From Chitinophaga deserti (lineage in GTDB: Bacteria; Bacteroidota; Bacteroidia; Chitinophagales; Chitinophagaceae): a DNA stretch of 64,000 bases. Positions 1 to 64,000 of the stretch are shown piece by piece. The DNA lies in the NCBI RefSeq assembly GCF_003149455.1, contig NZ_QFFK01000002.1, forward strand, positions 62,001 to 126,000, in the 5' to 3' direction. The notes beneath the pieces are model-generated. The model was not told the DNA's origin. It ran no database searches and saw only the letters and a list, made by a program, of their open reading frames with translations. Positions within the stretch are counted from its first letter, which is position 1. Every line of letters begins with the position of its first letter. The translations under genes were made by a program, and so were the position numbers.

Positions 1-392
1 GCCTGCTGTTTGGATGGCTGGAAGTTCAGTACGTTGGTAGCCGAAAACTGCAGCAGCAGCAGGTTGGTAAACGTAGCCTGGATCATGGAATGCTCAGGCG
101 TCCAGGTATGGAGCTTCAGGGAACGCCATACACCATTATCGTCCCAGTCGCCACCGCGTGTGGGTGCAACCGCCTCGTCTGACGGCATTTCCTGCAGGGC
201 CCAGAAGTTAGACTGGTCCTGGTAGGGCAGCTGCATATCGTTATAAGCATTAATCAGCAGCGAGTTTACTTTGATCACTTTTTCAGCCTGAGACCGTTCC
301 AGTGTGGAACCCAGTTTTTCATCGAGCTTGGTACAGCCACCAAGTGCAAGGGCCGACAGGGCGAGGATGGATACTTTTTTATGTAAATGCAT
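1..392 (-). CDS. SusD/RagB-family outer membrane lipoprotein, N-terminal part
   Basis: Partial gene: the frame starts with ATG at 390-392 and stays open to the window edge, giving about 130 residues. The start encodes a lipoprotein signal peptide with lipobox LALGGC, followed by the KLDEKLGSTLE stretch typical of mature SusD N-termini. SusD proteins sit on the cell surface, cap the SusC barrel and bind the glycan or peptide substrate. The gene begins 24 bases after the stop of the SusC-like gene and is surely co-transcribed with it. The substrate cannot be told from this fragment. The start is clear because the signal peptide begins at the first ATG. Confidence 0.9.
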   Translation of the reverse strand, partial: MHLHKKVSILALSALALGGCTKLDEKLGSTLERSQAEKVIKVNSLLINAYNDMQLPYQDQSNFWALQEMPSDEAVAPTRGGDWDDNGVWRSLKLHTWTPEHSMIQATFTNLLLLQFSATNVLNFQPSKQQ

Positions 393-416
393 GATAATCT
401 GTTTTAAGGAACTGAA

Positions 417-3368
417 TTAGAAGGAAACACCAATACTCATCATAATGCTCCGGGCAGTAGGGTACGGGATGTACTCGATACCGAAGGAGTTTACACCATT
501 CACATTTTTATCCGTATTCACCTCAGGGTCGAAGCCGGTGTATTTGGTGATCACGAAAAGGTTTTGTCCTGTGAGGGAAAGACTCAGGTTCCTGAAGTTC
601 TTACCCACATCCCCGAAGGAATAGCTGATGGTAGCATTCGTCAGTTTCAGGAAGTTGCCGCTTTCGAGATAGCGGGTAGAAGTAGCGATGGGGTTGGAAG
701 TGCTTTCGTTATTACCCATCAGCTCTTTGGCAATGTTGCGCGAAGAAAGGTTGTTGACAGTGAGTACGGTGTTGGCGGTGTTGTTATAGATCTTATGACC
801 AAATGCTCCATTAAAGTTCACCCCGAAATACCATTTCTTAATGCTGAGATCGGTAGTGATGCCAAGGAGGGTACGTGGGTTGGGATCGCCGCTGTAAAAC
901 ATTTTTGTATCACCGCCTTCATATTCGCTGATACCGTCTTTATTCAGCCCGTTCCATTTCCGGATGTAAAACACGTTAAGCGGATAGCCATTGGCAAAGC
1001 GCTGCACGGTAGCTCCGGAAACACCCTGACCACTGATGGCACCTGTCAGCACATCCGGACCTTCATAATTCTGCAGTTCGTTTTTCATGAATGCTGCATT
1101 CACACCCAGGTTCCATAACACATCTTTACCGCGCACGATTTCTCCGCGCAATGCCAGCTCCACACCTTTGTTAAGGATCTCACCGGGCATATTACGCCAT
1201 ACATTGGCTGCAGGGCCGGGGCCGGTGGCGATGAAGTTGAACAACAGATCAGAAGTCTTTTTATGGAAGTAATCCACGCTGCCGGAAACACGGCCGCTGA
1301 GAATGGAGAAGTCTACACCGGCATTCAGCTGAGCGGATTTTTCCCATTTAAGATCAGGGTTAGCTGCGTTGATCTGGCGCGAGCCTCCACCACCTGTGAG
1401 CATAAACTGCTCCTGTGCAGCCCCTGCAGGGAATTCCTGGTTACCCGTGATACCCCAGCCCGCGCGGATGGCCAGCTGCTGTATAAACGAATTGCCTTTC
1501 AGGAAATCTTCTTCAGAAAGGTTCCACTTGGCGGCGAAAGAAGGGAAGTAGCCATAACGGTTGTTCTCCCCGAATTTATTAGAGCCGTCTGCACGAATAG
1601 TTGCTGTCAGCAGGTATTTATCGTGCAGGTTAGCGGTAACGCGGCCAAAAATGGATTGCAGTTCAGATTTAGGCTGTACGTTGGCAGAAATGAAAGTATT
1701 GCTCTGCAAGGGATCCTGCAGAATGCTTGTGTAAGGCAGCGCATCGGTACTGAAACCTCTTGCGCCAATATCGGTGGTCTTGTACTGGAAATCCTGGTAT
1801 TCGTACCCTACCACTGCTCCCAGGTGGAAGGCCTCCGTAATCTGCTTATTGTAGTTGAGGGTATGGGAAAACAGTTTGGTGATCAGTTCCGCATTGCCAT
1901 AATAAGCCTGTCCGAGGTCTTTCACACCATTAATATTGATCCACGATTGAATCTGTGTACGGCGGATACCTGTTTGGCGGTTGATCGAGAACAGGAAGCG
2001 GTACTCCAGGTCGTCGGTGATTTTGAAATAGGGGGAGATGTTACCGAGGAGGTAATTAACATCAGCTTTATCATCCCAGGCTTCAGACATGCCCAGCGGG
2101 TTAACGGCGCCATTATTTCCGAGGATGGTGAGCCTGCCATCGGGCTGGCGAAGGTTGAGGGTGGGGTTCCACTGGAGGGCCTGGCCGATGAGGGAGCCGG
2201 TAAAGCCGGCGTTATTTGAGATGGGGGCCATGGTTTCCACGGTTTGCGCTGCCATAAGGGCGAAATCGAGACCGAGGCGGCGGCTCTCCAGGAACTTGAA
2301 CTGTCCGGTAAGGTTACCCGTGTATTTCTTCAGCCCGGATTTCAGGACGATCCCGTCCTGGTTCATGAGACCGAATGCTGCGCGGTAACGTGCATTTTCC
2401 GAGCCACCGCTGATACCCACATTAAAGTTATGGGTGATGCCGGTGCGGAGGATGGAATTGAGGCCGTTAGCGGAGCCGCCTTCGTCGCCACTGGGGAAAT
2501 TATAGTTTTTGATGGTTTGCCTGAACTCATCAGGCCCCAGTACTTTGAGTTTTTTCATGGCAGAGCTGGCGCCGATGGAATAATTGACATCCAACTTTGC
2601 GGGACCTTCCTGCCCTTTTTTGGTGGTGATGATGATAACACCGTTGGAGCCACGGGAGCCATATATGGCAGTGGCGGAAGCGTCTTTCAGCACATCCATG
2701 GAGGCAATATCGAAGGAGTTTACGAAGTTGAGGGGGTTGGCGCTGGGTGTTTGACCGATGCCGTTGGCATTGATCTCGGGGCGCGCCACCCTGCCGTCGA
2801 GCGGTACCCCGTCTATCACATACAGGGGTTGGTTGCCCGACCTAACGGACGATACCCCGCGGATGCGGACGGTGGCTGCGGCACCGGGGGCACCGCTGTT
2901 ATTAACGATCATGAGGCCTGCTACCTTGCCCTGAATGAGCTGGTCGGGGGCAGCCACAATACCTTTATTGAAGTCTTTGGCTTTCAGGGAGGTAACTGCG
3001 CCGGTGAGGTCTTTCTTCCGGGTGGTGCCATAACCTACCACTACCACGTCTGTAAGGGTGGAGCTTTCCAGTTTAAGGGCAACGGTAACCTCTGATGAGT
3101 TTGTGATATCTACTTCCCGGGGGGCGTAGCCGATGAAAGAAACAATAAGGGTTTTGGATTGAGCGGGTACATTCAGCTTAAAAGCGCCTGTAGGGTCCGA
3201 AACCGTACCGATGTTAGTGCCTTTGGCCTGAACGCTGGCGCCGGGGATACCCTCGCCTTTTTCATCGGTAATCTTGCCGGAAACTGGTTTTGTCTGGGCT
3301 AATGCTACCTGGGATAGAAACAGGAGCGGACAAATCAGTAGCGCGCTGAGTAGTCGCATTTTGATCAT
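417..3368 (-). CDS. SusC/RagA-family TonB-linked outer membrane receptor
   Basis: About 983 residues from the chosen start. The signal peptide (MRLLSALLICPLLF...ALAQ) is followed by a carboxypeptidase-regulatory-like beta domain (about residues 25-105, VSGKITDEKGEGIPGASV). Next come a TonB-box-like VVVVGYGTTRKKDLTGAV, the plug domain (VRIRGVSSVRSGNQPLYVIDGVP) and a long 22-strand-type barrel ending in a C-terminal F. SusC proteins import oligomers across the outer membrane with SusD and TonB energy. The frame extends upstream to 3431, but that part is not signal-like. I chose ATG 3366-3368; ATG 3357-3359 is the alternative. The substrate is unknown and no glycoside hydrolase lies next to the pair. 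Confidence 0.95.
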   Translation of the reverse strand: MIKMRLLSALLICPLLFLSQVALAQTKPVSGKITDEKGEGIPGASVQAKGTNIGTVSDPTGAFKLNVPAQSKTLIVSFIGYAPREVDITNSSEVTVALKLESSTLTDVVVVGYGTTRKKDLTGAVTSLKAKDFNKGIVAAPDQLIQGKVAGLMIVNNSGAPGAAATVRIRGVSSVRSGNQPLYVIDGVPLDGRVARPEINANGIGQTPSANPLNFVNSFDIASMDVLKDASATAIYGSRGSNGVIIITTKKGQEGPAKLDVNYSIGASSAMKKLKVLGPDEFRQTIKNYNFPSGDEGGSANGLNSILRTGITHNFNVGISGGSENARYRAAFGLMNQDGIVLKSGLKKYTGNLTGQFKFLESRRLGLDFALMAAQTVETMAPISNNAGFTGSLIGQALQWNPTLNLRQPDGRLTILGNNGAVNPLGMSEAWDDKADVNYLLGNISPYFKITDDLEYRFLFSINRQTGIRRTQIQSWININGVKDLGQAYYGNAELITKLFSHTLNYNKQITEAFHLGAVVGYEYQDFQYKTTDIGARGFSTDALPYTSILQDPLQSNTFISANVQPKSELQSIFGRVTANLHDKYLLTATIRADGSNKFGENNRYGYFPSFAAKWNLSEEDFLKGNSFIQQLAIRAGWGITGNQEFPAGAAQEQFMLTGGGGSRQINAANPDLKWEKSAQLNAGVDFSILSGRVSGSVDYFHKKTSDLLFNFIATGPGPAANVWRNMPGEILNKGVELALRGEIVRGKDVLWNLGVNAAFMKNELQNYEGPDVLTGAISGQGVSGATVQRFANGYPLNVFYIRKWNGLNKDGISEYEGGDTKMFYSGDPNPRTLLGITTDLSIKKWYFGVNFNGAFGHKIYNNTANTVLTVNNLSSRNIAKELMGNNESTSNPIATSTRYLESGNFLKLTNATISYSFGDVGKNFRNLSLSLTGQNLFVITKYTGFDPEVNTDKNVNGVNSFGIEYIPYPTARSIMMSIGVSF

Positions 3369-3591
3369 AACGTAGTGTTTAAGAATTACTGAGATGGTTT
3401 TTTCGCAGAAAGGACGAAACGTGAAATCCAATTTTGGTTGAACGATTCAAAGTAAGGGGGTTCGCAAATCGTGGCAAACTATTATCATCCCGATATAGAT
3501 ATTATTGCCGGATTATAGGGTTTTCTGAAATTTAAATGGCTGATTTACAAATAGATGATAATGAATATAAATATTCTTAATATAAATGGTT

Positions 3592-5184
3592 TCAGATCTT
3601 AATTTCCATGATCCGGTCTTCAAACTCCTCATTGGGGACGATGGATTTGTTCCGGATACGGGTTTTATAGGCGTAAATGGTGTTCACTGAATATTCGAGG
3701 ATACGGGCGATTTTTTCGTTTTCGGAAATACCGATCCGGATGAGGGCATAGATGCGGAGGTCGGTATTCAGGAGTTCGTTTTCCTTTAACCGGATCTGGT
3801 CATCTTCCCGGAAAAAGGAGTTGAATTCGGAAACGAAGTTGGGGAAGATGCGGAGGAAGATGCGGTCGAAGTTGTGGAAGAGCTCTTCTCTTTCCTGTTT
3901 GATATTGATATTATTGACGATATACCGGATATCCCCATGCTTATGGTCGGCCAGCTTCGTTTCGACCTGGTGCTTCAGCTTCTCAATTTTTTCGATGTAG
4001 GCGGAGGCGATGTGGAAGCAATAGCCGATGTATTCTTCCTTGATCCGGTTGGATTCGAGGAGTTTATCGTTTATTTCCTGCTGGCGGCGGTGGGCAACGG
4101 TAATAATTTCCTTGGCGGCCTTCAGGCGGCTGATTTGTTTGAAGATGATGAAGGCGAGCAGGATGAGGGCGAGTACGAGGAAGGTGGCGATGGCGGAGTA
4201 AACCACCAGGCGGTTTTTCTCATTCTCAATGGCGTTATACCTTTCCCCTTCGATCATGGGGAGGATGGCGCTTACCTGTACCTTGCGCTGGCGGGCACCA
4301 TAAAAAGTGGCGTCCTGCACAGCCCGTTCTATATATCGGGAAGCGTTTTTGATATCACCCGTCTGGAACAACAGTGAAGCCAGGTTAAAGGCGGCCGTGG
4401 TTTCTTTAATAGAACCACGGGTATCTGCCATGGCCGACTGGGCAAACATGACTACGGCTGAGTCATATTGTTTTCTGCTAACATATATGGAACCCACATT
4501 TGCCTTGATCATAGCCTGCTGGTGCCAGGATAGGTTGGGCAGGGCCATGGTACGGCGTAAATAGTGGAGGGCAGAGTCTGGCCGGTTTTCCTTGAAATAC
4601 TTATATCCCAGGCAGGAAAGGCGCTCGAAATGGTTTTCGGGGTAGCATGCCGCTGCGGAATCCGTATAAAGTCCGGCGAGGCGGAGGTATTTCGGGGAGT
4701 AATACCAGTCATTCACATAATCGGCAAGGTCATAATAATATCGGCGGATGAGTACGTAGTATTCCGCGCGTAAGGAATCGGAGAGGCCGGCAGCACTGAT
4801 TGAGTCGAGTACAGTTGCCGTTTCACGGAACATGCCGGATGAAAGGAGGATAAAACCCAGTTTTATATCAGCATAAGCGGAACGCTGCGGGTCGTTCATA
4901 CCCGCAGCAATTTTCTTCAGCTGAAGGGCATAGGAAAAAGCGGTATCGTAATTAAAAGACTTGTATTCGTTATAGAGCCGGATGCATATTTCGAACTGAT
5001 TTACGGCATCGGGAGCGGCCGCAAGTTGCTGCTTGAGCGACTGCAGAAGGGCATATTTCTGATTATCGAAATCATGGGACAGTCGGATGGTTTCGTCCAG
5101 TTGCCTAAGAATATTCTCTTTGCCGGATTGGGCCGTGGCAGCGGCGTACCGGAAAATTAAAATGCTGAACAGGATCCACTTCAT
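3592..5184 (-). CDS. TPR-containing transcriptional regulator with DUF6377-type C-terminus
   Basis: 530 residues. A signal-like N-terminus ([12 protein letters not shown]) is followed by an all-helical TPR-like region (about 25-310, with repeats such as [14 protein letters not shown] and [15 protein letters not shown]). One transmembrane helix lies near 330-350 ([19 protein letters not shown]). A coiled coil follows, then a C-terminal LuxR-like helix-turn-helix ([28 protein letters not shown]). This is the architecture of the DUF6377 family found beside SusC/SusD pairs in Bacteroidota: a membrane-spanning sensor with a cytoplasmic DNA-binding tail. It lies just upstream of susC on the same strand, so it is the likely regulator of that pair. 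The family name is from memory of similar proteins. Confidence 0.8.
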
Positions 5185-5250
5185 AATGTTGTGCTGGCTA
5201 CTATAAAGATATCAGAAATAGGGTAGTTCAGAAAAAAATTGAAAATAGAT

Positions 5251-5280
5251 TTTGCAGAAATAAAATTTTGTCTATTTTTG
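5251..5280 (+). promoter_or_regulatory. Bacteroidota-type promoter of tRNA-Asn
   Basis: TTTG at 5251-5254, an 18-base spacer, then TATTTTTG at 5273-5280, an exact match to the Bacteroidota -7 box TAnnTTTG. The predicted start of transcription is some 15 bases before the mature tRNA. Confidence 0.7.
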
Positions 5281-5302
5281 CAATCCCAATCGAGGGAAAC
5301 AC

Positions 5303-5376
5303 TCCTCCTTAGCTCAGTTGGTTAGAGCATCTGACTGTTAATCAGAGGGTCGTTGGTTCAAGTCCAACAGGGGGAG
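5303..5376 (+). tRNA. tRNA-Asn (anticodon GTT)
   Basis: A full cloverleaf can be folded by eye. The acceptor TCCTCCT (5303-5309) pairs with AGGGGGA (5369-5375) with one T-G pair, and the discriminator is G5376. The D arm starts GCTC, the anticodon stem is TCTGA/TCAGA around the loop CTGTTAA with anticodon GTT, and the T arm is GTTGG-TTCAAGT-CCAAC. The final CCA is not encoded (CA follows the G). The length is 74 bases. Confidence 0.97.
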
Positions 5377-5387
5377 CATAAAGGAAA

Positions 5388-5419
5388 GCAGTTATAACAA
5401 TCGTTGTAACTGCTTTTTT
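5388..5419 (+). terminator. Rho-independent terminator after tRNA-Asn
   Basis: GCAGTTATAAC (5388-5398) pairs with GTTGTAACTGC (5403-5413), giving an 11-bp stem with one wobble and a 4-base loop. Six T follow at 5414-5419. Confidence 0.88.
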
Positions 5420-5617
5420 CATTATACCCTTTTGGCAGCATATCCGGATCAGATAAAATAACTTACATAACCGCGCCGGTTGACCTCCACATGATCCGCA
5501 TGGTTGTAATTACATTTCGAAAGTACACACACCTCGTTATTCCAAAAAAGCAAAGGGGCCAAAAGTTCCGATTTGGGTTGTTTTGGGTCATTTGTTCCGT
5601 TTTGAAAAAGGTGCTGA

Positions 5618-5760
5618 GTGCATGAAAAGTGCTTGTTGAGTGCATGAAAAGCGCATGATGAGTGCTTGTTAAGTGCTTGTTGAGTGCTTCTCCAGCCGTC
5701 AAAAACCCTTTCTAACTACCTTGTCCTTAACTTGTCCTTAGCTTCATACTAACTTGTAAC
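5618..5760. repeat. Phase-locked 11-base repeat array
   Basis: Within the gene-free stretch 5420-5897. Seven consecutive 11-base units (5618-5694) follow GTGC-W-TG-NNRA: GTGCATGAAAA, GTGCTTGTTGA, GTGCATGAAAA, GCGCATGATGA, GTGCTTGTTAA, GTGCTTGTTGA, GTGCTTCTCCA. Two diverged units follow, then a second motif in the same register (TACCTTGTCCT, TAACTTGTCCT, TAGCTTCATAC, TAACTTGTAAC). The whole stretch is 13 units of 11. A 79-codon reverse frame crosses it but looks spurious. The rest of 5420-5897 shows nothing else I can support. Confidence 0.85.
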
Positions 5761-5897
5761 TGCATTAATACGGTTTCTATGAAAAATCCCCCGGATATAT
5801 TACCATGGCCCTCCATTTCCGAATGGATGACTACCGGCAGGCAGGCTTTTCAATGAAGTATTTTAAACCTACCTTTATCGATCAATAACCGGTAACG

Positions 5898-6998
5898 ATG
5901 AAAGTCTATTTTGATCATCAGATTTTTTCGCTTCAACGCTACGGAGGAATTTCAAGATACTTTGCCAACATTTACAATTCCCTGCAGGATAATGGTCATA
6001 CCGGCTGTAAGCTCACGGTGCTTTACAGCAGAAATCAGTATATACAGAATGTAAAGTTTCCGTTACCCGCCTTTCTTGGCGAAAGGTTATTAAGAAAACA
6101 GCGCAAGCTGGAGAAGTGGAACAGAAAATACTCCGGCTACCTGATTGGTAAGAATGATTTTGATGTACTCCACCCTACTTATTACCATCCTTACTTTTTA
6201 ACGGAGCTGAAAAAGCCCTTCGTTATTACGGTCCATGACATGATCCATGAGCTGTTCCCGGAATACTTTTCCCCTCATGAACAATACGTGCCCTTTAAGC
6301 GGGCAACAATCACGAAAGCCGATCACATTATAGCCATCTCCGAATCCACTAAGAACGATCTTCAGAAAGTCTTTAACATTCCTGATCATAAGATTTCGGT
6401 GATCCATCATGGATACCAGTCAACCGCTCCGGCATTAATGTCTGAAACAGACCATGCATACAAGCCTCCTTTCAAAGACTACCTTCTGTTTGTGGGCGAC
6501 CGATCCGGTTATAAAAACTTTAACCGGTTTGTTCTGGCAGTTCAGCCATTAATGAACCGTTACGATATCCGGCTCATTTGTACCGGAGGCGGGGAGTTCG
6601 GTCCGGCAGAAAGAGAAATACTGATCAGAGCAGGTATTGAAGATAAGGTTATGCAGATTTCCGCTACAGATGCGCAATTGAATACCCTGTATCAGCAGGC
6701 TATGGCATTTGTTTATCCATCACTTTATGAAGGGTTCGGATTACCCATCCTTGAAGCATTCAATAACCAATGCCCCGTTATCACAAGTAACACCAGCTGT
6801 TTTAAAGAAGTGGCCGGTAATGCCGCCGCATATTTCGATCCCTACCAGCCCGAAGATATGACCCGCGTTATAGACGCGGTTATCAACAGCAAAGAAACTT
6901 CCGGTCTTCTGAAAGCCGAAGGCACACGGCAACTTACACGTTTTCCCATGGACCTGTGCATGCAGCGTACGCTGGATGTTTACCGGCACCTCGTGTAA
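5898..6998 (+). CDS. Glycosyltransferase, GT4 family (GT-B fold)
   Basis: 366 residues, a usual GT4 length. The N-terminal acceptor half starts MKVYFDHQIFSLQRYGGISRY, with the glycine-rich loop that begins GT-B enzymes. The C-terminal donor half has the hallmark YEGFGLPILEAF (the E-x7-E nucleotide-sugar motif) followed by CPVITSNTSCFKEVAGNAAAYFDP. It transfers a sugar from a nucleotide donor to a glycan or lipid acceptor in the cytoplasm, but neither can be inferred. It stands alone, with no other polysaccharide gene within 20 kb on its strand, so it may act on a cell-surface glycan made elsewhere. Confidence 0.88.
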   Translation: MKVYFDHQIFSLQRYGGISRYFANIYNSLQDNGHTGCKLTVLYSRNQYIQNVKFPLPAFLGERLLRKQRKLEKWNRKYSGYLIGKNDFDVLHPTYYHPYFLTELKKPFVITVHDMIHELFPEYFSPHEQYVPFKRATITKADHIIAISESTKNDLQKVFNIPDHKISVIHHGYQSTAPALMSETDHAYKPPFKDYLLFVGDRSGYKNFNRFVLAVQPLMNRYDIRLICTGGGEFGPAEREILIRAGIEDKVMQISATDAQLNTLYQQAMAFVYPSLYEGFGLPILEAFNNQCPVITSNTSCFKEVAGNAAAYFDPYQPEDMTRVIDAVINSKETSGLLKAEGTRQLTRFPMDLCMQRTLDVYRHLV

Positions 6999-7101
6999 AA
7001 CGCCCCATTGGTCATCGCAAACATGTTATACATCAAATGGTTTTTATGCCCTGTGCATACTGCCGTTGTTTTGCCGCATAAACAACAAAATTTGATTTGA
7101 C

Positions 7102-7698
7102 ATGACAAGACAAAAAAACTTCCGGGTATGGATGACCGCCCTGTTTCTCATGACCTGCCAGATAGTTATGGCACAATCCGGTCCCGATCTCCGATTTGGT
7201 GTAAAAGCCGGCGGACAATTCAGCAAAGCTTCTGCCCCACAGGATATGTCGTCTAAATTTTCCGGTGGCTGGCATGCTGGTGGCATGGCGCGTCTGGAAC
7301 TGGGACGGCTTTACTTCCAGGGCGAAACCCTGCTGGAACGGCAGACCATGACCTTCAAAAGCGGTAAGGTGGAAGATATCAGGTATAAATCTTATGCGGT
7401 TGGTATCCCCGTAACAGCAGGTTACAAAGTCTGGAAAACGGACGCTGCAAGCCTGCGTATCTTTGCAGGAGGTGTTTACCGCTACAGCTTCAAAGGAAAT
7501 CAGGCAGTGCTCTCCGGTGTTCAATCCGGCCTGAAGAAATTCGATAAATCCAATATTGGCGCTACGGCAGGCATCGGGGCAGACTTTAACCGGCTTACCC
7601 TCGACCTCCGGTATGAGCAGGGGCTTTCCAAATACAGCAGCGACTTTAAAGCCCTTCCGCAGACCCTTTCCCTCAGCGTGGGCTTCTTTCTTTTTTAA
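7102..7698 (+). CDS. Small outer membrane beta-barrel protein, PorT-like
   Basis: 198 residues with a clear signal peptide (MTALFLMTCQIVMAQ). Alternating hydrophobic/polar strands follow: FGVKAGGQFS, ARLELGRLYFQGETLLE, YAVGIPVTAGYKV, IFAGGVYRYSF, ATAGIGADFNRLTLDLRYEQG, and a terminal LSLSVGFFLF ending in F. This is the 8-strand outer-membrane-barrel pattern common in Bacteroidota (PorT/OMP_b-brl_2-like). No function is known. It precedes a LytS/LytTR pair, but a hairpin separates them. A short inverted repeat, GTTGTTT/AAACAAC (7065-7071 and 7080-7086), lies just upstream. Confidence 0.8.
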   Translation: MTRQKNFRVWMTALFLMTCQIVMAQSGPDLRFGVKAGGQFSKASAPQDMSSKFSGGWHAGGMARLELGRLYFQGETLLERQTMTFKSGKVEDIRYKSYAVGIPVTAGYKVWKTDAASLRIFAGGVYRYSFKGNQAVLSGVQSGLKKFDKSNIGATAGIGADFNRLTLDLRYEQGLSKYSSDFKALPQTLSLSVGFFLF

Positions 7699-7721
7699 TA
7701 CCGCTTCTGGTCCATAATTTT

Positions 7722-7752
7722 GACAACCGCAATGCCTTCAATTGCGGTTGTC
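7722..7752 (+). terminator. Strong hairpin after the barrel gene
   Basis: GACAACCGCAAT (7722-7733) and ATTGCGGTTGTC (7741-7752) form a perfect 12-bp stem with a 7-base loop, 24 bases after the barrel stop codon. There is no T run, so it may be a terminator, an attenuator or an RNA-stability stem. It excludes the upstream in-frame TTG (7720) as a sensible start for the kinase. Confidence 0.55.
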
Positions 7753-7782
7753 TGTCGTTCATCACTATTCCATCATCACACC

Positions 7783-8835
7783 ATGATATCGCCGAAATTT
7801 CAAAAGTGGCTCTTCCTTTTATCCTTCTGGATGCTGCTGGCCATCACCGTCTGGCTCCAGATCAAACAAGACCTGCCGCTGTGGCCCTCTATCGCCATTA
7901 CCGTACTTACCATTGCAGGGTCTATCGTTTGTGCCCATATCCTGAGCGATCTTATGCTCGCCCATGCTCTCCGCCAGCGGAACCTGAAGCGCTTCTACAG
8001 CTATGCTTTCTTTATGCTACTGCTCCTGACCGTTTACCTCGGCTTCCTCAACACCCTTTACCTGCTGAAATACCGGCCCGATATGATTAATGGAGATACA
8101 AACTTCCTGTCTGTTTTCTGGGTCCGGTTTTACATCTCCATTCCCTCCTCCCTGCTCATCAATGGCACCCTCTGCGGCATGCGCTTTTACCAGGAGCACG
8201 TTCGTATCGAAAAGAAGCACGCCCAGCTCCAGCAGGCACACCTGGAAGGACAGGTGAGGTTCCTCCAGAGCCAGATCAACCCGCATGTGATGTTCAACGT
8301 GCTGAACCATATTTTTATCCTGATGAAGAAAGATGTGGAAATCGCATCCTTCCTTCTCCTGAAATTCTCCGATGTGCTGCGATACCAGTTATACGAATGC
8401 AACCGCAACCAGGTGAAGCTTTCCAGGGAGATCCAGTACCTGCAGGACCTCGTGGCGGTAGAGCAACTCCGCTGGGGGAATGAGCTGGACGTTTCCTGTA
8501 ACTGGGATATAGAAGATAACGAGTCGCCTATTGCCCCACTGCTGCTGGTTCCGTTCGTGGAAAATGCCTTTAAGCACGTTTCCCGGCTGGAAGGGCATAA
8601 GGGTTATATCAAAATCCATTGCAGTGCACAAGGCGGATTTCTCCGGTTTTATATAGAAAACCCCTACACCATGCTCAGCGGCAAAAGACAGATGAATGCA
8701 CATGGTATTGGCCTGCAAAATGTTCAGAACCGCCTTCAGCTGCAATATCCTAATGCCCACGAGCTTATAATAGACCCGTCGGACCATGTTTTTAAGGTAA
8801 CTTTGGTGCTGGATCTGGGGAAAATCATCATTTAA
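7783..8835 (+). CDS. LytS/YpdA-type sensor histidine kinase (His_kinase family)
   Basis: 350 residues from ATG 7783. The N-terminal half has four hydrophobic segments (about 9-25, 36-60, 72-92 and 112-132). The kinase core then begins with VRFLQSQINPHVMFNVLNHI, where H168 is the phospho-accepting histidine of the LytS family. The ATPase N-box PFVENAFKHV follows, and a late HGIGLQNVQNRLQLQYP G-box. It autophosphorylates and passes phosphate to the LytTR regulator that begins 14 bases downstream. The signal is unknown. The longer frame from TTG 7720 runs through a hairpin and is rejected. Confidence 0.92.
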   Translation: MISPKFQKWLFLLSFWMLLAITVWLQIKQDLPLWPSIAITVLTIAGSIVCAHILSDLMLAHALRQRNLKRFYSYAFFMLLLLTVYLGFLNTLYLLKYRPDMINGDTNFLSVFWVRFYISIPSSLLINGTLCGMRFYQEHVRIEKKHAQLQQAHLEGQVRFLQSQINPHVMFNVLNHIFILMKKDVEIASFLLLKFSDVLRYQLYECNRNQVKLSREIQYLQDLVAVEQLRWGNELDVSCNWDIEDNESPIAPLLLVPFVENAFKHVSRLEGHKGYIKIHCSAQGGFLRFYIENPYTMLSGKRQMNAHGIGLQNVQNRLQLQYPNAHELIIDPSDHVFKVTLVLDLGKIII

Positions 8836-8849
8836 CAAATTGTGCCCTG

Positions 8850-9572
8850 ATGGAAAAGATGAAGTGTTTAGTAATTGACGACGAACCCCTGGCCCGCGAC
8901 CAGATACAGGAATTTGCCCGCCAGCTCGAGTTCATGGAAGTAGCAGGCACTTATGCCTCAGCCCTGGCTGCCACTTCCCGTATTACTCAGGGCGGCATCG
9001 ATCTGCTTTTCCTCGATATTAATATGCCCTATTTATCAGGCCTCGACTTCCTTGAATCCCTCGAATCTCCACCACTCTGCATCTTTATAACCGCCCATTC
9101 AGAATATGCGCTGGAAGGCTTCCGCCTCCAAATCGTAGACTACCTGCTTAAACCTATTGCATTCCCGCGGTTCTACCAGGCTGCCAGTAAAGCCTACCAG
9201 CAATTCCAGCTGCTGGAGAAAAACAAAAACAACCTCCCTGCGGAAGATGCCATCTTATATGTAAAACTTAATGACCAGTTCGTAAAAATATCGTGGCCCG
9301 ATATCCTTTTCGTGGAAGGCATGCAGAACTATACCAAGCTGCATTTTAAAGATAAGGTACTCACCATACATCAAACGCTTGTGGCGCTGGAAGAATCGTT
9401 ACCAGCGCAACAGTTCTTCCGCATCCATAAATCCTACCTCGTTAATATTTCCCACATCGACATGATCTCCGGAGGCCGCGTGTTTGTAGGTAAGCATGAG
9501 CTGCCAATTTCCCGCGCAAAGAAGGAAGATCTCCTGAACCAGGTGGTATATAAAAAACTCATCAGCCGCTAA
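8850..9572 (+). CDS. LytTR-family response regulator
   Basis: 240 residues. The receiver domain (about 4-120) has acidic residues DDE at 10-12, phospho-acceptor D56 in LLFLDINMP, T81 in TAHS and K101 in LLKP. The C-terminal LytTR DNA-binding domain (about 140-240) contains DILFVEGMQNYTKLH and FFRIHKSYLVNISHID. It is the partner of the kinase immediately upstream. Neighbouring targets may include the barrel genes on either side, but no LytTR operator pair was identified. Confidence 0.93.
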   Translation: MEKMKCLVIDDEPLARDQIQEFARQLEFMEVAGTYASALAATSRITQGGIDLLFLDINMPYLSGLDFLESLESPPLCIFITAHSEYALEGFRLQIVDYLLKPIAFPRFYQAASKAYQQFQLLEKNKNNLPAEDAILYVKLNDQFVKISWPDILFVEGMQNYTKLHFKDKVLTIHQTLVALEESLPAQQFFRIHKSYLVNISHIDMISGGRVFVGKHELPISRAKKEDLLNQVVYKKLISR

Positions 9573-9590
9573 CCATTGTATTCTTATATT

Positions 9591-9634
9591 AAAAAATCCT
9601 GTATCCCCAGGGTTTTAAGCCCGGCAATACAGGA
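9591..9634 (-). terminator. Rho-independent terminator of the 9663-10571 gene
   Basis: On the minus strand, TCCTGTAT (9634-9627) and ATACAGGA (9604-9597) form an 8-bp stem with a partly paired loop. Six T follow (9596-9591). It lies 29 bases after the stop of the minus-strand gene and also separates it from the convergent LytTR gene. Confidence 0.75.
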
Positions 9635-9662
9635 AGTGTATGAACGATCAGGATATGGATGA

Positions 9663-10571
9663 TCAGGGCATATTTAACTTAAGGGATATGGCGCCATAAA
9701 AGGTGGTGGTGAACCGGGGATCAACCTTATTCATCCCGCTAAATATCCCTTTCAGAGAGCGTTCACTTTCCTTGAACGACCTTGCCAGTGTGGTGCCCGC
9801 AGTAAGCCCTACCGTCCAGGATTTATTCAGTCTCACTTCAGGGCGCAATCCGGCAGTGATCTGCTGATAACCCAGCAGGATGGATTTTCCGTCTTTTTCC
9901 TTCTCCACCGTCATACCACTGAGCCCCAATACTGCTTTCAGTCCCAGGTTTGGATTAAACTGGTATCCGATGTCTGCGCCTTCGGGCAGGTTTACGTTTA
10001 CTTTGAACTTCGTTCCGGTGGTCCAGCTGAAGTATAAACCCGGCATTACCATGGGCACGCCGAAAGCATTGGACACTACCGGACCGAGGCCAGCTGCGAG
10101 GCGGGGGTTAAATTGCTTCACAAAAATAACACCGCCCTGGAGGAGCACATCATTCCTGTCTATCTGTGTCATATCTGTGTATACACCCACACCGGCCATG
10201 GTATATAACGACCAGTTTTTCTTCATAGGAATAATATGCTTCAGGCCCACCTGGGCATTGAGCATTTCAGTGGGAAAGAGGGGCTTCTCGTAATCGCGGT
10301 TGGTCATTTTGGCGTAGGCACCATCCAGCACCACAAACCATCGGGCAGCCTCATCTGCTTCCCGCTTGCGGAAAGAGAAGGGTATCATCACCGTCAGTTT
10401 CATGCGTTTAAAATCGCTCGTACTGCCGGTTTTGAGACTGTCTTCGGGGCGAACGTAATTAGAGAAGGGAACGTATTCGGCAGTGAGTTCCGCCGCTACT
10501 TTATTCTGTGCATTGGTGATATGGGTTACCAGCATCAGGGCGCCAACGCAGCAACAGGTTTTAAATTTCAT
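9663..10571 (-). CDS. Outer membrane beta-barrel protein, DUF6268-like
   Basis: 302 residues. The signal peptide is MKFKTCCCVGALMLVTHITNAQ. The rest consists of amphipathic strands (KLTVMIPFSFRKRE, WFVVLDGAYAKM, LNAQVGLKHIIPMKKNWSLYTMAGVGVYTD, MPGLYFSWTTGTKFKVNVNLP) ending in AISLKLNMP. The layout resembles DUF6268-type putative barrels, but that assignment is from pattern memory. The function is unknown. It is a single gene with its own terminator. Confidence 0.65.
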   Translation of the reverse strand: MKFKTCCCVGALMLVTHITNAQNKVAAELTAEYVPFSNYVRPEDSLKTGSTSDFKRMKLTVMIPFSFRKREADEAARWFVVLDGAYAKMTNRDYEKPLFPTEMLNAQVGLKHIIPMKKNWSLYTMAGVGVYTDMTQIDRNDVLLQGGVIFVKQFNPRLAAGLGPVVSNAFGVPMVMPGLYFSWTTGTKFKVNVNLPEGADIGYQFNPNLGLKAVLGLSGMTVEKEKDGKSILLGYQQITAGLRPEVRLNKSWTVGLTAGTTLARSFKESERSLKGIFSGMNKVDPRFTTTFYGAISLKLNMP

Positions 10572-10709
10572 CAGACTTAGTATTTAAACGCAAAGGGAGC
10601 CTATTGCGATGGCGCCGGGAAATCCTTTTGACCATCTGTCGGTTTGGACGGATTACCTGCGGGTATAGCCGGACAACTTTTCCCTAATTGTTTAAATCCT
10701 AAGCCTGCT

Positions 10710-10742
10710 TTTAAACACAAGTGCCTCCAACCCGGAGGCACT
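10710..10742 (-). terminator. Rho-independent terminator of the GDSL hydrolase gene
   Basis: A perfect 9-bp stem AGTGCCTCC/GGAGGCACT (10720-10728 and 10734-10742) with a 5-base loop, followed on the minus strand by TGTGTTTAAAAG. It begins 5 bases after the stop codon. Confidence 0.75.
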
Positions 10743-10747
10743 ACCAG

Positions 10748-11584
10748 TTAATACCGTTTCATCACTTTCACCAGCATCTTTGTGATGGCCTTGTATCCTT
10801 CGTCGGAAGGGTGAAGGCCGTCGTACGTCATCCAGATAGCCTCCGGGGGATAAGGGTAAGCGTCGTTAGCGGGGTTCCATGGTTTATCACGATAGGCAGG
10901 CCATGTTAGCTTTTGGGTTGCTCCTGTAGTGGAATCTTTCAGCAGTTTAAAGTGAACCATATTCTTCAGGTTGATGCCGCTATTATGATACAGATCTATC
11001 AGTTCGAACTTTTCATGCCTCGCAATTGAATCTATTACACGTACGATAGCCTCCAGCATCTGCCCGTTTTTATTAGGTCTGTAAGAACCCCAGGCATTGT
11101 TATGGGAATTATTCAGATAAACGAAATCCCCCCGCTGCAAAGGCGTCATCAGGATAAAACGGGCATTGGGATTGAGGTGCTTCAGTTTATCGATGATAAT
11201 CCGGAATGAACCACTTACGGTTGCATTTCCGGATGCAGATAAATAATCCTTCATAGTACCCGGCTCCCGGCCCTGCCACCAATCGTTCGTACCCAGAAAC
11301 ACAGAGTAAATATCTGCCTTAGTGATGTTCAGCTGATCGAATTTATCTGCTATTCCCCCGGCCGTCCAGCCATTGTGGCCCTGATTGATGTACGTAATGT
11401 GCGGGAGGCGCTCCGTCACCATGGTCAGGTACCCTTTCGTGATGCGGTTCCCCGTTTCATTTGGGTGATCGTTGAGGTACGTAATCGAATCCCCTATGGC
11501 CACCCAGGTTAAGCGTGGTGGGAGGAAGGAGGTGCAGCTAAGGGATATGATTGCGAGAAGGATCGCTTTAGTGATAGCATTCAT
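10748..11584 (-). CDS. SGNH/GDSL-family hydrolase, secreted lipoprotein
   Basis: 278 residues. The N-terminus (ILLAIISLSC) fits a lipoprotein signal peptide. SGNH blocks are in order: block I TWVAIGDSITYLND (catalytic Ser), block II glycine in HNGWTAGG, block III FLGTNDWWQG (Gly/Asn oxyanion), and block V YDGLHPSDEGY with the catalytic Asp/His pair. Such enzymes cleave esters, often acetyl groups on carbohydrates, here probably in the periplasm or at the surface. The substrate is unknown. It is a single gene with its own terminator, next to the AT-rich nuclease gene. Confidence 0.87.
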   Translation of the reverse strand: MNAITKAILLAIISLSCTSFLPPRLTWVAIGDSITYLNDHPNETGNRITKGYLTMVTERLPHITYINQGHNGWTAGGIADKFDQLNITKADIYSVFLGTNDWWQGREPGTMKDYLSASGNATVSGSFRIIIDKLKHLNPNARFILMTPLQRGDFVYLNNSHNNAWGSYRPNKNGQMLEAIVRVIDSIARHEKFELIDLYHNSGINLKNMVHFKLLKDSTTGATQKLTWPAYRDKPWNPANDAYPYPPEAIWMTYDGLHPSDEGYKAITKMLVKVMKRY

Positions 11585-11614
11585 AGTTTCAATAAATTGA
11601 AAACAACTAATTAA

Positions 11615-12817
11615 TTATACTACTTCTATATTATCAAATATAGGTAGTTCATTTTCCCAATGATAACGAAGTACTTGAATGTTAATAGATTTCAAAAATT
11701 CATCTAATTTAGGTGTAACATTCATTTTACTTACTAATATCAAAGTAACACGCCCCTTTGCATCCTTATATCCTGCACTATAAAACAACAACTGGCCTAT
11801 CGCCGTAAATAGACTTTGTGTACTATTGGGTGTTTTAACCTCAATCAATCGAATTGTTCCTGTTACCGGATCTGTTACTATTAGATCTCTCCATTTATCA
11901 TTGGAAACAACATATCCCTTTCCTTTAAAATAATCATGCAATGCCCGTACGACTCTTCCGTGTGTTCTATTGACTGTTCTTTCGTTTGCTATGGCATTGA
12001 AAGAGTATGTCCCTGAAAATTCATCTGTAAAACTAGCTTGTATAGGCACAGATAAAATATTTGATATTTCACGGTAAAATCGTTCACCCCCAGTTGCTAC
12101 TTCAACGTTAAATTCAATCCCTGTATCTTGAAATTCATTTGCTGCATTTTCGATATCCATAATATGCTTGCCAATCCAATTTTTCAATTCGCTATAAGCT
12201 CCTATAACATTTCGTAAATCGTTCATTAATTCATCATCTCCAGGCAAATCACTACGGTCATATTGCTTACTAATAATTGTTCCTAATTCATATTTATCCC
12301 CCCACTTATTAGTACCATCTAGCTTAATCCGTGTGGTTAAAAAATCTGCTTTAGATCGTAAGTTTTTTTGGGCATACTCCGTCGTTTCCCGGATTCTTAC
12401 TTTACCTTCTTTTACTTTGAACTTTGTATTGTAAGGCGTCCAACTTTGCACTAATGTCAAATAGACCTTTTTCATGTTGGCATCAAACAAATATGCTACA
12501 TAATATCCATCACTTGGAGAATCTGTTATGTCCAAATCAAAGATGCATACATGCGGTGTTTCCGTTATATTACCTTGCCCAATTGAACCAGATACCTTAT
12601 ACCTTTTTGAATCTAGGTGAATACTCTTCCGTATTTCTTGCGGCAGGTCAACGGTCATTAAATTGTATATAGATAGGTCACTAATCTTGCGATTCGAATT
12701 GCTTGGGCTATAATACGCCTCTTTTTCACTTAAATACCTTTGGAAGATCGTTTCAATAATTTCTCGTAACATGGGATATTGGGATGGGTTATCGCAAATT
12801 AACGGTTTATATACCAT
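11615..12817 (-). CDS. Probable Type IV-like restriction nuclease: MrcB_N-like domain plus PD-(D/E)XK
   Basis: 400 residues from ATG 12815-12817 (an ATG at 12832 adds five). The N-terminal half resembles the MrcB_N (DUF3578) domain of McrB-type proteins: SGSIGQGNITETPHVCIFDLDITDSPSDGYYVAYLFDANMKKVYLTLVQ, broken by a variable insert after about residue 125. The C-terminal 110 residues fit a PD-(D/E)XK nuclease. A helix HGRVVRALHDYF is followed by D316 in RDLIVTD, then E331-V-K333 in LIEVK, then IGQLLFY. The N-domain reads modified bases in relatives. There is no McrB GTPase nearby. The gene is clearly AT-rich (19 G+C in the 60 bases from 12001) against about 47% in the next gene, which suggests recent transfer. 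Confidence 0.6.
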   Translation of the reverse strand: MVYKPLICDNPSQYPMLREIIETIFQRYLSEKEAYYSPSNSNRKISDLSIYNLMTVDLPQEIRKSIHLDSKRYKVSGSIGQGNITETPHVCIFDLDITDSPSDGYYVAYLFDANMKKVYLTLVQSWTPYNTKFKVKEGKVRIRETTEYAQKNLRSKADFLTTRIKLDGTNKWGDKYELGTIISKQYDRSDLPGDDELMNDLRNVIGAYSELKNWIGKHIMDIENAANEFQDTGIEFNVEVATGGERFYREISNILSVPIQASFTDEFSGTYSFNAIANERTVNRTHGRVVRALHDYFKGKGYVVSNDKWRDLIVTDPVTGTIRLIEVKTPNSTQSLFTAIGQLLFYSAGYKDAKGRVTLILVSKMNVTPKLDEFLKSINIQVLRYHWENELPIFDNIEVV

Positions 12818-12840
12818 TTTGAGAACCCCCATCCCCCTGA

Positions 12841-12873
12841 AACCAAAATCGGCCGCAGAAACCTGCGGCCGAT
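12841..12873 (-). terminator. Rho-independent terminator of the lipoprotein operon
   Basis: ATCGGCCGCAG/CTGCGGCCGAT (12848-12858 and 12863-12873) is a perfect 11-bp, very GC-rich stem with a 4-base loop. On the minus strand it is followed by TTTGGTTTC. It ends the operon whose last gene stops at 12906, and it isolates the AT-rich nuclease gene. Confidence 0.82.
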
Positions 12874-12905
12874 GAATCCAAGACTAAACTCAAAGTATAC
12901 GAAGA

Positions 12906-13610
12906 CTAAATCGCCTGGTACACGAAGTTGTAATACGGGAAGGTTCCGCCCGTAATGCCATTCAGGTAAATGGAAGTGATCTGCACTTTCCACAGCGTAG
13001 TGCCTACTTTCACGATCAGCGTTCTCCCGGCTACAGGGGTAACGGTATGGCCTGCGCTCCAGTTGTAGGTGTACCAGCCTTTGCCGTTTGCATAAGCAGA
13101 TACACCCGGAGGCACGCCCGTTCCGGTAACGTTGTTCATACCAATCACATTGCTGCCTGCAGGAGATGCACCGGGTAATGTACCCAATGCCCAGTCGGAG
13201 GAAACTACGGATGCAAAGGCCTTGTCGATGAACTTGATGGAATCACGGGGAATGATGTCTCCGGTAGCAATACCGGTGAACTTCACTTCCTGTGTGGCCG
13301 GACTTCCGGCTTCATTCACTGAAAAGCGCCAGTAGAAATTACCATCAGCAGGCTGACCGGGGCCAGTGCTGTAGGCCTGCTTGAAATTGGTAACGGTGTA
13401 CAGCGCACCACTGCGTGCAATAGTCCCCGAGGTAACACCCGGACCGGTAATCGCCTGGCTGGTACCATCGGGGATTACTACAGAGGCGCCGGCTCTTCCG
13501 GCAGCAATACGGCCGGCTTCGGGAGTTACCACATCACTGTTCTTGGAACAGGAAGCCAATAAAAGGGCTACAGCAAGGATACCACCTGCAGGACGAAGGG
13601 TTTTCTTCAT
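12906..13610 (-). CDS. HmuY-like lipoprotein (third copy)
   Basis: 234 residues from ATG 13608-13610. The signal peptide ends in lipobox ALLLASC. The C-terminal third lines up with the two HmuY-like proteins upstream: GKGWYTYNWSAGHTVTPVAGRT matches GYGWFFYSLSNHICVPIKNRT, and TTLWKVQITSIYL...YYNFVYQ matches the GKYAKLALLNIYK...YLTFKYFVQ block. HmuY proteins bind heme at the surface and hand it to a TonB-dependent receptor. A His is kept in the same place in all three copies. This copy is more diverged, so the heme role is inferred. It is the last gene of the operon, 61 bases after the previous stop. Confidence 0.65.
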   Translation of the reverse strand: MKKTLRPAGGILAVALLLASCSKNSDVVTPEAGRIAAGRAGASVVIPDGTSQAITGPGVTSGTIARSGALYTVTNFKQAYSTGPGQPADGNFYWRFSVNEAGSPATQEVKFTGIATGDIIPRDSIKFIDKAFASVVSSDWALGTLPGASPAGSNVIGMNNVTGTGVPPGVSAYANGKGWYTYNWSAGHTVTPVAGRTLIVKVGTTLWKVQITSIYLNGITGGTFPYYNFVYQAI

Positions 13611-13671
13611 GGAAATCATAGTTAATAAACGGGTTGAGGGTGAAACAATATTAATCGGGTTTCTAAAAAAC

Positions 13672-14679
13672 TTAAGGCGTTACACTAAATGCTATGTATC
13701 CGGGGATCTCAACAAAGTTCTTCGGCTCCGTTTTCCAGTTCCACCAGCCAATGAAATTGGTGATGCGCAGGCGAATGCCTATGGCATTTGGCCCCCAGTC
13801 TCCAAACTGGTAAGTTCCTGCCGGGAAGTTGGCCGGGATACGATAGGTGGCCGATGTAGTTGTGAAACTCACCAGCGGAAGAGGCATGATCTCCTTCTCA
13901 TTATAGTTTTCATCGTAGGTGTAAGCGATCGCGTCTTTCAGGTCAAAATACTTCTGGCCGGCGAAAGTGATTGTTTCACCACGCTTTACTGTAACCGGGG
14001 CTTCCAGCGAAGCCGGTATGGGCTTTTCTGATGCGGGATACAAAACTCCGAACACATAATTTTCAGTAGTGTGGGTGAGCGTACCACTGGAGATCCTTAC
14101 CCGGTAACCGCCAATCTTTACACCGGTGGCTGGCACCTTTACCCGCATGGACAGGGTACCATCGTGCTGCGTAAAGAATTCGATATTCATCTGTGTAGCG
14201 TTACCGGCTGTATCTACCAGGTAAAACTTAGTGGCAGTGGCATCCCGGTCGAAATAGCGCATGGCCGATCCGTTGTCGATAACCGCTTCTCCACCCAGTG
14301 GAGCAATATATGAGGCCCCTTCATAAATCTGAATCGGCGGCTGGCTGATCACAACTTTCAGATAGAACTTCTTCTCCTTTCCATTCTGGGCTTTTACCGT
14401 GTACGCTGTGCCGGTTTTAAATGCCACGGAAGCGCCGGATGCCGGTGATATAGCGGCTCCCTCAGATACTTCGATCTGAGGCTGGATGGTAGATGGTTGC
14501 GCCAGGTAAGATGGCCAGTAAACCAGGATACTGTCTCCCGACATGGCGGCCGATACTGTTGAGCCTCCGGCTTCTATTGTAAAATTGGCAATGCGGTTAT
14601 ATGGCGATGGTTCCTGCTCCGTTTCTTTTTTACAGGCAACGGCCAGCAGGGATATAGCGATGACAGGTACGAGTTTCAT
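13672..14679 (-). CDS. Surface lipoprotein with Ig-like N-terminal domain, DUF5018-like
   Basis: 335 residues. Signal peptide with lipobox LLAVAC. Residues about 28-110 form a beta-rich domain sharing a pattern with the next gene upstream: RIANFTIEAGG, ILVYWPSY, ISPASGASV, YTVKAQNGKEKKFYLKVVI. The remaining 220 residues are beta-rich with Ig/TIG-like stretches (VTVKRGETITFAGQKYFDL). It is probably surface-exposed. The start codon overlaps the stop of the upstream paralogue (TAATG), so translation is coupled. In this operon it may help binding or handover of the same ligand as the HmuY proteins, but no function is known. Confidence 0.6.
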   Translation of the reverse strand: MKLVPVIAISLLAVACKKETEQEPSPYNRIANFTIEAGGSTVSAAMSGDSILVYWPSYLAQPSTIQPQIEVSEGAAISPASGASVAFKTGTAYTVKAQNGKEKKFYLKVVISQPPIQIYEGASYIAPLGGEAVIDNGSAMRYFDRDATATKFYLVDTAGNATQMNIEFFTQHDGTLSMRVKVPATGVKIGGYRVRISSGTLTHTTENYVFGVLYPASEKPIPASLEAPVTVKRGETITFAGQKYFDLKDAIAYTYDENYNEKEIMPLPLVSFTTTSATYRIPANFPAGTYQFGDWGPNAIGIRLRITNFIGWWNWKTEPKNFVEIPGYIAFSVTP

Positions 14680-15410
14680 TATTGCAGTTTGTTAATTCGG
14701 ATGGGGAATTGCAGTGTTTTCACGCGGCCATAACAGTACACACGCAACCGGTAAAGGCCGGTGGCTGGAAGCGCCTGTACCAGCGGTGAATACGGTTCCT
14801 GGTACTTCTCGCAGTGCAGGGTAATACGGGTAATATCTCCCAGATTGGTGATGCCCAGCATAAAGGGAGGCAGCTCTTTACCGTCTGCATCCACCGGAAC
14901 TACCCGCATCAGGTCGTTATTCTCCAAAAAGCCGCTCCCCTGAATAGTTACCGAAAAGCTGGAGTATTGCTCTTTCATGTTGATGGAAAATGCTTTGATA
15001 TCATCAGGCGAGCTCACTTCTTTAAGCACCAGCTCGGGCTGGAGCACTTTCAGCTGAAGTTTATACTCACGCCTGCTGCCGTCTGCCCCGGTAACGGTAT
15101 AGGTTGTTTTACGCTCGGTGCGCAGGGCTTCGAATACGTTTTCTATCAAAGTGCCCGAGGCGGGAGATATAGTAGCCCCTGCCGGCAGTGCGATAGCAGG
15201 CTCCAGGATGCTCAGCTGCTTGTAAAAAGGCCAATACACGGTGATGGTATTCTCCTTATCCGAGATGGCTGCCTCCAGTGGCTCGCCCTGCACGTTAACG
15301 ATGCGGAACGACTCTATCCGGTTGCCAGGCTCCGCCTTAGGAGCAATCGTCTCTGTTTTTGTGCAGGCAAACAGCCCGCAGCTCAGTAGGATGCTGTAGA
15401 AATATTTCAT
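14679..15410 (-). CDS. Surface lipoprotein with Ig-like N-terminal domain, paralogue of the next gene
   Basis: 243 residues. Lipobox GLFAC. The N-terminal domain repeats the plan of the downstream gene: RIESFRIVNVQG, ITVYWPFYK, ISPASGTLI, YTVTGADGSRREYKLQLKV. A second beta domain follows (SFSVTIQGSGFLENNDLMRVVPVD, then YRLRVYCYGRVKTLQFPIRI). It starts inside the stop of the HmuY-like gene (4-base ATGA overlap) and overlaps the next gene by one base. The two are tandem duplicates that have diverged strongly. The function is unknown and the location is very likely the outer surface. Confidence 0.6.
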   Translation of the reverse strand: MKYFYSILLSCGLFACTKTETIAPKAEPGNRIESFRIVNVQGEPLEAAISDKENTITVYWPFYKQLSILEPAIALPAGATISPASGTLIENVFEALRTERKTTYTVTGADGSRREYKLQLKVLQPELVLKEVSSPDDIKAFSINMKEQYSSFSVTIQGSGFLENNDLMRVVPVDADGKELPPFMLGITNLGDITRITLHCEKYQEPYSPLVQALPATGLYRLRVYCYGRVKTLQFPIRINKLQ

Positions 15411-16177
15411 GGAATGTTGAGGTTTACAGAACCATCCATCTGGATGGAATAACGGAATGTGATATAACCAGGCTTGTTGGTACGGTTCGGGTTAGCCGGA
15501 CTGTCTTTATAAATACTTTCCATCATCAATTTGGCATAACGGCCTTTATGTGTTTTTACGATCATGACACGCGGCATGGTATATACTACGTGCGACTTCT
15601 GAGGATCGCCCGGGAAAAGGCGCCCGTAAAAATCATAATAACCCCAACCGTCGAAGCCGCCAAGGAAATGATCCAGACCAATATCGCGGGTAACGAACTT
15701 CAGGCCTGCCGGTACCTGTGTAACTTTAGCATATGCTTCGTTCCAGAGCGCAGCAGGCACGGGAATCTGTGTAGGCCTGAAATTGGTGGTATCATAATAC
15801 TGCACGTCGAACTTACGGTCTACTATCACCGCGATCTCCGCTTTGCCCGGGCCACCATAACCGGGTGAACCTTGAGCAGCACCGTTATTGGGATAAATAC
15901 TGCTGTTGTAGATACCGTAGAACACGATATCCCAGTTGCCCGTTTGCCTTTGCGAAGCGGGCACCACCTTATTCTCTTCCAGACTGTAATAGAGCGAAAC
16001 GGCATCACCTGCTGAAGTGGCGCTGGTATCAGCCACGAGGTTCACTACGCGGTAGGTGCCTGTTTTCACGGTATTCCCTCCGCCGCCTGCAGGCTCATCG
16101 GGCTTAACAGGCGCATCATCTTTCGAACATGCCATCAGAAAGGCCAGCGCCAGGATACTTGTAAGTTTTATTTTCAT
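15407..16177 (-). CDS. HmuY-family heme-binding-like lipoprotein
   Basis: 256 residues. Signal peptide with lipobox AFLMAC. The family pattern is visible. Residues about 85-120 are NWDIVFYGIYNSSIY and the glycine-rich GSPGYGGPGKAEIAVI. Later come GGFDGWGYYDF, SHVVYTMPRVMIVKTHKGRYAKL, and the closing YITFRYSIQMDGS. HmuY of Porphyromonas gingivalis grips heme released from host or environmental hemoproteins. The heme ligands there are two His; here a His is kept in the SHVVY segment, and the second ligand cannot be assigned by eye. It lies 8 bases after a second HmuY-like gene. Confidence 0.8.
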   Translation of the reverse strand: MKIKLTSILALAFLMACSKDDAPVKPDEPAGGGGNTVKTGTYRVVNLVADTSATSAGDAVSLYYSLEENKVVPASQRQTGNWDIVFYGIYNSSIYPNNGAAQGSPGYGGPGKAEIAVIVDRKFDVQYYDTTNFRPTQIPVPAALWNEAYAKVTQVPAGLKFVTRDIGLDHFLGGFDGWGYYDFYGRLFPGDPQKSHVVYTMPRVMIVKTHKGRYAKLMMESIYKDSPANPNRTNKPGYITFRYSIQMDGSVNLNIP

Positions 16178-16185
16178 GGTTTTCG

Positions 16186-16878
16186 TCAGTTGGATGTGTT
16201 TAACCGGCGGCTGCCGTCGGTTTGCACGAAGTATTTGAAAGTGAGGTATGGTGCAGGCCAGAAAAGGTCCGTTACCACAGGAGGATTGCCTTTGTAAATA
16301 TTCAGCAGGGCCAGCTTGGCGTATTTGCCTTCGGCCGTGCGTAATACGAACGTGCGGTTTTTAATCGGCACGCAAATATGGTTGCTGAGGGAATAGAAAA
16401 ACCAGCCGTAGCCATTCCCGCTATCCCAGCCCACGCCATGCACCCCTTTGTTCTCAAAGTCTTCGTCTGAAGGCGCTTCAGTAACCTGGTCGTATGGCTT
16501 CTCAATGATGATCATGGCGCCTTTACCCGGCCCGCCTGCGCCGGGGGTACCGGTATAGGTACCGTTATTCACCACCACGTAGGAGTTATATTCCTGTGTA
16601 AAGGCGATGTCCCAATCTGTGTTTTTGAGATATTGCAGCGAGTCGGCTTTAGTTTTGATGAGGCGCGACTGTTTAGTGGAAAAGCTGAATGTGAGCGAGT
16701 AAAAGGGGCGCTTCTCTTTGCCTTCGCCGGCATCGTCGCCTACGGAAGCGCCCGTGTCTGCCTGGAGGTCAGAGATGGTGGTACTGGGAGGTCCCGTGAG
16801 TGTGGGCTTCTCATCCCCGTCTTTTGAGCAGGAAGCAAGCAATGCGCTTGCCGCAAGGATCCATATTCGTAATTTCAT
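16186..16878 (-). CDS. HmuY-family heme-binding-like lipoprotein, first gene of operon
   Basis: 230 residues. Lipobox ALLASC. It shares with the next gene the blocks DWDIAFTQEYNSYVVV, GTPGAGGPGKGAMIII, GNGYGWFFYSLSNHICVPIKNRT, EGKYAKLALLNIYK and YLTFKYFVQTDGS. It is a probable surface heme-binding lipoprotein, first in a five-gene lipoprotein operon running to 12906. The operon is divergent from an IsdG-type heme monooxygenase, with a 174-base shared control region (16879-17052). No Fur-like box was recognised there. Confidence 0.8.
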   Translation of the reverse strand: MKLRIWILAASALLASCSKDGDEKPTLTGPPSTTISDLQADTGASVGDDAGEGKEKRPFYSLTFSFSTKQSRLIKTKADSLQYLKNTDWDIAFTQEYNSYVVVNNGTYTGTPGAGGPGKGAMIIIEKPYDQVTEAPSDEDFENKGVHGVGWDSGNGYGWFFYSLSNHICVPIKNRTFVLRTAEGKYAKLALLNIYKGNPPVVTDLFWPAPYLTFKYFVQTDGSRRLNTSN

Positions 16879-17052
16879 TGCTGGCTGTGGTTAGGATGCA
16901 AAATTGAGTGCATCTGCTGACCACTTCCGGAAAAAGACCAACCTATTCAGGAAAAGGGAGAAAGTTCCGTTTCGGGTAAGCGAATTTCCGGCAATGAGCT
17001 ATGACAATCCGATGACATGACTATCTTTAGTTCGACAAAAACAAACAAAGCC

Positions 17053-17382
17053 ATGACAAATCACTATGTTGCCATTAACTACATCCAATGCAATGAAGAC
17101 TTCCGCGACCGTTTCGAACAGATGTTCGCAACCCGCGCCCATGCTATTGATACAATGCCCGGATTCGTGAACATGCATGTGCTCCGTCCTGAAAAGGCGG
17201 GCGATGCATATCTTATCGTCAGCTATTGGGAAACAGAACAGTCGTTTAAAGACTGGATGAAATCGCCTGCCTTCACCGCAGGTCATCAGCGCGGGTTTGC
17301 CGAGCTGGCTAAAGCCAAAGAAGAAGGCCGCCCTGCACCCATGTCCAGCGATTTCAAGATCTACCGCATTATCAGCGAATAA
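17053..17382 (+). CDS. IsdG-type heme-degrading monooxygenase (ABM fold)
   Basis: 109 residues from ATG 17053; an earlier in-frame start gives a non-family extension. It is a single ferredoxin-like ABM domain. The pattern matches IsdG/IsdI: N9 near the start, TMPGF at 34-38, then W68 and H78 in FKDWMKSPAFTAGH, the spacing of the N/W/H catalytic triad of staphylococcal IsdG. Such enzymes open the heme ring in the cytoplasm and release iron. Its place between HmuY-like lipoproteins and a TonB-dependent receptor supports a heme role. The alternative is a generic quinol monooxygenase of the same fold, but the full triad argues against that. Confidence 0.82.
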   Translation: MTNHYVAINYIQCNEDFRDRFEQMFATRAHAIDTMPGFVNMHVLRPEKAGDAYLIVSYWETEQSFKDWMKSPAFTAGHQRGFAELAKAKEEGRPAPMSSDFKIYRIISE

Positions 17383-17505
17383 ATGAAAGCGCCCAACAAA
17401 GCAGCCATCCTGAAATGGCTGAAGAGACTTGGCTTCTGGGGATTCGTTTTCTTCCTCGTAAAAGGCCTGGTTTGGCTCGCCATCTTCTACTGGCTGGCCA
17501 CCTAG
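17383..17505 (+). CDS. 40-residue membrane peptide coupled to the heme monooxygenase
   Basis: ATG 17383-17385 follows the monooxygenase stop (TAA 17380-17382) with no gap. The peptide starts MKAPNKAAILKWLKRLG and is basic. Then comes one transmembrane helix of about 20 residues rich in F, L, V and W, ending ...WLAT and TAG. The zero spacing implies co-translation with the monooxygenase. It would be an inner-membrane protein with the basic end inside. No family is recognised. It could anchor or assist heme handling, which is only inference from position. Confidence 0.6.
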   Translation: MKAPNKAAILKWLKRLGFWGFVFFLVKGLVWLAIFYWLAT

Positions 17506-17529
17506 CCCTGGTACGTATATGGATGCCAA

Positions 17530-17577
17530 AAATGCCGCGGTGCGGGAAATCTGACCATTTCCTGTACTGCGGCATTT
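17530..17577. terminator. Bidirectional terminator between convergent genes
   Basis: AAATGCCGC (17530-17538) and GCGGCATTT (17569-17577) form the outer stem. GGAAAT and ATTTCC pair inside, around the loop CTGACC. It sits between the plus-strand membrane peptide and the minus-strand AraC gene (stop at 17582), with A and T runs on both sides. Confidence 0.7.
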
Positions 17578-17581
17578 CTGT

Positions 17582-18559
17582 TTAGCCTTTTATCCTTCCC
17601 GGCGCATAGCCGAAAAATTTCTTGAATGCACGCGTAAAATGCGCGGTGTGCTTATATCCTGATAAATACGCCACTTCAGACACCTGCTTACCCTGTCCCA
17701 GCAGCTCCCGCGCATGTGCCATCTTAATTCCCTGCAGGTATCCGTAAACAGTGGTGCCGAATACCTGTTTGAAATGGCTTTTCAGATATGCATCGTTGGT
17801 GCCTACCTGGTGTGCCAGATCGATCAGTGTACATGGACTGTGAATGTTGCTGGCAATAATATCCCGCGCCAGATGCATGCGTTCCACATCTTCCTTCCGG
17901 AGCGAGCGGGAGGCTTCAGGCGGTTTCAGTCCTGCCATCTGCTCATACTGCGACAGCTGGATAGCCAGCAGCTCGATGGTTTTCGCTTTCAGAAAAAGTT
18001 GTTTGTAACGCCCCTCCAGCGGGCAATGCAGCATATCGTACAAAATAGTGCTGATGGGCGCCTGCATGGGCAGGTTCACGGAACTGATAGCTACCGGCGC
18101 ATTGCGCTCGATGCTGCCTGAAAATACTTTGTATAGCGGATGCTCCCGGGGCATAGCCTGCAACACCAGGTCCGGACTTACACCCAGCTCAAAAGTTTCC
18201 AGCTGCTCATGGGCAGGCCATTGCAGCCGGATGTCTTCTTCCGGGAAAAACAGGTAATTGTATTGATGCCGGTCGAGCGATGCCAGTTTACCGGAACTGC
18301 TTTGAGAAGAGTAACTCTTACTGCCGCTTACCGTATAGCTCATTTGGAAGAACGGTGCTGAGTTCCGGAAAACGATCTCCCCTGCATTGCGGGAGCGGAG
18401 ATTGTAGTACCCGAAATTAATACCGTCCGGACTCAGCATTTCGAAGAGCGATCCGGTATGGCCGTCTTGCGACAGCTCGCGGCGGCGCTCACGGAACGCT
18501 TCGGAATGCCGGATGTCGAACCGGCAGGAGGGGATGATATGTACTGGCTGGGCAGGCAA
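17582..18559 (-). CDS. AraC-family transcriptional regulator, PchR-like
   Basis: 325 residues. The C-terminal 100 residues carry the double helix-turn-helix of AraC proteins: TLIDLAHQVGTNDAYLKSHFKQVFGTTVYGYLQ and VSEVAYLSGYKHTAHFTRAFKKFFGYAPG. The N-terminal part (GINFGYYNLRSRNAGEIVF...PFFQMSYTVSGSKSY) resembles the ligand domain of PchR-type siderophore/iron regulators. It lies divergent from the TonB receptor at 18788 and is the natural candidate to control the heme island. The frame starts at TTG (18557-18559). No in-frame ATG exists before residue 43, so the exact start is uncertain. Confidence 0.83.
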   Translation of the reverse strand: MPAQPVHIIPSCRFDIRHSEAFRERRRELSQDGHTGSLFEMLSPDGINFGYYNLRSRNAGEIVFRNSAPFFQMSYTVSGSKSYSSQSSSGKLASLDRHQYNYLFFPEEDIRLQWPAHEQLETFELGVSPDLVLQAMPREHPLYKVFSGSIERNAPVAISSVNLPMQAPISTILYDMLHCPLEGRYKQLFLKAKTIELLAIQLSQYEQMAGLKPPEASRSLRKEDVERMHLARDIIASNIHSPCTLIDLAHQVGTNDAYLKSHFKQVFGTTVYGYLQGIKMAHARELLGQGKQVSEVAYLSGYKHTAHFTRAFKKFFGYAPGRIKG

Positions 18560-18787
18560 ATGGAGAAAATGTTGAATCAGGCAATATTAACCCATCGATC
18601 CTACAAAACGGCCCGCAATCGGGAACGGCAAATGATCGTATCGGGAAGATGCCCGCTACTGCCACCCTTTATGATTTCGATTTTCCGGATATGGTAAATC
18701 TTTTTCCCTTCCTGAGCATAAATACTCCCGCTCAGGTAAGCTTTTCTCCCCTGCGGGTCAGTATTCTGACTGAGCTTTGCACCCGAT

Positions 18788-20932
18788 ATGCATATCCGCC
18801 CATCCCTCCTGCTCCCATGCCTGCTTGCCAGCGTCACCGCTTCGGCCCAAGGGTCCCGGGCCGACAGTTTACCTGCCGTACGCACGCTCCATACCCATGA
18901 AGTAACGGACCAGTCGCTACGCAAAACCGACGACCTCATTGGTATCGGGAGGCAAACCGCGCCTACGCTCGTTATCTCCCGCCAGTCTATTCAGCTTGCA
19001 GGCAGCCGCCGGCTCGATGAGGTATTGCGCGAGCAAACAGGTATGGCCATTGTGCCGGACCTTGGGAGCGGCAACCGCAGTGTGGGTATACAGTTGCAGG
19101 GCTTTAGTTCAGAATATGTGCTCATTCTTATCGACGGCCAGCCAATGACCGGGCGCCTCGCCGGCAACTTCGACCTGTCGCGCATCGGCGTGGCCGATGT
19201 GGAAAGGATAGAAGTGATCAAAGGTGCGGCCAGCAGCCTGTATGGATCCGAAGCGCTGGGGGGCGTCATCAACATCATCACCCGCCAGGTGGTGCGGCAA
19301 ACCTCAGCTACGGCCGGCATCCGGCACGGCACTTACCAGACTACCGATGCTAATATAAACGCCGAAACACCTTTCCGGAACAACAAAGGCTTCGTTTCCG
19401 TTTCGGGCAACTTCTACAAAACCGATGGATTCAACGCCAATACCGAATACCTCAAAGAAGGGAAAACTTCTCCACCTTACCATAGTGGCATGATGCAGGC
19501 CCGTGCTCACTGGCGTATCAGTGACCGTACTACGTTACAGGCCCGGTTGCGTGCTGCCGGCAGAAGCTCAGAAATGTTCCGCAACTATGGCGCCCAGCCT
19601 TTCAGTGACCACCTCCGCGAGCAGGATATAAACGCCGGATTGGGCTTGCGGCATCTGGCTACCCGTACGCTTACATTACAGGCACGATATTACTATACCG
19701 GCTACGATACACGCCAAACCGTAACCCTGCAGGAAAATGGCCGGCTGTTGCAGGAGAACGACTTCTTCCAGCAGATACACCGGCTCGAAGTGCAGGCAGA
19801 GCAACGCCCGGAGCAACTGCCACTTGTTTTCCTTGGTGGCATTGGCGGCGACCGGCAATCTTACCGCAACCCCGGGTCAGACATCCGGCGGTCGATGAAC
19901 GGATACTTCGGCTATCTGCAAACCGAATATTCAGCAACAGACAAATTCAAGCTCACCGCAGGCCTGCGCTATGATGGTAACAGCGATTACGGCGGCCGCC
20001 TCAATCTTAGCGCCGGCGCCCTTTACCGCCCGGTGCAATGGCTCGGCATAAGAGCCTCTATGGGCAATGGCTTTAAACCACCTACCTATGCCCAGATGTA
20101 CCAGGTATTCACAAATATCACCCAGGGCTACACGGTGATTGGCGCACATAATTTCGCAGAAAAGGCTGCTCAGCTGAAAGCCGCCGGTACCGTAGCACAG
20201 ATTTGGGATAATGCTTCACAGGTAAATACCCTACAGCCGGAAACCTCTACTTCTTTCAACACAGGCATTACCCTGAATACCGGCAGCAGAATGGAATGGC
20301 AGGCAGGGGCTTTTATGCACCGCCTGCGCAATCTCATAAATACGGAGCAGGTAGGCATCATGCGAAACGGACAGCAATTATTTTCCTACATCAATATAGA
20401 CCGGGTAACCTTACGGGGAGTGGAGGCAGGATGGAAGTATTCCATTACATCCAACCTTCAGATTTCTGCAGGTTACCAGCTGCTGGAAGCACGTAATCCC
20501 ACCATACTGGATTCCATCCGCCAGAAATCCCCGCGCTACAAAACGGTGCGCACGCCTGATGGCATACGGCCGGCTACCTCCGGCGATTACTTCGGATTAC
20601 CCAACCGCAGCCGTCATATGGCCAGCCTCCAAACTACATGGGCACATCCCCGCTGGGGACTCAGCGCTTCATTTCGTGGAACCTACAGAGGCAAATACGG
20701 CTTCCTGGATGTTGACAACAATGGATATATCGATCCATACGATGTATTTGTAAAAGGCCATGTGCTGCTGTATGCATCGGTTCAGAAAACACTTCTTCAA
20801 AAAAGGCTTACACTCCATCTGGGTGTCGATAACCTTACAGGCCACACAGATTATCTGATGCCATCCCAACCCGGCCGTATGTTTATGGCTGGAGCGGAAT
20901 GGCATTTTCTCCGCAAGATCAGTAAGCACTGA
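18788..20932 (+). CDS. TonB-dependent outer membrane receptor, probably for heme or siderophore
   Basis: 714 residues, with signal peptide MHIRPSLLLPCLLASVTASAQ. The plug (about 60-190) has VLREQTGMAIVPDLGSGNRSVGIQLQGFSSEYVLILIDGQPM and the VERIEVIKGAASSLYGSEALGGVINIIT consensus. The barrel ends FMAGAEWHF followed by a short tail. The size and the lack of a carboxypeptidase-like domain set it apart from SusC; it is like CirA/BtuB/HmuR receptors. HmuR uses FRAP and NPDL motifs; here GFKPPTYAQMYQV and LQPETSTSFN occupy those places. Heme as substrate is inferred from the HmuY and IsdG neighbours. Its stop abuts the convergent next gene without a spare base. Confidence 0.88.
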   Translation: MHIRPSLLLPCLLASVTASAQGSRADSLPAVRTLHTHEVTDQSLRKTDDLIGIGRQTAPTLVISRQSIQLAGSRRLDEVLREQTGMAIVPDLGSGNRSVGIQLQGFSSEYVLILIDGQPMTGRLAGNFDLSRIGVADVERIEVIKGAASSLYGSEALGGVINIITRQVVRQTSATAGIRHGTYQTTDANINAETPFRNNKGFVSVSGNFYKTDGFNANTEYLKEGKTSPPYHSGMMQARAHWRISDRTTLQARLRAAGRSSEMFRNYGAQPFSDHLREQDINAGLGLRHLATRTLTLQARYYYTGYDTRQTVTLQENGRLLQENDFFQQIHRLEVQAEQRPEQLPLVFLGGIGGDRQSYRNPGSDIRRSMNGYFGYLQTEYSATDKFKLTAGLRYDGNSDYGGRLNLSAGALYRPVQWLGIRASMGNGFKPPTYAQMYQVFTNITQGYTVIGAHNFAEKAAQLKAAGTVAQIWDNASQVNTLQPETSTSFNTGITLNTGSRMEWQAGAFMHRLRNLINTEQVGIMRNGQQLFSYINIDRVTLRGVEAGWKYSITSNLQISAGYQLLEARNPTILDSIRQKSPRYKTVRTPDGIRPATSGDYFGLPNRSRHMASLQTTWAHPRWGLSASFRGTYRGKYGFLDVDNNGYIDPYDVFVKGHVLLYASVQKTLLQKRLTLHLGVDNLTGHTDYLMPSQPGRMFMAGAEWHFLRKISKH

Positions 20933-21790
20933 TTATTGCAGCACAGGGGCGCTCTCCGCAATCTCCGGGCGGGAGCTGCTTCCTGTGGAAACCAGTGGCT
21001 CCTTACGGCGCTTACCATGCATGAGGTACAGGGTTAACGCAGTGAAGATAACCCCGCCTGCGATGTTGCCCAGTGTAACCGGCAGCTGGTTCAGCCACCA
21101 CCATTGTCCTGCAGAAACAGGCGCACCCAGCAGCATACCTGCGGGAATCACGAACATGTTCACAACGGCGTGTTCAAAACCCTGAGCAAAAAAGATGAAG
21201 ATCGGGAGCCATGCCGCCAGAATCTTACCTAATGTGGAAGTAGATGTCATGGCCATCACCACACCCAGCGTTACCATCCAGTTGCATAAAATTCCTTTCA
21301 CAAAAACGGTGAGCAGACCGGTAGTTCCGAATTGACCATAGCCTGTGGTTTTGGCAACTGCAATATTGGTAATCAGTTTGCCGATGGCGCCCCCGTCTAC
21401 CTTCCCGAACTGGGTGAGTGATGCCCAGAAAAGCCCTGCATACATGAGGCCTCCTGCGAGGTTGGCGAGGTATACAACCGCCCAGTTTTTGCCCAGCTGC
21501 TTCAGGGAAATTTGCCCCGCAAACCACGACAGCGACATCACGGCAAAGTTCCCCGTTACCAGTTCGTACCCCAGCAGCACCACGATGATGAAGCATGCAG
21601 GAAAGATAGCTGCTCCTATGAGCGGGAGGCTCGTTTGCACGGTAGCCGTGAGGGCGAACGTAGTGCCAAAGCCGAGGATTGCGCCGGAAAGGATTCCTTT
21701 TACGATCATATCTGTCATACTCATGCGGGTTTTATCGATACCGGCCTGGATCATGGCGCCGGATACTTCCGCTGGTTTTTTATAATCCAT
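20933..21790 (-). CDS. Formate/nitrite transporter (FNT family), NirC-like
   Basis: 285 residues with six hydrophobic helices. These include GILSGAILGFGTTFALTATVQTS, CFIIVVLLGYELVTGNFAVM, WAVVYLANLAGGLMYAGLFWAS, GILCNWMVTLGVVMAM and LPIFIFFAQGFEHAVVNMFVIPAGML. The last holds the pore segment GFEHAVVNM seen in FocA/NirC. It passes nitrite (or formate) across the inner membrane. It is the last gene of the nirB-nirD-porin-FNT run, which makes nitrite the likely cargo. The C-terminal tail is polar. Confidence 0.88.
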   Translation of the reverse strand: MDYKKPAEVSGAMIQAGIDKTRMSMTDMIVKGILSGAILGFGTTFALTATVQTSLPLIGAAIFPACFIIVVLLGYELVTGNFAVMSLSWFAGQISLKQLGKNWAVVYLANLAGGLMYAGLFWASLTQFGKVDGGAIGKLITNIAVAKTTGYGQFGTTGLLTVFVKGILCNWMVTLGVVMAMTSTSTLGKILAAWLPIFIFFAQGFEHAVVNMFVIPAGMLLGAPVSAGQWWWLNQLPVTLGNIAGGVIFTALTLYLMHGKRRKEPLVSTGSSSRPEIAESAPVLQ

Positions 21791-21817
21791 CGTTGAATAG
21801 TTTAAGTGAGTGAAGAA

Positions 21818-23161
21818 TTATTTCAGTAATAATGAAGGTTTGATATTGATCATGAGGTAAGCCCATTGGTTACTGCGTGCCGCATTGTTAACCGCCTTTA
21901 CCGCTGCCAGTGGAAGTGTGCTGCGGTAATAGCTGTACCCCGCCTCGAAGCCTATTACAGGCGTGAGTGCAAACTGTGCATTGAGGTCGGCCTCCCAGCC
22001 ATAGTCGCGGTTGTGCATGGCGATGGAGCTGGCCGAAAAGAAGCGGTGCCCGTCGGCCTGAAGGCTCCATCTGGCGCCGGGTTTGAAAAGAAAGCGGAGG
22101 TAATAATCCTGCAGGCCGGTGGCGCCGAAAGTATTGCCGGCGTAGTAATAATCCATATGCCCCCAGAATTTATGTGGTGTACCATACAATGGATCAAAGG
22201 CCTTTGCCCTGCTGCCCGATTTGCCCCCGGTAGTATAATCTGTTCCCACACCTGCTTTCAGCTGAGGTGTGATAGCATATAGCGCCTGTCCTGAAAGGAG
22301 CCATCCTTCTACTGTACCGCCATCAGCATACCTCCCGCCCTGGTAAGCCACGTTACCGGTCAGCGACAGCCTGCCGAAAGTTTGTTGCGCATAAGCGGCT
22401 GCCGTAAACCTGCTGTGCACACCGGCATCGTAAGTTTTAACAGGCTTTTGCTCAATGGTATCTACATGAAACCGGGGAAACTGATCTGCCAGTGCAAGCA
22501 GAGATATCTGCCCATGGGTATTTTTCCGGGAGATGTGCAGGTATTGTAATCCTTTATACATCGACCCGCCGTTGGTATTGGCAGGATAAGCACCCGGAGG
22601 CGTACCCTGGTATAAGGTGCCCGATGCAGCTTCGCGGTTTTGCGCATAGGCTAAACCAACATCGGCCTGCCAGGAACCGGAACTGTAACGGAACACCAGT
22701 GCATCGTGCCTGCGGGCCTGCTGCAACCAGTCGAGGTTACCCAGCAGCCTGCCATCATCATAATTCAGTTCCTGCCGGCCTATCTTAAAGCTCAGGTTGT
22801 GAAGGGATGTAGTATCTGTAAGCCGTACTTCGGCCCAGGCTTCGTGCACCATCAGCCCGTTGTTATCCTGCGTACTGATCTTATTGATAGTGGAAACATC
22901 CTGGCCCCAAACCCGGACATCCTGAACAGACAATCCGAATTTGAGGCGGTTCGTGGTAAACCCTGCCGAGAGGCGGGTGCGTTGTGAGGTGAAGAATGCC
23001 GGCTTTGCGGATCGCGGGAGCGGCGCCCCCTGCCCATCGCGGAACTCTGTACGGGTGCGTAACTGCGCAGAGAGCGATAACTGGGCTTTACCGGCCAGCG
23101 GGAGGCCGCCCAATAAGAGGAGCATGGCCGTCCCGCAGCGGGAATGCATTTTATTGTACAT
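21818..23161 (-). CDS. Outer membrane porin, alginate-export (AlgE)-like domain
   Basis: 447 residues from ATG 23159-23161. The signal peptide is MHSRCGTAMLLLLGGLPLAGKAQ. Blocks typical of the Alginate_exp barrel in Bacteroidota nitrate/nitrite clusters are visible: LSLSAQLRTRTEFRDGQG, QRTRLSAGFTTNRLKFGLSVQDVRVWGQD, EAWAEVRLTD, LSFKIGRQELNYDDGRLLGN and the later GVGTDYTTGG. It probably lets an anion such as nitrite or nitrate through the outer membrane. It lies between nirD and the FNT channel on the same strand. The true start could also be the next ATG, 12 bases on. Confidence 0.8.
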   Translation of the reverse strand: MYNKMHSRCGTAMLLLLGGLPLAGKAQLSLSAQLRTRTEFRDGQGAPLPRSAKPAFFTSQRTRLSAGFTTNRLKFGLSVQDVRVWGQDVSTINKISTQDNNGLMVHEAWAEVRLTDTTSLHNLSFKIGRQELNYDDGRLLGNLDWLQQARRHDALVFRYSSGSWQADVGLAYAQNREAASGTLYQGTPPGAYPANTNGGSMYKGLQYLHISRKNTHGQISLLALADQFPRFHVDTIEQKPVKTYDAGVHSRFTAAAYAQQTFGRLSLTGNVAYQGGRYADGGTVEGWLLSGQALYAITPQLKAGVGTDYTTGGKSGSRAKAFDPLYGTPHKFWGHMDYYYAGNTFGATGLQDYYLRFLFKPGARWSLQADGHRFFSASSIAMHNRDYGWEADLNAQFALTPVIGFEAGYSYYRSTLPLAAVKAVNNAARSNQWAYLMINIKPSLLLK

Positions 23162-23241
23162 TTGAACGATTTTAATTCCAGCAATTGAAGTCACGAAACC
23201 CGGTTCGCCGCCAAGCCACCGGGTTTCACCTTTTCAGGCAT

Positions 23242-23607
23242 TCACCCCGGAATAGGATGAACACCGATATAAATACGGTCGTCTTCCAGCTTTACAGGAT
23301 ATACTTTAATGGCACATTCATGCTCGTCGGAAAGACAGCGCCCGTCTGCCAGTGAAAAAGTTTTCTTATGAAACGGGCAGGCTACCTTAGGCTCTCCCTG
23401 CTGGGCACCGATCATACCGCGGCTTAATGCCATCTGTTGCCGGTGCGGACAAAGGTTCTGCGAAGCATACCATTCGCCACGGCGGGCAAAATGGAACAGT
23501 GCAATCTGTTCATCTTTGTACTTCACGCAAACACCGCCGTTGGCAGGTACATCTTCCACCTTACAGGCAAAAAACCAGGTCATTTTTTCTTTAGTGATAG
23601 TAGACAT
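23242..23607 (-). CDS. nirD: Nitrite reductase small subunit (Rieske-type)
   Basis: 121 residues from ATG 23605-23607. It is a Rieske-fold domain like NirD. Unlike many NirD proteins, it keeps the iron-sulfur ligand pattern: CPHRQQ (C-x-H) and CPFHKK (C-x2-H), with GMIGAQQGEPKVACPFH between. It works with NirB in cytoplasmic NADH-dependent reduction of nitrite to ammonium. It starts 29 bases after the nirB stop. A longer frame overlapping nirB exists (to 23646), but this start is closer to the family length. Confidence 0.9.
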   Translation of the reverse strand: MSTITKEKMTWFFACKVEDVPANGGVCVKYKDEQIALFHFARRGEWYASQNLCPHRQQMALSRGMIGAQQGEPKVACPFHKKTFSLADGRCLSDEHECAIKVYPVKLEDDRIYIGVHPIPG

Positions 23608-23636
23608 GCGTATCGTCTTTTTTGGTTGATGATGAG

Positions 23637-26129
23637 TTATTTCCACTCCAGTGCCTTCTTCTGTCCGCGCAATGTTTCGAAACGAACGTTGGGATCTTTA
23701 TCTTCCGGAGCGTTTACGAAATGGCTGAACCGTTTGCGCAGTGCGGGCGTTTCCACTACTTCCTTCCATTCGCATTTGTAATTATCTACCAGCAACTGCA
23801 TTTCGCGTTCCAGCTCTTCTGCGATGCCTAAGCTGTCTTTCACCACCACATTGCGGAGGTAATCGATTCCGCCATCCATTTTGTTAAGCCATGTTGCGGT
23901 GCGGGTAAGCGGGTCGGCAGTTTTGATGTAGAACATGAGGAAACGGTCGATATAACGGATGCAGGTTTCGCTATCGATATCTGCCGCGAGGAGATGGGCA
24001 TGTTGTGGTTTGGAGCCGCCATTGCCACACACATAAAGGTTCCAGCCTTTTTCAGTAGCGATGATACCGAAGTCTTTCGATTGCGCTTCCGCACATTCCC
24101 GGATACAGCCGGACACGGCAGATTTAAGTTTATGTGGCGCCCGCAGTCCGCGGTACCTTTCTTCGACCCTGATGGCGTAGCTCACACTGTCGTGCAGTCC
24201 GAAACGGCACCAGGTAGACCCCACACAGCTTTTTACCGTGCGCAGGGCCTTCCCGTATGCATGGCCGCTTTCGAAGCCCTCTGCGATCAGTTCTTCCCAG
24301 ATCAGCGGCAGATCCCCGACGTGTGCGCCAAACATATCGATACGCTGGCCGCCGGTAATTTTGGTGTATAGATTGTACTTCTCCGCAATTCGGCCAATGG
24401 CCATGAGTTTTTGCGGCGTGATTTCCCCTCCGGGAATACGGGGTACTACAGAGTAGGTACCTCCTTTCTGTATATTGGCGAGATAACGGTCGTTGGAGTC
24501 CTGCGCGGTATCGTTCCCCTTAGCGAGGATCATATCATTCCATAAACTGGCAAGAATAGATGAAACGGCAGGTTTGCAAACCTCACAGCCATCGCCCTGC
24601 CCGATATGATCCAGTACATCATCGTAAGTACGGAGGTTGCGGAGCCGGATGAGGTCGAAGAGTTCCTGACGGGAATATCCGAAGTGCTCACACAATACGT
24701 TCCTCACATATTTCCCCTGCGATTTCAATGTATATGTGATCAGATCCTTCACCATGGGTGCACATCCGCCGCAGGAAGTAGAAGCACCGGTACATTTCTT
24801 CACGGCATTGAAAGTTTCGTGACCATCTTCCACCGCTTTGCAGATAGCAGCTTTGGATACACTTTCGCAGGAGCAGATCATAGCATCGGGAGGCAGGCCC
24901 AGTACACCGGCAGCAGTATCGCCGGAGGAGCGGCTGCCCAACAGTTCATCTTCCGGCTTGCCCGTCACTTTAATCTTATTCTTTACCTTTTGCAGCAACA
25001 TGTTGTACGACGATGCATCACCGATGAGAATACCCCCGAGAATGTACTGCCCGTCGTCCGTCATGTTTATGCGTTTGTACACCCCGGCAACCTGATCTTC
25101 GAATACGATCACGCGGCAGGTATCAGGAGGAGGGAAGGGATCTCCGAAGCTTGCTACATCCACGCCCACAAGTTTCAGCTTGGTACTCATATCGAACCCG
25201 CCGAAAGTGCGGTCGCCACCGAGGATATTATCTATGGCAATATCCGCCATTTCGTATCCGGGCGCTACCAGTCCATATATGGTGTGATCATACAAGGCAC
25301 ACTCGCCGATGGCGTAAATGTTGGCATGCGAAGCCTGCATGCGGTCATTCACTATAATCCCCCCGCGGGATCCCGTTTCGAGACCTGCAGCAGCGGCGAG
25401 TTCATCACGTGGACGAATCCCTGCCGATATAACGATCATATCTGCGGGAATGGAAGAACCGTCTTCGAAACCGATGCCTGTTGCCTGCCCGTCGCCCCGG
25501 ATAGAAGTGGTGTAAGCGTTGGTACGGATTTTAAGGCCGAGTGCCAGGAGCTGGCGCTGGAGGATTTCGGAGCCGTTCTGATCGATCTGCCGGGGCATGA
25601 GGCGGGGGGCGTATTCTACGATGGTGGTGTCGGCAATGCCGAGGTCCATGCAGGATTTGGCCGCTTCAAGTCCAAGGAGGCCGCCGCCTATGACTGCTGC
25701 ACGGCGCGCCTTCCGGGCGGCCGATTTCATGAGTTCCAGATCATCGAGCGTGCGGTAAACGAATACGCCTTTCTGATCGGTGCCGGGCATGGGCGGTACA
25801 AAGGCGGAGGAACCAGTGGCAAAAACCAGCACGTCGTAAGATTCGGTGATGCCGGACCTGGAGGTGACTGTCTGAACGCCGGGGGAAATGTGGTGAACGG
25901 GATCACCGAGGAGGAGGCGGATGCCATTGTCGGCATACCAGTTTTTAGGAGCGAGGAGCAGATCGGCGGTGGATTTACCTTCGAAATAGCTGCTGAGATG
26001 GACACGGTCGTATGCCGGGTGGCGCTCTTCTCCGAAGACGACGAGCTGGAGCCCGGGGATCTGCCTTTCGGTGATTTTACGGCAGAATTTGAAACCGACC
26101 ATGCCGTTTCCGATGACGACGATTTTCAT
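23637..26129 (-). CDS. nirB: Assimilatory nitrite reductase large subunit
   Basis: 830 residues, the full family length. Domains in order: FAD/NAD(P)-binding oxidoreductase (about 1-310, VVIGNGMVGFKF and VIGGGLLGLEAA); C-terminal reductase-like part (320-400); BFD-like [2Fe-2S] domain with C419, C421, C453 and C456; then the ferredoxin-like and siroheme/[4Fe-4S] halves. The cluster motif is C635-x5-C641 and C675-x3-C679, followed by YVCGNGG. It reduces nitrite to ammonium with NADH. It is first in the nirB-nirD-porin-FNT transcript and divergent from cobA, which makes its siroheme precursor. Confidence 0.97.
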   Translation of the reverse strand: MKIVVIGNGMVGFKFCRKITERQIPGLQLVVFGEERHPAYDRVHLSSYFEGKSTADLLLAPKNWYADNGIRLLLGDPVHHISPGVQTVTSRSGITESYDVLVFATGSSAFVPPMPGTDQKGVFVYRTLDDLELMKSAARKARRAAVIGGGLLGLEAAKSCMDLGIADTTIVEYAPRLMPRQIDQNGSEILQRQLLALGLKIRTNAYTTSIRGDGQATGIGFEDGSSIPADMIVISAGIRPRDELAAAAGLETGSRGGIIVNDRMQASHANIYAIGECALYDHTIYGLVAPGYEMADIAIDNILGGDRTFGGFDMSTKLKLVGVDVASFGDPFPPPDTCRVIVFEDQVAGVYKRINMTDDGQYILGGILIGDASSYNMLLQKVKNKIKVTGKPEDELLGSRSSGDTAAGVLGLPPDAMICSCESVSKAAICKAVEDGHETFNAVKKCTGASTSCGGCAPMVKDLITYTLKSQGKYVRNVLCEHFGYSRQELFDLIRLRNLRTYDDVLDHIGQGDGCEVCKPAVSSILASLWNDMILAKGNDTAQDSNDRYLANIQKGGTYSVVPRIPGGEITPQKLMAIGRIAEKYNLYTKITGGQRIDMFGAHVGDLPLIWEELIAEGFESGHAYGKALRTVKSCVGSTWCRFGLHDSVSYAIRVEERYRGLRAPHKLKSAVSGCIRECAEAQSKDFGIIATEKGWNLYVCGNGGSKPQHAHLLAADIDSETCIRYIDRFLMFYIKTADPLTRTATWLNKMDGGIDYLRNVVVKDSLGIAEELEREMQLLVDNYKCEWKEVVETPALRKRFSHFVNAPEDKDPNVRFETLRGQKKALEWK

Positions 26130-26250
26130 GGGAGCATATTTGGTGATAAAACGAATAAAGTCACATTAAATTAATTTCTATACAGCATTTCAATTGATCA
26201 GGATAGCACTTTTCACCTATTGAGCATCAAAATAATCAAATTAAACTATG

Positions 26251-26265
26251 ATTCATATCATGAAT
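26251..26265. promoter_or_regulatory. Inverted repeat between nirB and cobA
   Basis: ATTCAT-ATC-ATGAAT is a perfect 6-3-6 palindrome in the AT-rich 212-base region between the divergent nirB and cobA genes. TTGA-GCA-TCAA lies at 26220-26230. Either could be an operator shared by both transcripts, for example for the Crp/Fnr protein encoded after cobA. Neither is an exact FNR box. Confidence 0.4.
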
Positions 26266-26341
26266 TTACACTTAGATCTATTATTTTTATAGCGTTTCTT
26301 ATAAATTATGTCAGATATATTTATTCTTAATCCGTTATAGT

Positions 26342-27115
26342 ATGTTACAGCCTATGCTCAGCCTGGTGGGTGCAGGACCGGGAGATCCGGAGCTTATCAC
26401 CCTGAAAGCTATCAAGACGCTCAGTGCGGCAGACGTTATATTATATGATGCACTGGCATGCGAGGATTTGCTGCAGTATGCCCGTCCGGGTACGCTTTGC
26501 CTCTCAGTAGGTAAAAGGCCCGGCCGCCACGCCGTACCGCAGGACGAAATATGCCGCCTTATCGTTCATTACGCCCAATCTCATGGGCATGTGGTACGCC
26601 TAAAAGGTGGCGACCCTTTCCTTTTCGGGCGGGCAGAGGAAGAGATCAGGGCTGCCCGCGAAGCCGGCATCCCCGTCCAAACCATACCCGGAATTACCAG
26701 CGCCATAGCCGCCCCGGCCTCACAAGGCATCCCCTTAACGGCCCGTGGCCTCCACGAATCCTGCTGGATCACTACCGGCACTACCCGGACGGGCACCATT
26801 TCCGCCGATATTGCCCTGGCGGCACAATCCACCGCCACCGTGGTGATCCTCATGGGCATGAGCCGCATCCGGGAGATCATGGATATATTTATCACCAACG
26901 GTAAATCAGGTATTCCCGCCGCCGTGATACAATCGGCCACCACCGGTGAGGAGCGCTGTGTAACCGGCAGTGTGGCAGATATTGCAGAACTGGCGGAAGA
27001 AGCCGGGCTGGGAAGTCCTGCAGTCATCATCATCGGCGAAACCGTGCGCCTGCACCCCGCATTATGGAAAGAATACGCTAACTTGACCGCCCACTCAAAC
27101 GAGCCCCCATTATGA
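26342..27115 (+). CDS. cobA: Uroporphyrinogen-III C-methyltransferase (siroheme branch)
   Basis: 257 residues, the size of a stand-alone SUMT. N-terminal SAM-binding block LVGAGPGDPELITLKAIKTLSAADVILYDAL. Then VRLKGGDPFLFGRAEEE, the second signature, and VQTIPGITSAIAAPASQGIPLTARGL. It methylates uroporphyrinogen III to precorrin-2, the precursor of the siroheme in NirB. It has no CysG dehydrogenase/ferrochelatase part, so a separate CysG-N-like enzyme must lie elsewhere. It shares a control region with nirB and overlaps the regulator gene by 4 bases (ATGA). Confidence 0.94.
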   Translation: MLQPMLSLVGAGPGDPELITLKAIKTLSAADVILYDALACEDLLQYARPGTLCLSVGKRPGRHAVPQDEICRLIVHYAQSHGHVVRLKGGDPFLFGRAEEEIRAAREAGIPVQTIPGITSAIAAPASQGIPLTARGLHESCWITTGTTRTGTISADIALAAQSTATVVILMGMSRIREIMDIFITNGKSGIPAAVIQSATTGEERCVTGSVADIAELAEEAGLGSPAVIIIGETVRLHPALWKEYANLTAHSNEPPL

Positions 27116-27810
27116 AGCTTGCCCGACAATCCTGCGACATGGATGCCTGCCTGCTGTGCCGCCTTTGCCTGCCCTCCTGGAAGCCAGCCATCACCGCTAA
27201 CAAAAAACACTATGCCCTCAAAAAGGGCGAGCTCCTTTTTTCCGAAGGCGATCCTGTAACAGGTATTTATTTTATTGATAAGGGAAGGATGAAAGTGCAT
27301 AAACACTGGGGGAGGGATAAGGAACTCATCGTACGCTTTGCCGCTTCGGGCGATATTGTGGGGCACCGTGGCATTGGCACCGATCATACCTATCCCGTTT
27401 CTGCTACCGCGCTGGAAGCCACTACCGTCTGCCACTTCGATCTTTCCTTCTTCCAGGATTCGCTGCAGGTTAACAATAGTTTGCTGTATGAGCTGATGAT
27501 GTTTTACGCCCGTGAATTACAGGAATCCGAGAAACGCATGCGCAACCTCGCACATATGTCCGTAAAGGGCCGAATTGCCCAGGCATTGCTTCATTTAGAG
27601 AAGAAATTCGGAACTAAAGACGGGTTTATCAATTTCCCCCTTTCCCGTCAGGATATGGCTTCTTATACCGGCACAACTTACGAAACCGCCCACCGCATGC
27701 TCCAGGAACTTGTTCAGGAAGGCTGGGTTACTTCGGAAGATAAGCGCTTCTCTATTCTGCAGCCCGCACAGCTCCAGCTATTTGTGACGGCTCAGGAGGA
27801 AGGGCAATGA
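27112..27810 (+). CDS. Crp/Fnr-family regulator with N-terminal cysteine cluster
   Basis: 232 residues. The extreme N-terminus has four Cys (C8, C13, C16, C19; pattern C-x4-C-x2-C-x2-C), which could hold an oxygen- or NO-sensitive iron-sulfur cluster as in FNR. The effector domain (about 35-140) has GELLFSEGDPVTGIYFIDKGRMKVHKHWGRDKELIVRFAASGDIVG. The C-terminal helix-turn-helix (about 170-225) has LSRQDMASYTGTTYETAHRMLQELVQEGWV. Its overlap with cobA and position opposite nirB make it the probable redox or nitrogen-oxide regulator of nitrite assimilation. The cluster itself is inferred from spacing only. Confidence 0.88.
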   Translation: MKLARQSCDMDACLLCRLCLPSWKPAITANKKHYALKKGELLFSEGDPVTGIYFIDKGRMKVHKHWGRDKELIVRFAASGDIVGHRGIGTDHTYPVSATALEATTVCHFDLSFFQDSLQVNNSLLYELMMFYARELQESEKRMRNLAHMSVKGRIAQALLHLEKKFGTKDGFINFPLSRQDMASYTGTTYETAHRMLQELVQEGWVTSEDKRFSILQPAQLQLFVTAQEEGQ

Positions 27811-27867
27811 GCATCCCCGGTTCAACTTCAGCCAGATCTCAGGGATAAGGAATATATACAGATAGCA

Positions 27868-27991
27868 TACTGTAATGGTACCTTATAGTATATAAATCGC
27901 TGCTTTTCCTTTACTGTATTGGGTTTGGATGGCTTTTATATACAGTATATATACAGTAACCCTTCTTTAAATCAGAAGTAACCCTACAGTA
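27868..27991. repeat. 11-base-spaced TACTGTA/TACAGTA motifs in inverted arms
   Basis: The gap 27811-28091 carries TACTGTA at 27868 and 27912 (44 apart, 4 x 11). On the other side the reverse complement TACAGTA occurs at 27941, 27952 and 27985 (11 and 33 apart). The unit between the last two, TCAGAAGTAAC, is a diverged copy in register. The motifs thus sit at multiples of 11 within each arm, and the arms face each other. It lies between the 3' ends of the convergent Crp/Fnr and kinase-like genes. The rest of the gap shows nothing else. Confidence 0.7.
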
Positions 27992-28035
27992 AAGCCGGTT
28001 TATGTGGCACAAATCCCCCCGGCTGCCCATAAACA

Positions 28036-28065
28036 GGAAAGGCACCCCATTCAGGAGCGCCTTCC
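28036..28065 (-). terminator. Hairpin after the kinase-like gene
   Basis: On the minus strand, GGAAGGCGCTCC pairs with GGGGTGCCTTTCC with one bulged base and two wobbles, around a short loop. It starts 27 bases after the stop codon. Only a weak T-rich stretch follows, so termination is likely but not certain. Confidence 0.5.
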
Positions 28066-28091
28066 ACTATACTCAAACTAACCAGACAAAT

Positions 28092-28727
28092 TTATACGGG
28101 AATTCGCACCAGCAGCGTCCCTTCCGATTCCTGCAGTTCAAAGGTACCACCCTGCAGTTCCGACAAGTAGCCGATGAGCCTGCACATCCGCTGATCCAGC
28201 GCCGGGCGGCCCGGCACGGGCACCAGACCTGTAATTTCGAAATGCTCTTCCTGTACTGCATACCGTATTTCCGGCGCGGCACCGGGTGCTGCATTACGAT
28301 TCAGGCACCAGGCCACATTCAGCACAGTTTGCCGGAGCAACTGTTCATCTGCATACACCACTTCCCGCTCCTCACGCATATCAAAGGCCACACCTGCCGG
28401 AAATAAATGTGCATAACGCTCATCTTCCACCAGCTGTTCTAGCATATGCACGATATTGAAATGATTTCGGTGAATGATCTGCGATGCATTCAGCATATCC
28501 TGTATCACTTTCACGTTCTGCAACTGGAATTCCAGTTCCATTACCTGCATCTTGATGGAGCCTGCCTGACGGCTGATGCGCCCTCCGGAATCGGGCCTGG
28601 CGGCATACATTTCAATCAGCTCCACACTGCTCAATATCGCAGACAGCATACTCCGCAGTTCATGAAACACATCATTGATTAACCATTTATCGGCAGGGAG
28701 ATCGCGTACTCCTGTGGAAGATTTCAT
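28092..28727 (-). CDS. Degenerate histidine-kinase-like protein (possible phosphotransfer protein)
   Basis: 211 residues from ATG 28725-28727; the upstream frame extension is not kinase-like. The H-box is intact: NDVFHELRSMLSAILSSVELIE with H22, followed by a second long helix (about 60-95), as in a HisKA four-helix dimer. The ATPase half is reduced. Its N-box region reads DEQLLRQTVLNVAWCLNRN, and the usual DxGxG and GxGL glycine boxes are absent, although the closing strand pair GGTFELQESEGTLLVRIPV is kept. It therefore may not bind ATP and could act as a Spo0B/ChpT-like phosphotransferase. There is no membrane segment. It lies 126 bases after the capsule operon, on the same strand. Confidence 0.6.
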   Translation of the reverse strand: MKSSTGVRDLPADKWLINDVFHELRSMLSAILSSVELIEMYAARPDSGGRISRQAGSIKMQVMELEFQLQNVKVIQDMLNASQIIHRNHFNIVHMLEQLVEDERYAHLFPAGVAFDMREEREVVYADEQLLRQTVLNVAWCLNRNAAPGAAPEIRYAVQEEHFEITGLVPVPGRPALDQRMCRLIGYLSELQGGTFELQESEGTLLVRIPV

Positions 28728-28853
28728 TGTTAGCCCCTTGGTTTTTGTATTCAGTTTCAAAATAAAGATACTGGCCGCCGGAGCGGTTTTTCGCATGTCG
28801 CTATACAAAATACTCTTTTTCCTGTAAAGAGAAACCCGTTTGTGTCTATAATC

Positions 28854-29555
28854 TTATAACAACGCATTTCTTAAATTGTTGACTGCCAACATCTTCCCCA
28901 GCACTTTCCTGAAATCAAATTCCGTAAGTGCCTGTAAATGCCGCTGGTGATGCAGATCGGTACCGGCGAAATGAATCAGTCCTTCTTCCGCCAGCTGCAA
29001 TGCTGCCGCCTGCACTCGGCTGCCGTAGTATCCTGTGAACGACAGCAGGTTGGCCTGCAACAGTACCCCGGAAGCATGAATCTCCCGGTATACATCAAAA
29101 TCCTTATGCAGGTAATGATACCGCTCGGGATGCGCCAGTACAGGTTCGTACCCCGCTACTTTCATGTTGAAGAAAGTACTCCGGTAACCAGCCGGCAGCC
29201 CCACCCACGAAAACTCTACCAGCACATGATTTCCACCGATAGTCATTAAAGGGGCACGCTCTTCCAGCAGCGATTCGAAATAATCGTCCAGCAGGTATTC
29301 TGCACCGGCATCCAGCTCTATGGGGATTCCGGCTTTCCGCACTGCTTCCCGCACTTCCTCCAGCTTTGGCAGGATGGTATCTGCACCATTGTTATACACC
29401 CCGCACATGATGTGAGGTGTAGTGGTAAGGTGCTCATAACCCAGCGCAGAAAGCTGCCGGATGAACGCCAGGGCAGTTTCCAGGTCCTGCACACCGTCGT
29501 CCAGCCCGGGCAGCAAATGCGAGTGCATGTCGTGTTTAAGGATATCAAAATGCAT
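28854..29555 (-). CDS. Capsule tyrosine-protein phosphatase, CpsB/YwqE type (PHP fold)
   Basis: 233 residues. Metal-binding PHP motifs: HDMHSHLLPGLDDG near the start, TTPHIMCGVYNN, LAHPERYHYL in the middle and FAGTDLHHQRH near the end. CpsB-type enzymes remove phosphate from bacterial tyrosine kinases such as the Wzc homologue encoded at 46159-48504, and so time polymer assembly. It is the last gene of the capsule operon and overlaps the WcaJ-like gene by 11 bases. It replaces the low-molecular-weight Wzb phosphatase of enteric clusters, which is absent here. Confidence 0.9.
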   Translation of the reverse strand: MHFDILKHDMHSHLLPGLDDGVQDLETALAFIRQLSALGYEHLTTTPHIMCGVYNNGADTILPKLEEVREAVRKAGIPIELDAGAEYLLDDYFESLLEERAPLMTIGGNHVLVEFSWVGLPAGYRSTFFNMKVAGYEPVLAHPERYHYLHKDFDVYREIHASGVLLQANLLSFTGYYGSRVQAAALQLAEEGLIHFAGTDLHHQRHLQALTEFDFRKVLGKMLAVNNLRNALL

Positions 29556-30930
29556 TCTTTTCTCCTTTCATCGTGTTCGCCACTGTTAAAAATATGATCC
29601 GTAAGTCCAGATAAACAGACCAGTTTTCCATGTACCAAATATCGTGCTCCACCCGTTTGCGCAGATGTGCATCTTCCGTTATCTCCCCTCTGAAACCATT
29701 TACCTGTGCCCATCCGGTGATACCCGGTTTCAGGAAGTGCCGCACCATGTATTGTTTGATGATCGACGAATATTCTTCGGTATGCTTCAGCATATGAGGG
29801 CGCGGGCCTACCACAGACATGTCGCCCAGCAGTACGTTAAAGAACTGGGGCATTTCATCCAGGTTCGTTTTGCGGAGTATGCGCCCTACACGCGTAAACC
29901 GCTTATCGTTTCGGGAAGCCTGTTTGGAATTGGCATCGTTATTCACGTACATACTGCGCATTTTCAGGCAGCGGAACGTTCTGTTATTACGGCCGGTGCG
30001 GTGCTGCACAAAGAATACCGGACCTTTCGATTCCAGCCTGATGAGCAATGCCAGCAAGGGTATCAGCCAGCTCAGGAGGAAAACGCATACCAGCGTACTG
30101 AAGACCAGGTCAAAGATGCGCTTACGGATACGGTTTGCAATATCATCGAGCGGTTCGGAACGCAGGCTGATGATGGGAATATTGTTGAAATAATCCACAT
30201 GAATCTGCCGGTTCACAAACATTTTAAAATCCGGCACAAAGCGAAAATGAATAAAGTGCCTTTCCGCTTCGTAGGCGAGTGTGTAGAGATACGGAAACTG
30301 TTCGGGGGATAATGTGGAGTAGATTTCGCGGATGTTATTATCCCGCGCATAAGGCACACAATCCTGCAGGTTACCGATCACCGGGTAGTACGACAGCTCC
30401 TGCACTTTACTATACTCTTCGAAATAACCTTCAAACCGGAGGTTGCTCTTCTCCGACACCAGGTTATCCGCCAGTTTCTTCGACATTTCGTTATACCCCA
30501 GTATCACCATTTTCCTTTCAATCCCTTTCCTGCTGCGCACGTGATCCGTGATCCAGTAAAAGAGCAGCCTGTTTAGCACCACCGCAGAGATAAAAAGCGA
30601 ACAGTACATCAGTACAAAAAACCGGCTGTAAAGGTGTTGATAGAGGAATAGAAAGCCTAATAAAATAAGCAGGTACATCAGCACCGATTTCGCGGTTTTC
30701 CTCGCCATTTTTTCATAGGAGAGCTGGCTGCTCACGGAGTGAAGCCCTGATGTATACAGTGCAATGGCCCAGGCGATGTTGGATACCAGCAAAAAGGCGT
30801 CGGCACCCTGGTGCGATTGAAGATCGTATTGCCGCAGGCCCATCCCTGCGAGGAAAAAGAGCCCGTTCAGGCAAATGAAATCCAGTACAAAGATCTGGAT
30901 GAGAAATATTTTCAGATACCGGTTCAGCAT
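29545..30930 (-). CDS. Polyprenyl-phosphate sugar phosphotransferase, WcaJ-like
   Basis: 461 residues. Four N-terminal membrane helices (about 5-30, 45-62, 82-103 and 107-127), a CoA-binding-like domain (KMVILGYNEMSKKLADNL, about 140-250), a fifth helix near 285, then the catalytic bacterial sugar transferase domain. Catalytic marks are KRIFDLVFS, GPVFFVQHRTGRN, FRCLKMRSM, KTNLDEMPQFFNVLLGDMSVVGPRP and KPGITGWAQVNG. It starts repeat-unit synthesis by placing glucose-1-P or galactose-1-P on undecaprenyl phosphate at the inner membrane. Confidence 0.93.
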   Translation of the reverse strand: MLNRYLKIFLIQIFVLDFICLNGLFFLAGMGLRQYDLQSHQGADAFLLVSNIAWAIALYTSGLHSVSSQLSYEKMARKTAKSVLMYLLILLGFLFLYQHLYSRFFVLMYCSLFISAVVLNRLLFYWITDHVRSRKGIERKMVILGYNEMSKKLADNLVSEKSNLRFEGYFEEYSKVQELSYYPVIGNLQDCVPYARDNNIREIYSTLSPEQFPYLYTLAYEAERHFIHFRFVPDFKMFVNRQIHVDYFNNIPIISLRSEPLDDIANRIRKRIFDLVFSTLVCVFLLSWLIPLLALLIRLESKGPVFFVQHRTGRNNRTFRCLKMRSMYVNNDANSKQASRNDKRFTRVGRILRKTNLDEMPQFFNVLLGDMSVVGPRPHMLKHTEEYSSIIKQYMVRHFLKPGITGWAQVNGFRGEITEDAHLRKRVEHDIWYMENWSVYLDLRIIFLTVANTMKGEKNAF

Positions 30931-30932
30931 GA

Positions 30933-32168
30933 CTAATTTTTTAAAACATTTGCTTCAAATCGGCGCATGACTTTATCGATGGATAAATACTCCACAGCAT
31001 ACGACCGTGCATTGCCGCGCATACCCACATGGTCTTCAGTGACCGCTTTCCGGATGCCATGGTTCAGCGCTTCCTGATTCTCCGCCGGCACAACAATACC
31101 CAGCTGATACCCTTCTACCAGCGCATGCAGGCTCGATCCGGGATTGGCTGTAACCAGAGACAGTCCGCCTACGGCCAGTATGGCCGTGAGCTTGGAAGGC
31201 ATCACCAGGTCGGAGGCGCCCGACTTCTGGATTACCAGGTGCAGGTCGGCCATATTGAGGAAGCGGTTAAACTGATCCAGCGGCTGAAGGGGAAGAAAGT
31301 GTACACTCCGCAAACCCATTTCCAGCGCTTTCTCATGCAGCTTTTCGCGATAAGGGCCGGAGCCACAGATGACGAATTGCACATCTTCCCTGTCTTCCAG
31401 CGATCTGGCGGCATGCAAGATTGATTCCAGCCCCTGCTTTTCTCCAATAGCGCCGGAATACAGCACTACCTTATGACCGGGCTGAAACCCGAATGATTCT
31501 TTCAGCGACATACGGCCGGGCAGGGGATGAAATTTGTCTACATCCGCCCAGTTGGGGAACAGCTCTATCTGCCGGTCCAGCTTACCGCTGATCTGGCGGA
31601 TCATACCGTCGGATATACTACTCACCCTGTCCGATTTCCGGAGGATGTATTTCTCCAGCTTCAACATGGCGTTGATCATCTTCCCACTCCGGATCATATT
31701 CAGATCGCGGGCCGCATCTATCTGGAGGTCCTGGATGTGATACAGTACTTCTGCGCCACGGAATTTCTTATACAGCAGCGCCAGTAAGCCGAGGTGAAAC
31801 GAGGGCACCACGCTCATGACGTAATCATATTTCTTCGAAGGGAGGAGCTTCAGCATCTGCACAAAAGCAGCCATGGCAAATGTGGCATCCATCATCATCC
31901 TTTTTTTACCGCTGGGTTCCGCGGGCACATATTGCGGGCAGCGGTAAACTTTCAGCCTTCCTTCGTGCGATTCCTCACAGCGGAACCAGCGGTTTTTCCG
32001 GGAGTAGGGTTCCTGAACCTTCCATTGGGGATAATACGGGTAGGTGGTTATCACGGTGCATTCATACCCGTTGTTCACCAGCCAGCCGATCATCTCACCG
32101 TTGAACTTCCCGATGCCGGTTGGCTCGGGCGCATAATTTCCTCCTATCAGCAACAATCTCTTGGGCAT
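30933..32168 (-). CDS. Glycosyltransferase, WcaI-like (GT4)
   Basis: 411 residues. The N-terminus MPKRLLLIGGNYAPEPTGIGKFNGEMIGWL and the YPYYPQWKVQEPYSRKNRWF segment are the WcaI signature known from colanic acid clusters. The C-terminal half has KVVLYSGAIGEKQGLESIL and the donor-binding region KSGASDLVMPSKLTAILAVGG. It adds a sugar (fucose in the enteric enzyme) to the growing lipid-linked unit in the cytoplasm. It is 2 bases upstream of wcaJ and 9 bases after the acetyltransferase. Confidence 0.88.
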   Translation of the reverse strand: MPKRLLLIGGNYAPEPTGIGKFNGEMIGWLVNNGYECTVITTYPYYPQWKVQEPYSRKNRWFRCEESHEGRLKVYRCPQYVPAEPSGKKRMMMDATFAMAAFVQMLKLLPSKKYDYVMSVVPSFHLGLLALLYKKFRGAEVLYHIQDLQIDAARDLNMIRSGKMINAMLKLEKYILRKSDRVSSISDGMIRQISGKLDRQIELFPNWADVDKFHPLPGRMSLKESFGFQPGHKVVLYSGAIGEKQGLESILHAARSLEDREDVQFVICGSGPYREKLHEKALEMGLRSVHFLPLQPLDQFNRFLNMADLHLVIQKSGASDLVMPSKLTAILAVGGLSLVTANPGSSLHALVEGYQLGIVVPAENQEALNHGIRKAVTEDHVGMRGNARSYAVEYLSIDKVMRRFEANVLKN

Positions 32169-32177
32169 GTGTCTTTA

Positions 32178-32753
32178 TTATTTTTTCATGACGCGATCGC
32201 GTACAAAAGCTGCCGGGTTACCCGCATGGATCTCCCAGGGCGCAATATCACGTGTGGCTACCGAGCTAACGGTAAGTATGGCATGACTGCCGAGGCGGAC
32301 ACCCGGGCACACTACCGATTTCGCACCTACCCACGAACCATCGTCCAGCCGGATGGGGCCGAGGCGGTAAGGGAAGTCGGAAGCGGTGTAATCATGGTTA
32401 CCCGTCAGCAGCAGGGCCCCCTGGGAAATACAGACATGATTTCCTATCGATACATTTTCCAGGTTATCGATCCAAACATCTTCCCCTATCCATACATGAT
32501 CGCCGATGGTGAGGCGCCAGGGGTTCTTGATCCGCACGTTCGTTTTTATCACGAGCCCTTTCCCCACCTTAGCACCAAACATCCGCAGCAGGGCCGTTTT
32601 CAGCCCATACGGCCAGGGGAGGGAGCTGTAAAACACCCAGTAATTCACGAAGTACCAGGAAAGTACTTTCCACCCGGGCCCGGCGGAGTAATCTCCGGTA
32701 CGGAACTTCGACAGGTCTGTCCGGATGGCTTCAGATCGCGATGTTGTAATCAT
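32178..32753 (-). CDS. Capsule O-acetyltransferase, WcaF-like
   Basis: 191 residues. A left-handed hexapeptide beta-helix is visible: VGKGLVIKTNVRIKNP, LTIGDHVWIGEDVWIDNLENVSIGNHVCISQGALLLTGNHDY and WVGAKSVVCPGVRLGSHAILTVSSVATRDI. The N-terminal motif FVNYWVFYSSLPWPYGLKTALLRMFGA is typical of WcaF/WcaB-type acetyltransferases. It transfers acetyl from acetyl-CoA to a sugar hydroxyl of the repeat unit. It overlaps the GT2 gene by 23 bases. Confidence 0.88.
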   Translation of the reverse strand: MITTSRSEAIRTDLSKFRTGDYSAGPGWKVLSWYFVNYWVFYSSLPWPYGLKTALLRMFGAKVGKGLVIKTNVRIKNPWRLTIGDHVWIGEDVWIDNLENVSIGNHVCISQGALLLTGNHDYTASDFPYRLGPIRLDDGSWVGAKSVVCPGVRLGSHAILTVSSVATRDIAPWEIHAGNPAAFVRDRVMKK

Positions 32754-33636
32754 TTCTTAAGATTTCTTTCAGTTTAGCCGCACTGGTATCTCCTCCCAGC
32801 TTGGCTTCAAATTCCTTAACGTTTACATCTACCAGCAGCCGGTACCAATACCCCTGCATGAAATGGAATATAAAACCCCGGTAGCCGTCCAGAAATCCGA
32901 ACCGCACGAAATAGCGGTAGCAGAAATACAGGAAAGCGCGCCCTCCGGGAGGGATAGTGGAATACACTTTTTCTTTAAGGAAGCGCTTACGGCGGGCACT
33001 CCCGTTGGTAGAACCCAGCAGGCGCTGATCCAGCTCCATAAAGCGGTATTTGATGTTCAGGAGGTCGATCATTTCCTTGATGGCATAATTGTTATGCTTG
33101 TTAACCCACCAGTGAATGGAATTAAGATTGTGATCAACAAGGTGCTCTTTCAGCATAAGGGTATCCCCGCTGTTTACAACGATATGCTCGTCCATCCACC
33201 GCTGTTCCACGCTGGCCTGTCCATTTCGCCAGATTCGCATGAGTATATGCGGATAGAATCCTCCATGGCGGATCCATTTATTTTTAAAGAGCACTTTCCT
33301 GCGGATGTACAAACCGGTAATGTTCTCCGGCATCGTATCCAGGCGCTCTTCTATTTCACGTTTCAGTGCAGGCTCCAGGTATTCATCCGCGTCCAGGCGC
33401 ATTACCCAATCTGCCTTAATACCACAATTATCCATGCCCCACTGGCACTGTTCTGCATGGTTGGTCCATTTACGCTGCACCACAGTGGCGCCGAAGCGTT
33501 CCGCGATGGCAAGCGTATCATCTGTAGAATAAGAATCCACGATATGTATCTCGGAAGCGATAGTACGCACACTCTCGAGGCAGCGTGCGAGGTGGAGCGA
33601 TTCGTTATAGGTTAATATGATTACTGCTAGTTTCAT
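32731..33636 (-). CDS. Glycosyltransferase family 2 (WaaE/KdtX-like)
   Basis: 301 residues. GT-A fold: MKLAVIILTYNESLHLARCLESV, then IHIVDSYSTDDTLAIAERFGATVVQRKW and the metal-binding LDADEYL. A large basic C-terminal part ends with EILRNDYNIAI. The LTYNE...SYSTDDT pattern is like the WaaE group. It adds a sugar with inversion in the cytoplasm. The acceptor is unknown. It overlaps the upstream gene by 4 bases and the acetyltransferase by 23. Confidence 0.88.
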   Translation of the reverse strand: MKLAVIILTYNESLHLARCLESVRTIASEIHIVDSYSTDDTLAIAERFGATVVQRKWTNHAEQCQWGMDNCGIKADWVMRLDADEYLEPALKREIEERLDTMPENITGLYIRRKVLFKNKWIRHGGFYPHILMRIWRNGQASVEQRWMDEHIVVNSGDTLMLKEHLVDHNLNSIHWWVNKHNNYAIKEMIDLLNIKYRFMELDQRLLGSTNGSARRKRFLKEKVYSTIPPGGRAFLYFCYRYFVRFGFLDGYRGFIFHFMQGYWYRLLVDVNVKEFEAKLGGDTSAAKLKEILRNDYNIAI

Positions 33637-34796
33637 ACAGCGGTACGTTTATATGGGAGGTTGTTGACATTACGGTACATATCCGCGTAATCGGCTGCCA
33701 GCTTTTCTTCATTAAAATCTTCCCGGATGATGGGAACGGCGTCTTTCCTGATACGGAAACGCTCCTGCTGCGCGCGGTAGGCTTCTGTGAGGCGCGCACG
33801 CACTTCCTTCAACCCCAGTGTTGTTACCCATCCCAGGTTTCGCTCTTTCACATACCGCGAAAGCCCAACGTTTTCACTTACCAATACCGGTGTACCCACA
33901 GACAGTGATTCGATTACCACCACCGCAAAATTTTCGTTGTGGGAAGTGAGTGCGAAAAGATCCACTTCAGCGAGGAAAGAGAATTTCTCTTCTCCCTTCT
34001 TCCAGCCTACCCATTCCACTTTATCCTCTATTCCCTCAGCCGCAATCAGTGCGCGAAGCTCATCCATATAATCTCCGTCTCCGGAACCTGCTATTTTCAA
34101 TACGAAAGGGAAATCCACACCGGCCAGGGCTTTGATGAGGATATCCAGCCCTTTCTTGGGATCTACCCGGGAAAGGAAACCAATGGTAAACTCAGGATTG
34201 CTTTGATGCTCCTGCGGCTTACCGGATTGGTACGGAAGGTCAACGATGTTATGAATGAGACCACCCCGCCAGTTTTCGTTCAGCTTCAGGCAATCGTTCC
34301 ATTCCACGTGGGATGTAACGTGCAGGAAGGTTCTTGACAGCAGGTGTTTGCCTACCGTATGATGGAGCAGCTTCTTTTTGAACTGGTTTTTGTTGGTGAA
34401 AATGTAGTCGCACAGCATTCCGCGTGGACTCAGCACAGGCTTTACCCCCTTCATGGTGCATATGAGTGAAACGCCCATGATGAGGAAGTTCCACCAGGAG
34501 TGGATGTGTACGGCATCATAATCTTTCACGGTGGCCCAGGTGGCTTTCCACAGGGCGGGGGAAATATGGGTATGGTCTTTCGTGATACGGCGGAAGAATT
34601 GTACGCGCACCCCGTCCATCATTACCGGCTCGGTGAGCGGCATATCCAGCTCATCGGGCCCGTTGGCGGTAGTGGTATAAACTGTTACTGTATGCCCTAT
34701 CTGCACGAGGCTTTCCGCCAGCCGTGCTACCGACACGATGGGGCCGCCATAGATATAAGCGGGTTTGTAACTGGGTACTATGAATAAAATGTTCAT
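33633..34796 (-). CDS. Glycosyltransferase, GT4 family
   Basis: 387 residues. N-terminus MNILFIVPSYKPAYIYGGPIVSVARLAESLVQIGH, the glycine loop of GT-B enzymes. Donor half FTIGFLSRVDPKKGLDILIKAL and the E-x7-E-like SHNENFAVVVIESLSVGTPVLVSENVG. It is one of the five assembly glycosyltransferases in the capsule operon. The donor sugar cannot be told from the sequence. It lies 8 bases after one GT2 gene and overlaps the next by 4. Confidence 0.88.
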   Translation of the reverse strand: MNILFIVPSYKPAYIYGGPIVSVARLAESLVQIGHTVTVYTTTANGPDELDMPLTEPVMMDGVRVQFFRRITKDHTHISPALWKATWATVKDYDAVHIHSWWNFLIMGVSLICTMKGVKPVLSPRGMLCDYIFTNKNQFKKKLLHHTVGKHLLSRTFLHVTSHVEWNDCLKLNENWRGGLIHNIVDLPYQSGKPQEHQSNPEFTIGFLSRVDPKKGLDILIKALAGVDFPFVLKIAGSGDGDYMDELRALIAAEGIEDKVEWVGWKKGEEKFSFLAEVDLFALTSHNENFAVVVIESLSVGTPVLVSENVGLSRYVKERNLGWVTTLGLKEVRARLTEAYRAQQERFRIRKDAVPIIREDFNEEKLAADYADMYRNVNNLPYKRTAV

Positions 34797-34804
34797 GCTT
34801 CGTT

Positions 34805-35590
34805 TTAGAATTTCGTGCCTTTATAGGTCATTTTCTTATAGATACCACGGGCGTTCACCACCTTGGTGATCATTTCATAGAAGTATTTGCGCAGCTTGTT
34901 ATGCTTCAATGGCAGGGCATTGCGCATCCGGTGATTTTCCGCGATCATTTTTTCGGTTACCGAAACCGAGAAGGAGTCTCCATGCATACGGTACTCTCCC
35001 AGTACAGCAGGTATGTATCCTTTACGGATCATGGGATCGAGGCAGAGGGTGAGCAGGAACTTGGAATCGGCGGAGTACTTCATGGACTTGTCGAAACCAC
35101 CGGCTTTCCGGTAAGCCTCCTTCGTCCAGAAGGCGCTTTGCTGCGCAAATGGCACCCGGTGCAAGTAGCTGATGGCATCCCGGCTGAAATTCACACCCTT
35201 ATATGTGTAGGCGATTTCCCCCGTTTCCGAGATAAAATTATGGTCGCCAAACACCAGGTCGTATTGCCCGTGCTCGAATTTGCGCACCACTTTCTCGAGG
35301 GTATATGGCAGCAGGCGGTCGTCGGAATTAATATAACAGAGATACTTCCCTGAAGCGGCTTCCATACCTTTCCGCAAGGCGTCGTACATGCCTTCGTCTT
35401 TCTCGGAGATAAGAATATCCACGGTTTGCAGGTGATCTTTCACCAGCTGCACCGTACGGTCTGTAGAGTTCCCATCCACCACTATCAGCTCAAAGCCCCG
35501 CCAGGTTTGGCGCAGCAGGCTGTCCAGCGTGTCGTTGATATATTTCTCCCCGTTGTAAACGGGTACAATTACTGAAATAAGCTTTTCCAT
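34805..35590 (-). CDS. Glycosyltransferase family 2
   Basis: 261 residues. VSVIVPVYNGEKYINDTLDSLLRQT-type start, GFELIVVDGNSTDRTVQLV, DEGMYDALRKGMEAASGKYLCYINSDD with the SDD metal site, and the acceptor-side QQSAFWTKEAYRKAGGFD. This resembles WcaA-type colanic acid GT2 enzymes. It adds one sugar to the lipid-linked unit. Its first base overlaps the stop of the acyltransferase gene. Confidence 0.88.
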   Translation of the reverse strand: MEKLISVIVPVYNGEKYINDTLDSLLRQTWRGFELIVVDGNSTDRTVQLVKDHLQTVDILISEKDEGMYDALRKGMEAASGKYLCYINSDDRLLPYTLEKVVRKFEHGQYDLVFGDHNFISETGEIAYTYKGVNFSRDAISYLHRVPFAQQSAFWTKEAYRKAGGFDKSMKYSADSKFLLTLCLDPMIRKGYIPAVLGEYRMHGDSFSVSVTEKMIAENHRMRNALPLKHNKLRKYFYEMITKVVNARGIYKKMTYKGTKF

Positions 35591-36213
35591 TATACTCTGA
35601 ATTTTTTAATGACTGCCGGGTTGCCGGCTACAATGGCATATTCAGGAACATCTTTGGTTACCACCGATCCAGCACCTATGATGCTGTGCGAACCGATTTT
35701 TATTCCGGGGAGAATAATAACCCGTGTACCGATCCATACATCATCGCCTATCACTACCGGCTTCCTGTGTGTGGCGCCCTGCTCCCGCATGGGGATGTCT
35801 GTACGCTCGAAATTGTGGCTGCCGGAGAGGATAACTACTTCCGGACCGAACATTACATCGTTCCCGATTACAGTATCGTTCCCGATCCATCCACCGGTAT
35901 TCAGGCCTGAGAAGTCTCCGATCTCCACTTTTATACCACTGCCGAAGCGTGTGTTTCTGCCTATTTTAATATTCTTTCCTGCTTTCAGGAAAATCTTTGA
36001 TGCCAGCCAGGTACGGAAAGAAAGGCAGAGCCCCCCTATAGGCCGGGGAGGATCGGGCAGCCAGATGGCCACGCTGTAGTAGAGGTACAGCATGATGCTC
36101 TTCTTCAGGGAGATGTTGGACCGGCGAAGAAAATACAGCGGATTGTCGCGGTACATCTTCACCTTACCGGTTCGCGCGTCGGTCTTTTCTTCAAATAATT
36201 GATCTGTCGCCAT
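35590..36213 (-). CDS. Hexapeptide-repeat acyltransferase
   Basis: 207 residues. A basic, partly hydrophobic N-terminal 80 residues is followed by a left-handed beta-helix (about 85-205): [47 protein letters not shown] and [33 protein letters not shown]. The SGSHNF segment carries the probable catalytic His. It is a likely O-acetyltransferase of the repeat unit, the second in the operon. It overlaps the pyruvyltransferase gene by 23 bases, so its true start could be slightly downstream. Confidence 0.83.
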
Positions 36214-37117
36214 GGTGAACAGTATTTAGTTCCGCTTTGAGGGCGGCGATTTCATCAAAAAAACGGGTGTTGATTTCCTGAATGGCATTGTCTGACGACA
36301 GGCTGAAGTTGCGTATGCCCGCCAGTTGCTTCACCAGATCTTCCCGCACTGCGCGTTTTACCAGGAACTCGGTGTTAAGCACGTTACCGGAAGCTTTTTT
36401 AAGCCAGCCATGCAGGAATGATTTGCGGTAGAGTTTGATGTGTGCCGTGTCCGTCCCGGTTTGCCCGATAGAGAACAGCCAGTCCATCCATTTAAATTCC
36501 GACACGCCGCTCCCTTCCGTAAAAGGGGTACTGAGTACAAAACGGCTCCAGGGCACGCGGAGGATATCTGCGATAATAGCACCATGCATAGCTTCTGCAA
36601 TTACAAACTCGGAAGAAGCAATCTCCTCCAGCGTATGTTCAATACCATGCTCGGCGGTAGGAGATATATAATGGAAGCCCAGTTCAGCACATACCTTTTC
36701 CCAGTCGAAGAATGGCAGCGACCGGAAATAGGGGATCACACTCACTTTATATTTCTTGGGTGTGGATGCGATACGATCGAAACTTTCCGAAAGCCCGAGA
36801 GCATATGCGGCATCCGCAATAAAAGGATGTTCGTTATTGAAATAATGGGCGGATAATGGTCCCCTCAGGAAGCGGACATCCCATTCGTTACCGAAAGTAA
36901 ACGATTTGTATGCCGGGCGTACACCCGTACCGAACACGATCTTCCGGCGGCCTGTGAGGGGCCTGAAAAGCGGGGAATCGTGGCACAGGATAGATCCTAT
37001 TCCTACAAAAGCATGTGGCGAAGAGGGGTTGTGCGGACCAAAAAACTGTGGCCACAGCCAGGCATTGAGATCATCTCCGAAATTGCCCTTTGCGTCTTTA
37101 TAATAAATATATTCCAT
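36191..37117 (-). CDS. Polysaccharide pyruvyltransferase family protein
   Basis: 308 residues. N-terminus [23 protein letters not shown] matches the GNfGDdl loop of this family. The middle has [11 protein letters not shown]. The C-terminal donor motif is [19 protein letters not shown], the E-x-mHg-x-i-A pattern. It adds a pyruvate ketal from phosphoenolpyruvate to a sugar, giving the polymer negative charge, the WcaK-like step in colanic acid. It lies 3 bases from the polymerase gene. Confidence 0.88.
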
Positions 37118-37120
37118 TCA

Positions 37121-38350
37121 CTAACTGGTATAAAGGAGTTCAGAAAAATCCGGTTCTTCGGAATACACGAAATCATAATAAGCGCTCATAATGATAGCCC
37201 CCGTGGCAGGTACGCTAAAGCGCAGGTGCTGGAAGGGAGAGAACGCGAAAGTCCATATCAAACCTATTGTCATGAGTACGATCACGGGGTAGAGTGCGAG
37301 ATGCTGCCCGTTCCTGATGAGGTAAAAACCCATCTTCATCAGGAAGAAAAAGACCAGCAATACCGATAAAAACCCTCCGATGCCACAGTTTATCCATGCT
37401 CCCATGAGTATGGAGTGGCTGGGAATAAGCTGCTCTTTGGAATAGGCCTTTTCGAGATTGAAATCCTCATCGTGGAACATGAGCAGGATCTGGTAATACT
37501 TGAGGGTATGATCCTTTGCCCAGGAGCCATGCCCGAAAACGGGAGCGTCGCCGATGGCGGTAACCGCCGCAAAGGTTTCGCCCCTGCCGGTCATCAGCAG
37601 CTCCAGGGGATTGTAAGGATTATCCAGCCGCTCTATCTGTGCACGGGCATGCTCGCCCCCGAACTCTCCAGCCTTAACAGCATCTACATAAAAAACATAT
37701 GCGATCTGAAACAGCACCACCCCGATGATGGCGAAAGCCGTAATCTTGGCTTTGGTAAGCTTAAGCCCGGTATTAAAAAAGTAGATGATAATGGCAGACA
37801 GAAAGAAGACCACGGCCGTGGATCGGGAATCGAATGAAACGCAGGTGATAGAATAACCGAACAGCACGGCCATTACCGCTTTGATATTTCCCCGGCGGTA
37901 GAAGTACGCACTGAGGAGGTATACCAGAGACGATAAGATGGGCACCATTTTGAACTTGAAATAACTCATATCAGACGTTACGATGTCGTCTGTATAAAAG
38001 ATATTCTTCACCATTATCATCAATATGTAGATCATGATGCCTTCGTAGCTGTTGAACAGTTTGAAGAGCACCACAAACGAAAGCATAGACATGAGGATGG
38101 AAGCCCATCCTCTGAAGTAATTCTGGGGGGTGGTTCCTACCACCATATCCGTCAGCACCTGGAAAAAGAGTAATAGCGCCAATGACAGTATAATTTTTCG
38201 CAGATATGGAAACCGCGAGAAATCATCTTTCTTAATGACGGAAGGTGCCAGCCCCATCAGCAGTATTTCGCTCAACCGCATGGAACCCACGAGGTTTACG
38301 TTTACCGTGCTGAGCAGGGCATAGAGCGATATTTTGATCTTATTGTACAT
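37121..38350 (-). CDS. O-antigen/capsule polymerase, Wzy-like
   Basis: 409 residues, almost all hydrophobic helices (at least nine, for example IILSLALLLFFQVLTDMVV, ILMSMLSFVVLFKLF, ITAFAIIGVVLFQIAYVFYV and CGIGGFLSVLLVFFFLMKM). A large external loop (about 225-320) contains the SHS motif LIPSHSILMGAWINCG, typical of Wzy/WaaL proteins. It polymerises the lipid-linked units at the periplasmic face. Family sequence identity is low by nature, so the call rests on topology and context. It overlaps the glycosyltransferase upstream by 11 bases. Confidence 0.82.
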   Translation of the reverse strand: MYNKIKISLYALLSTVNVNLVGSMRLSEILLMGLAPSVIKKDDFSRFPYLRKIILSLALLLFFQVLTDMVVGTTPQNYFRGWASILMSMLSFVVLFKLFNSYEGIMIYILMIMVKNIFYTDDIVTSDMSYFKFKMVPILSSLVYLLSAYFYRRGNIKAVMAVLFGYSITCVSFDSRSTAVVFFLSAIIIYFFNTGLKLTKAKITAFAIIGVVLFQIAYVFYVDAVKAGEFGGEHARAQIERLDNPYNPLELLMTGRGETFAAVTAIGDAPVFGHGSWAKDHTLKYYQILLMFHDEDFNLEKAYSKEQLIPSHSILMGAWINCGIGGFLSVLLVFFFLMKMGFYLIRNGQHLALYPVIVLMTIGLIWTFAFSPFQHLRFSVPATGAIIMSAYYDFVYSEEPDFSELLYTS

Positions 38351-39482
38351 GATGCGCGAAATGAATGGCTTCCTGCAGCCGCTCCCGGTTCACGGAAGCA
38401 CTGTATTCCTTCATAAAATCGGCCCTTAAAGCATCCCCGCGTTGCGGGGTTCCCTCAAAGCGCAGGAGAGCAGTTTTGAAATCGGCCGCAGTATCTGCCA
38501 GGATGAAATGGTGGCTCTGCACACCTTCCACACCCCTGGAGGTGGCTATTATGGGTGTGTTCAGCGCCATGGCTTCCAGGCACTTCAGGCGGGTACCGCT
38601 GCCATGCAGGAGCGGGATCACTACGCCTTCCGCACTGGCAATAAATTGCTTCACATCATCTACCCGGCCCAGGGCTATGATGTTCTCAAATTCCTCCTGC
38701 CCGGTTATTTTACGTAAAGCTTCCTTTGACCCGCGGCCTACCAGCTGCAGCCTGAATTTATCTGCCAGCCGGGTATCCCATACTTCCTGTACAAACCAGC
38801 GAAGGCCTTCCAGGTTCTGGTATACGGTAAAGTTGGCGGTCATCACTAGCAGTCGTTTCTGGCGGGGGGCTTTAATGGCATACTCCCTTTCATCGAGGAA
38901 GTTGGGAACGAGGAACAGCTTTTCCTGTTGAATAAACCGGCTGTGGTAACTGTGGTCGTGTTCACTTACCACCAGTACGGCATCCGCTTGGGTGAAATAG
39001 CTACGTTCATGCCACTGTTCCAGGGTTACCAGTTGTGCTTTCCTGATTTTCTGTAACAGGCTGCGTGCGGGCAGCTGTCTTGAAATTTCAGGTTGGGCGT
39101 TATGGGTACCTAATACCACCCGAATGCCGCGGCGCCGGAAAAAGCTGATGTAATGCCCCACGTATCCGTAATCCAGTACTGCCGCATCTATTTTGTGCTC
39201 CCGGCATATTTGTTCAAACAGCTCCATTACGGCGGCAGACTTTTTGAAATAGTGGCTGCCGGTCAGCCTCTCCGTTACGGCCAGCGGCTTTTTCGGATGG
39301 ATATGGTAAGCAACGTTAGGTAGCGGGTATTGGGAAAGATCGGCCTCCTCTTCATTGCGGATCACGGCATGCACCGTGTGCCCCAGGTCGGAGAGTGCCT
39401 TCAGGAGGTAATAGCTCCTGATCTTTTCACCACCGTTGTATGGGAAGGTGGATATGTTGGTAAAGAAAATAATATTCATCAC
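38340..39482 (-). CDS. Glycosyltransferase, GT4 family
   Basis: 380 residues. The start MMNIIFFTNISTFPYNGGEKIRSYYLLKAL has the GG loop before the first helix. It continues with QADAVLVVSEHDH and LFLVPNFLDERE, then the donor half: FENIIALGRVDDVKQFIASAEGVVIPLLHGSGTRLKCLEAMALNTPIIATSRGVEG. That G-S-G-x-R-x-K-x-L-E-A motif is typical of GT4 enzymes of capsule clusters. The donor sugar is unknown. It overlaps the flippase by 4 bases. Confidence 0.88.
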   Translation of the reverse strand: MMNIIFFTNISTFPYNGGEKIRSYYLLKALSDLGHTVHAVIRNEEEADLSQYPLPNVAYHIHPKKPLAVTERLTGSHYFKKSAAVMELFEQICREHKIDAAVLDYGYVGHYISFFRRRGIRVVLGTHNAQPEISRQLPARSLLQKIRKAQLVTLEQWHERSYFTQADAVLVVSEHDHSYHSRFIQQEKLFLVPNFLDEREYAIKAPRQKRLLVMTANFTVYQNLEGLRWFVQEVWDTRLADKFRLQLVGRGSKEALRKITGQEEFENIIALGRVDDVKQFIASAEGVVIPLLHGSGTRLKCLEAMALNTPIIATSRGVEGVQSHHFILADTAADFKTALLRFEGTPQRGDALRADFMKEYSASVNRERLQEAIHFAHHVQ

Positions 39483-41035
39483 ACAGCTTTTTTAATCACA
39501 GCCAGGCGCGGGTGTATCCGCGACAGTGCTTTCGTCATCACATCCCGGATTTTACCGGTTTCATATGCGGAAAGGCCCACCCAGTTCAAAGTGCATATCA
39601 ATCCCATGGTACTGGCTGCACAGGTGGCTATGAGCCTCGCCCATCCTTCATCCATTGCACGGTATGGCAACAGGGCAATACAGAACGCCAGCAAAACACT
39701 GGCTACTGCCCGCGTAACCACACCGCTCAGGAATGTCCGCACCGGCAGGCCGATCAGTTTCTCGGCCGCACCGATACGGTATGCACAGGTTATTATCTCT
39801 ATCCCTAAAGCAGCAGCCAGTACCGACCATGCCGGCATACCCATCCGCAACAGCAGGTAGGCCACAGGCAGGTTCAGCATCAGCAATGCGCTTACAGACA
39901 ATTGATACTTCCTGATCTTACCCACAGACTGTACCCCTACCTGTATACCAACAGACAGCTGGTTTACCATCGTACTCAGCAGTATCAGCCGGCAGAAAAC
40001 GATCGTGTAATCCGGCACCTCCTTCAGCCAGAGGCCTAATACGAAAGGGGTTTCCAGGATGAGGGGGATGGAAAAGAAAGCCAGCAGCGAAAAGGAGAAT
40101 TTACTGGCTATCATCGCCAGCTTCAGCATCCTTTCCCTGTTGCCCTGTCCTTCGCTTTTCATGATCTGCGGGTTAAGAGCCTGCATCAGTGTTACCGAAA
40201 AGAAGCTCAGCTGGGCATTTACCTGGTTGGCGATACCGTAAGCAGCATTTACAATGGTCCCGAAAAAAACATTCAGGATCATGGCGATGCCCTGGTTGCG
40301 GGTAACCACGCTCACGGCTCCAAACATGTTCCATCCGCCATAGAAAAGCATTTCTTTCAGCAGGGCACCATCTTTATACTTCCCGAAGCGTATCCTGCTT
40401 TCCGGATATTTCAATGAACAGTAGATACGTTTGAAAAGAAGCAGCCCCACCGCTGTAGCGGCAGTTAGTCCTGCAAACAGTACCAGCCGGTCGCTTCCCG
40501 CATTTTGCAACACGAGGGCCACACCCAGTTTCAGTAAAGCTTCCGCGATACCTGTGAGTGCTACCAGCAGCATGTTCTCCCGTGCGTTAATGGTGGCATC
40601 ATACGGCACGGAAATGATGGTAAAAAATGCGCTGACCACCATGAAATGGTAAATGATCCTTGCGGCAGAGAGGCGCTCCGGCGGGATGTTCAGTACATGG
40701 CCCAGCAGGAAGTAGCCGGCTGCTTCAAACACAATTACCAATCCCAGCCCCAGCAGCAGGTGGAGGAGAATGCTGGCGTTGAAGATCTTCTTCAGCCTTT
40801 CCATATCCCCGCCACCCAGGTGAACGGACATATACCGCTGGGTAGAAAGCGTCATGGCCATATTGAGAAAAGACAACATGGCAATTACGCCCGCGATGAG
40901 ATTAAATATCCCAAAGTCGCGGGCGCCCAATGCGCTTAGCACAAGCCGGGTAGAGTACAGGGAGATGAAGATGGTGACCAGCATTTTCCCGTACAGCAAA
41001 CCCGTATTCATTACCACTCTGTTCGCTGCCTGCAT
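39479..41035 (-). CDS. Lipid-linked oligosaccharide flippase, Wzx-like (MATE/MOP fold)
   Basis: 518 residues with about 12-14 hydrophobic helices. It starts NRVVMNTGLLYGKMLVTIFISLYSTRLVLSALGARDFGIFNLIAGVIAML, the MATE/MOP N-terminus. A second bundle begins near QLSFFSVTLMQALNPQIM. It turns undecaprenyl-linked repeat units across the inner membrane for the Wzy polymerase. It sits between gmd and a glycosyltransferase, 13 bases after the former and overlapping the latter. Confidence 0.88.
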   Translation of the reverse strand: MQAANRVVMNTGLLYGKMLVTIFISLYSTRLVLSALGARDFGIFNLIAGVIAMLSFLNMAMTLSTQRYMSVHLGGGDMERLKKIFNASILLHLLLGLGLVIVFEAAGYFLLGHVLNIPPERLSAARIIYHFMVVSAFFTIISVPYDATINARENMLLVALTGIAEALLKLGVALVLQNAGSDRLVLFAGLTAATAVGLLLFKRIYCSLKYPESRIRFGKYKDGALLKEMLFYGGWNMFGAVSVVTRNQGIAMILNVFFGTIVNAAYGIANQVNAQLSFFSVTLMQALNPQIMKSEGQGNRERMLKLAMIASKFSFSLLAFFSIPLILETPFVLGLWLKEVPDYTIVFCRLILLSTMVNQLSVGIQVGVQSVGKIRKYQLSVSALLMLNLPVAYLLLRMGMPAWSVLAAALGIEIITCAYRIGAAEKLIGLPVRTFLSGVVTRAVASVLLAFCIALLPYRAMDEGWARLIATCAASTMGLICTLNWVGLSAYETGKIRDVMTKALSRIHPRLAVIKKAV

Positions 41036-41048
41036 GCTATATGTAGTT

Positions 41049-42146
41049 TTATCCGATCAGGTGTTCCAGGTGAGCTACGTCTTTCTTACGGAACAGTTCC
41101 ACGTCGGCCGCCACCATTTCCTTAACGAGGGCGGGCAAATCGTATTCAGGCTCCCATCCCAGTTTGGTTTTGGCTTTGGTGGGGTCACCGATGAGGAGTT
41201 CCACTTCCGTCGGGCGGAAATACTTCGGATCCACCGCCACTACTTCTTTCCCTACCGGCAGCACAAACTCTTTATTACGGCAGGCAGTAACCACAGCGGT
41301 TTCATTTACGCCTGTGCCTACAAAGGCCAGTTCCACACCCACTTCTTCAAATGCCATACGCACAAAATCGCGGACGGTGGTGGTAATGCCGGTGGCGATC
41401 ACGAAATCTTCCGGGGTATCCTGCTGGAGGATGCGCCACATGGCATCCACATAATCTTTGGCATGGCCCCAGTCGCGCTTGGCATCGAGGTTACCGAGAT
41501 ACAGTTTATCCTGCAGGCCCAGTACAATGGCCGATACGGCACGGGTGATCTTCCTAGTCACGAAAGTTTCGCCACGGAGGGGCGATTCGTGGTTGAAGAG
41601 GATGCCATTGCAGGCGAACATCCCGTATGCTTCCCGGTAGTTCACCGTGATCCAGTAAGCGTACATTTTGGCCACTGCGTAAGGAGAGCGGGGGTAGAAC
41701 GGAGTAGTTTCGCGCTGGGGAACTTCCTGCACCAGGCCATACAGCTCGGAGGTGGAAGCCTGGTATACACGTGTTTTCTGCTCCAGCTTCAGGATGCGCA
41801 GGGCTTCCAGGATGCGGAGGGTACCAATACCATCTGCATTGGCAGTGTATTCCGGTGTGTCGAAACTAACGCGTACGTGGCTCATGGCCGCGAGGTTATA
41901 AATTTCGTCGGGCTGCGTTTCCTGGATAATACGGATCAGGTTGGTTGAATCCGTCATATCGCCGTAATGCAGTTTGAAACGTACATTTTTCTCATGAGGG
42001 TCCTGGTACAGGTGATCGATCCTTTCAGTATTGATCAGCGATGCGCGGCGTTTGATGCCATGCACCATGTATCCTTTCTCAAGTAAAAGCTCAGCGAGGT
42101 ATGCGCCGTCCTGGCCATTAACGCCGGTAATCAATGCGACTTTCAT
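41049..42146 (-). CDS. gmd: GDP-mannose 4,6-dehydratase
   Basis: 365 residues, usual length. NAD(P)-binding [19 protein letters not shown], then the [10 protein letters not shown] motif that binds NADP in Gmd, [15 protein letters not shown], and the active-site pair Y-x3-K in [14 protein letters not shown]. It turns GDP-D-mannose into GDP-4-keto-6-deoxymannose, which Fcl (43489-44442) converts to GDP-L-fucose. The stop of ugd overlaps its start by 4 bases. Confidence 0.96.
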
Positions 42147-43477
42147 ATGGTTATCATTTTTTGGATGGTGGGTTGAATGGTTCCGATACCGTAATAGGTA
42201 ATGCCGTTTTTATGCAGCAACACATCGTCGTAGATGTTTCTTCCGTCGAACATAACGCGTGCTCCGATCCGCTTCCAGTCTGGCAGGCGGAACTCGTTCC
42301 ATTCCGTTACCAGCGCTACAGCATCTGCCCCTTCGGCGGCATGGTACAGGTCAGTACACCATTCCACAGTATTACCAAGGGATTTTTGTGCTTCGTGCAT
42401 GGCCACGGGGTCAAACACCCGTACGCTGGCGCCGGCTTCCAGGAGGGAGGCAACAAGCACCAGCGACGGGGCTTCACGCATGTCGTCCGTGTTTGGTTTG
42501 AAGGAGAGCCCCCATAGGGCGATTGTTTTGTTTTTTAGCTGTCCGTCGAAGTGACGGTATATTTTATCGAACATAACCTGTTTCTGGTCCTGGTTAACGG
42601 CCTCTACGGCTTCCAGGATACGGAGGCGGCGGTCGTGTTCAAGACCTGTACGGATAAGGGCCTTTACGTCCTTAGGGAAGCAGGAACCGCCATATCCTAT
42701 ACCGGGATATATGAACCGGTTACCAATGCGGGGATCGCTGCCGATACCTTTGCGCACCTTATTCACATCTGCCCCTACCAACTCGCATAACCCGGCGATA
42801 TCGTTCATGAACGATATTTTAGTGGCCAGCATGGCGTTGGCGGCATACTTGGTCATTTCCGCGGAGGCTACGTCCATAAAAAGGATGGGGTGGCCGTTCA
42901 GGAGAAACGGGGCGTAGAGGGTTTCGAGTGTTTTAGCGGCGCGTTCGTTATTAACGCCCACCACAATGCGGTCGGGCTTCATAAAATCTGCCACGGCGGC
43001 GCCTTCCTTCAGGAATTCTGGGTTTGAGGCCACATCGTAATCAATCTGTGCCCCTCTTTGCTGCAGCGCTTCTTTTACGGCGCGGTTCACTTTCACAGCG
43101 GTGCCCACCGGTACGGTGCTCTTAGTTACCACTACGAGTGGCTCCGTCATGTATGTTCCTATCTCTTTGGCTACCTGGATAACGTACCGGAGGTCTGCCG
43201 ATCCGTCTTCCCCCGGAGGGGTACCCACGGCAATGAACGCTACTGCTGCTCCGGGAATGCTAAACTCCAGGCTTGTGCTGAACTTAAGCCGGCCATTGCG
43301 GTAATTACGGGTCACGATTTCTTCCAGCCCCGGCTCATATATAGGCAGTATGCCTTTTTCCAGCCGCGCAATCTTGGCCGCGTCCACATCAACACACACC
43401 ACGTCTGTACCTACTTCGGCCAAACATGCGCCTGTTACCAGCCCCACATATCCTGTTCCTACTACAACTACTTTCAT
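42143..43477 (-). CDS. ugd: UDP-glucose 6-dehydrogenase
   Basis: 444 residues. N-terminal NAD domain [23 protein letters not shown], the middle [20 protein letters not shown], the catalytic cysteine in [13 protein letters not shown], and the C-terminal [19 protein letters not shown] block. It oxidises UDP-glucose to UDP-glucuronate using two NAD+, supplying the acidic sugar of the polymer. It lies between fcl (11-base gap) and gmd (4-base overlap). Confidence 0.96.
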
Positions 43478-43488
43478 GTCTTACATTT

Positions 43489-44442
43489 TTATTGATGCAT
43501 GGCATTCATATGCTGAAATTGTTTCCGCAGAAAATCGCCGTATGCCTGGGCAATTCCCTGCCTGAGCTCTGTACGGTGCTTCCAGCCAAGGGAGTGCAGT
43601 TTTGACACATCCATCAGCTTCCGGGGCGTACCGTCAGGCTTGGTGGTATCAAAAATGATATCGCCTTCATAGCACACTACATCCCGTACGGTTTCTGCGA
43701 GTTCGCGGATGCTAAGATCTTCCCCGGCGCCTATGTTCACCAGCTCACGGCCATTGTATTGCTCCATGAGGAAAACGCAGGCTTCCGCCAGATCGTCGGC
43801 ATACAGGAACTCACGTTTCGGTGTGCCGCTGCCCCATACGGTTACTGCGTCCTTTCCGGCTTGCTTTGCTTCATGAAACCTGCGTATCAGTGCGGGGAGT
43901 ACATGCGAGTTCTCCGGGTGATAATTGTCGCCGATGCCGTACAGGTTGGTCGGCATAACGCTGATGAAATTGCAGCCGTATTGATCGCGGTAAGCCTCAC
44001 ACAGTTTGATGCCTGTGATCTTAGCGATGGCATATGGCTCGTTGGTGGCTTCCAGCGGCCCGGTCAGCAAACTATCTTCCGTGATGGGCTGCGGCGCAAG
44101 GCGCGGATAAATGCAGGAGCTTCCCAGGAACATGAGCTTTTGTACCTGTTGTTCATAAGCAGCATGAATGATGTTCGCGGCAATCATCAGATTGTCGTAC
44201 AGAAATTCTGCCCGGTAAGTGTTGTTGGCATGAATGCCGCCCACTTTAGCCGCGGCGAGGAAAACATAGTCTGGCTTCTCCTCTTCGAAAAATGCCTGCA
44301 CCTGATCCTGCCGGCGCAGGTCCAGTTCTCCCGATGTACGGGTAATGATATTCCGGAAACCGTCTTTCTCCAGTTTCCTCTTGATGGCGCCACCCACCAT
44401 TCCACGGTGGCCGGCGATGTATATTTTAGATGTCTTTTCCAT
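43489..44442 (-). CDS. fcl: GDP-L-fucose synthase
   Basis: 317 residues. Rossmann motif [19 protein letters not shown], the [13 protein letters not shown] motif of GDP-fucose synthases, [41 protein letters not shown] with the Y-x3-K pair, and [18 protein letters not shown]. It epimerises and reduces the Gmd product to GDP-L-fucose. Together with Gmd and ManC it marks fucose as a capsule sugar. Confidence 0.96.
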
Positions 44443-44454
44443 GAACGATTTCAG

Positions 44455-45495
44455 TTACAGCAGCTCCGGACGGTTTTCTGCCACCCAGTTATGCAATTGT
44501 TTAATAACCTGGCCTTTCCCTTTTTGCATGATGAGCAGGGCGCCCGGCGTATCCACTACCACCATATTATCCACACCAACAAGAGCAACCAGTTTATCCG
44601 TACCTATCACGGTACTGTTGTGCGGGTTGCTGTCGATATACACCGCCTGATCGTTGGAGTAGCGGAATTGTTCGGTGAGGGCCTGTGTGAGGGCTTCGTA
44701 GCTGCCTACATCGCTCCATTCCATATCGCTGGGTACCACTTTCACGCGGCTGGTTTTTTCCATGACGGCGTAGTCGATACTGTCTGAGGGTATGGCCGTC
44801 ATTGCCTCGCGGGAAATTGCGCCGGTGCGGACAAGCTCTCCGGCAGCGCGGGAAGCGGCATGGTAGATGGCGGGTGAATGCAACAGGAGTTCATCGAGCA
44901 TCACGGATGCTTTCGCACAGAAGATGCCGCTGTTCCATAAGTAATCACCGTTGCCTACCATAAATATTGCCGTAGCAGCGTCGGGCTTTTCCACGAATCG
45001 CAGCACTTCATTACCCTGGTGATGGATATATCCGAATCCGGTTTCCGGATACGTGGGCTTCAGTCCGAAAGTGACGATGTACCCATCTTCGGCCAGCTGC
45101 TTTGCTTCAGCGATTGCTGTATTGTAACGGTCTGGCGTACCAATGAGGTGATCGGAAGGTGTGATGAGCAAAATATCGTCTGGTGCGGAAACGAACGCAG
45201 CAATAGCGATGGCAGCTGCAGTATTGCGCCCTACCGGCTCAGCAATGCACCGGAGTGCCGCCCCCTCATCAATGAGCTGGCTGGCGATAAGCTCGGCCTG
45301 TGCTGCGCCCGCAATGGCCAGTACGCCTTTACAGGCGGGGCGGTTGCGGATATACGTCAGCTGCAGGAGACTTTTCCCTTCGAAAAGGGGAAGCAGCTGC
45401 TTGGGCGTCTGGCGGTTCGACAATGGCCAGAGCCTTGTGCCGGAGCCACCGCACAGTATCACATGCTGCATGCGGTTATTATCGGAATTATGCAT
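44455..45495 (-). CDS. manC: Mannose-1-phosphate guanylyltransferase (short form)
   Basis: 346 residues from ATG 45493-45495 (ATG 45469-45471 is the alternative). The pyrophosphorylase signature is LCGGSGTRLWPLSNRQTPKQLL. Other conserved parts are LLITPSDHLI, ETGFGYIHHQGNEVLRFVEKPD, WNSGIFCAKASVML and WSDVGSYEAL. It makes GDP-mannose from mannose-1-phosphate and GTP. It lacks the C-terminal phosphomannose isomerase domain found in the roughly 480-residue enteric form, so isomerase and phosphomannomutase must be encoded elsewhere. Its start overlaps the upxY-like stop by 8 bases. Confidence 0.92.
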   Translation of the reverse strand: MHNSDNNRMQHVILCGGSGTRLWPLSNRQTPKQLLPLFEGKSLLQLTYIRNRPACKGVLAIAGAAQAELIASQLIDEGAALRCIAEPVGRNTAAAIAIAAFVSAPDDILLITPSDHLIGTPDRYNTAIAEAKQLAEDGYIVTFGLKPTYPETGFGYIHHQGNEVLRFVEKPDAATAIFMVGNGDYLWNSGIFCAKASVMLDELLLHSPAIYHAASRAAGELVRTGAISREAMTAIPSDSIDYAVMEKTSRVKVVPSDMEWSDVGSYEALTQALTEQFRYSNDQAVYIDSNPHNSTVIGTDKLVALVGVDNMVVVDTPGALLIMQKGKGQVIKQLHNWVAENRPELL

Positions 45496-46009
45496 AGCGG
45501 TAATCAGCTTTGAGAACGTTAAGGTCATGAGTAGGTGCAGCAGCAACCAATGCGTATCCCAGGCTGGAAAGCACGGCCCTTACTTTATTCCGGTTGGCTT
45601 CCGGAGATTTGCCTCTGTAATACAGGAGCTGGGTGCCGGGGGCACCATCTGCATGCACCTGGCGTACGGGGATCTTTTCCAGTCCGGCAGTACGGTGCTC
45701 ACGAAGAAAACGGCGGATCAGATCGATATCCGCATCGTGAATAACTGCAGGCTTTCCAAGCCAGTACACGAAGTTGACAATACCTTCCGTTTCCCTGACG
45801 ATACCCTGCATGCTTTCAGGAATACGGACGAACACATAAGAAGAAAACAGCGGTTCTTCGGTGTACTTCCGCCGGTCGTTCCATTGTTTTTCAACAACAT
45901 TCATAGGGCAGTAACTTTCAAGGCGCTTCCGGGTTAACAGATCAGCTACCTTTTTTTCCATTTTCGCCTTGGTATATACAGCATACCAGGCATGCAATTC
46001 CTGTTTCAT
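45488..46009 (-). CDS. Transcription antitermination protein, UpxY/RfaH-like NusG paralogue
   Basis: 173 residues. NGN domain (about 6-100): AWYAVYTKAKMEKKVADLLTRK, LESYCPMNV and EPLFSSYVFVRIPESMQGIVRETEGIVNFVYW. A short C-terminal KOW-like part follows (about 115-170). UpxY proteins of Bacteroides keep RNA polymerase reading through long capsule operons. Here the gene is third, after wza and wzc, and is preceded by a 149-base leader with a hairpin. It would act on the 17 kb still to be read. Confidence 0.9.
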   Translation of the reverse strand: MKQELHAWYAVYTKAKMEKKVADLLTRKRLESYCPMNVVEKQWNDRRKYTEEPLFSSYVFVRIPESMQGIVRETEGIVNFVYWLGKPAVIHDADIDLIRRFLREHRTAGLEKIPVRQVHADGAPGTQLLYYRGKSPEANRNKVRAVLSSLGYALVAAAPTHDLNVLKADYRYA

Positions 46010-46072
46010 AGTCTAGCTTTTTACGGTGAACGAATCGCAATCGGTTTTCATAGTGTGGAAGTTATAAAGGCA

Positions 46073-46094
46073 GGAGAAGCAAAGGCTTCGCTCC
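46073..46094 (-). promoter_or_regulatory. Hairpin in the leader before the upxY-like gene
   Basis: GGAGAAGC/GCTTCGCTCC forms a stem with a 2-base bulge and a 4-base loop in the 149-base gap between wzc and upxY (46010-46158), one of the longest gaps within the operon. A weak T-containing stretch follows on the minus strand. It may be an attenuator or pause site. This is position-based inference. Confidence 0.35.
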
Positions 46095-46158
46095 TCATTC
46101 ACATGATGATGAGCCGGGTTTTCAATAAAGGCTATCGCAGAATCGGCAGTTGCCGTAT

Positions 46159-48504
46159 TTATTTGAACATGTTTTTCAGTTTCTTTCCCGCACCGTTCTT
46201 CTGATCTTCCATGTAACCATACCCGTAACCATAGCTATGGTTGGCTACACCACGCGGCTTCACGCCATTGTACACAAGGCTGAGGCGTCCCATCTCTCCC
46301 GTACGGTATAATTCATCGATCTGTTTCAAATACTGCCGTGGCGTAACCTGGTGGCGCATCACGTACAGGCATGCATCAGAAAGCGGTGCCAGGAGGCGTG
46401 CGTCTGTTACAAGGCCCACCGGGGCAGAGTCAATGATGATGTAATCGAACATCCCCCGCAGTTCCTGAATCAATTCTTCCAGCCGTCCATTCAGGATCAG
46501 CTCTGTAGGGTTAGGCGGAATAACCCCTGCAGGTATGAGGAACAGATTATCGTTTCCGGGAACCGGGCGTATCAGGTCACTCAACTGTGCTTTGCCTACG
46601 AGGTAATTGGAAATCCCGGGCTCGCGGGTAATACCCAGCATATTGCTCAACATGGGCTTACGCAGATCAAACTCCATCAGCACCACTTTTTTGCGCAGCA
46701 GCGAGAGGCTGGATGCCAGGTTCAGTGACACGAAGCTTTTGCCTTCCCCGGAAATTGAGGAAGTAACCAGCAGCGTTTTATTATCGCCATTGAGGCCTAT
46801 GTATGAGAGTGATGTTCTGAGGTTACGGAACTGCTCCGCCACCAGGCTCCTTCTGCCGTCGGCGATAACAAGCGGGTCCTTGCTGTCGTCGTGCAGCAGT
46901 TCTGCCACAATGGGGGCCGAAGTTTCCTTTTCAATTTCAAGCCTCGAAGTGATCTCTTTCTTCAGCATATCTTTCAGCGTGATCCATACGGCTACTACTA
47001 CTATACCACCGAGTACGGCTATAGCGTAGATCATCATCTTACGGGGGCTCACAGGCGCACCCGCAGTTTCTGCACCATCCACGATCCTGCTGTCGGAAAC
47101 TGCCGCTGCATATGCCAGGGCGGTTTCTTCCCGCTTCTGTAATAAGAAAGTGTAAATGTTATTCTTGATCGCCTGTTGGCGGCTTACTTCCAGTAAGGCC
47201 CTTTCTTTGCCGGGCACACTGCGGAGCATCCCCATAAAGCGGTCGTTAGCCGCCAGCAGCTTTGCCTTACCTGCTTCCAGGTTGGAGCGCTGGCTCTGGA
47301 TGTTTTCAAGGATACCTGGCTTCAGCATATCTGCCTGCCGGTTGAGCGCTGTCAGCGAAGGACTGTTAGCCCCTGTCGTTTTCTTCAGCCGCTCTTTCTC
47401 CAGCTCCGTTTCATATAACTTATTGACGAGTTCCAGCAGTACAGGATCGCTGAGACCAAGGGTAGCCGGCACCATATTCACACCGGCAGTTTTACCGGCC
47501 ACATACTTCTCGATGGATTCGAGTACAGACAGCTGCATATTGGCTTCGTTGATCTTCGAATCATTTTCCTGCACGCTGCCCAGGAACATTTTGCTTTGCT
47601 CGCTGATATCAACAATTCCTTCTGTTGTTTTAAACCGTGCCACTTCCTTTTCCACTTCGCCCAGCTCGTTGGTCACAATGCGGAGCCTTTCTTCCACGAA
47701 CGACATGGTGCTGGCCGCCATCCGGTTTTTGTCTTTCACCGCAGCTTCATTATATACACGGATCAGGTCATTTACAATAGCTTCTCCGCGGGCGGGGAGC
47801 ACATCCATGTATTCCAGATTAATAACGGTGGCCATTTTGGAAACCGGCATAATCTTCATTCTGTTCAGGATCTGCTGTGTGAGGTTCCGTTCGCCTGTAA
47901 GCTTCAGGAAGTACTGGCCTACGGCAATAGGTTGCGAGCCGTCGCGCAGGCGGATCACCATGCGGCCCCAGGGGGTATGCGCGGTATCGTTTACAGGGTA
48001 TGGCTTGTTGTTCAGCAATATCTGCTTCTTCTTTTCGTCGTACCCTACACTTACGAATTCCGACGGACCGTCTTTAATAGCCCATGGCTCAACAAAATGT
48101 ATGGTGGCGGGGGCAGTTTCTCCGTAAACGGCCACGTTGCGGAGGCGCCCTTTGGAAAAGAGTTCTCCGTAAAGGTCCAGCTTACGTATCACGTCCCGGA
48201 TAAGCGTGCGTGAGGTGAGTATCTGAATTTCGTTTTCGATATTCTTTTTTGTGCCGAACAGGTCCATTGAACTAAGGATGTTCGATTCACCGAGATCTTT
48301 GGCTTCGTCTTTTACAAGGAGTGAGGCTGATACTTTATATACCGGGGTGGCATAACGCAGGTAGGCCCATGCTCCGCCCGCGGCTATAAGGGCTGCCAGC
48401 ACAAACAGCGGCCAGTAGCTCAGGTAACGGAACCTGATCATGGCCAGCAGGTCTGCCGACTCTTGCGGCTCCACGCGTTTATGGGCACTTGTCTGCTGCT
48501 TCAT
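46159..48504 (-). CDS. Capsule chain-length tyrosine autokinase, Wzc-like (BY-kinase)
   Basis: 781 residues. Wzz-type N-terminus with helix 1 near 31-50, a periplasmic coiled-coil region to about 485 and helix 2 at 490-510. The cytoplasmic kinase then has Walker A ISGEGKSFVS (585-592), A' motif VVLMEFDLRKP (607-615) and Walker B YIIIDSAP near 695. The C-terminus carries the Tyr cluster HSYGYGYGYMED, the autophosphorylation tail. With Wza it controls chain length and export. The CpsB-type protein at 28854-29555 is its probable phosphatase. Confidence 0.94.
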   Translation of the reverse strand: MKQQTSAHKRVEPQESADLLAMIRFRYLSYWPLFVLAALIAAGGAWAYLRYATPVYKVSASLLVKDEAKDLGESNILSSMDLFGTKKNIENEIQILTSRTLIRDVIRKLDLYGELFSKGRLRNVAVYGETAPATIHFVEPWAIKDGPSEFVSVGYDEKKKQILLNNKPYPVNDTAHTPWGRMVIRLRDGSQPIAVGQYFLKLTGERNLTQQILNRMKIMPVSKMATVINLEYMDVLPARGEAIVNDLIRVYNEAAVKDKNRMAASTMSFVEERLRIVTNELGEVEKEVARFKTTEGIVDISEQSKMFLGSVQENDSKINEANMQLSVLESIEKYVAGKTAGVNMVPATLGLSDPVLLELVNKLYETELEKERLKKTTGANSPSLTALNRQADMLKPGILENIQSQRSNLEAGKAKLLAANDRFMGMLRSVPGKERALLEVSRQQAIKNNIYTFLLQKREETALAYAAAVSDSRIVDGAETAGAPVSPRKMMIYAIAVLGGIVVVAVWITLKDMLKKEITSRLEIEKETSAPIVAELLHDDSKDPLVIADGRRSLVAEQFRNLRTSLSYIGLNGDNKTLLVTSSISGEGKSFVSLNLASSLSLLRKKVVLMEFDLRKPMLSNMLGITREPGISNYLVGKAQLSDLIRPVPGNDNLFLIPAGVIPPNPTELILNGRLEELIQELRGMFDYIIIDSAPVGLVTDARLLAPLSDACLYVMRHQVTPRQYLKQIDELYRTGEMGRLSLVYNGVKPRGVANHSYGYGYGYMEDQKNGAGKKLKNMFK

Positions 48505-48579
48505 GGTTTTTCAATTCAATATGGTTATCACTATGGTCTTTCGCTACGGGTCTTCAATGGATATGCTGAAACGGATCGT

Positions 48580-49377
48580 TTACTTGATCACCAGCCTGTC
48601 GAGGATAATGACGAGGAGACTGATACTGCTGAGAATAACGGGCAGTACCTGTCTCGAACGGTCGGCCTGGGCCACCTTCGACTTGGTAGGTTCCACGTAT
48701 ACGATATCGTTGGGTTGCAAATAGTAGTAAGGCGATGAAAGGATGTTTGCATCGTTGAGATTGAGGCGCTTCACGGTTCGTGTGCCATCTTTGTCGCGGA
48801 TGAGCATTACGTTTTCGCGTTTGCCGTACACGGTGATGTCTCCCGCCATGCCGAGTGCTTCCATGATAGAGATCTTTTCACTGGTAACAGTGATTACGGC
48901 GGGTTTGGAAACTTCGCCGAGCATGGTTACACGGAAGTTGAGGAAGCGAACATTCACCACGGGGTCTACCAACAGCTGGCGCTGTTCGAAGCGTGTGCGA
49001 ATGGTATCTGCCAGTACTTTAGTGGTAAGGCCTGCTGCACGAATGGAGCCGAAAACCGGGTACTGGATATTGCCTGCGGCATCTACCAGGAATCCGGAGC
49101 CGGGAGCAGCACCTGTTGTAGCCGTGGCTCCGCTGTTGGCGGCATTGGGTACATTGTACAGTAATGCTTCCTGCGGGTTGAGGCTGGTAACGGTGATCTG
49201 CAGAATGTCGTTCTGCTGAATCGCCGGTTCAAAATTTCCGGCGATGCGTTGCACGGCCGTATCGTTTACATTATTGAAGTAGGTAGCGTTCTTGGTACTG
49301 ACGCAGGATGCAAACAATCCGCAAACTGCTACCAGCAAGGTTTTCAATAAAGCATTCCGGTTCTTCTTTCGGGTCAT
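48580..49377 (-). CDS. Polysaccharide export lipoprotein, Wza-like
   Basis: 265 residues from ATG 49375-49377. Signal peptide with lipobox GLFASC. Poly_export domain (about 45-135: IQQNDILQITVTSLNPQEALLYN, GNIQYPVFGSIRAAGLT), then an SLBB domain (MLGEVSKPAVITVTSEKISIMEALGMAGDITVYGKRENVMLI). A C-terminal hydrophobic helix (VLPVILSSISLLVIIL) takes the place of the Wza outer-membrane helix. It forms the export channel. It is the first gene of the capsule operon, 75 bases before wzc. Confidence 0.92.
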   Translation of the reverse strand: MTRKKNRNALLKTLLVAVCGLFASCVSTKNATYFNNVNDTAVQRIAGNFEPAIQQNDILQITVTSLNPQEALLYNVPNAANSGATATTGAAPGSGFLVDAAGNIQYPVFGSIRAAGLTTKVLADTIRTRFEQRQLLVDPVVNVRFLNFRVTMLGEVSKPAVITVTSEKISIMEALGMAGDITVYGKRENVMLIRDKDGTRTVKRLNLNDANILSSPYYYLQPNDIVYVEPTKSKVAQADRSRQVLPVILSSISLLVIILDRLVIK

Positions 49378-49424
49378 AATAAGCACGTTGATATGGTATT
49401 TGTTCACTGCTTATGCACAGTTAC

Positions 49425-49460
49425 AATATTACTGCATACCACGCGCCACAAATATTACTG
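49425..49460 (-). promoter_or_regulatory. Direct repeat at the capsule operon promoter region
   Basis: The 10-base word CAGTAATATT (minus strand) occurs twice, at 49451-49460 and 49425-49434, exactly 26 bases apart, in the 156 bases upstream of wza. The downstream copy continues as TAATATTG, a 7/8 match to the -7 box TAnnTTTG with TTTG 17 bases ahead. The pair may be the promoter and an activator site, perhaps for the NarL-type regulator encoded next to it. Confidence 0.4.
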
Positions 49461-49533
49461 GATAGAGTATAAAACCGGAGATCAACTGATAAGGTACTAC
49501 TTGAAAGAGTAACCGGCTTTGCGCACAGATATT

Positions 49534-50166
49534 TTAGAAAAGATTATTCGACCAAATTTTGGAGATCAGTTCTGATTTTGATGCCACGTTGAGCTTGGAA
49601 TATATTTTTTTCAGATGCTGGTTTACGGTGTGCACAGTTACAAATAACCGGTCGGCCATCACTTTATAAGAATGTCCTTCCTTGAGGAGGCCCAGCAATT
49701 CGTACTCTCTTTTAGTGAGCCGGTCGCGGATGCTTTCAAGCGGATCTTTGGAAATGTGGTTAATGAGCATATGGGCGGCTTTCGGAGAAAGGGTGCCTCC
49801 CTGGGTAACGGCATCGAGGATGGAGTGATAGATTTCCATGAGGCGGCTGGTTTTTATTATATAGCCGCTGGCGCCGTGCATGATGGACTCAATCACGTAT
49901 TGCTGGCCATCATGGCCGGAAAGGACGATGATTTTGGCATCCGGATAATGCTGTTTCAACTCTTCCATTCCCTGGATTCCGGAATCTCCCGGAAGGGAAA
50001 TATCCAGCAGAATTGCTTTCACATCAGGATCCTTGTATGGCAATGCCCGGAACTCTTCCATGGACCGGCAAGCGAAAACAACCTTACACTCCTGAAAATC
50101 TTCCAAAAACTCTTTATAGTTATTGAGTTGAAAATGGTTGTCTTCAATGATACCTATAGTTATCAT
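49534..50166 (-). CDS. NarL/FixJ-family response regulator
   Basis: 210 residues. Receiver (about 1-120) with E8-D9, phospho-acceptor D55 in AILLDISLPGDSG, S in VLSGHDG and K in GYIIKTSRLME. LuxR-type helix-turn-helix (about 145-205): LTKREYELLGLLKEGHSYKVMADRLFVTVHTVNQHLKKIYSKL. It lies just upstream of wza on the same strand, with its own control region, and is a candidate regulator of the capsule operon. Its kinase may be the soluble one starting at 50534 on the other strand. Confidence 0.92.
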   Translation of the reverse strand: MITIGIIEDNHFQLNNYKEFLEDFQECKVVFACRSMEEFRALPYKDPDVKAILLDISLPGDSGIQGMEELKQHYPDAKIIVLSGHDGQQYVIESIMHGASGYIIKTSRLMEIYHSILDAVTQGGTLSPKAAHMLINHISKDPLESIRDRLTKREYELLGLLKEGHSYKVMADRLFVTVHTVNQHLKKIYSKLNVASKSELISKIWSNNLF

Positions 50167-50231
50167 ATTACGGTTAACGTTGATACGGTTTTCTCAATAA
50201 AGATGCTTCAGCACCTCGAACAAATATAAAG

Positions 50232-50252
50232 GATAGTATACTATCAAAGATA
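50232..50252 (-). promoter_or_regulatory. Promoter -7 box with overlapping perfect palindrome
   Basis: On the minus strand TATCTTTG (50252-50245) matches TAnnTTTG exactly, and its last base begins the 14-bp perfect palindrome GATAGTATACTATC (50245-50232). The arrangement fits a repressor or autoregulatory operator at the start of the response-regulator transcript. No good -33 box was seen. The other sequence in the 367-base gap 50167-50533 is AT-rich, with no gene. Confidence 0.5.
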
Positions 50253-50533
50253 AGTCCAAATTTTAAAAAATTATCAGCAGATGTATTAATTTATTGATAG
50301 CTGTTCAATATGGAATAGGAATTGCTGTATTATTATTTCAAGTAACAAATTAACATTTATCATATGCGATTGAAACGTATATAAGCTTTACTCCAATGGG
50401 TAATGCGTTATATACAAACATTGGGTGGAATATGCGCTGTAAATTTCTTATCTTTCTCGTGTGAAAACCCGACCGGATATTTCCGGAAAACTGAAGAACC
50501 ATATCGAAAGAACCATATCGACAGAATTAAGAC

Positions 50534-51610
50534 ATGAAGCCTAACCAGTCCATCAGGGTAAGCCACATGCTGCGCGGCATAGAGGACCCTGTTTTGATCA
50601 TTAGTACAGACAGGCAAATTGTTCTGAACGCCAACAGAAAGGCCATAGACACACTAGCCAACGGGCGATCCTCACAACTGAGAGGGCTTCCTCTTCAGGC
50701 CGGTTATGGTATGGAACAAACGGAACTGTTCCCCAAACCCATGCCCCCCGCCTTCCTGCTCCCTGTATCACAAAACGGCTCCATGGCGCTTATCGATTTC
50801 CGGGTGAGCCCGCTGAAAATTGAAGGGAAAAAATACTGGCTGGCCATTGGCCGGAAAGTAGAGCAGGAAGAAGAATTGCAGATGAGACTGCAGCATCTCG
50901 AACAGGAAAAATCCATGCAACAGATGAAAGTTCAGCTCATGTCTATGACATCACACGAATTCAGAACACCGCTTACTGCCATCTCCTCCGCGATGGACCT
51001 TCTCGAAACGCGCATGCAGCTCGATGGGCAGCTGTCTCAATTCCACCGCCTACAGTTCCGTAAAATGGCGGATGAGATCTTCCAGCTTAATTCGATGCTC
51101 GACGAGGTACTGACCCTCAGTAAAATCGCCGGCAACAACTGGGAGCCAACCCGCAAGCCCGTATGCGTAGAACAGATTATAGAAACGCTCCGATATCAAT
51201 ACTTCTCCCAACGAAAAGACAAACGTTCACTGGGCATCTCTATAGAAGGCGAGCCCAGGCTTATCCTGGCTGATAAAGATCAGCTGGCGAAAGTATTTAC
51301 CAATCTTATCAGCAATGCCTTTAAATATTCCACGCTGAAGAACCCGTCCGTTAAACTGCTGTACCGCAAAAAGAAACTGGTCATCTCCTTTAGTGACCAC
51401 GGTATCGGCATTCCCGAAAAAGACCTTCCACATCTGTTTACCTCGTTTTACAGAGGTAGCAATGTAGACGGTATTGAAGGCACGGGGCTCGGTCTTTCAA
51501 TTGTCAAAACTTTTGTGGAATCTAATCGCGGCACGATTTCAGTAAGTAGCGGTGTAAATGAGGGCACCACCTTTACATTGGTTTTCGAGGATTTTGCAGA
51601 CGCTATCTAA
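50534..51610 (+). CDS. Soluble PAS-type sensor histidine kinase
   Basis: 358 residues, no membrane segment and no signal peptide. PAS-like N-terminus (about 10-110, IEDPVLIISTDRQIVLNANRKAIDTL). The HisKA H-box MTSHEFRTPLTAISSAMDLLE has H141. The ATPase has N-box LISNAFKYS, G1 SDHGIGIP, F-box HLFTSFYRGSN and G2 EGTGLGLSIVKTF. It senses a cytoplasmic cue. The stand-alone receiver starts 36 bases downstream, and a NarL-type regulator is divergent. One or both are likely partners. Confidence 0.92.
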   Translation: MKPNQSIRVSHMLRGIEDPVLIISTDRQIVLNANRKAIDTLANGRSSQLRGLPLQAGYGMEQTELFPKPMPPAFLLPVSQNGSMALIDFRVSPLKIEGKKYWLAIGRKVEQEEELQMRLQHLEQEKSMQQMKVQLMSMTSHEFRTPLTAISSAMDLLETRMQLDGQLSQFHRLQFRKMADEIFQLNSMLDEVLTLSKIAGNNWEPTRKPVCVEQIIETLRYQYFSQRKDKRSLGISIEGEPRLILADKDQLAKVFTNLISNAFKYSTLKNPSVKLLYRKKKLVISFSDHGIGIPEKDLPHLFTSFYRGSNVDGIEGTGLGLSIVKTFVESNRGTISVSSGVNEGTTFTLVFEDFADAI

Positions 51611-51645
51611 ATCGATTTTGTGCCAGGTTACAAAGCTGAACTGTA

Positions 51646-52020
51646 ATGAACAACACCATCCTGCTTATTGAGGATAAGCCCGGCTTGTCCGACCCGCTCA
51701 AATCGCTGCTGGAATTGCATCAGTATACTGTTGCCATTGCCACAAACGGGGAAGAAGGCATCCGCACGGCGCGCATATTGCGCCCCGACCTCGTTATCAG
51801 CGATATCTACATGCCCGTTCTCAATGGCTTCGACCTGCTGGACGGCTTCCGGAACGATCCTCTTTTACATGACATCCCTGTTGTGATGCTCACTGCACGA
51901 TCTGAAATAGACGATGTGCAGCTGGCCATGGAAAAAGGAGCGGCCGGGTACGTGACCAAGCCATTCCTATTCAAGAATCTCCATGCGGTAATTCAAGGCA
52001 TCTTCGAGAAGCAGCTTTAG
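51646..52020 (+). CDS. Stand-alone receiver-domain response regulator
   Basis: 124 residues, a single receiver domain. E9-D10, phospho-acceptor D53 in LVISDIYMPVLNGFD, T in VMLTARSE and K in YVTKPFLFKNL. It has no output domain, so it should act through protein contacts or as a phosphate relay. It is probably co-transcribed with the kinase and overlaps the convergent wzi-like gene by 4 bases. Confidence 0.9.
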   Translation: MNNTILLIEDKPGLSDPLKSLLELHQYTVAIATNGEEGIRTARILRPDLVISDIYMPVLNGFDLLDGFRNDPLLHDIPVVMLTARSEIDDVQLAMEKGAAGYVTKPFLFKNLHAVIQGIFEKQL

Positions 52021-53462
52021 CGGCGCCCCTGAGCAAACAGCCATTCTACCCCCAGCATAAAGCCGGCCGTCTGGCTCATGTCTCCGCCATCCAGGCCCAC
52101 TGCTCCCGTAAGGGTGAGGCCCTGCACGAGTGTAACATACCGTACCTGCTGCATGGCGTACCACTGGCTGAGCGCTTCTTTGAAAGGGCCCGGTTCATAC
52201 GTACCAAAGTTACGGGTATACGTAAGCATGGTTTTACCTTCCAGCACCTGCCCAATGCGATAAAGCGCACCCAGGTGCACCCCGCTTACCCTGTTATTGA
52301 TAATGTTCCAGCCCTTGCTCCTGATCACGTTCCAGCGCTCACTGTAATCGAACGGTTGAATATTATCGAAGTAGTATTGCCCGCGGCTGCGGTTCGTAAA
52401 TAACGGTGTACCGATGATGCGGTTCTCATATTCCCAACCCGTCAGGTATACGCCGTTATTATAATAGCTTTCACGCACCTGCTTCGGGTGCCAGTTGTTC
52501 ATTTTCTTTGTAGAAATAAGCTCCAGTGTAGCCTTCAGCAATACGGCATTCTCCCGCTTGTCGCGAAAACTGAGGCCCATCAGGTGATCGGTATTCCTGA
52601 TATCGATACCCTGCCCCGTTTCAAACGGTGTTTGGTTATATGCCCTGAAAGCCACATTCTCATTCTCCCATTCCAGCCCTCCTTCCAACACACCCCTATG
52701 ATCGCCAGGCCGGTTAGGACGGATCTCATCACTGATTACCGTACCATCGTCGGCCTCTTTTACTAACACCACATCGAGGTAGTCTTTGAAACTGCTCTTA
52801 ATCTTCGGAAGGTCTTTCCGGTTACCACCCCAAACGGCGTAATGCTGAATACCTCCGTATGCCTTGAGCTTCCGCTTACCGATACGCAGGTAAAAGTTTT
52901 TCTCATGCAGAAATGCATATGGGATAAACTGGTTACGCCCCATCCATCCGTGACTGAACTGGCCTTTTACCTGAACCCATCCGTTCGTGAAGGGAACCGG
53001 TGCGTACTCCTTCAGTCCGATACTTACTTTCGGTATGGGCAGCGCGTTGCCGCTAACGCCCAGTGAACCCGATGAAAGCTCCGGATCAACATCCCCTATG
53101 ATTTCTTCATACCGGCCTGCGCGTAATTCCAGCTTTTTGAAAGAGAATTTCACGTATGCTTCTTCAAAGAAGTTCCGCCGGAAATGATTGTTATTATAAG
53201 CACTGATCCCATATTGGAGCCGCCAGTTTTGCTCCTGGCCAAATGTATGTACGTTTTTAGCACGGATGTATGTGGAAAGATCGGACTTCCTGTCGGTCAT
53301 GGTGCCGAACTTGTTAGCCGTGAGCCAGAGAGGCTGATAATCCTTCGTGGCGATTGTGGCGCGTGTGCCCGTCCGCACCTCCAGCGAGTCGGTAAACTGC
53401 GCGCGGATAGCGGAGAAGGGCAGGAGTAAAGATATGGTTATTGCGATACCTGCCGGTTTCAT
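52017..53462 (-). CDS. Capsule assembly outer membrane protein, Wzi-like
   Basis: 481 residues from ATG 53460-53462. The signal peptide is MKPAGIAITISLLLPFSAIRAQ. It has the Wzi barrel pattern: PLWLTANKFGTMTDRKSDLSTYIRAKN, FFEEAYVKFSFKKLELRAGRYEEIIGD, PKVSIGLKEYAPVPFTNGWVQVKGQFSHGWMG, and HLMGLSFRDKRENAVLLKATLEL, ending MLGVEWLFAQ. Wzi-type proteins hold capsule polymer at the cell surface. It lies outside the main operon but beside its regulators. An upstream frame extension to 53543 lacks signal character and is rejected. Confidence 0.87.
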   Translation of the reverse strand: MKPAGIAITISLLLPFSAIRAQFTDSLEVRTGTRATIATKDYQPLWLTANKFGTMTDRKSDLSTYIRAKNVHTFGQEQNWRLQYGISAYNNNHFRRNFFEEAYVKFSFKKLELRAGRYEEIIGDVDPELSSGSLGVSGNALPIPKVSIGLKEYAPVPFTNGWVQVKGQFSHGWMGRNQFIPYAFLHEKNFYLRIGKRKLKAYGGIQHYAVWGGNRKDLPKIKSSFKDYLDVVLVKEADDGTVISDEIRPNRPGDHRGVLEGGLEWENENVAFRAYNQTPFETGQGIDIRNTDHLMGLSFRDKRENAVLLKATLELISTKKMNNWHPKQVRESYYNNGVYLTGWEYENRIIGTPLFTNRSRGQYYFDNIQPFDYSERWNVIRSKGWNIINNRVSGVHLGALYRIGQVLEGKTMLTYTRNFGTYEPGPFKEALSQWYAMQQVRYVTLVQGLTLTGAVGLDGGDMSQTAGFMLGVEWLFAQGRR

Positions 53463-53579
53463 AAATTGAGTATTCCTTATGTGGCAAGTTAACGCGCATA
53501 CGGTTTGGCGCAGGCTACTTAAATCAGTATAAAACCACGCCAACAGCGATAAAAGGGTACTTATGGGAGGAAGGGGCGC

Positions 53580-54371
53580 TTAAACATCTTTACTGCCGTA
53601 CTTTCTTGCAATCGTATAATACAATGGAGGAATGAACTTCCGCATCCACCACAGCCACTTTTCTTCTCCGGCAATCACCACATGCTTCCGCTGCCGTGAG
53701 ATGGCTTGTATTATTTTACGGGCACAGGTTGCGGCAGGGATACCTTTCTCCTGTCCCTCATCCATCTGGCCATGCCGCGCACCATTACCATGAAGGGCAT
53801 TAAGGGAAAGATTAGTGCGCACACGGCCCGGACTGATAATCGTTATACTAAAACCGGGAATATCATGTTCTGTCTGCAGGGATTCAAAATACCCCATGGC
53901 AGCATGTTTTGCAGCGGAATACGCAGTACGGCGCGGAACACCCATCAGGCCCGCCATGCTTCCGGTCACTACTACCTGTCCTCCGCCATTTTCACGAAAA
54001 TGAGGAATAATTGCCTGCGTCAGTAAAACCGGTGCATAAAAATCAAGCTCCATTATCCGGCGCAGCACAGCTTCTGACGTAGCCTCCGCTGTAGCCCGCT
54101 GGCCAATACCGGCGTTGTTTATCAGGATATCAATTTTACCATATTCCGAAATAGCAGCCTGTACCAGATCGTGGAACGGTCCTGCGGAAAGATCTGCCGG
54201 TAAAACCGCAGCAGGCCCTGTGCATTGAGACTTTACCTGCTGAAGTGCATTTTCGTTCCGGGAAGTGAGGATCAACCGCGCGCCTGAGGCAGAAAGCTGT
54301 AATGCCAGCGCTTCACCAATTCCGGAAGAAGCACCCGTGATCCAGATGACTTTATCGCGGAAGTAATTCAT
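53580..54371 (-). CDS. Short-chain dehydrogenase/reductase
   Basis: 263 residues, classical SDR. Cofactor loop WITGASSGIGEALALQL, NNAGIG, the catalytic serine in VVTGSMAGLMGVPRRTAYSAAKHA with Y-x3-K, and SPGRVRTNLS. The substrate is unknown. The C-terminal extension (WLWWMRKFIPPLYYTIARKYG) is hydrophobic/basic and may touch the membrane, as in DltE/YqjQ-like SDRs. It is divergent from the fucosidase gene with only 47 bases between. Confidence 0.87.
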   Translation of the reverse strand: MNYFRDKVIWITGASSGIGEALALQLSASGARLILTSRNENALQQVKSQCTGPAAVLPADLSAGPFHDLVQAAISEYGKIDILINNAGIGQRATAEATSEAVLRRIMELDFYAPVLLTQAIIPHFRENGGGQVVVTGSMAGLMGVPRRTAYSAAKHAAMGYFESLQTEHDIPGFSITIISPGRVRTNLSLNALHGNGARHGQMDEGQEKGIPAATCARKIIQAISRQRKHVVIAGEEKWLWWMRKFIPPLYYTIARKYGSKDV

Positions 54372-54418
54372 ATGACGAAAGGTATACTTTTTTAAGAACC
54401 TTTTCCTACTTTGGGTAC

Positions 54419-56566
54419 ATGAAACGTCTTTTTTGTATCATAACCGGCTGCCTAGGATGGGTGCACGCGGTAACTGCCCAGATAGATCCTGCTGCCCTTC
54501 AGCAGTGGCGCGACCGAAAATATTCCATGTTCATCCACTTTGGCGTATACAGTAAGCTGGGTGGCGTATGGGAAAACAAGCAGATCAGCCGTGGCCTCAG
54601 TGAACAGATCCGCGCACATGCCGCAGGATTATATAGCGATGCCTATGAAGAAGTGGCACAGGGCTTTAATCCCGACCGCTGGAACCCCGACAGCATCGCA
54701 TCGCTCGCTAAGCGCGCAGGTATGGGCTCTGTAGTTATTACCTCCAAACATCACGATGGCTTCGCCCTGTGGGATTGTGCGTTTACGAAGTTCGATATCA
54801 TGGATGCCACTCCTTACAAAAGGGATATCCTGAAGGAACTGTCTGACGCCTGCCGCCGCCAGGGCATCGCTTTCGGTTTATACTTTTCACTGATCGACTG
54901 GCATTTCCCTCCGGCCATGCCCATCTCCGGTCACAACTCAGACTCCATCACTCCTGCACACCACACTTACAACATGCAGCAGATGACGGAACTGCTGACA
55001 AAATATGGCCCTGTATCCGAACTATGGTTCGATATGGGACAGATGACCCGGCAGCAAAGTGAAGAGATGCGTGCGCTGGTGCATAAACTACAACCCAATT
55101 GCCTCATCGGCAGCCGTATCGGTAACAACCAGGGCGATTTCACCGTGATGGGCGATAACCAGGAACCCGACTACATCATTGGCGTACCCTGGCAAAGCCC
55201 CGCTTCTTTTTTCCATGAAACCTGGGGCTACCGTTCCTGGCAGGAGCGCGGAGACATCAATGCAAAGATCCGGGAGAAACTGACGAGCCTCGTAAAAGTT
55301 GCTTCGCGGGGTGGCAACTTCCTGCTGAACATAGGGCCCCGTGGCGATGGTACTGTTGTGGAGTTCGAACGGGATGTATTACTCACCATTGGCCAGTGGC
55401 TGAATCAGCACCGCGATGCTATTTATGGTACAGCCCCCGATCCCTTCCATGTTGCATTTGACTGGGGCAGCATCACCAGCAGGAATAACAAATTGTATCT
55501 CCACCTGATGAACCGGCCCGCTAACAACGCCATCCTCCTGCCCGGCCTGAAAGGCAACGTAACAATGGCACAATTGATGGGCAAGGGAACTAAATTGAAA
55601 TACACAGCGGGGAAAGACGGACTGCAGATTCAGCTGCCAGAAAACCTCGACATGAGCGGGCTGTTCCAGGTAATTGAATTGACATTGCCCAACGGGTATA
55701 CCGTGCCGCCGGCCAACATCCGTGCGCTTACCCCGGGCCTTACGCTGGATAATTCCAATGCGTTCCCCTACTTCAGCAATGCCACTATCGATTACAATAC
55801 CAATTTCACCAGTACAATTAAAAATGCCTGGGCATTGGAGCCACAAAGGAGCGGCACAAACCGCCCCACTCTCACGTATTCAAAAGAAGAGCAGGGCCGT
55901 ACCATCGACCTCCAGCTGGGCAGCACCTCAACCGCGGTACGTCTGGAAGGAGGAAAGGCGGTGCAGCTGAATAATGATATCGCCAGTCTGCAAACGGGCC
56001 CTATCCATGTGCTGGGACCATTGTATTCAGGTGTTGGCGGAACACATGGTTCCCTCACGGATGTAGACCTGTCCAAGCCCTGGCCGCGTCAGGATGGCAA
56101 GCGCTGGACGGCACACCCCGAATGGAAGAACGGTACGCAATATTCCCTGGAGGCACAGCGCCCTGCAGGGGCCATGACGGCGCATTACCTGTTGCAGGAA
56201 ATTACTGCACCCACCGCCCGTAACGTGCTCGTTAAGATCACCAGCGGCGATGCCATCATGGTGTTCCTGAACGGGAAACAACTGCTGCTGCAGAATAACC
56301 CTCTGCGCGAACCCCGGATGGATCATTACATATTGTTGCCATTACAGGCAGGCAAAAACCAGCTCAGTGTGAAACTGTTCAATTACTTCCTGAACGCTGT
56401 TCCCTTCAATATTGATTTCAATGTGCCGCAGGAAGTGTATCAGCTTACGTTGCCGGAAGTACGCCTGCAGAAAGGAACTTACTTCCCTGTAAGCTGGCAA
56501 CTGCACAACCCTTCCACACCACACGATGAAATGGGGTTGCCAAACCTGAAACTGACGTTTGAATAA
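54419..56566 (+). CDS. Alpha-L-fucosidase, GH29
   Basis: 715 residues, signal peptide to about residue 21. The GH29 catalytic barrel (about 25-340) shows YSMFIHFGVYSKLGGVWENKQ, VITSKHHDGFALWDC, GLYFSLIDWH, and the nucleophile D205 in SELWFDMGQ, followed by GNFLLNIGPRGDG. A further beta-rich region of about 370 residues follows, with a probable carbohydrate-binding domain near the end. It removes terminal L-fucose from glycans in the periplasm or outside. It lies near a capsule operon that makes GDP-L-fucose, so the cell's own polymer is one possible substrate; plant or animal glycans are the usual ones. Confidence 0.93.
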   Translation: MKRLFCIITGCLGWVHAVTAQIDPAALQQWRDRKYSMFIHFGVYSKLGGVWENKQISRGLSEQIRAHAAGLYSDAYEEVAQGFNPDRWNPDSIASLAKRAGMGSVVITSKHHDGFALWDCAFTKFDIMDATPYKRDILKELSDACRRQGIAFGLYFSLIDWHFPPAMPISGHNSDSITPAHHTYNMQQMTELLTKYGPVSELWFDMGQMTRQQSEEMRALVHKLQPNCLIGSRIGNNQGDFTVMGDNQEPDYIIGVPWQSPASFFHETWGYRSWQERGDINAKIREKLTSLVKVASRGGNFLLNIGPRGDGTVVEFERDVLLTIGQWLNQHRDAIYGTAPDPFHVAFDWGSITSRNNKLYLHLMNRPANNAILLPGLKGNVTMAQLMGKGTKLKYTAGKDGLQIQLPENLDMSGLFQVIELTLPNGYTVPPANIRALTPGLTLDNSNAFPYFSNATIDYNTNFTSTIKNAWALEPQRSGTNRPTLTYSKEEQGRTIDLQLGSTSTAVRLEGGKAVQLNNDIASLQTGPIHVLGPLYSGVGGTHGSLTDVDLSKPWPRQDGKRWTAHPEWKNGTQYSLEAQRPAGAMTAHYLLQEITAPTARNVLVKITSGDAIMVFLNGKQLLLQNNPLREPRMDHYILLPLQAGKNQLSVKLFNYFLNAVPFNIDFNVPQEVYQLTLPEVRLQKGTYFPVSWQLHNPSTPHDEMGLPNLKLTFE

Positions 56567-56583
56567 ATAAAATGAAGTGATAA

Positions 56584-56620
56584 AAAAGGCCTGTGCAGTA
56601 ATGCCAGGCCTTTTATTTTT
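56584..56620. terminator. Rho-independent terminator after the fucosidase gene
   Basis: AAAAGGCCTG (56584-56593) and CAGGCCTTTT (56605-56614) form a perfect 10-bp stem, followed by ATTTTT. A-rich sequence on the other side lets it also serve the convergent Rieske gene (stop at 56642). Confidence 0.85.
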
Positions 56621-56641
56621 GCGTGTGATTTACAGACTATA

Positions 56642-56986
56642 TTACCAGCTGAGCCAGCTTTTCTCCATACCTACATAAAGGCCGTCATCCCGCCGCTCAA
56701 TAGGGTAGGTTTTTAAGTAAAACCCTTCCCCGCTGGAATTGTATCCGTTCCGAAGACTGAACTTATAGCGATGCAGGGGGCATACCACATTCCCGCGTTC
56801 ATCGAGAAACCCGTCTGACATGATGCCTCCTGCATGGGGGCATTTATGTGCAAAAGCAAACAACTCGCCACCGTGCCGCGCCACGCAGATCTTCTTTCCG
56901 TTTACTTCCTGCTGGGTAATCTGTGATTCTCCCGCCACCGGATCGTCCGCATCCGCCAGCCGGTACCAGTTATATTGCTTCGCCAT
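56642..56986 (-). CDS. Rieske [2Fe-2S] ferredoxin-like protein
   Basis: 114 residues, one Rieske domain. The ligand motifs are CPHAGG (C-x-H) and CPLHRYKF (C-x2-H), separated by 16 residues. There is no signal peptide, so it is cytoplasmic and could feed electrons to an oxygenase or reductase that is not nearby. Its ATG overlaps the hflX stop (TAATG), so the two are translated together. No functional link is known. Confidence 0.9.
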   Translation of the reverse strand: MAKQYNWYRLADADDPVAGESQITQQEVNGKKICVARHGGELFAFAHKCPHAGGIMSDGFLDERGNVVCPLHRYKFSLRNGYNSSGEGFYLKTYPIERRDDGLYVGMEKSWLSW

Positions 56987-58176
56987 TAAAAGAAGAATTC
57001 GGTTTTGTAAGGGAAACGCTCCCTGTAAAGCTCCACTACCTTCTCCATGATTGTTTTCCGCAGCTCTTCGATGTTACGGCGTTCGGTAGCGGAAATAAAC
57101 ACACAGTTTCCATGTGTGCGGTGCTGCCAGCTTTCTTTCAGCTGATTGAGCATATCAGTTTTCACATCTTCCGTCAGCCATTCGTCGAAGGTCTGCGTTT
57201 CGTACAGGTCCATTTTATTGAAGATGAGAATAGTGGGCTTGTCGAGCGATTTCAGCTCGGTCAGCGTTCTGTTCACTACTTCAATCTGATCTTCATACTT
57301 GGGATGGCTGATATCCACCACATGCATGAGGATGTCGCTTTCGCGTACCTCATCGAGGGTAGACTTGAAGCTTTCCACCAGGTGGTGCGGCAACTTACGG
57401 ATGAAACCTACGGTATCGCTGAGGAGGAAGGGTGTTTGCTCGAACACAACTTTGCGGGTGGTGGTATCGAGGGTAGCAAACAGTTTGTTCTCCGCGAACA
57501 CATCGCTTTTGCTGAGCAGGTTCATGATGGTGCTTTTCCCCACGTTGGTATAGCCAACGAGGGCAACACGGATGTATTCACCACGCTCCTTCCGCTGGGT
57601 GAGGGATTGCTTATCGATTTCGGCAAGGCGCTTCCGGAGGAGGGCGATCTTGTCTTTTACGATACGACGGTCTGTCTCGATCTCAGTTTCACCCGGTCCC
57701 CTCATCCCGATACCGCCTTTCTGGCGTTCCAGGTGGGTCCACATACCCCGGAGGCGGGGCAGGATGTATTGATACTGGGCCAGCTCTACCTGCACCTTAG
57801 CCTGGGCTGTGCGGGCACGCCGTGCGAATATATCGAGGATGAGATCGCTCCGGTCAATAACCTTCACTTTCAGCTCTTTCTGGATATTGGAGATCTGTGA
57901 GCCGGTAAGCTCGTCATCGAAAATAACCAGCTGGATGTCTTTCCCGGCCACGTACTGCCGTACCTCTTCCAGCTTGCCTTTCCCGATAAAGGTGGCCCTG
58001 TCGGGGTGGGGCAGCCTTTGGGTAAAGCGCTTCACTGCCGTGGCTCCGGCAGTTTCCGCCAGAAATGCCAGCTCGTCCAGGTATTCCTGTACCTGGGGTT
58101 CCGATTGCTCTTTGTGGATCAGTCCGATCAGCACTGCCCTTTCGTCCTGGGCTACTGCCTGTGTTTTATCTATCAA
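56986..58176 (-). CDS. hflX: Ribosome-associated GTPase HflX
   Basis: 396 residues. The N-terminal HflX domain (about 15-185) has QVQEYLDELAFLAETAGA and the GKGKLEEV-type glycine stretch IGKGKLEEVRQYV. Then LRGMWTHLERQKGGIGMRGPGETEIETDRR and the GTPase: G1 LVGYTNVGKST, G3 DTVGFIRKLPH, G4 NKMD and G5-like VFISATE. HflX splits stalled or stressed ribosomes. The frame begins with TTG (58174-58176); the N-terminal residues fit the family and no in-frame ATG is near, so a rare TTG start is likely. Confidence 0.95.
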   Translation of the reverse strand: MIDKTQAVAQDERAVLIGLIHKEQSEPQVQEYLDELAFLAETAGATAVKRFTQRLPHPDRATFIGKGKLEEVRQYVAGKDIQLVIFDDELTGSQISNIQKELKVKVIDRSDLILDIFARRARTAQAKVQVELAQYQYILPRLRGMWTHLERQKGGIGMRGPGETEIETDRRIVKDKIALLRKRLAEIDKQSLTQRKERGEYIRVALVGYTNVGKSTIMNLLSKSDVFAENKLFATLDTTTRKVVFEQTPFLLSDTVGFIRKLPHHLVESFKSTLDEVRESDILMHVVDISHPKYEDQIEVVNRTLTELKSLDKPTILIFNKMDLYETQTFDEWLTEDVKTDMLNQLKESWQHRTHGNCVFISATERRNIEELRKTIMEKVVELYRERFPYKTEFFF

Positions 58177-58277
58177 TGTTCTTGCAGAATTTGTGCAAAG
58201 TTAATGAATTAGCCCGGCGTCCGGCATGAGGCCAAATTTTCCTACATTTATGCCTCACCACAACAAAATCTGAACCA

Positions 58278-60287
58278 ATGCGTAAAACATTCCTGTTAGC
58301 AGGTATTTTATTCATTCAACAAGGCATGGCACAGCAAACAATGACGCCCGAGCTGCTCTGGAAGCTCGGCAGGGTAAGCGGGGAAACAGTGCTGGAAGAC
58401 GGAACGGTTATTTTCGGCGTGTCCCGTTTTAACCTCGCAAACAATAAAAGCGAACGCAACCTTTATGCCCTCCCGGTTACGGGCGGCGCTCCCCGGCAGC
58501 TTACTTCAGCCCCCGGAGGCGAATCTTTCGTGAAAGCCCTCCCCGGCGGCCGTATCCTTTACAGCCATAAAGGCCAGCTCTGGGAAATGGAGAAAGACGG
58601 AGCCAATCCCGTACAGAGAACGCATGTTGAAGGCAGTATAGCCAATGCCCGCATCTCTCCGGATGGTAAGCATATCCTGTTTTCCCGGGAGGTGGAAATG
58701 GAAAAAGTGCTGGCGAAAGATAAATACACCGATCTCCCCAAGGCTAACGCCCATATCTATACCAATCTGAACTACCGCCACTGGGATACCTGGGAAGACG
58801 GGAAGTATAACCACGTATTCTACGCGGATTTCGACCCTGCTACCGGCAACATCGGTACCCCGGTGGATATTATGGCCGGAGAACCGTTCGACTGCCCGCA
58901 GATGCCTTTCGGCGGTGCGGAAGACTTTATCTGGAGCCCCGATGGCAGCCAGATCATCTATGTATGCAAGAAAAAACACGGCCGTGAATATGCCGTAAGC
59001 ACCAATACAGACATCTACCGTTATACGCTGGCTTCGCAAAAAACCGAAAACCTGTCTGAGGGCATGGCCGGGTACGATGTAGCCCCCCAGTTCAGCTCCG
59101 ATGGCAAAAAGCTCCTGTGGCAGAGCATGGCTAATGACGGCTTTGAAGCGGATAAGAACGATGTAATAGTGCTGGACATCGCTTCCGGCAAAAAAAGCAA
59201 TCTTACTGCAAACTGGGATGGTACCGTAGCATCCGCCCGTTTTGCGGCCGATGGTAAAACCATTCATTTCCTCGCTGTAGCCAAAGGCACAGAGCAACTC
59301 TTTACCGTACCTGTTGCAGGTGGTACCGTGAAGCAGCTCACCAAAGGGCAGCACGATATCAACGGTTTTGTGGGCCAGCACGGGCAAACGCTGGTGGTTA
59401 CCCGAACCGATATGAACCATGCGGCCGAATTATTCACCGTGAACCTGAAAGATGGCGCGGTTGCTCCGCTTACACAGGTTAACAGCGACATTTACGGCAG
59501 CCTCAAAATGAGCAAAGTATCCGAACGCTGGATCAAAACTACAGATGGGAAAGACATGCTGGCATGGGTGATTTACCCGCCAGACTTTGACCCGAATAAA
59601 AAGTACCCCACACTCCTTTACTGCCAGGGAGGCCCGCAAAGCGCCCTCAGCCAGTATTACTCTTTCCGCTGGAACTTCCAGCTGATGGCTGCGCAGGGGT
59701 ACATTGTAATAGCGCCCAACCGGCGTGGTATGCCCGGCCATGGTGTGAAATGGAATGCCGATATCAGCAAAGACTGGGGCGGCCAGCCCATCCGCGATTA
59801 CCTCTCGGCAATCGACGATCTTTCCAAAGAATCCTATGTGGATAAAGCACGCCTTGGCGCAGTGGGAGCCAGCTATGGCGGATATTCCGTATTCATGCTG
59901 GCAGGGGTACACGAAAAAAGATTCAAATCCTTCATTGCGCACGACGGGCTGTTCGACCTCCGGAGCTGGTACGGCACCACGGAAGAGCTGTGGTTCGCCA
60001 ACTGGGATATCGGCGCCTATTTCGATAATGCCAACGCCAAATCCTACGAGCAATTCAACCCCAGCAACTTCGTGAACAAGTGGGATGCCCCTATTATGAT
60101 CGTGCAGGGCGGTATAGACTTCCGCGTAGGCATCGAGCAGGGCCTGCAGGCATTTCAGGCCGCGCAACTGAAAGGTATCAAAAGCAAGCTGGTGTACTTC
60201 CCTGAAGAAAACCACTGGGTATTGGGCGCACAAAATGCCATTACCTGGCAGCGCGAATTTTTCAGCTGGCTGAAAGAAACTTTGTAG
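58278..60287 (+). CDS. S9-family serine peptidase (acylaminoacyl/dipeptidyl-peptidase type)
   Basis: 669 residues with signal peptide to about residue 18, so it is exported. A seven-bladed beta-propeller (about 25-410; WSPDGSQIIYV and ISPDGKHILFS repeats) covers an alpha/beta-hydrolase. The catalytic Ser is S532 in GASYGGYS, Asp is D614 in QGGIDFRV and His is H646 in EENHWVLG. The oxyanion segment is YCQGGPQS (the usual H of HGGP is C-Q here). It trims short peptides in the periplasm. It is a single gene with its own terminator. Confidence 0.92.
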   Translation: MRKTFLLAGILFIQQGMAQQTMTPELLWKLGRVSGETVLEDGTVIFGVSRFNLANNKSERNLYALPVTGGAPRQLTSAPGGESFVKALPGGRILYSHKGQLWEMEKDGANPVQRTHVEGSIANARISPDGKHILFSREVEMEKVLAKDKYTDLPKANAHIYTNLNYRHWDTWEDGKYNHVFYADFDPATGNIGTPVDIMAGEPFDCPQMPFGGAEDFIWSPDGSQIIYVCKKKHGREYAVSTNTDIYRYTLASQKTENLSEGMAGYDVAPQFSSDGKKLLWQSMANDGFEADKNDVIVLDIASGKKSNLTANWDGTVASARFAADGKTIHFLAVAKGTEQLFTVPVAGGTVKQLTKGQHDINGFVGQHGQTLVVTRTDMNHAAELFTVNLKDGAVAPLTQVNSDIYGSLKMSKVSERWIKTTDGKDMLAWVIYPPDFDPNKKYPTLLYCQGGPQSALSQYYSFRWNFQLMAAQGYIVIAPNRRGMPGHGVKWNADISKDWGGQPIRDYLSAIDDLSKESYVDKARLGAVGASYGGYSVFMLAGVHEKRFKSFIAHDGLFDLRSWYGTTEELWFANWDIGAYFDNANAKSYEQFNPSNFVNKWDAPIMIVQGGIDFRVGIEQGLQAFQAAQLKGIKSKLVYFPEENHWVLGAQNAITWQREFFSWLKETL

Positions 60288-60301
60288 AATAGTCAAACAA
60301 T

Positions 60302-60335
60302 ACAGCGGTCCTCCGGGGCCGCTGTTCTCATTTTT
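60302..60335 (+). terminator. Rho-independent terminator after the S9 peptidase gene
   Basis: ACAGCGGTC and GGCCGCTGT (60302-60310 and 60317-60325) pair with one wobble around a 6-base loop. TCTCATTTTT follows. Confidence 0.7.
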
Positions 60336-60353
60336 ATCGCAAAAAACCATTCC

Positions 60354-61139
60354 ATGTTCAACTCCTTACTGTACGAGGTTCACCAAAACATCGCTACCAT
60401 TACCCTTAACCGTCCGGATGTTTATAACGCTTTTAACGACGAGCTCAGTTATGAATTGCAGGATGCCCTGAAGCAGGCAGACAAAGATGCTTCCGTACGC
60501 GCCGTGGTGCTTACCGGGGCTGGCAAAGCCTTTAGCAGCGGACAGGATCTGAAAGCCGCAATGGGGGCAGACGGGAAGCCCCGAAACCTGGGCGATTCCC
60601 TGCATAAGCGGTACAATCCCATCATCCGCGCCATCCGGAATATGCCCAAGCCGGTTATTTGCCGGCTGAATGGTGTGGCTGCCGGGGCCGGATGCTCGCT
60701 GGCACTTGCCTGCGATGTGATCATTGCTTCTGACCAGGCCTCTATGATAGAGATATTTATCAACATCGCGCTGGTGCTCGATTCCGGCTCTTCTTACTTT
60801 CTGCCACGGGCCGTGGGCTACCACCGTGCTTTTGAGCTGGCTACCAAAGCCACGAAGCTGACCGCCGCAGAAGCGAAGGAAATGGGCCTCCTCACCAAAG
60901 TGGTGCCCGCTGCTGAGCTGGATGCTGCCGTGGCGGCAGAAGCGGAATTTTACGCCAATGCCCCTACGAAAGCCATTGCCCTCATGAAAAAAATGCTGAC
61001 CAAAGGCATGACCGAAAACCTGGATGCCGTACTCGAATATGAGGCATACTGTCAGGAAATCGCCGGAAATACGACCGATAACAAGGAAGGAGTAACCGCA
61101 TTCCTTGAAAAGCGGAAACCGGTGTTTACGGGTAAATAA
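60354..61139 (+). CDS. Enoyl-CoA hydratase/isomerase, PaaG-like
   Basis: 261 residues, crotonase fold. ATITLNRPDVYNAFNDEL, VLTGAGKAFSSGQDLKAA (first oxyanion region), and ICRLNGVAAGAGCSLALACDVIIAS (second). Later AVGYHRAFELATKATKLTAAEAKEMGLLTKVVP. It hydrates or isomerises enoyl-CoA in fatty acid or phenylacetate breakdown. The catalytic-site residue pattern (LVLDSGSSYFLPRAVG, Asp in place of the second Glu) is like PaaG/PaaB isomerases. It stands alone, so the pathway is uncertain. Confidence 0.9.
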   Translation: MFNSLLYEVHQNIATITLNRPDVYNAFNDELSYELQDALKQADKDASVRAVVLTGAGKAFSSGQDLKAAMGADGKPRNLGDSLHKRYNPIIRAIRNMPKPVICRLNGVAAGAGCSLALACDVIIASDQASMIEIFINIALVLDSGSSYFLPRAVGYHRAFELATKATKLTAAEAKEMGLLTKVVPAAELDAAVAAEAEFYANAPTKAIALMKKMLTKGMTENLDAVLEYEAYCQEIAGNTTDNKEGVTAFLEKRKPVFTGK

Positions 61140-61168
61140 ATACAACTGAGCTTCTCCACTATCAAAAT

Positions 61169-61194
61169 AAAGGCCCCTACAATGGGGCCTTTTT
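61169..61194 (+). terminator. Rho-independent terminator after the enoyl-CoA hydratase gene
   Basis: AAAGGCCCC/GGGGCCTTT (61169-61177 and 61184-61192) is a perfect 9-bp stem with a 6-base loop. The T run continues to 61194. Confidence 0.88.
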
Positions 61195-61212
61195 GCTAAA
61201 ATTCTACCTGGT

Positions 61213-61322
61213 TCCTTCATCGAACCTTCTACAATCCTTCTACCAACCTTCTACCAAACACCATCAAACCCCAGCAAAATCAAGGGTTCGATGAAGGATA
61301 GTAGAAGGTTGGTAGAAGGATG
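61213..61322. repeat. 11-base repeat array with two inverted segment pairs
   Basis: Ten 11-base units in one register. Left half: TCCTTCATCGA, ACCTTCTACAA, TCCTTCTACCA, ACCTTCTACCA. Two or three diverged units follow, then the same motif reversed: GATGAAGGATA, GTAGAAGGTTG, GTAGAAGGATG. Segment A (61213-61226) has its exact reverse complement at 61285-61298 (14 bp). Segment B (61234-61254) has its exact reverse complement at 61301-61321 (21 bp). The order is A-B-A'-B', which cannot fold as one simple nested hairpin. The rest of the gap 61140-61546 holds two terminators and nothing else I can support. Confidence 0.88.
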
Positions 61323-61482
61323 GCAGGTCAATTAATTGATTATAAACGCATTGTGATATAAAGAAAAAGACACATAAGACAACTGCTCTGATAGTAAATT
61401 AACTCAAACAATAAACTGTCGTTTGTTCCTGGCAGTTAATGTGGAAGTATAAGAAACACAGGGGGTAAAAACGATCAGGCAT

Positions 61483-61518
61483 GAAAAAGGGCTGTCTCCA
61501 ACATTAGAGACAGCCCTT
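61483..61518 (-). terminator. Rho-independent terminator of the 61547-62236 gene
   Basis: AAGGGCTGTCTC/GAGACAGCCCTT (61487-61498 and 61507-61518) is a perfect 12-bp stem with an 8-base loop, followed on the minus strand by a T run (61488-61484). It lies 28 bases after the stop. Confidence 0.88.
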
Positions 61519-61546
61519 ATTGAAATATCTGATATCCGCCGGGATC

Positions 61547-62236
61547 TTAGAGGCCGCTGAGGGCAAGACCGATAGAGTAAGGTCTTACATCCAGGTTAGT
61601 GGCGTCTTTGAAGAGGGGGTTTAAGTTCATGGTGCCGAAAAGGGCGAAGTTACCGTACCCGATGCGTGCGGTACCAGCAAAGCGCCAGGGGTTGAAGAAG
61701 CGGCGGTTTTGTTCCTTGATGGTATTCTTTTCGCCGCCCAGGGTATTTTTCCCTTTGGTATGTGCATTCACCAGCATCCCTACACGGGCACCGATGGAAG
61801 CTTTGAACCCGGTGTTCGCGTTCTCGGAATTCTGGCGGTAGCGGAACTCGAGGGGAATTTCCAGGAAGTTGGTGGCTACTTTGTATTTTTTGTATGCTTC
61901 TGTTTTCACAAAGCGTACGGCGCTGGAGTTACCATTGCTCATATCAATCGCCTGATCGTCCAGGAAAATGCTGCTGGTGGAGAACCCAAGGCCCGCAGCT
62001 ACACTGAAATGCTCTTTGGTAATAGGCATATCGTACATCAACGCGATGTTGAAACCACGGGATAACCCTTTCGTTTTCACGCTGTCCGGCGCGGAAGCCC
62101 AACCATCATAAGAAATACCGATCACCAGAAAGTCCCGGCTCTGCTTAACCTTGTTCACAGGCAACCCGGCCATATTCTGCGCAAACAGCGTTGCGGAAGA
62201 CGCGAGAAAACCCAGCGTAAAAAGTAATTTTTTCAT
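61547..62236 (-). CDS. Small outer membrane beta-barrel protein, PorT-like
   Basis: 229 residues from ATG 62234-62236. The signal peptide is MKKLLFTLGFLASSATLFAQ. Barrel strands follow: FLVIGISYDGW, GFNIALMYDMPITKEHFSVAAGLGFSTSSIFL, TNFLEIPLEFRYRQNS, FKASIGARVGMLVNAHTKG, FAGTARIGYGNFALFGTMNLNPLF, ending RPYSIGLALSGL. It is the common outer_membrane_beta-barrel type of Bacteroidota. The function is unknown. It is a single gene with its own promoter and terminator. Confidence 0.83.
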   Translation of the reverse strand: MKKLLFTLGFLASSATLFAQNMAGLPVNKVKQSRDFLVIGISYDGWASAPDSVKTKGLSRGFNIALMYDMPITKEHFSVAAGLGFSTSSIFLDDQAIDMSNGNSSAVRFVKTEAYKKYKVATNFLEIPLEFRYRQNSENANTGFKASIGARVGMLVNAHTKGKNTLGGEKNTIKEQNRRFFNPWRFAGTARIGYGNFALFGTMNLNPLFKDATNLDVRPYSIGLALSGL

Positions 62237-62271
62237 AATATGTTTAAATGCTTGGCAAAAAGAATATCTAG

Positions 62272-62300
62272 CAAATTTAATGGAATGCAAATAAATCAAA
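62272..62300 (-). promoter_or_regulatory. Bacteroidota-type promoter of the PorT-like gene
   Basis: On the minus strand TTTG (62300-62297), 17 bases, then TAAATTTG (62279-62272), an exact TAnnTTTG. The predicted transcript would start some 30 bases before the ATG at 62236. Confidence 0.65.
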
Positions 62301-62486
62301 TGGTTAAAATATTGCAAAAAAATACATGGTTCCCGGCTTGAATTCCGTAACGTTTATTTTCTGTAAATTGTAAAGATAGATGACCGTCAACCTAAAACAT
62401 TAGATGTGTCGACCCCTTATACGCCCGATTTAACGCCCGTCTGATTGAAAATACCTTTCGCCAACGCGTAAGAAAAGAGCCAATTC

Positions 62487-64000
62487 ATGAAAAGAATCAG
62501 TAGCCCCGTAATCATCGTATTTGTGGCCGCCATTGTGTCCGTAGCCTGGTTTACCTGGAGTGCATGGATGTCTGACACCGATTCCCGGCATACGAACGCC
62601 AGTATAAGGCAAACATCGGAAAAGATCCGTCTGCTGGAGCAGATAGCTTTCCAGACACGCGCCCTCGAATCGGCCGTTCGCGGATATGTAATTACGGGAG
62701 ACACCGGGTTTCTTGGCCGGGAAGATTTGTCTGAAGCCCGTATGCGTGCCCCTGTAGAGAGCCTGGCCATCCTCACGGCCGGCGATGCTGAAGCTACCGC
62801 ACAAGTAGATTCATTACGTACCGCGGTTTACGAAAGGATGGTTTTCAGCCATTATATCGTACGTACCGCCCGCGAATCTTCCGTGATGGCCGGCGCCATG
62901 ATTCAATCACGCGTGCCCGTTAAAGCCGATCCTCTCAGCCTGCTTACCAGCCGCATGCTTAATACCCAATATGAGCAACTGGAAGCACTTACCGGTCCCG
63001 GCTGGTACGACCGGCTGCCTTTCCTGCTTTCCATAGGCGGTGGCATCGTTATCGTATTAATTCTAACCGGAGGCCTTTTCGGTATCATGCGCAATGTCCG
63101 TAAAACCAGGGAGGCTGATGCCATCCTCCGTGCCAGTGAAGAAAAATACCGCCAGTTAATCGAAGATGCGGGGGTTACTTTATTCACCTCTAACCGTGGC
63201 GGGTATTTTACCTACGTAAACTCCAAAGCCCTTGACCTCACAGGCTATACGCCCAAGGAACTGGAAAACAAACATTTCACTCATCTCCTTGATTTTCCTG
63301 AACAGCAGGAACTGGGGGCATTTTATATGAACCAGGCTTTTGACGGAGACCGGGAAACCACAAAACGCTTTCCTATTCGCCGCAAAAACGGAGAAAAGAG
63401 ATGGGTGGAACAGCATGTGGTACTGCTCCGGAAAAACGGGATATTCAGTGGCTACCAGTGTATCGTGAAGGATATTACCTTCGAAAAGCAGAAAGAAGAC
63501 GAGCTGAAGAAAGCGCAGAAAGAAATGGAAACCCTCCATGAAAGGTTCGAATCAGTGCTTTCCAACACACCGGATATCATTTTCATCAAAGATACTGCCG
63601 GCCGTTATGTACTGGTCAACAAGCGCTTCCAGACCACTTTTGCCATCCTCCCGGAACAGATACTCGGCCGTACCGACCGCGACTTCCCGGATAAGCTGAG
63701 CGCAGAAACCAGTCAGGAAACGGACAGGAAGGTGCTGTTAAAAGAAGAAATGGTGGAAGTGGAAGACATGATCGTTATCAATGGAGAAAACCGCTACTTC
63801 CACATCGCTAAATTTCCCCTCCGCGATCCGAATGGGCGTGTTTACGGGCTTTGCGGGGTGGCTACCGATATTTCACAGCGCATCATCCGCGAACACGAAT
63901 TGATTGACGCACGCAGGAAAGCCGAAACCGCACACGGCAGAATGGAACATTTCATGGCCAACATGAGCCATGAGTTGCGCACACCACTCAATGGCATACT
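62487..64000 (+). CDS. CHASE3/PAS sensor histidine kinase, N-terminal part
   Basis: Partial: open from ATG 62487 to the window end (about 504 residues). Helix 1 (about 6-22), a helical periplasmic CHASE3-like domain (about 25-160, with LESAVRGYVITGDTGFL, the CHASE3 hallmark), and helix 2 (about 173-195). Then PAS 1 (about 215-330, GYFTYVNSKALDLTGYTPKEL), PAS 2 (about 345-465, NTPDIIFIKDTAGRYVLVNKRF) and the start of HisKA, FMANMSHELRTPLNGIL, with the phospho-acceptor His near the end. Many such kinases continue into receiver domains, which cannot be seen here. Confidence 0.93.
   Translation, partial: MKRISSPVIIVFVAAIVSVAWFTWSAWMSDTDSRHTNASIRQTSEKIRLLEQIAFQTRALESAVRGYVITGDTGFLGREDLSEARMRAPVESLAILTAGDAEATAQVDSLRTAVYERMVFSHYIVRTARESSVMAGAMIQSRVPVKADPLSLLTSRMLNTQYEQLEALTGPGWYDRLPFLLSIGGGIVIVLILTGGLFGIMRNVRKTREADAILRASEEKYRQLIEDAGVTLFTSNRGGYFTYVNSKALDLTGYTPKELENKHFTHLLDFPEQQELGAFYMNQAFDGDRETTKRFPIRRKNGEKRWVEQHVVLLRKNGIFSGYQCIVKDITFEKQKEDELKKAQKEMETLHERFESVLSNTPDIIFIKDTAGRYVLVNKRFQTTFAILPEQILGRTDRDFPDKLSAETSQETDRKVLLKEEMVEVEDMIVINGENRYFHIAKFPLRDPNGRVYGLCGVATDISQRIIREHELIDARRKAETAHGRMEHFMANMSHELRTPLNGI

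Follow-up and report, generated by a model that had tools for sequence, protein, structure and literature searches.

Short repeats dispersed through bacterial genomes usually form families of one word. What, then, in the cell fixes a repeat unit at eleven nucleotides, when the words themselves look unrelated? The question is raised by a stretch of 64,000 nt (the window) comprising positions 62,001 to 126,000 of contig NZ_QFFK01000002.1 of Chitinophaga deserti (GCF_003149455.1). The host is a soil bacterium, and the arrays lie in gaps between its genes. A sequence-only reading had reported three arrays of 11-nt units in the window, each with its own motif. That observation was real, larger in extent than first stated, and partly confirmed: arrays 1 and 3 were clear and array 2 was weak (Table 1).

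Table 1. Positions of the array features and of the neighbouring hairpin within the window
Feature	Position	Strand	Description	Basis
Array 1a	5612..5697	+	Tandem 11-nt units AGTGCTTGTTG / AGTGCATGAAA, ~6-7 copies	TRF, repeat search
Array 1b	5698..5770	+	Spacer and (CTTGTCCTTAA)n part, 11-nt register common with array 1a	
Array 2	27904..27995	.	Weak; TATATACAGTA twice, exact, at 27937-27958, plus ACTGTA/TACAGT boxes	
Array 3, left arm	61213..61256	+	Units TCCTTCATCGA ACCTTCTACAA TCCTTCTACCA ACCTTCTACCA	
Array 3, central loop	61257..61284	.		
Array 3, right arm	61285..61326	-	Inverted units (GAAGGATAGTA GAAGGTTGGTA GAAGGATGG)	Inverted repeat and hairpin fold
Terminator-like hairpin, separate	61169..61192	.	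Between hydratase gene and array 3	Terminator scan

Array 1 was detected by TRF with period 11 at 5628-5689 (5.6 copies), with period 22 at 5615-5687 and, in its second part, with period 11 at 5720-5744 (2.3 copies); a repeat search gave six copies at a spacing of 11. Wrapped at 11 nt and read directly, the (GTGCTTGTTGA)n part and the (CTTGTCCTTAA)n part that follows formed one register. The bare word GTGCTTGTTGA was not special, matching the window 15 times with ≤2 mismatches against 16 expected, and what stands out is its tandem order, not the word itself. Periods 7, 9, 10, 12, 14, 15 and 18 were also present in the window, several of them inside ORFs (TRF, score 30). Array 2 scored <12 in the contig scan; further TTTACTGTA-like boxes lie at 27910 (+), 27941, 27952 and 27985 (-), and the orthologous stretch of a ~91%-identical relative was 92% identical over 402 columns. 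Array 3 consists of two opposed arrays, with arms placed by an inverted-repeat search at 61229-61271 and 61284-61326 (43 nt, 81% complementary).

All three arrays had been said to lie downstream of genes and not in promoters. This is true of array 3, which has the 3′ end of a gene on either side (enoyl-CoA hydratase and outer-membrane protein; Pfam), and probable for array 2, which follows the gene of a CRP-type regulator; on the other strand, the ORF next to array 2 had no Pfam match. Array 1 is downstream of tRNA-Asn (5303-5377) but also upstream of a glycosyltransferase gene that starts at 5898 in the same direction. A known RNA family was considered and rejected, tRNA-Asn being the only Rfam family in the window at gathering score.

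In the 782 kb of the window's contig, 18 intergenic segments had period 11, 10 had period 22 and 5 had period 33; the remaining periods between 4 and 40 gave 0-1 segments each (period 7 none), and shuffles gave almost none. TRF placed period 11 at 21 sites and periods 9, 10 and 12 at 1, 1 and 0. Lags 11, 22 and 33 were the three highest, lags 10 and 32 were without excess and lag 21 had little (robust z 0.9 and 1.4). The rule of eleven had been staked on periods 9, 10 and 12 not being equally common in the same genomes; they were rare here and also in the relative, where 11 dominates too. The 11-nt arrays are commoner than chance genome-wide, and extrapolation gives ~150 per genome. As a family-wide rule, the claim did not hold: eleven is a trait of particular genomes and not of the genus or family, because elsewhere in Chitinophaga and Bacteroidota there are loci with intergenic arrays of 7, 8, 13 or 14 nt. 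When 20-kb samples were arranged by a hydratase tree, arrays of 11-nt units were found in 6 of the 13 rows that share the window's side (a count that takes in the window, with its label set by hand) versus 1 of 37 on the other side. A clade-restricted rule is not claimed, since genome G004 of the 37-row side, taken for C. ginsengisegetis, has many 11-nt arrays.

The register is exact and holds across motifs. Eleven motif families have the period in common, and their mutual similarity is no higher than chance (5.45 vs 5.48 in shuffles, with 119 of 200 shuffles as high), which together with the dominance of the period bears out the claim of a shared period with an unshared motif. A single ancestral motif is unsupported by between-family similarity, in which common descent, though possible, is not visible. 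The pattern AGTGCWTGNNN x3 of the array 1a family, searched with ≤2 mismatches, gave 64 overlapping matches at ~13 places in the genome and its reversed control 0; the array 1b pattern gave 7 matches with ≤3 mismatches, and its reversed control 1. Arrays 1 and 3 belong to wider dispersed families and are not isolated oddities.

The arrays are in excess near gene 3′ ends. On the window's contig, 11 of 19 lay in convergent gaps against 22% expected by length; these figures use rough, ORF-based gap labels, left uncorrected although two of the 19 were wrong (67184, which holds tRNA-Asn and hence is tandem, and 123220, the hydratase/outer-membrane gap, hence convergent). In tandem gaps of the two genomes, the array lay closer to the 3′ end in 14 cases out of 17. 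The preference for 3′ ends is borne out.

Array loci (n = 17) were compared with the relative; contig locus 772650 had no anchor, and 333960 and 538980 were unscored for identity. For the gaps, 260 of 298 were aligned and 38 dropped for want of anchors or because of length limits. Arrays persist in place between the two genomes: several keep position and register while their units change in blocks, and orthologues differ in length by whole units (11, 22 and 44 nt). Indels that are multiples of 11 made up 4 of 12 in arrays versus 7 of 284 elsewhere in the aligned gaps (Fisher p 0.0004 for all indels, 0.21 for indels ≥5 nt). None of the 12 array indels was <9 nt, where ~4 of 1-4 nt were expected by simple arithmetic from 237 in 77,182 other columns; alignment programs favour substitutions over short gaps within repeats, and with hand-set bounds plus 12 nt, indels of 1, 3 and 4 nt were among nine at or near arrays. 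Identity was 72% in array columns versus 92% in other intergenic columns, a contrast that partly reflects the gaps in which arrays lie, since arrays were more conserved than the remainder of their own gap at 8 of 14 scored loci. Sequence constraint on the arrays is possible.

Array 3 (61213-61325) is of equal length in the relative and free of indels. The variable 4 nt of its units differ in both arms, with changes at 18 of 28 tetramer positions and 1 of 35 core positions; one locus contributes 18 of the 21 changes behind the phase-specific substitution result. Similar block exchanges were seen at 211055, 241500 and 666040 of the window's contig. At the array 3 site the array is present in some species only (4 of 26 genomes, by eye), and a presence/absence difference was also found at 538980.

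We tentatively favour, at just under an even chance, the explanation that the arrays form a large, dispersed population of satellite-like elements outside genes, in which copying unit by unit preserves the length of the unit. The elements, head-to-tail 11-nt units often arranged as two opposed arrays around a short loop, would gain and lose whole units and have them overwritten by copying from neighbours, from the opposite arm or from dispersed copies. Unit length would be kept because units change as wholes, and sequence would drift while the register stays, as in eukaryotic satellites. The elements may spread via recombination or a putative mobilising function, and their position near 3′ ends may come, at least partly, from tolerance of changes there. 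No mobilising gene was found with the sole family tested, Y1_Tnp. Function, if any, is most likely architectural, a platform of boxes at 11-bp spacing, and possibly an oligomeric DNA-binding protein reads it. Against copying stands the single unit length of 11 unrelated-looking families, which a pure model leaves unexplained; it therefore requires either a single ancestor or some step that fixes the length. It is conceivable, if somewhat unlikely, that an activity of the cell measures eleven bases and writes or maintains arrays regardless of sequence, with relatives' versions measuring seven or eight; a copying enzyme whose template has a fixed length could do this, and so could an oligomeric protein stepping by 11 bp. 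Ordinary replication slippage, with neither length preference nor function, yields just such whole-unit gains and losses as were seen, but it should also yield a spread of periods, whereas one period dominates across eleven families, and we consider it very improbable. Selection for the turn of ordinary B-DNA, which had also been proposed, is poorly supported, being disfavoured by lags 10, 21 and 32 and opposed by the 7-, 8-, 13- and 14-nt arrays at other loci. Also poorly supported are a Y1-transposase REP model (0 PF01797 matches in the C. deserti genome; the same profile matched in 5 of 14 genomes as a control) and, for array 3, an intrinsic terminator (GC-rich stem, then a T run), both hits of a scan with a loop limit of 8 nt, which places long-loop hairpins beyond its reach, falling in the separate hairpin.

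Somewhat less likely than copying, and yet to be taken seriously, is that one or more oligomerising proteins bind a short box that recurs head to tail every 11 bp, the box varying by family (CCTYC, CTTG, ACCT, GCAT, TATA), the bases between boxes being free to change and selection keeping the register. The higher conservation of arrays within their gaps at 8 of 14 loci would suit such a reader, and so would a register that continues across the loop to the other arm. The distance from CCTYC to GRAGG modulo 11 (commonest phase) was 2 in ten elements out of 12 and 3 in both members of an orthologous pair, and it was 1-3 in 12 of 12 picked two-armed elements (distances 69, 78-80 and 90), two of which were common to the first set; the scored elements are paralogues and the first 12 include five orthologous pairs, so the common phase may be descent. 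At locus L203 the TATA box stays at a constant position through ten right-arm units in a row, and in the left arm it comes one base earlier in 4 of 6 units (by eye). Proteins binding tandem 11-bp repeats do exist, namely PhoP (PMC7866108) and ParR of plasmid R1 (PMC9426499). Here the reader is a candidate only; eleven families would demand a whole set of proteins or a reader with very little specificity, the arrays are mostly at 3′ ends and not in promoters, other genomes have arrays of 7 or 8 nt, and the recurrence of CCTYC in the genus is conditioned by the search pattern, of which it formed part. Hairpins offer another reading, in which selection keeps a hairpin of RNA (A-form, with a turn of 11 bp) or of extruded DNA, and the arms co-vary for pairing. 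Several elements do fold into long hairpins: among seven loci folded, 123240 (array 3), 417080 and 211130 gave z -3.4 to -6.5 in their own genome and 241500 gave -3.1 in the relative, but resampled sequence folded just as well as 58160 in both genomes and 241500 in its own (z -0.2, -0.4 and -0.4). At array 3, seven base pairs had changed on both sides with pairing kept, seven had changed on one side and were broken, and one had changed on both sides and was broken. Array 1 and the copies read from its family have the same period without an inverted partner array, a hairpin would not care about phase across the loop, and the terminator scan finds only the separate hairpin next to array 3; we regard this reading as improbable. 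The alternatives named by the sequence-only reading, a generating process or a spacing-reading protein, both still lead as candidate mechanisms. The property conserved is length, one unit size with many words; nature has in effect run the experiment in close genome pairs with word-swapped orthologous arrays, and other Chitinophaga species, with their arrays of 7 and 8 nt, provide a comparison set.

Among the matches listed from openly licensed papers, there was no recognisable description of 11-nt multi-motif arrays in Bacteroidota. Cyanobacterial STRR heptanucleotide repeats are likewise dispersed short tandem arrays between genes, with a unit of 7 nt versus 11 nt here, and period 7 is absent on the window's contig. 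The parC locus is one plasmid centromere. In plasmid R1 it has 11-bp direct repeats bound by ParR (PMC9426499), and is alike in those repeats; it is a single site, whereas the arrays are dispersed over the chromosome, and parM/parR-type families had 0 Pfam matches among ten window ORFs scanned. Heptamer direct repeats such as TAACTGA, known from Beggiatoaceae, Cyanobacteria and some Bacteroidetes (PMC4679880), resemble the arrays as intergenic short direct repeats of fixed unit length, many per genome. They differ in having one 7-nt word, placed in the Beggiatoa genome chiefly a short way upstream of start codons (PMC4679880), against 11 nt, many words, frequent inverted pairs and a preference for 3′ ends here. 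REP/BIME elements with RAYT transposase (PMC2817692, PMC3733652) also have many extragenic copies and inverted pairs; REPs are single short palindromes (20-40 nt), and those of the RAYT type are linked to a tyrosine transposase, whereas the units here are 11-nt tandem copies. The PHO box, whose direct repeat units are bound by PhoP, is a fixed motif upstream of regulated genes (PMC7866108), while many motifs near 3′ ends are found here; promoter location is not the rule, array 1 also being upstream of a gene start, and what the arrays have in common with PHO-box and OmpR-PhoB sites is the 11-bp unit repeated head to tail.

Contig C12 (NZ_QFFK01000002.1, in which the window covers bases 62001-126000) was cut into the stretches separating ORFs of 100 or more amino acids (298 gaps of at least 60 nt, 79.8 kb in total), and match runs in these were scored at every lag from 4 to 40. 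At a score of at least 14, there were 18 segments of period 11, 10 of period 22 and 5 of period 33, with none or one at each remaining period (one each at 10, 14, 20, 21, 30 and 39), and three Markov resamplings gave a single segment, at period 16. Lowering the score to at least 11 yielded 29 period-11 segments versus 0.0 in the resamplings. TRF, an independent method, detected period 11 at 21 places and period 22 at 12 places in C12, and period 11 at 24 places in the relative, a roughly 91% identical genome. The 11-base rule proposed in the sequence-only reading held against neighboring periods, as 9, 10 and 12 occurred at 1, 1 and 0 places in C12 and at 1, 3 and 1 in the relative. A comparison free of thresholds ranked 11, 22 and 33 above every other lag between 4 and 67 for intergenic sequence, both in C12 and in the relative. 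Arrays scoring at least 12 at 11, 22 or 33 were present in 19 C12 gaps; by extrapolation, about 150 array gaps are therefore expected in the 6.33 Mb genome (23 contigs). Of the three arrays that the same reading had placed in the window, two were recovered clearly and array 2 proved weak.

Positions of arrays and accompanying features (L-numbers denote fetched loci of various genomes)
Feature	Position	Description
Array 1	window 5612-5760	clear by TRF and gap-free repeat search
Array 2	window 27937-27958	two exact 11-nt copies, neighbors weaker; below score 12 in contig scan
Array 3	window 61213-61325	clear by TRF and gap-free repeat search
Antisense ORF	window 60366-61220	284 amino acids, overlaps enoyl-CoA hydratase gene
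TTTGGGTYGT repeat, about 10 nt	window 5460-5610; C12 about 772500-772700; L006	in longer upstream stretch common to some array-1-family copies
Near-palindrome around TGCAAAAC, then YTACTGAC	C12 211000-211060, 538900-538960	precedes some CCTYC elements
TGCGAGGAGC...GCGCCAAAG repeat, period 40	L125 10795-10857; L099 downstream of hydratase gene	C. barathri, in the gap holding array 3 in the window
13-nt units GTTAAGGTGAGTT	L212 17802-18046 (genome G014)	long array
Inverted arrays, 7-nt AATTACG-like or 8-nt CAAATCCC-, GTTTATTG-like units	L154 9734-9986; L162 9896-10000; L178 18241-18378; L241 7976-8721	other Chitinophaga and Bacteroidota

The 41 period-11 segments of C12 and the relative fell into 11 motif families, whose best match to one another over rotations and strands (mean 5.45 of 11) equaled that of shuffled units (5.48); the period is thus shared and the motif is not, as had been proposed. 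Simple slippage is disfavored, since it would not yield a single unit length in eleven families. The array-1 family pattern had 64 overlapping matches at about 13 places in the C. deserti genome (reversed pattern, 0). Because some copies share a longer upstream stretch, a mobile or duplicated unit of greater length may make up part of this family. The superfamily that includes array 3, CCTYC-NNNN-WW, has 78 overlapping matches versus 3 for the reversed control in C. deserti, 60 versus 6, 72 versus 9, 41 versus 0 and 6 versus 0 in genomes G041, G043, G003 and G012, and no match in G004, G008 and G040. Within the genus, 19 of 79 genomes matched, C. deserti included, but 12 of 79 (at least 5 matches) is the safer count, because 7 of the 19 had only 1–2 matches and two genomes without pattern matches gave 2 control matches. 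In the order-level sample, 3 of 149 genomes matched, again including C. deserti; the other two had 1 and 2 matches, and one of them also carried a control match. The variable tetramers differ between species, and this variety is the result, not constancy of the core, which belonged to the search pattern. The near-palindrome ahead of some CCTYC elements is perhaps an element boundary or a binding site.

The relative was aligned over 718 kb (matches longer than 2 kb), with the 30 longest matches 86–95% identical. Across 260 aligned gaps, identity was 72% in 1,338 array columns versus 92% in 77,182 other columns; compared within its own gap, however, the array was more conserved than the remainder at 8 of 14 loci and less at 6. 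The orthologous gap of array 3 has equal length and zero indels, and in both arms CCTTC-TACC-AA units in one genome face CCTTC-AGTG-AT units in the other. Similarly, ACCTTTGAG units lie opposite ACCTATAAG at C12 241500, AGTG-type and ATCC-type units are swapped at C12 211055 and 666040, in opposite directions, and different units occupy the same gap at C12 58160 and 711980. At array 1, a few units differ, between near flanks that are almost identical. Substitutions at three loci affected 4 of 90 core versus 21 of 72 tetramer positions, 18 of the 21 coming from array 3. None of the 12 array indels was shorter than 9 nt and 4 were multiples of 11, versus 237 of 1–4 nt and 7 multiples of 11 among 284 indels elsewhere; the excess of multiples of 11 was not significant among indels of at least 5 nt (p = 0.21), and hand-set array bounds placed three short indels (1, 3 and 4 nt) in or adjoining arrays.

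Array gaps in C12 were convergent in 11 of 19 cases versus 22% expected by length (p = 0.0008, for labels of which two were wrong), with 1 divergent; hand correction gave 12 convergent and 0 divergent. Simple ORF-based labels were misled by the antisense ORF overlapping the hydratase gene; this ORF has no Pfam match. Judged by the enoyl-CoA hydratase protein, LR632930.1 comes closest among named records, at 98% identity; its title is Chitinophaga pinensis isolate 3. The relative has 22 array gaps, of which 9 are convergent (p = 0.03), 10 are tandem and 3 are divergent. Among the 17 tandem gaps of the two genomes, 14 have the array closer to the 3′ end; the p value of 0.013 is too good, because many of these gaps are orthologous pairs. 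Elsewhere, taking one fetched locus per place, 7 of 13 CCTYC-pattern places were convergent, 4 tandem, 1 divergent and 1 inside an ORF, and G004 array places gave the same counts. The 11 array-1-family places were 2 convergent, 6 tandem, 2 divergent (one being array 1 itself, mislabeled because of the tRNA-Asn in its gap) and 1 unplaced.

Twelve CCTYC elements of C12 and the relative were compared for the distance from the left box to the right inverted box. At the commonest phase, this distance equaled 2 modulo 11 in ten of them; one orthologous pair gave 3. It was 1, 2 or 3 modulo 11 in all 12 hand-picked two-armed C. deserti elements (distances 69, 78–80 and 90), two of which were also in the first set. 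Because these elements are paralogues, with five orthologous pairs in the first set, shared descent with whole-unit changes explains the common register as well as selection would. We tentatively put first, at a little under an even chance, a dispersed satellite-like population in which units would be copied and overwritten whole, one by one, the register being kept as a by-product of copying. Next comes a candidate protein that reads the spacing, which we consider possible at about one chance in three; it and the copying model can both be true at once. That the elements function as hairpins is less likely, because the array-1-family copies read have no inverted partner and, of seven loci folded, one in both genomes and a second in C. 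deserti did not surpass resampled sequence; others folded clearly better.

Four further Chitinophaga genomes were sampled at 100 kb each: period 11 occurred in G008 (3 segments), G012 (1) and G007 (1), and G014 had no period-11 segments, its periods being 7, 13, 14, 23, 25, 26, 28, 38 and 39. Among 49 named loci, mostly of 20 kb, treated as Chitinophaga (one titled Flavihumibacter, one [Flexibacter]), periods 7 (11 segments) and 14 (8) both exceeded period 11 (5). At the same score cut-off, a period-11 array was found in one of 31 other named loci (L198, Parachryseolinea), which include four titled C. pinensis that are just 65–69% identical; in 20 pieces representing the order's other families there were no period-11 arrays and several of period 7 and 8. 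The 11-nt rule therefore holds in some genomes. Some 7-nt arrays are likewise inverted pairs (L154, L162), and the 7- and 8-nt inverted arrays may be versions of the 11-nt phenomenon that differ in unit length.

No description of such 11-nt multi-motif arrays was recognized among the openly licensed papers listed. The nearest match among them is a study of TAACTGA heptamers (PMC4679880). It reports arrays of greater length in several Bacteroidetes and, at the sites of some of these, close relatives that lack obvious repeats.
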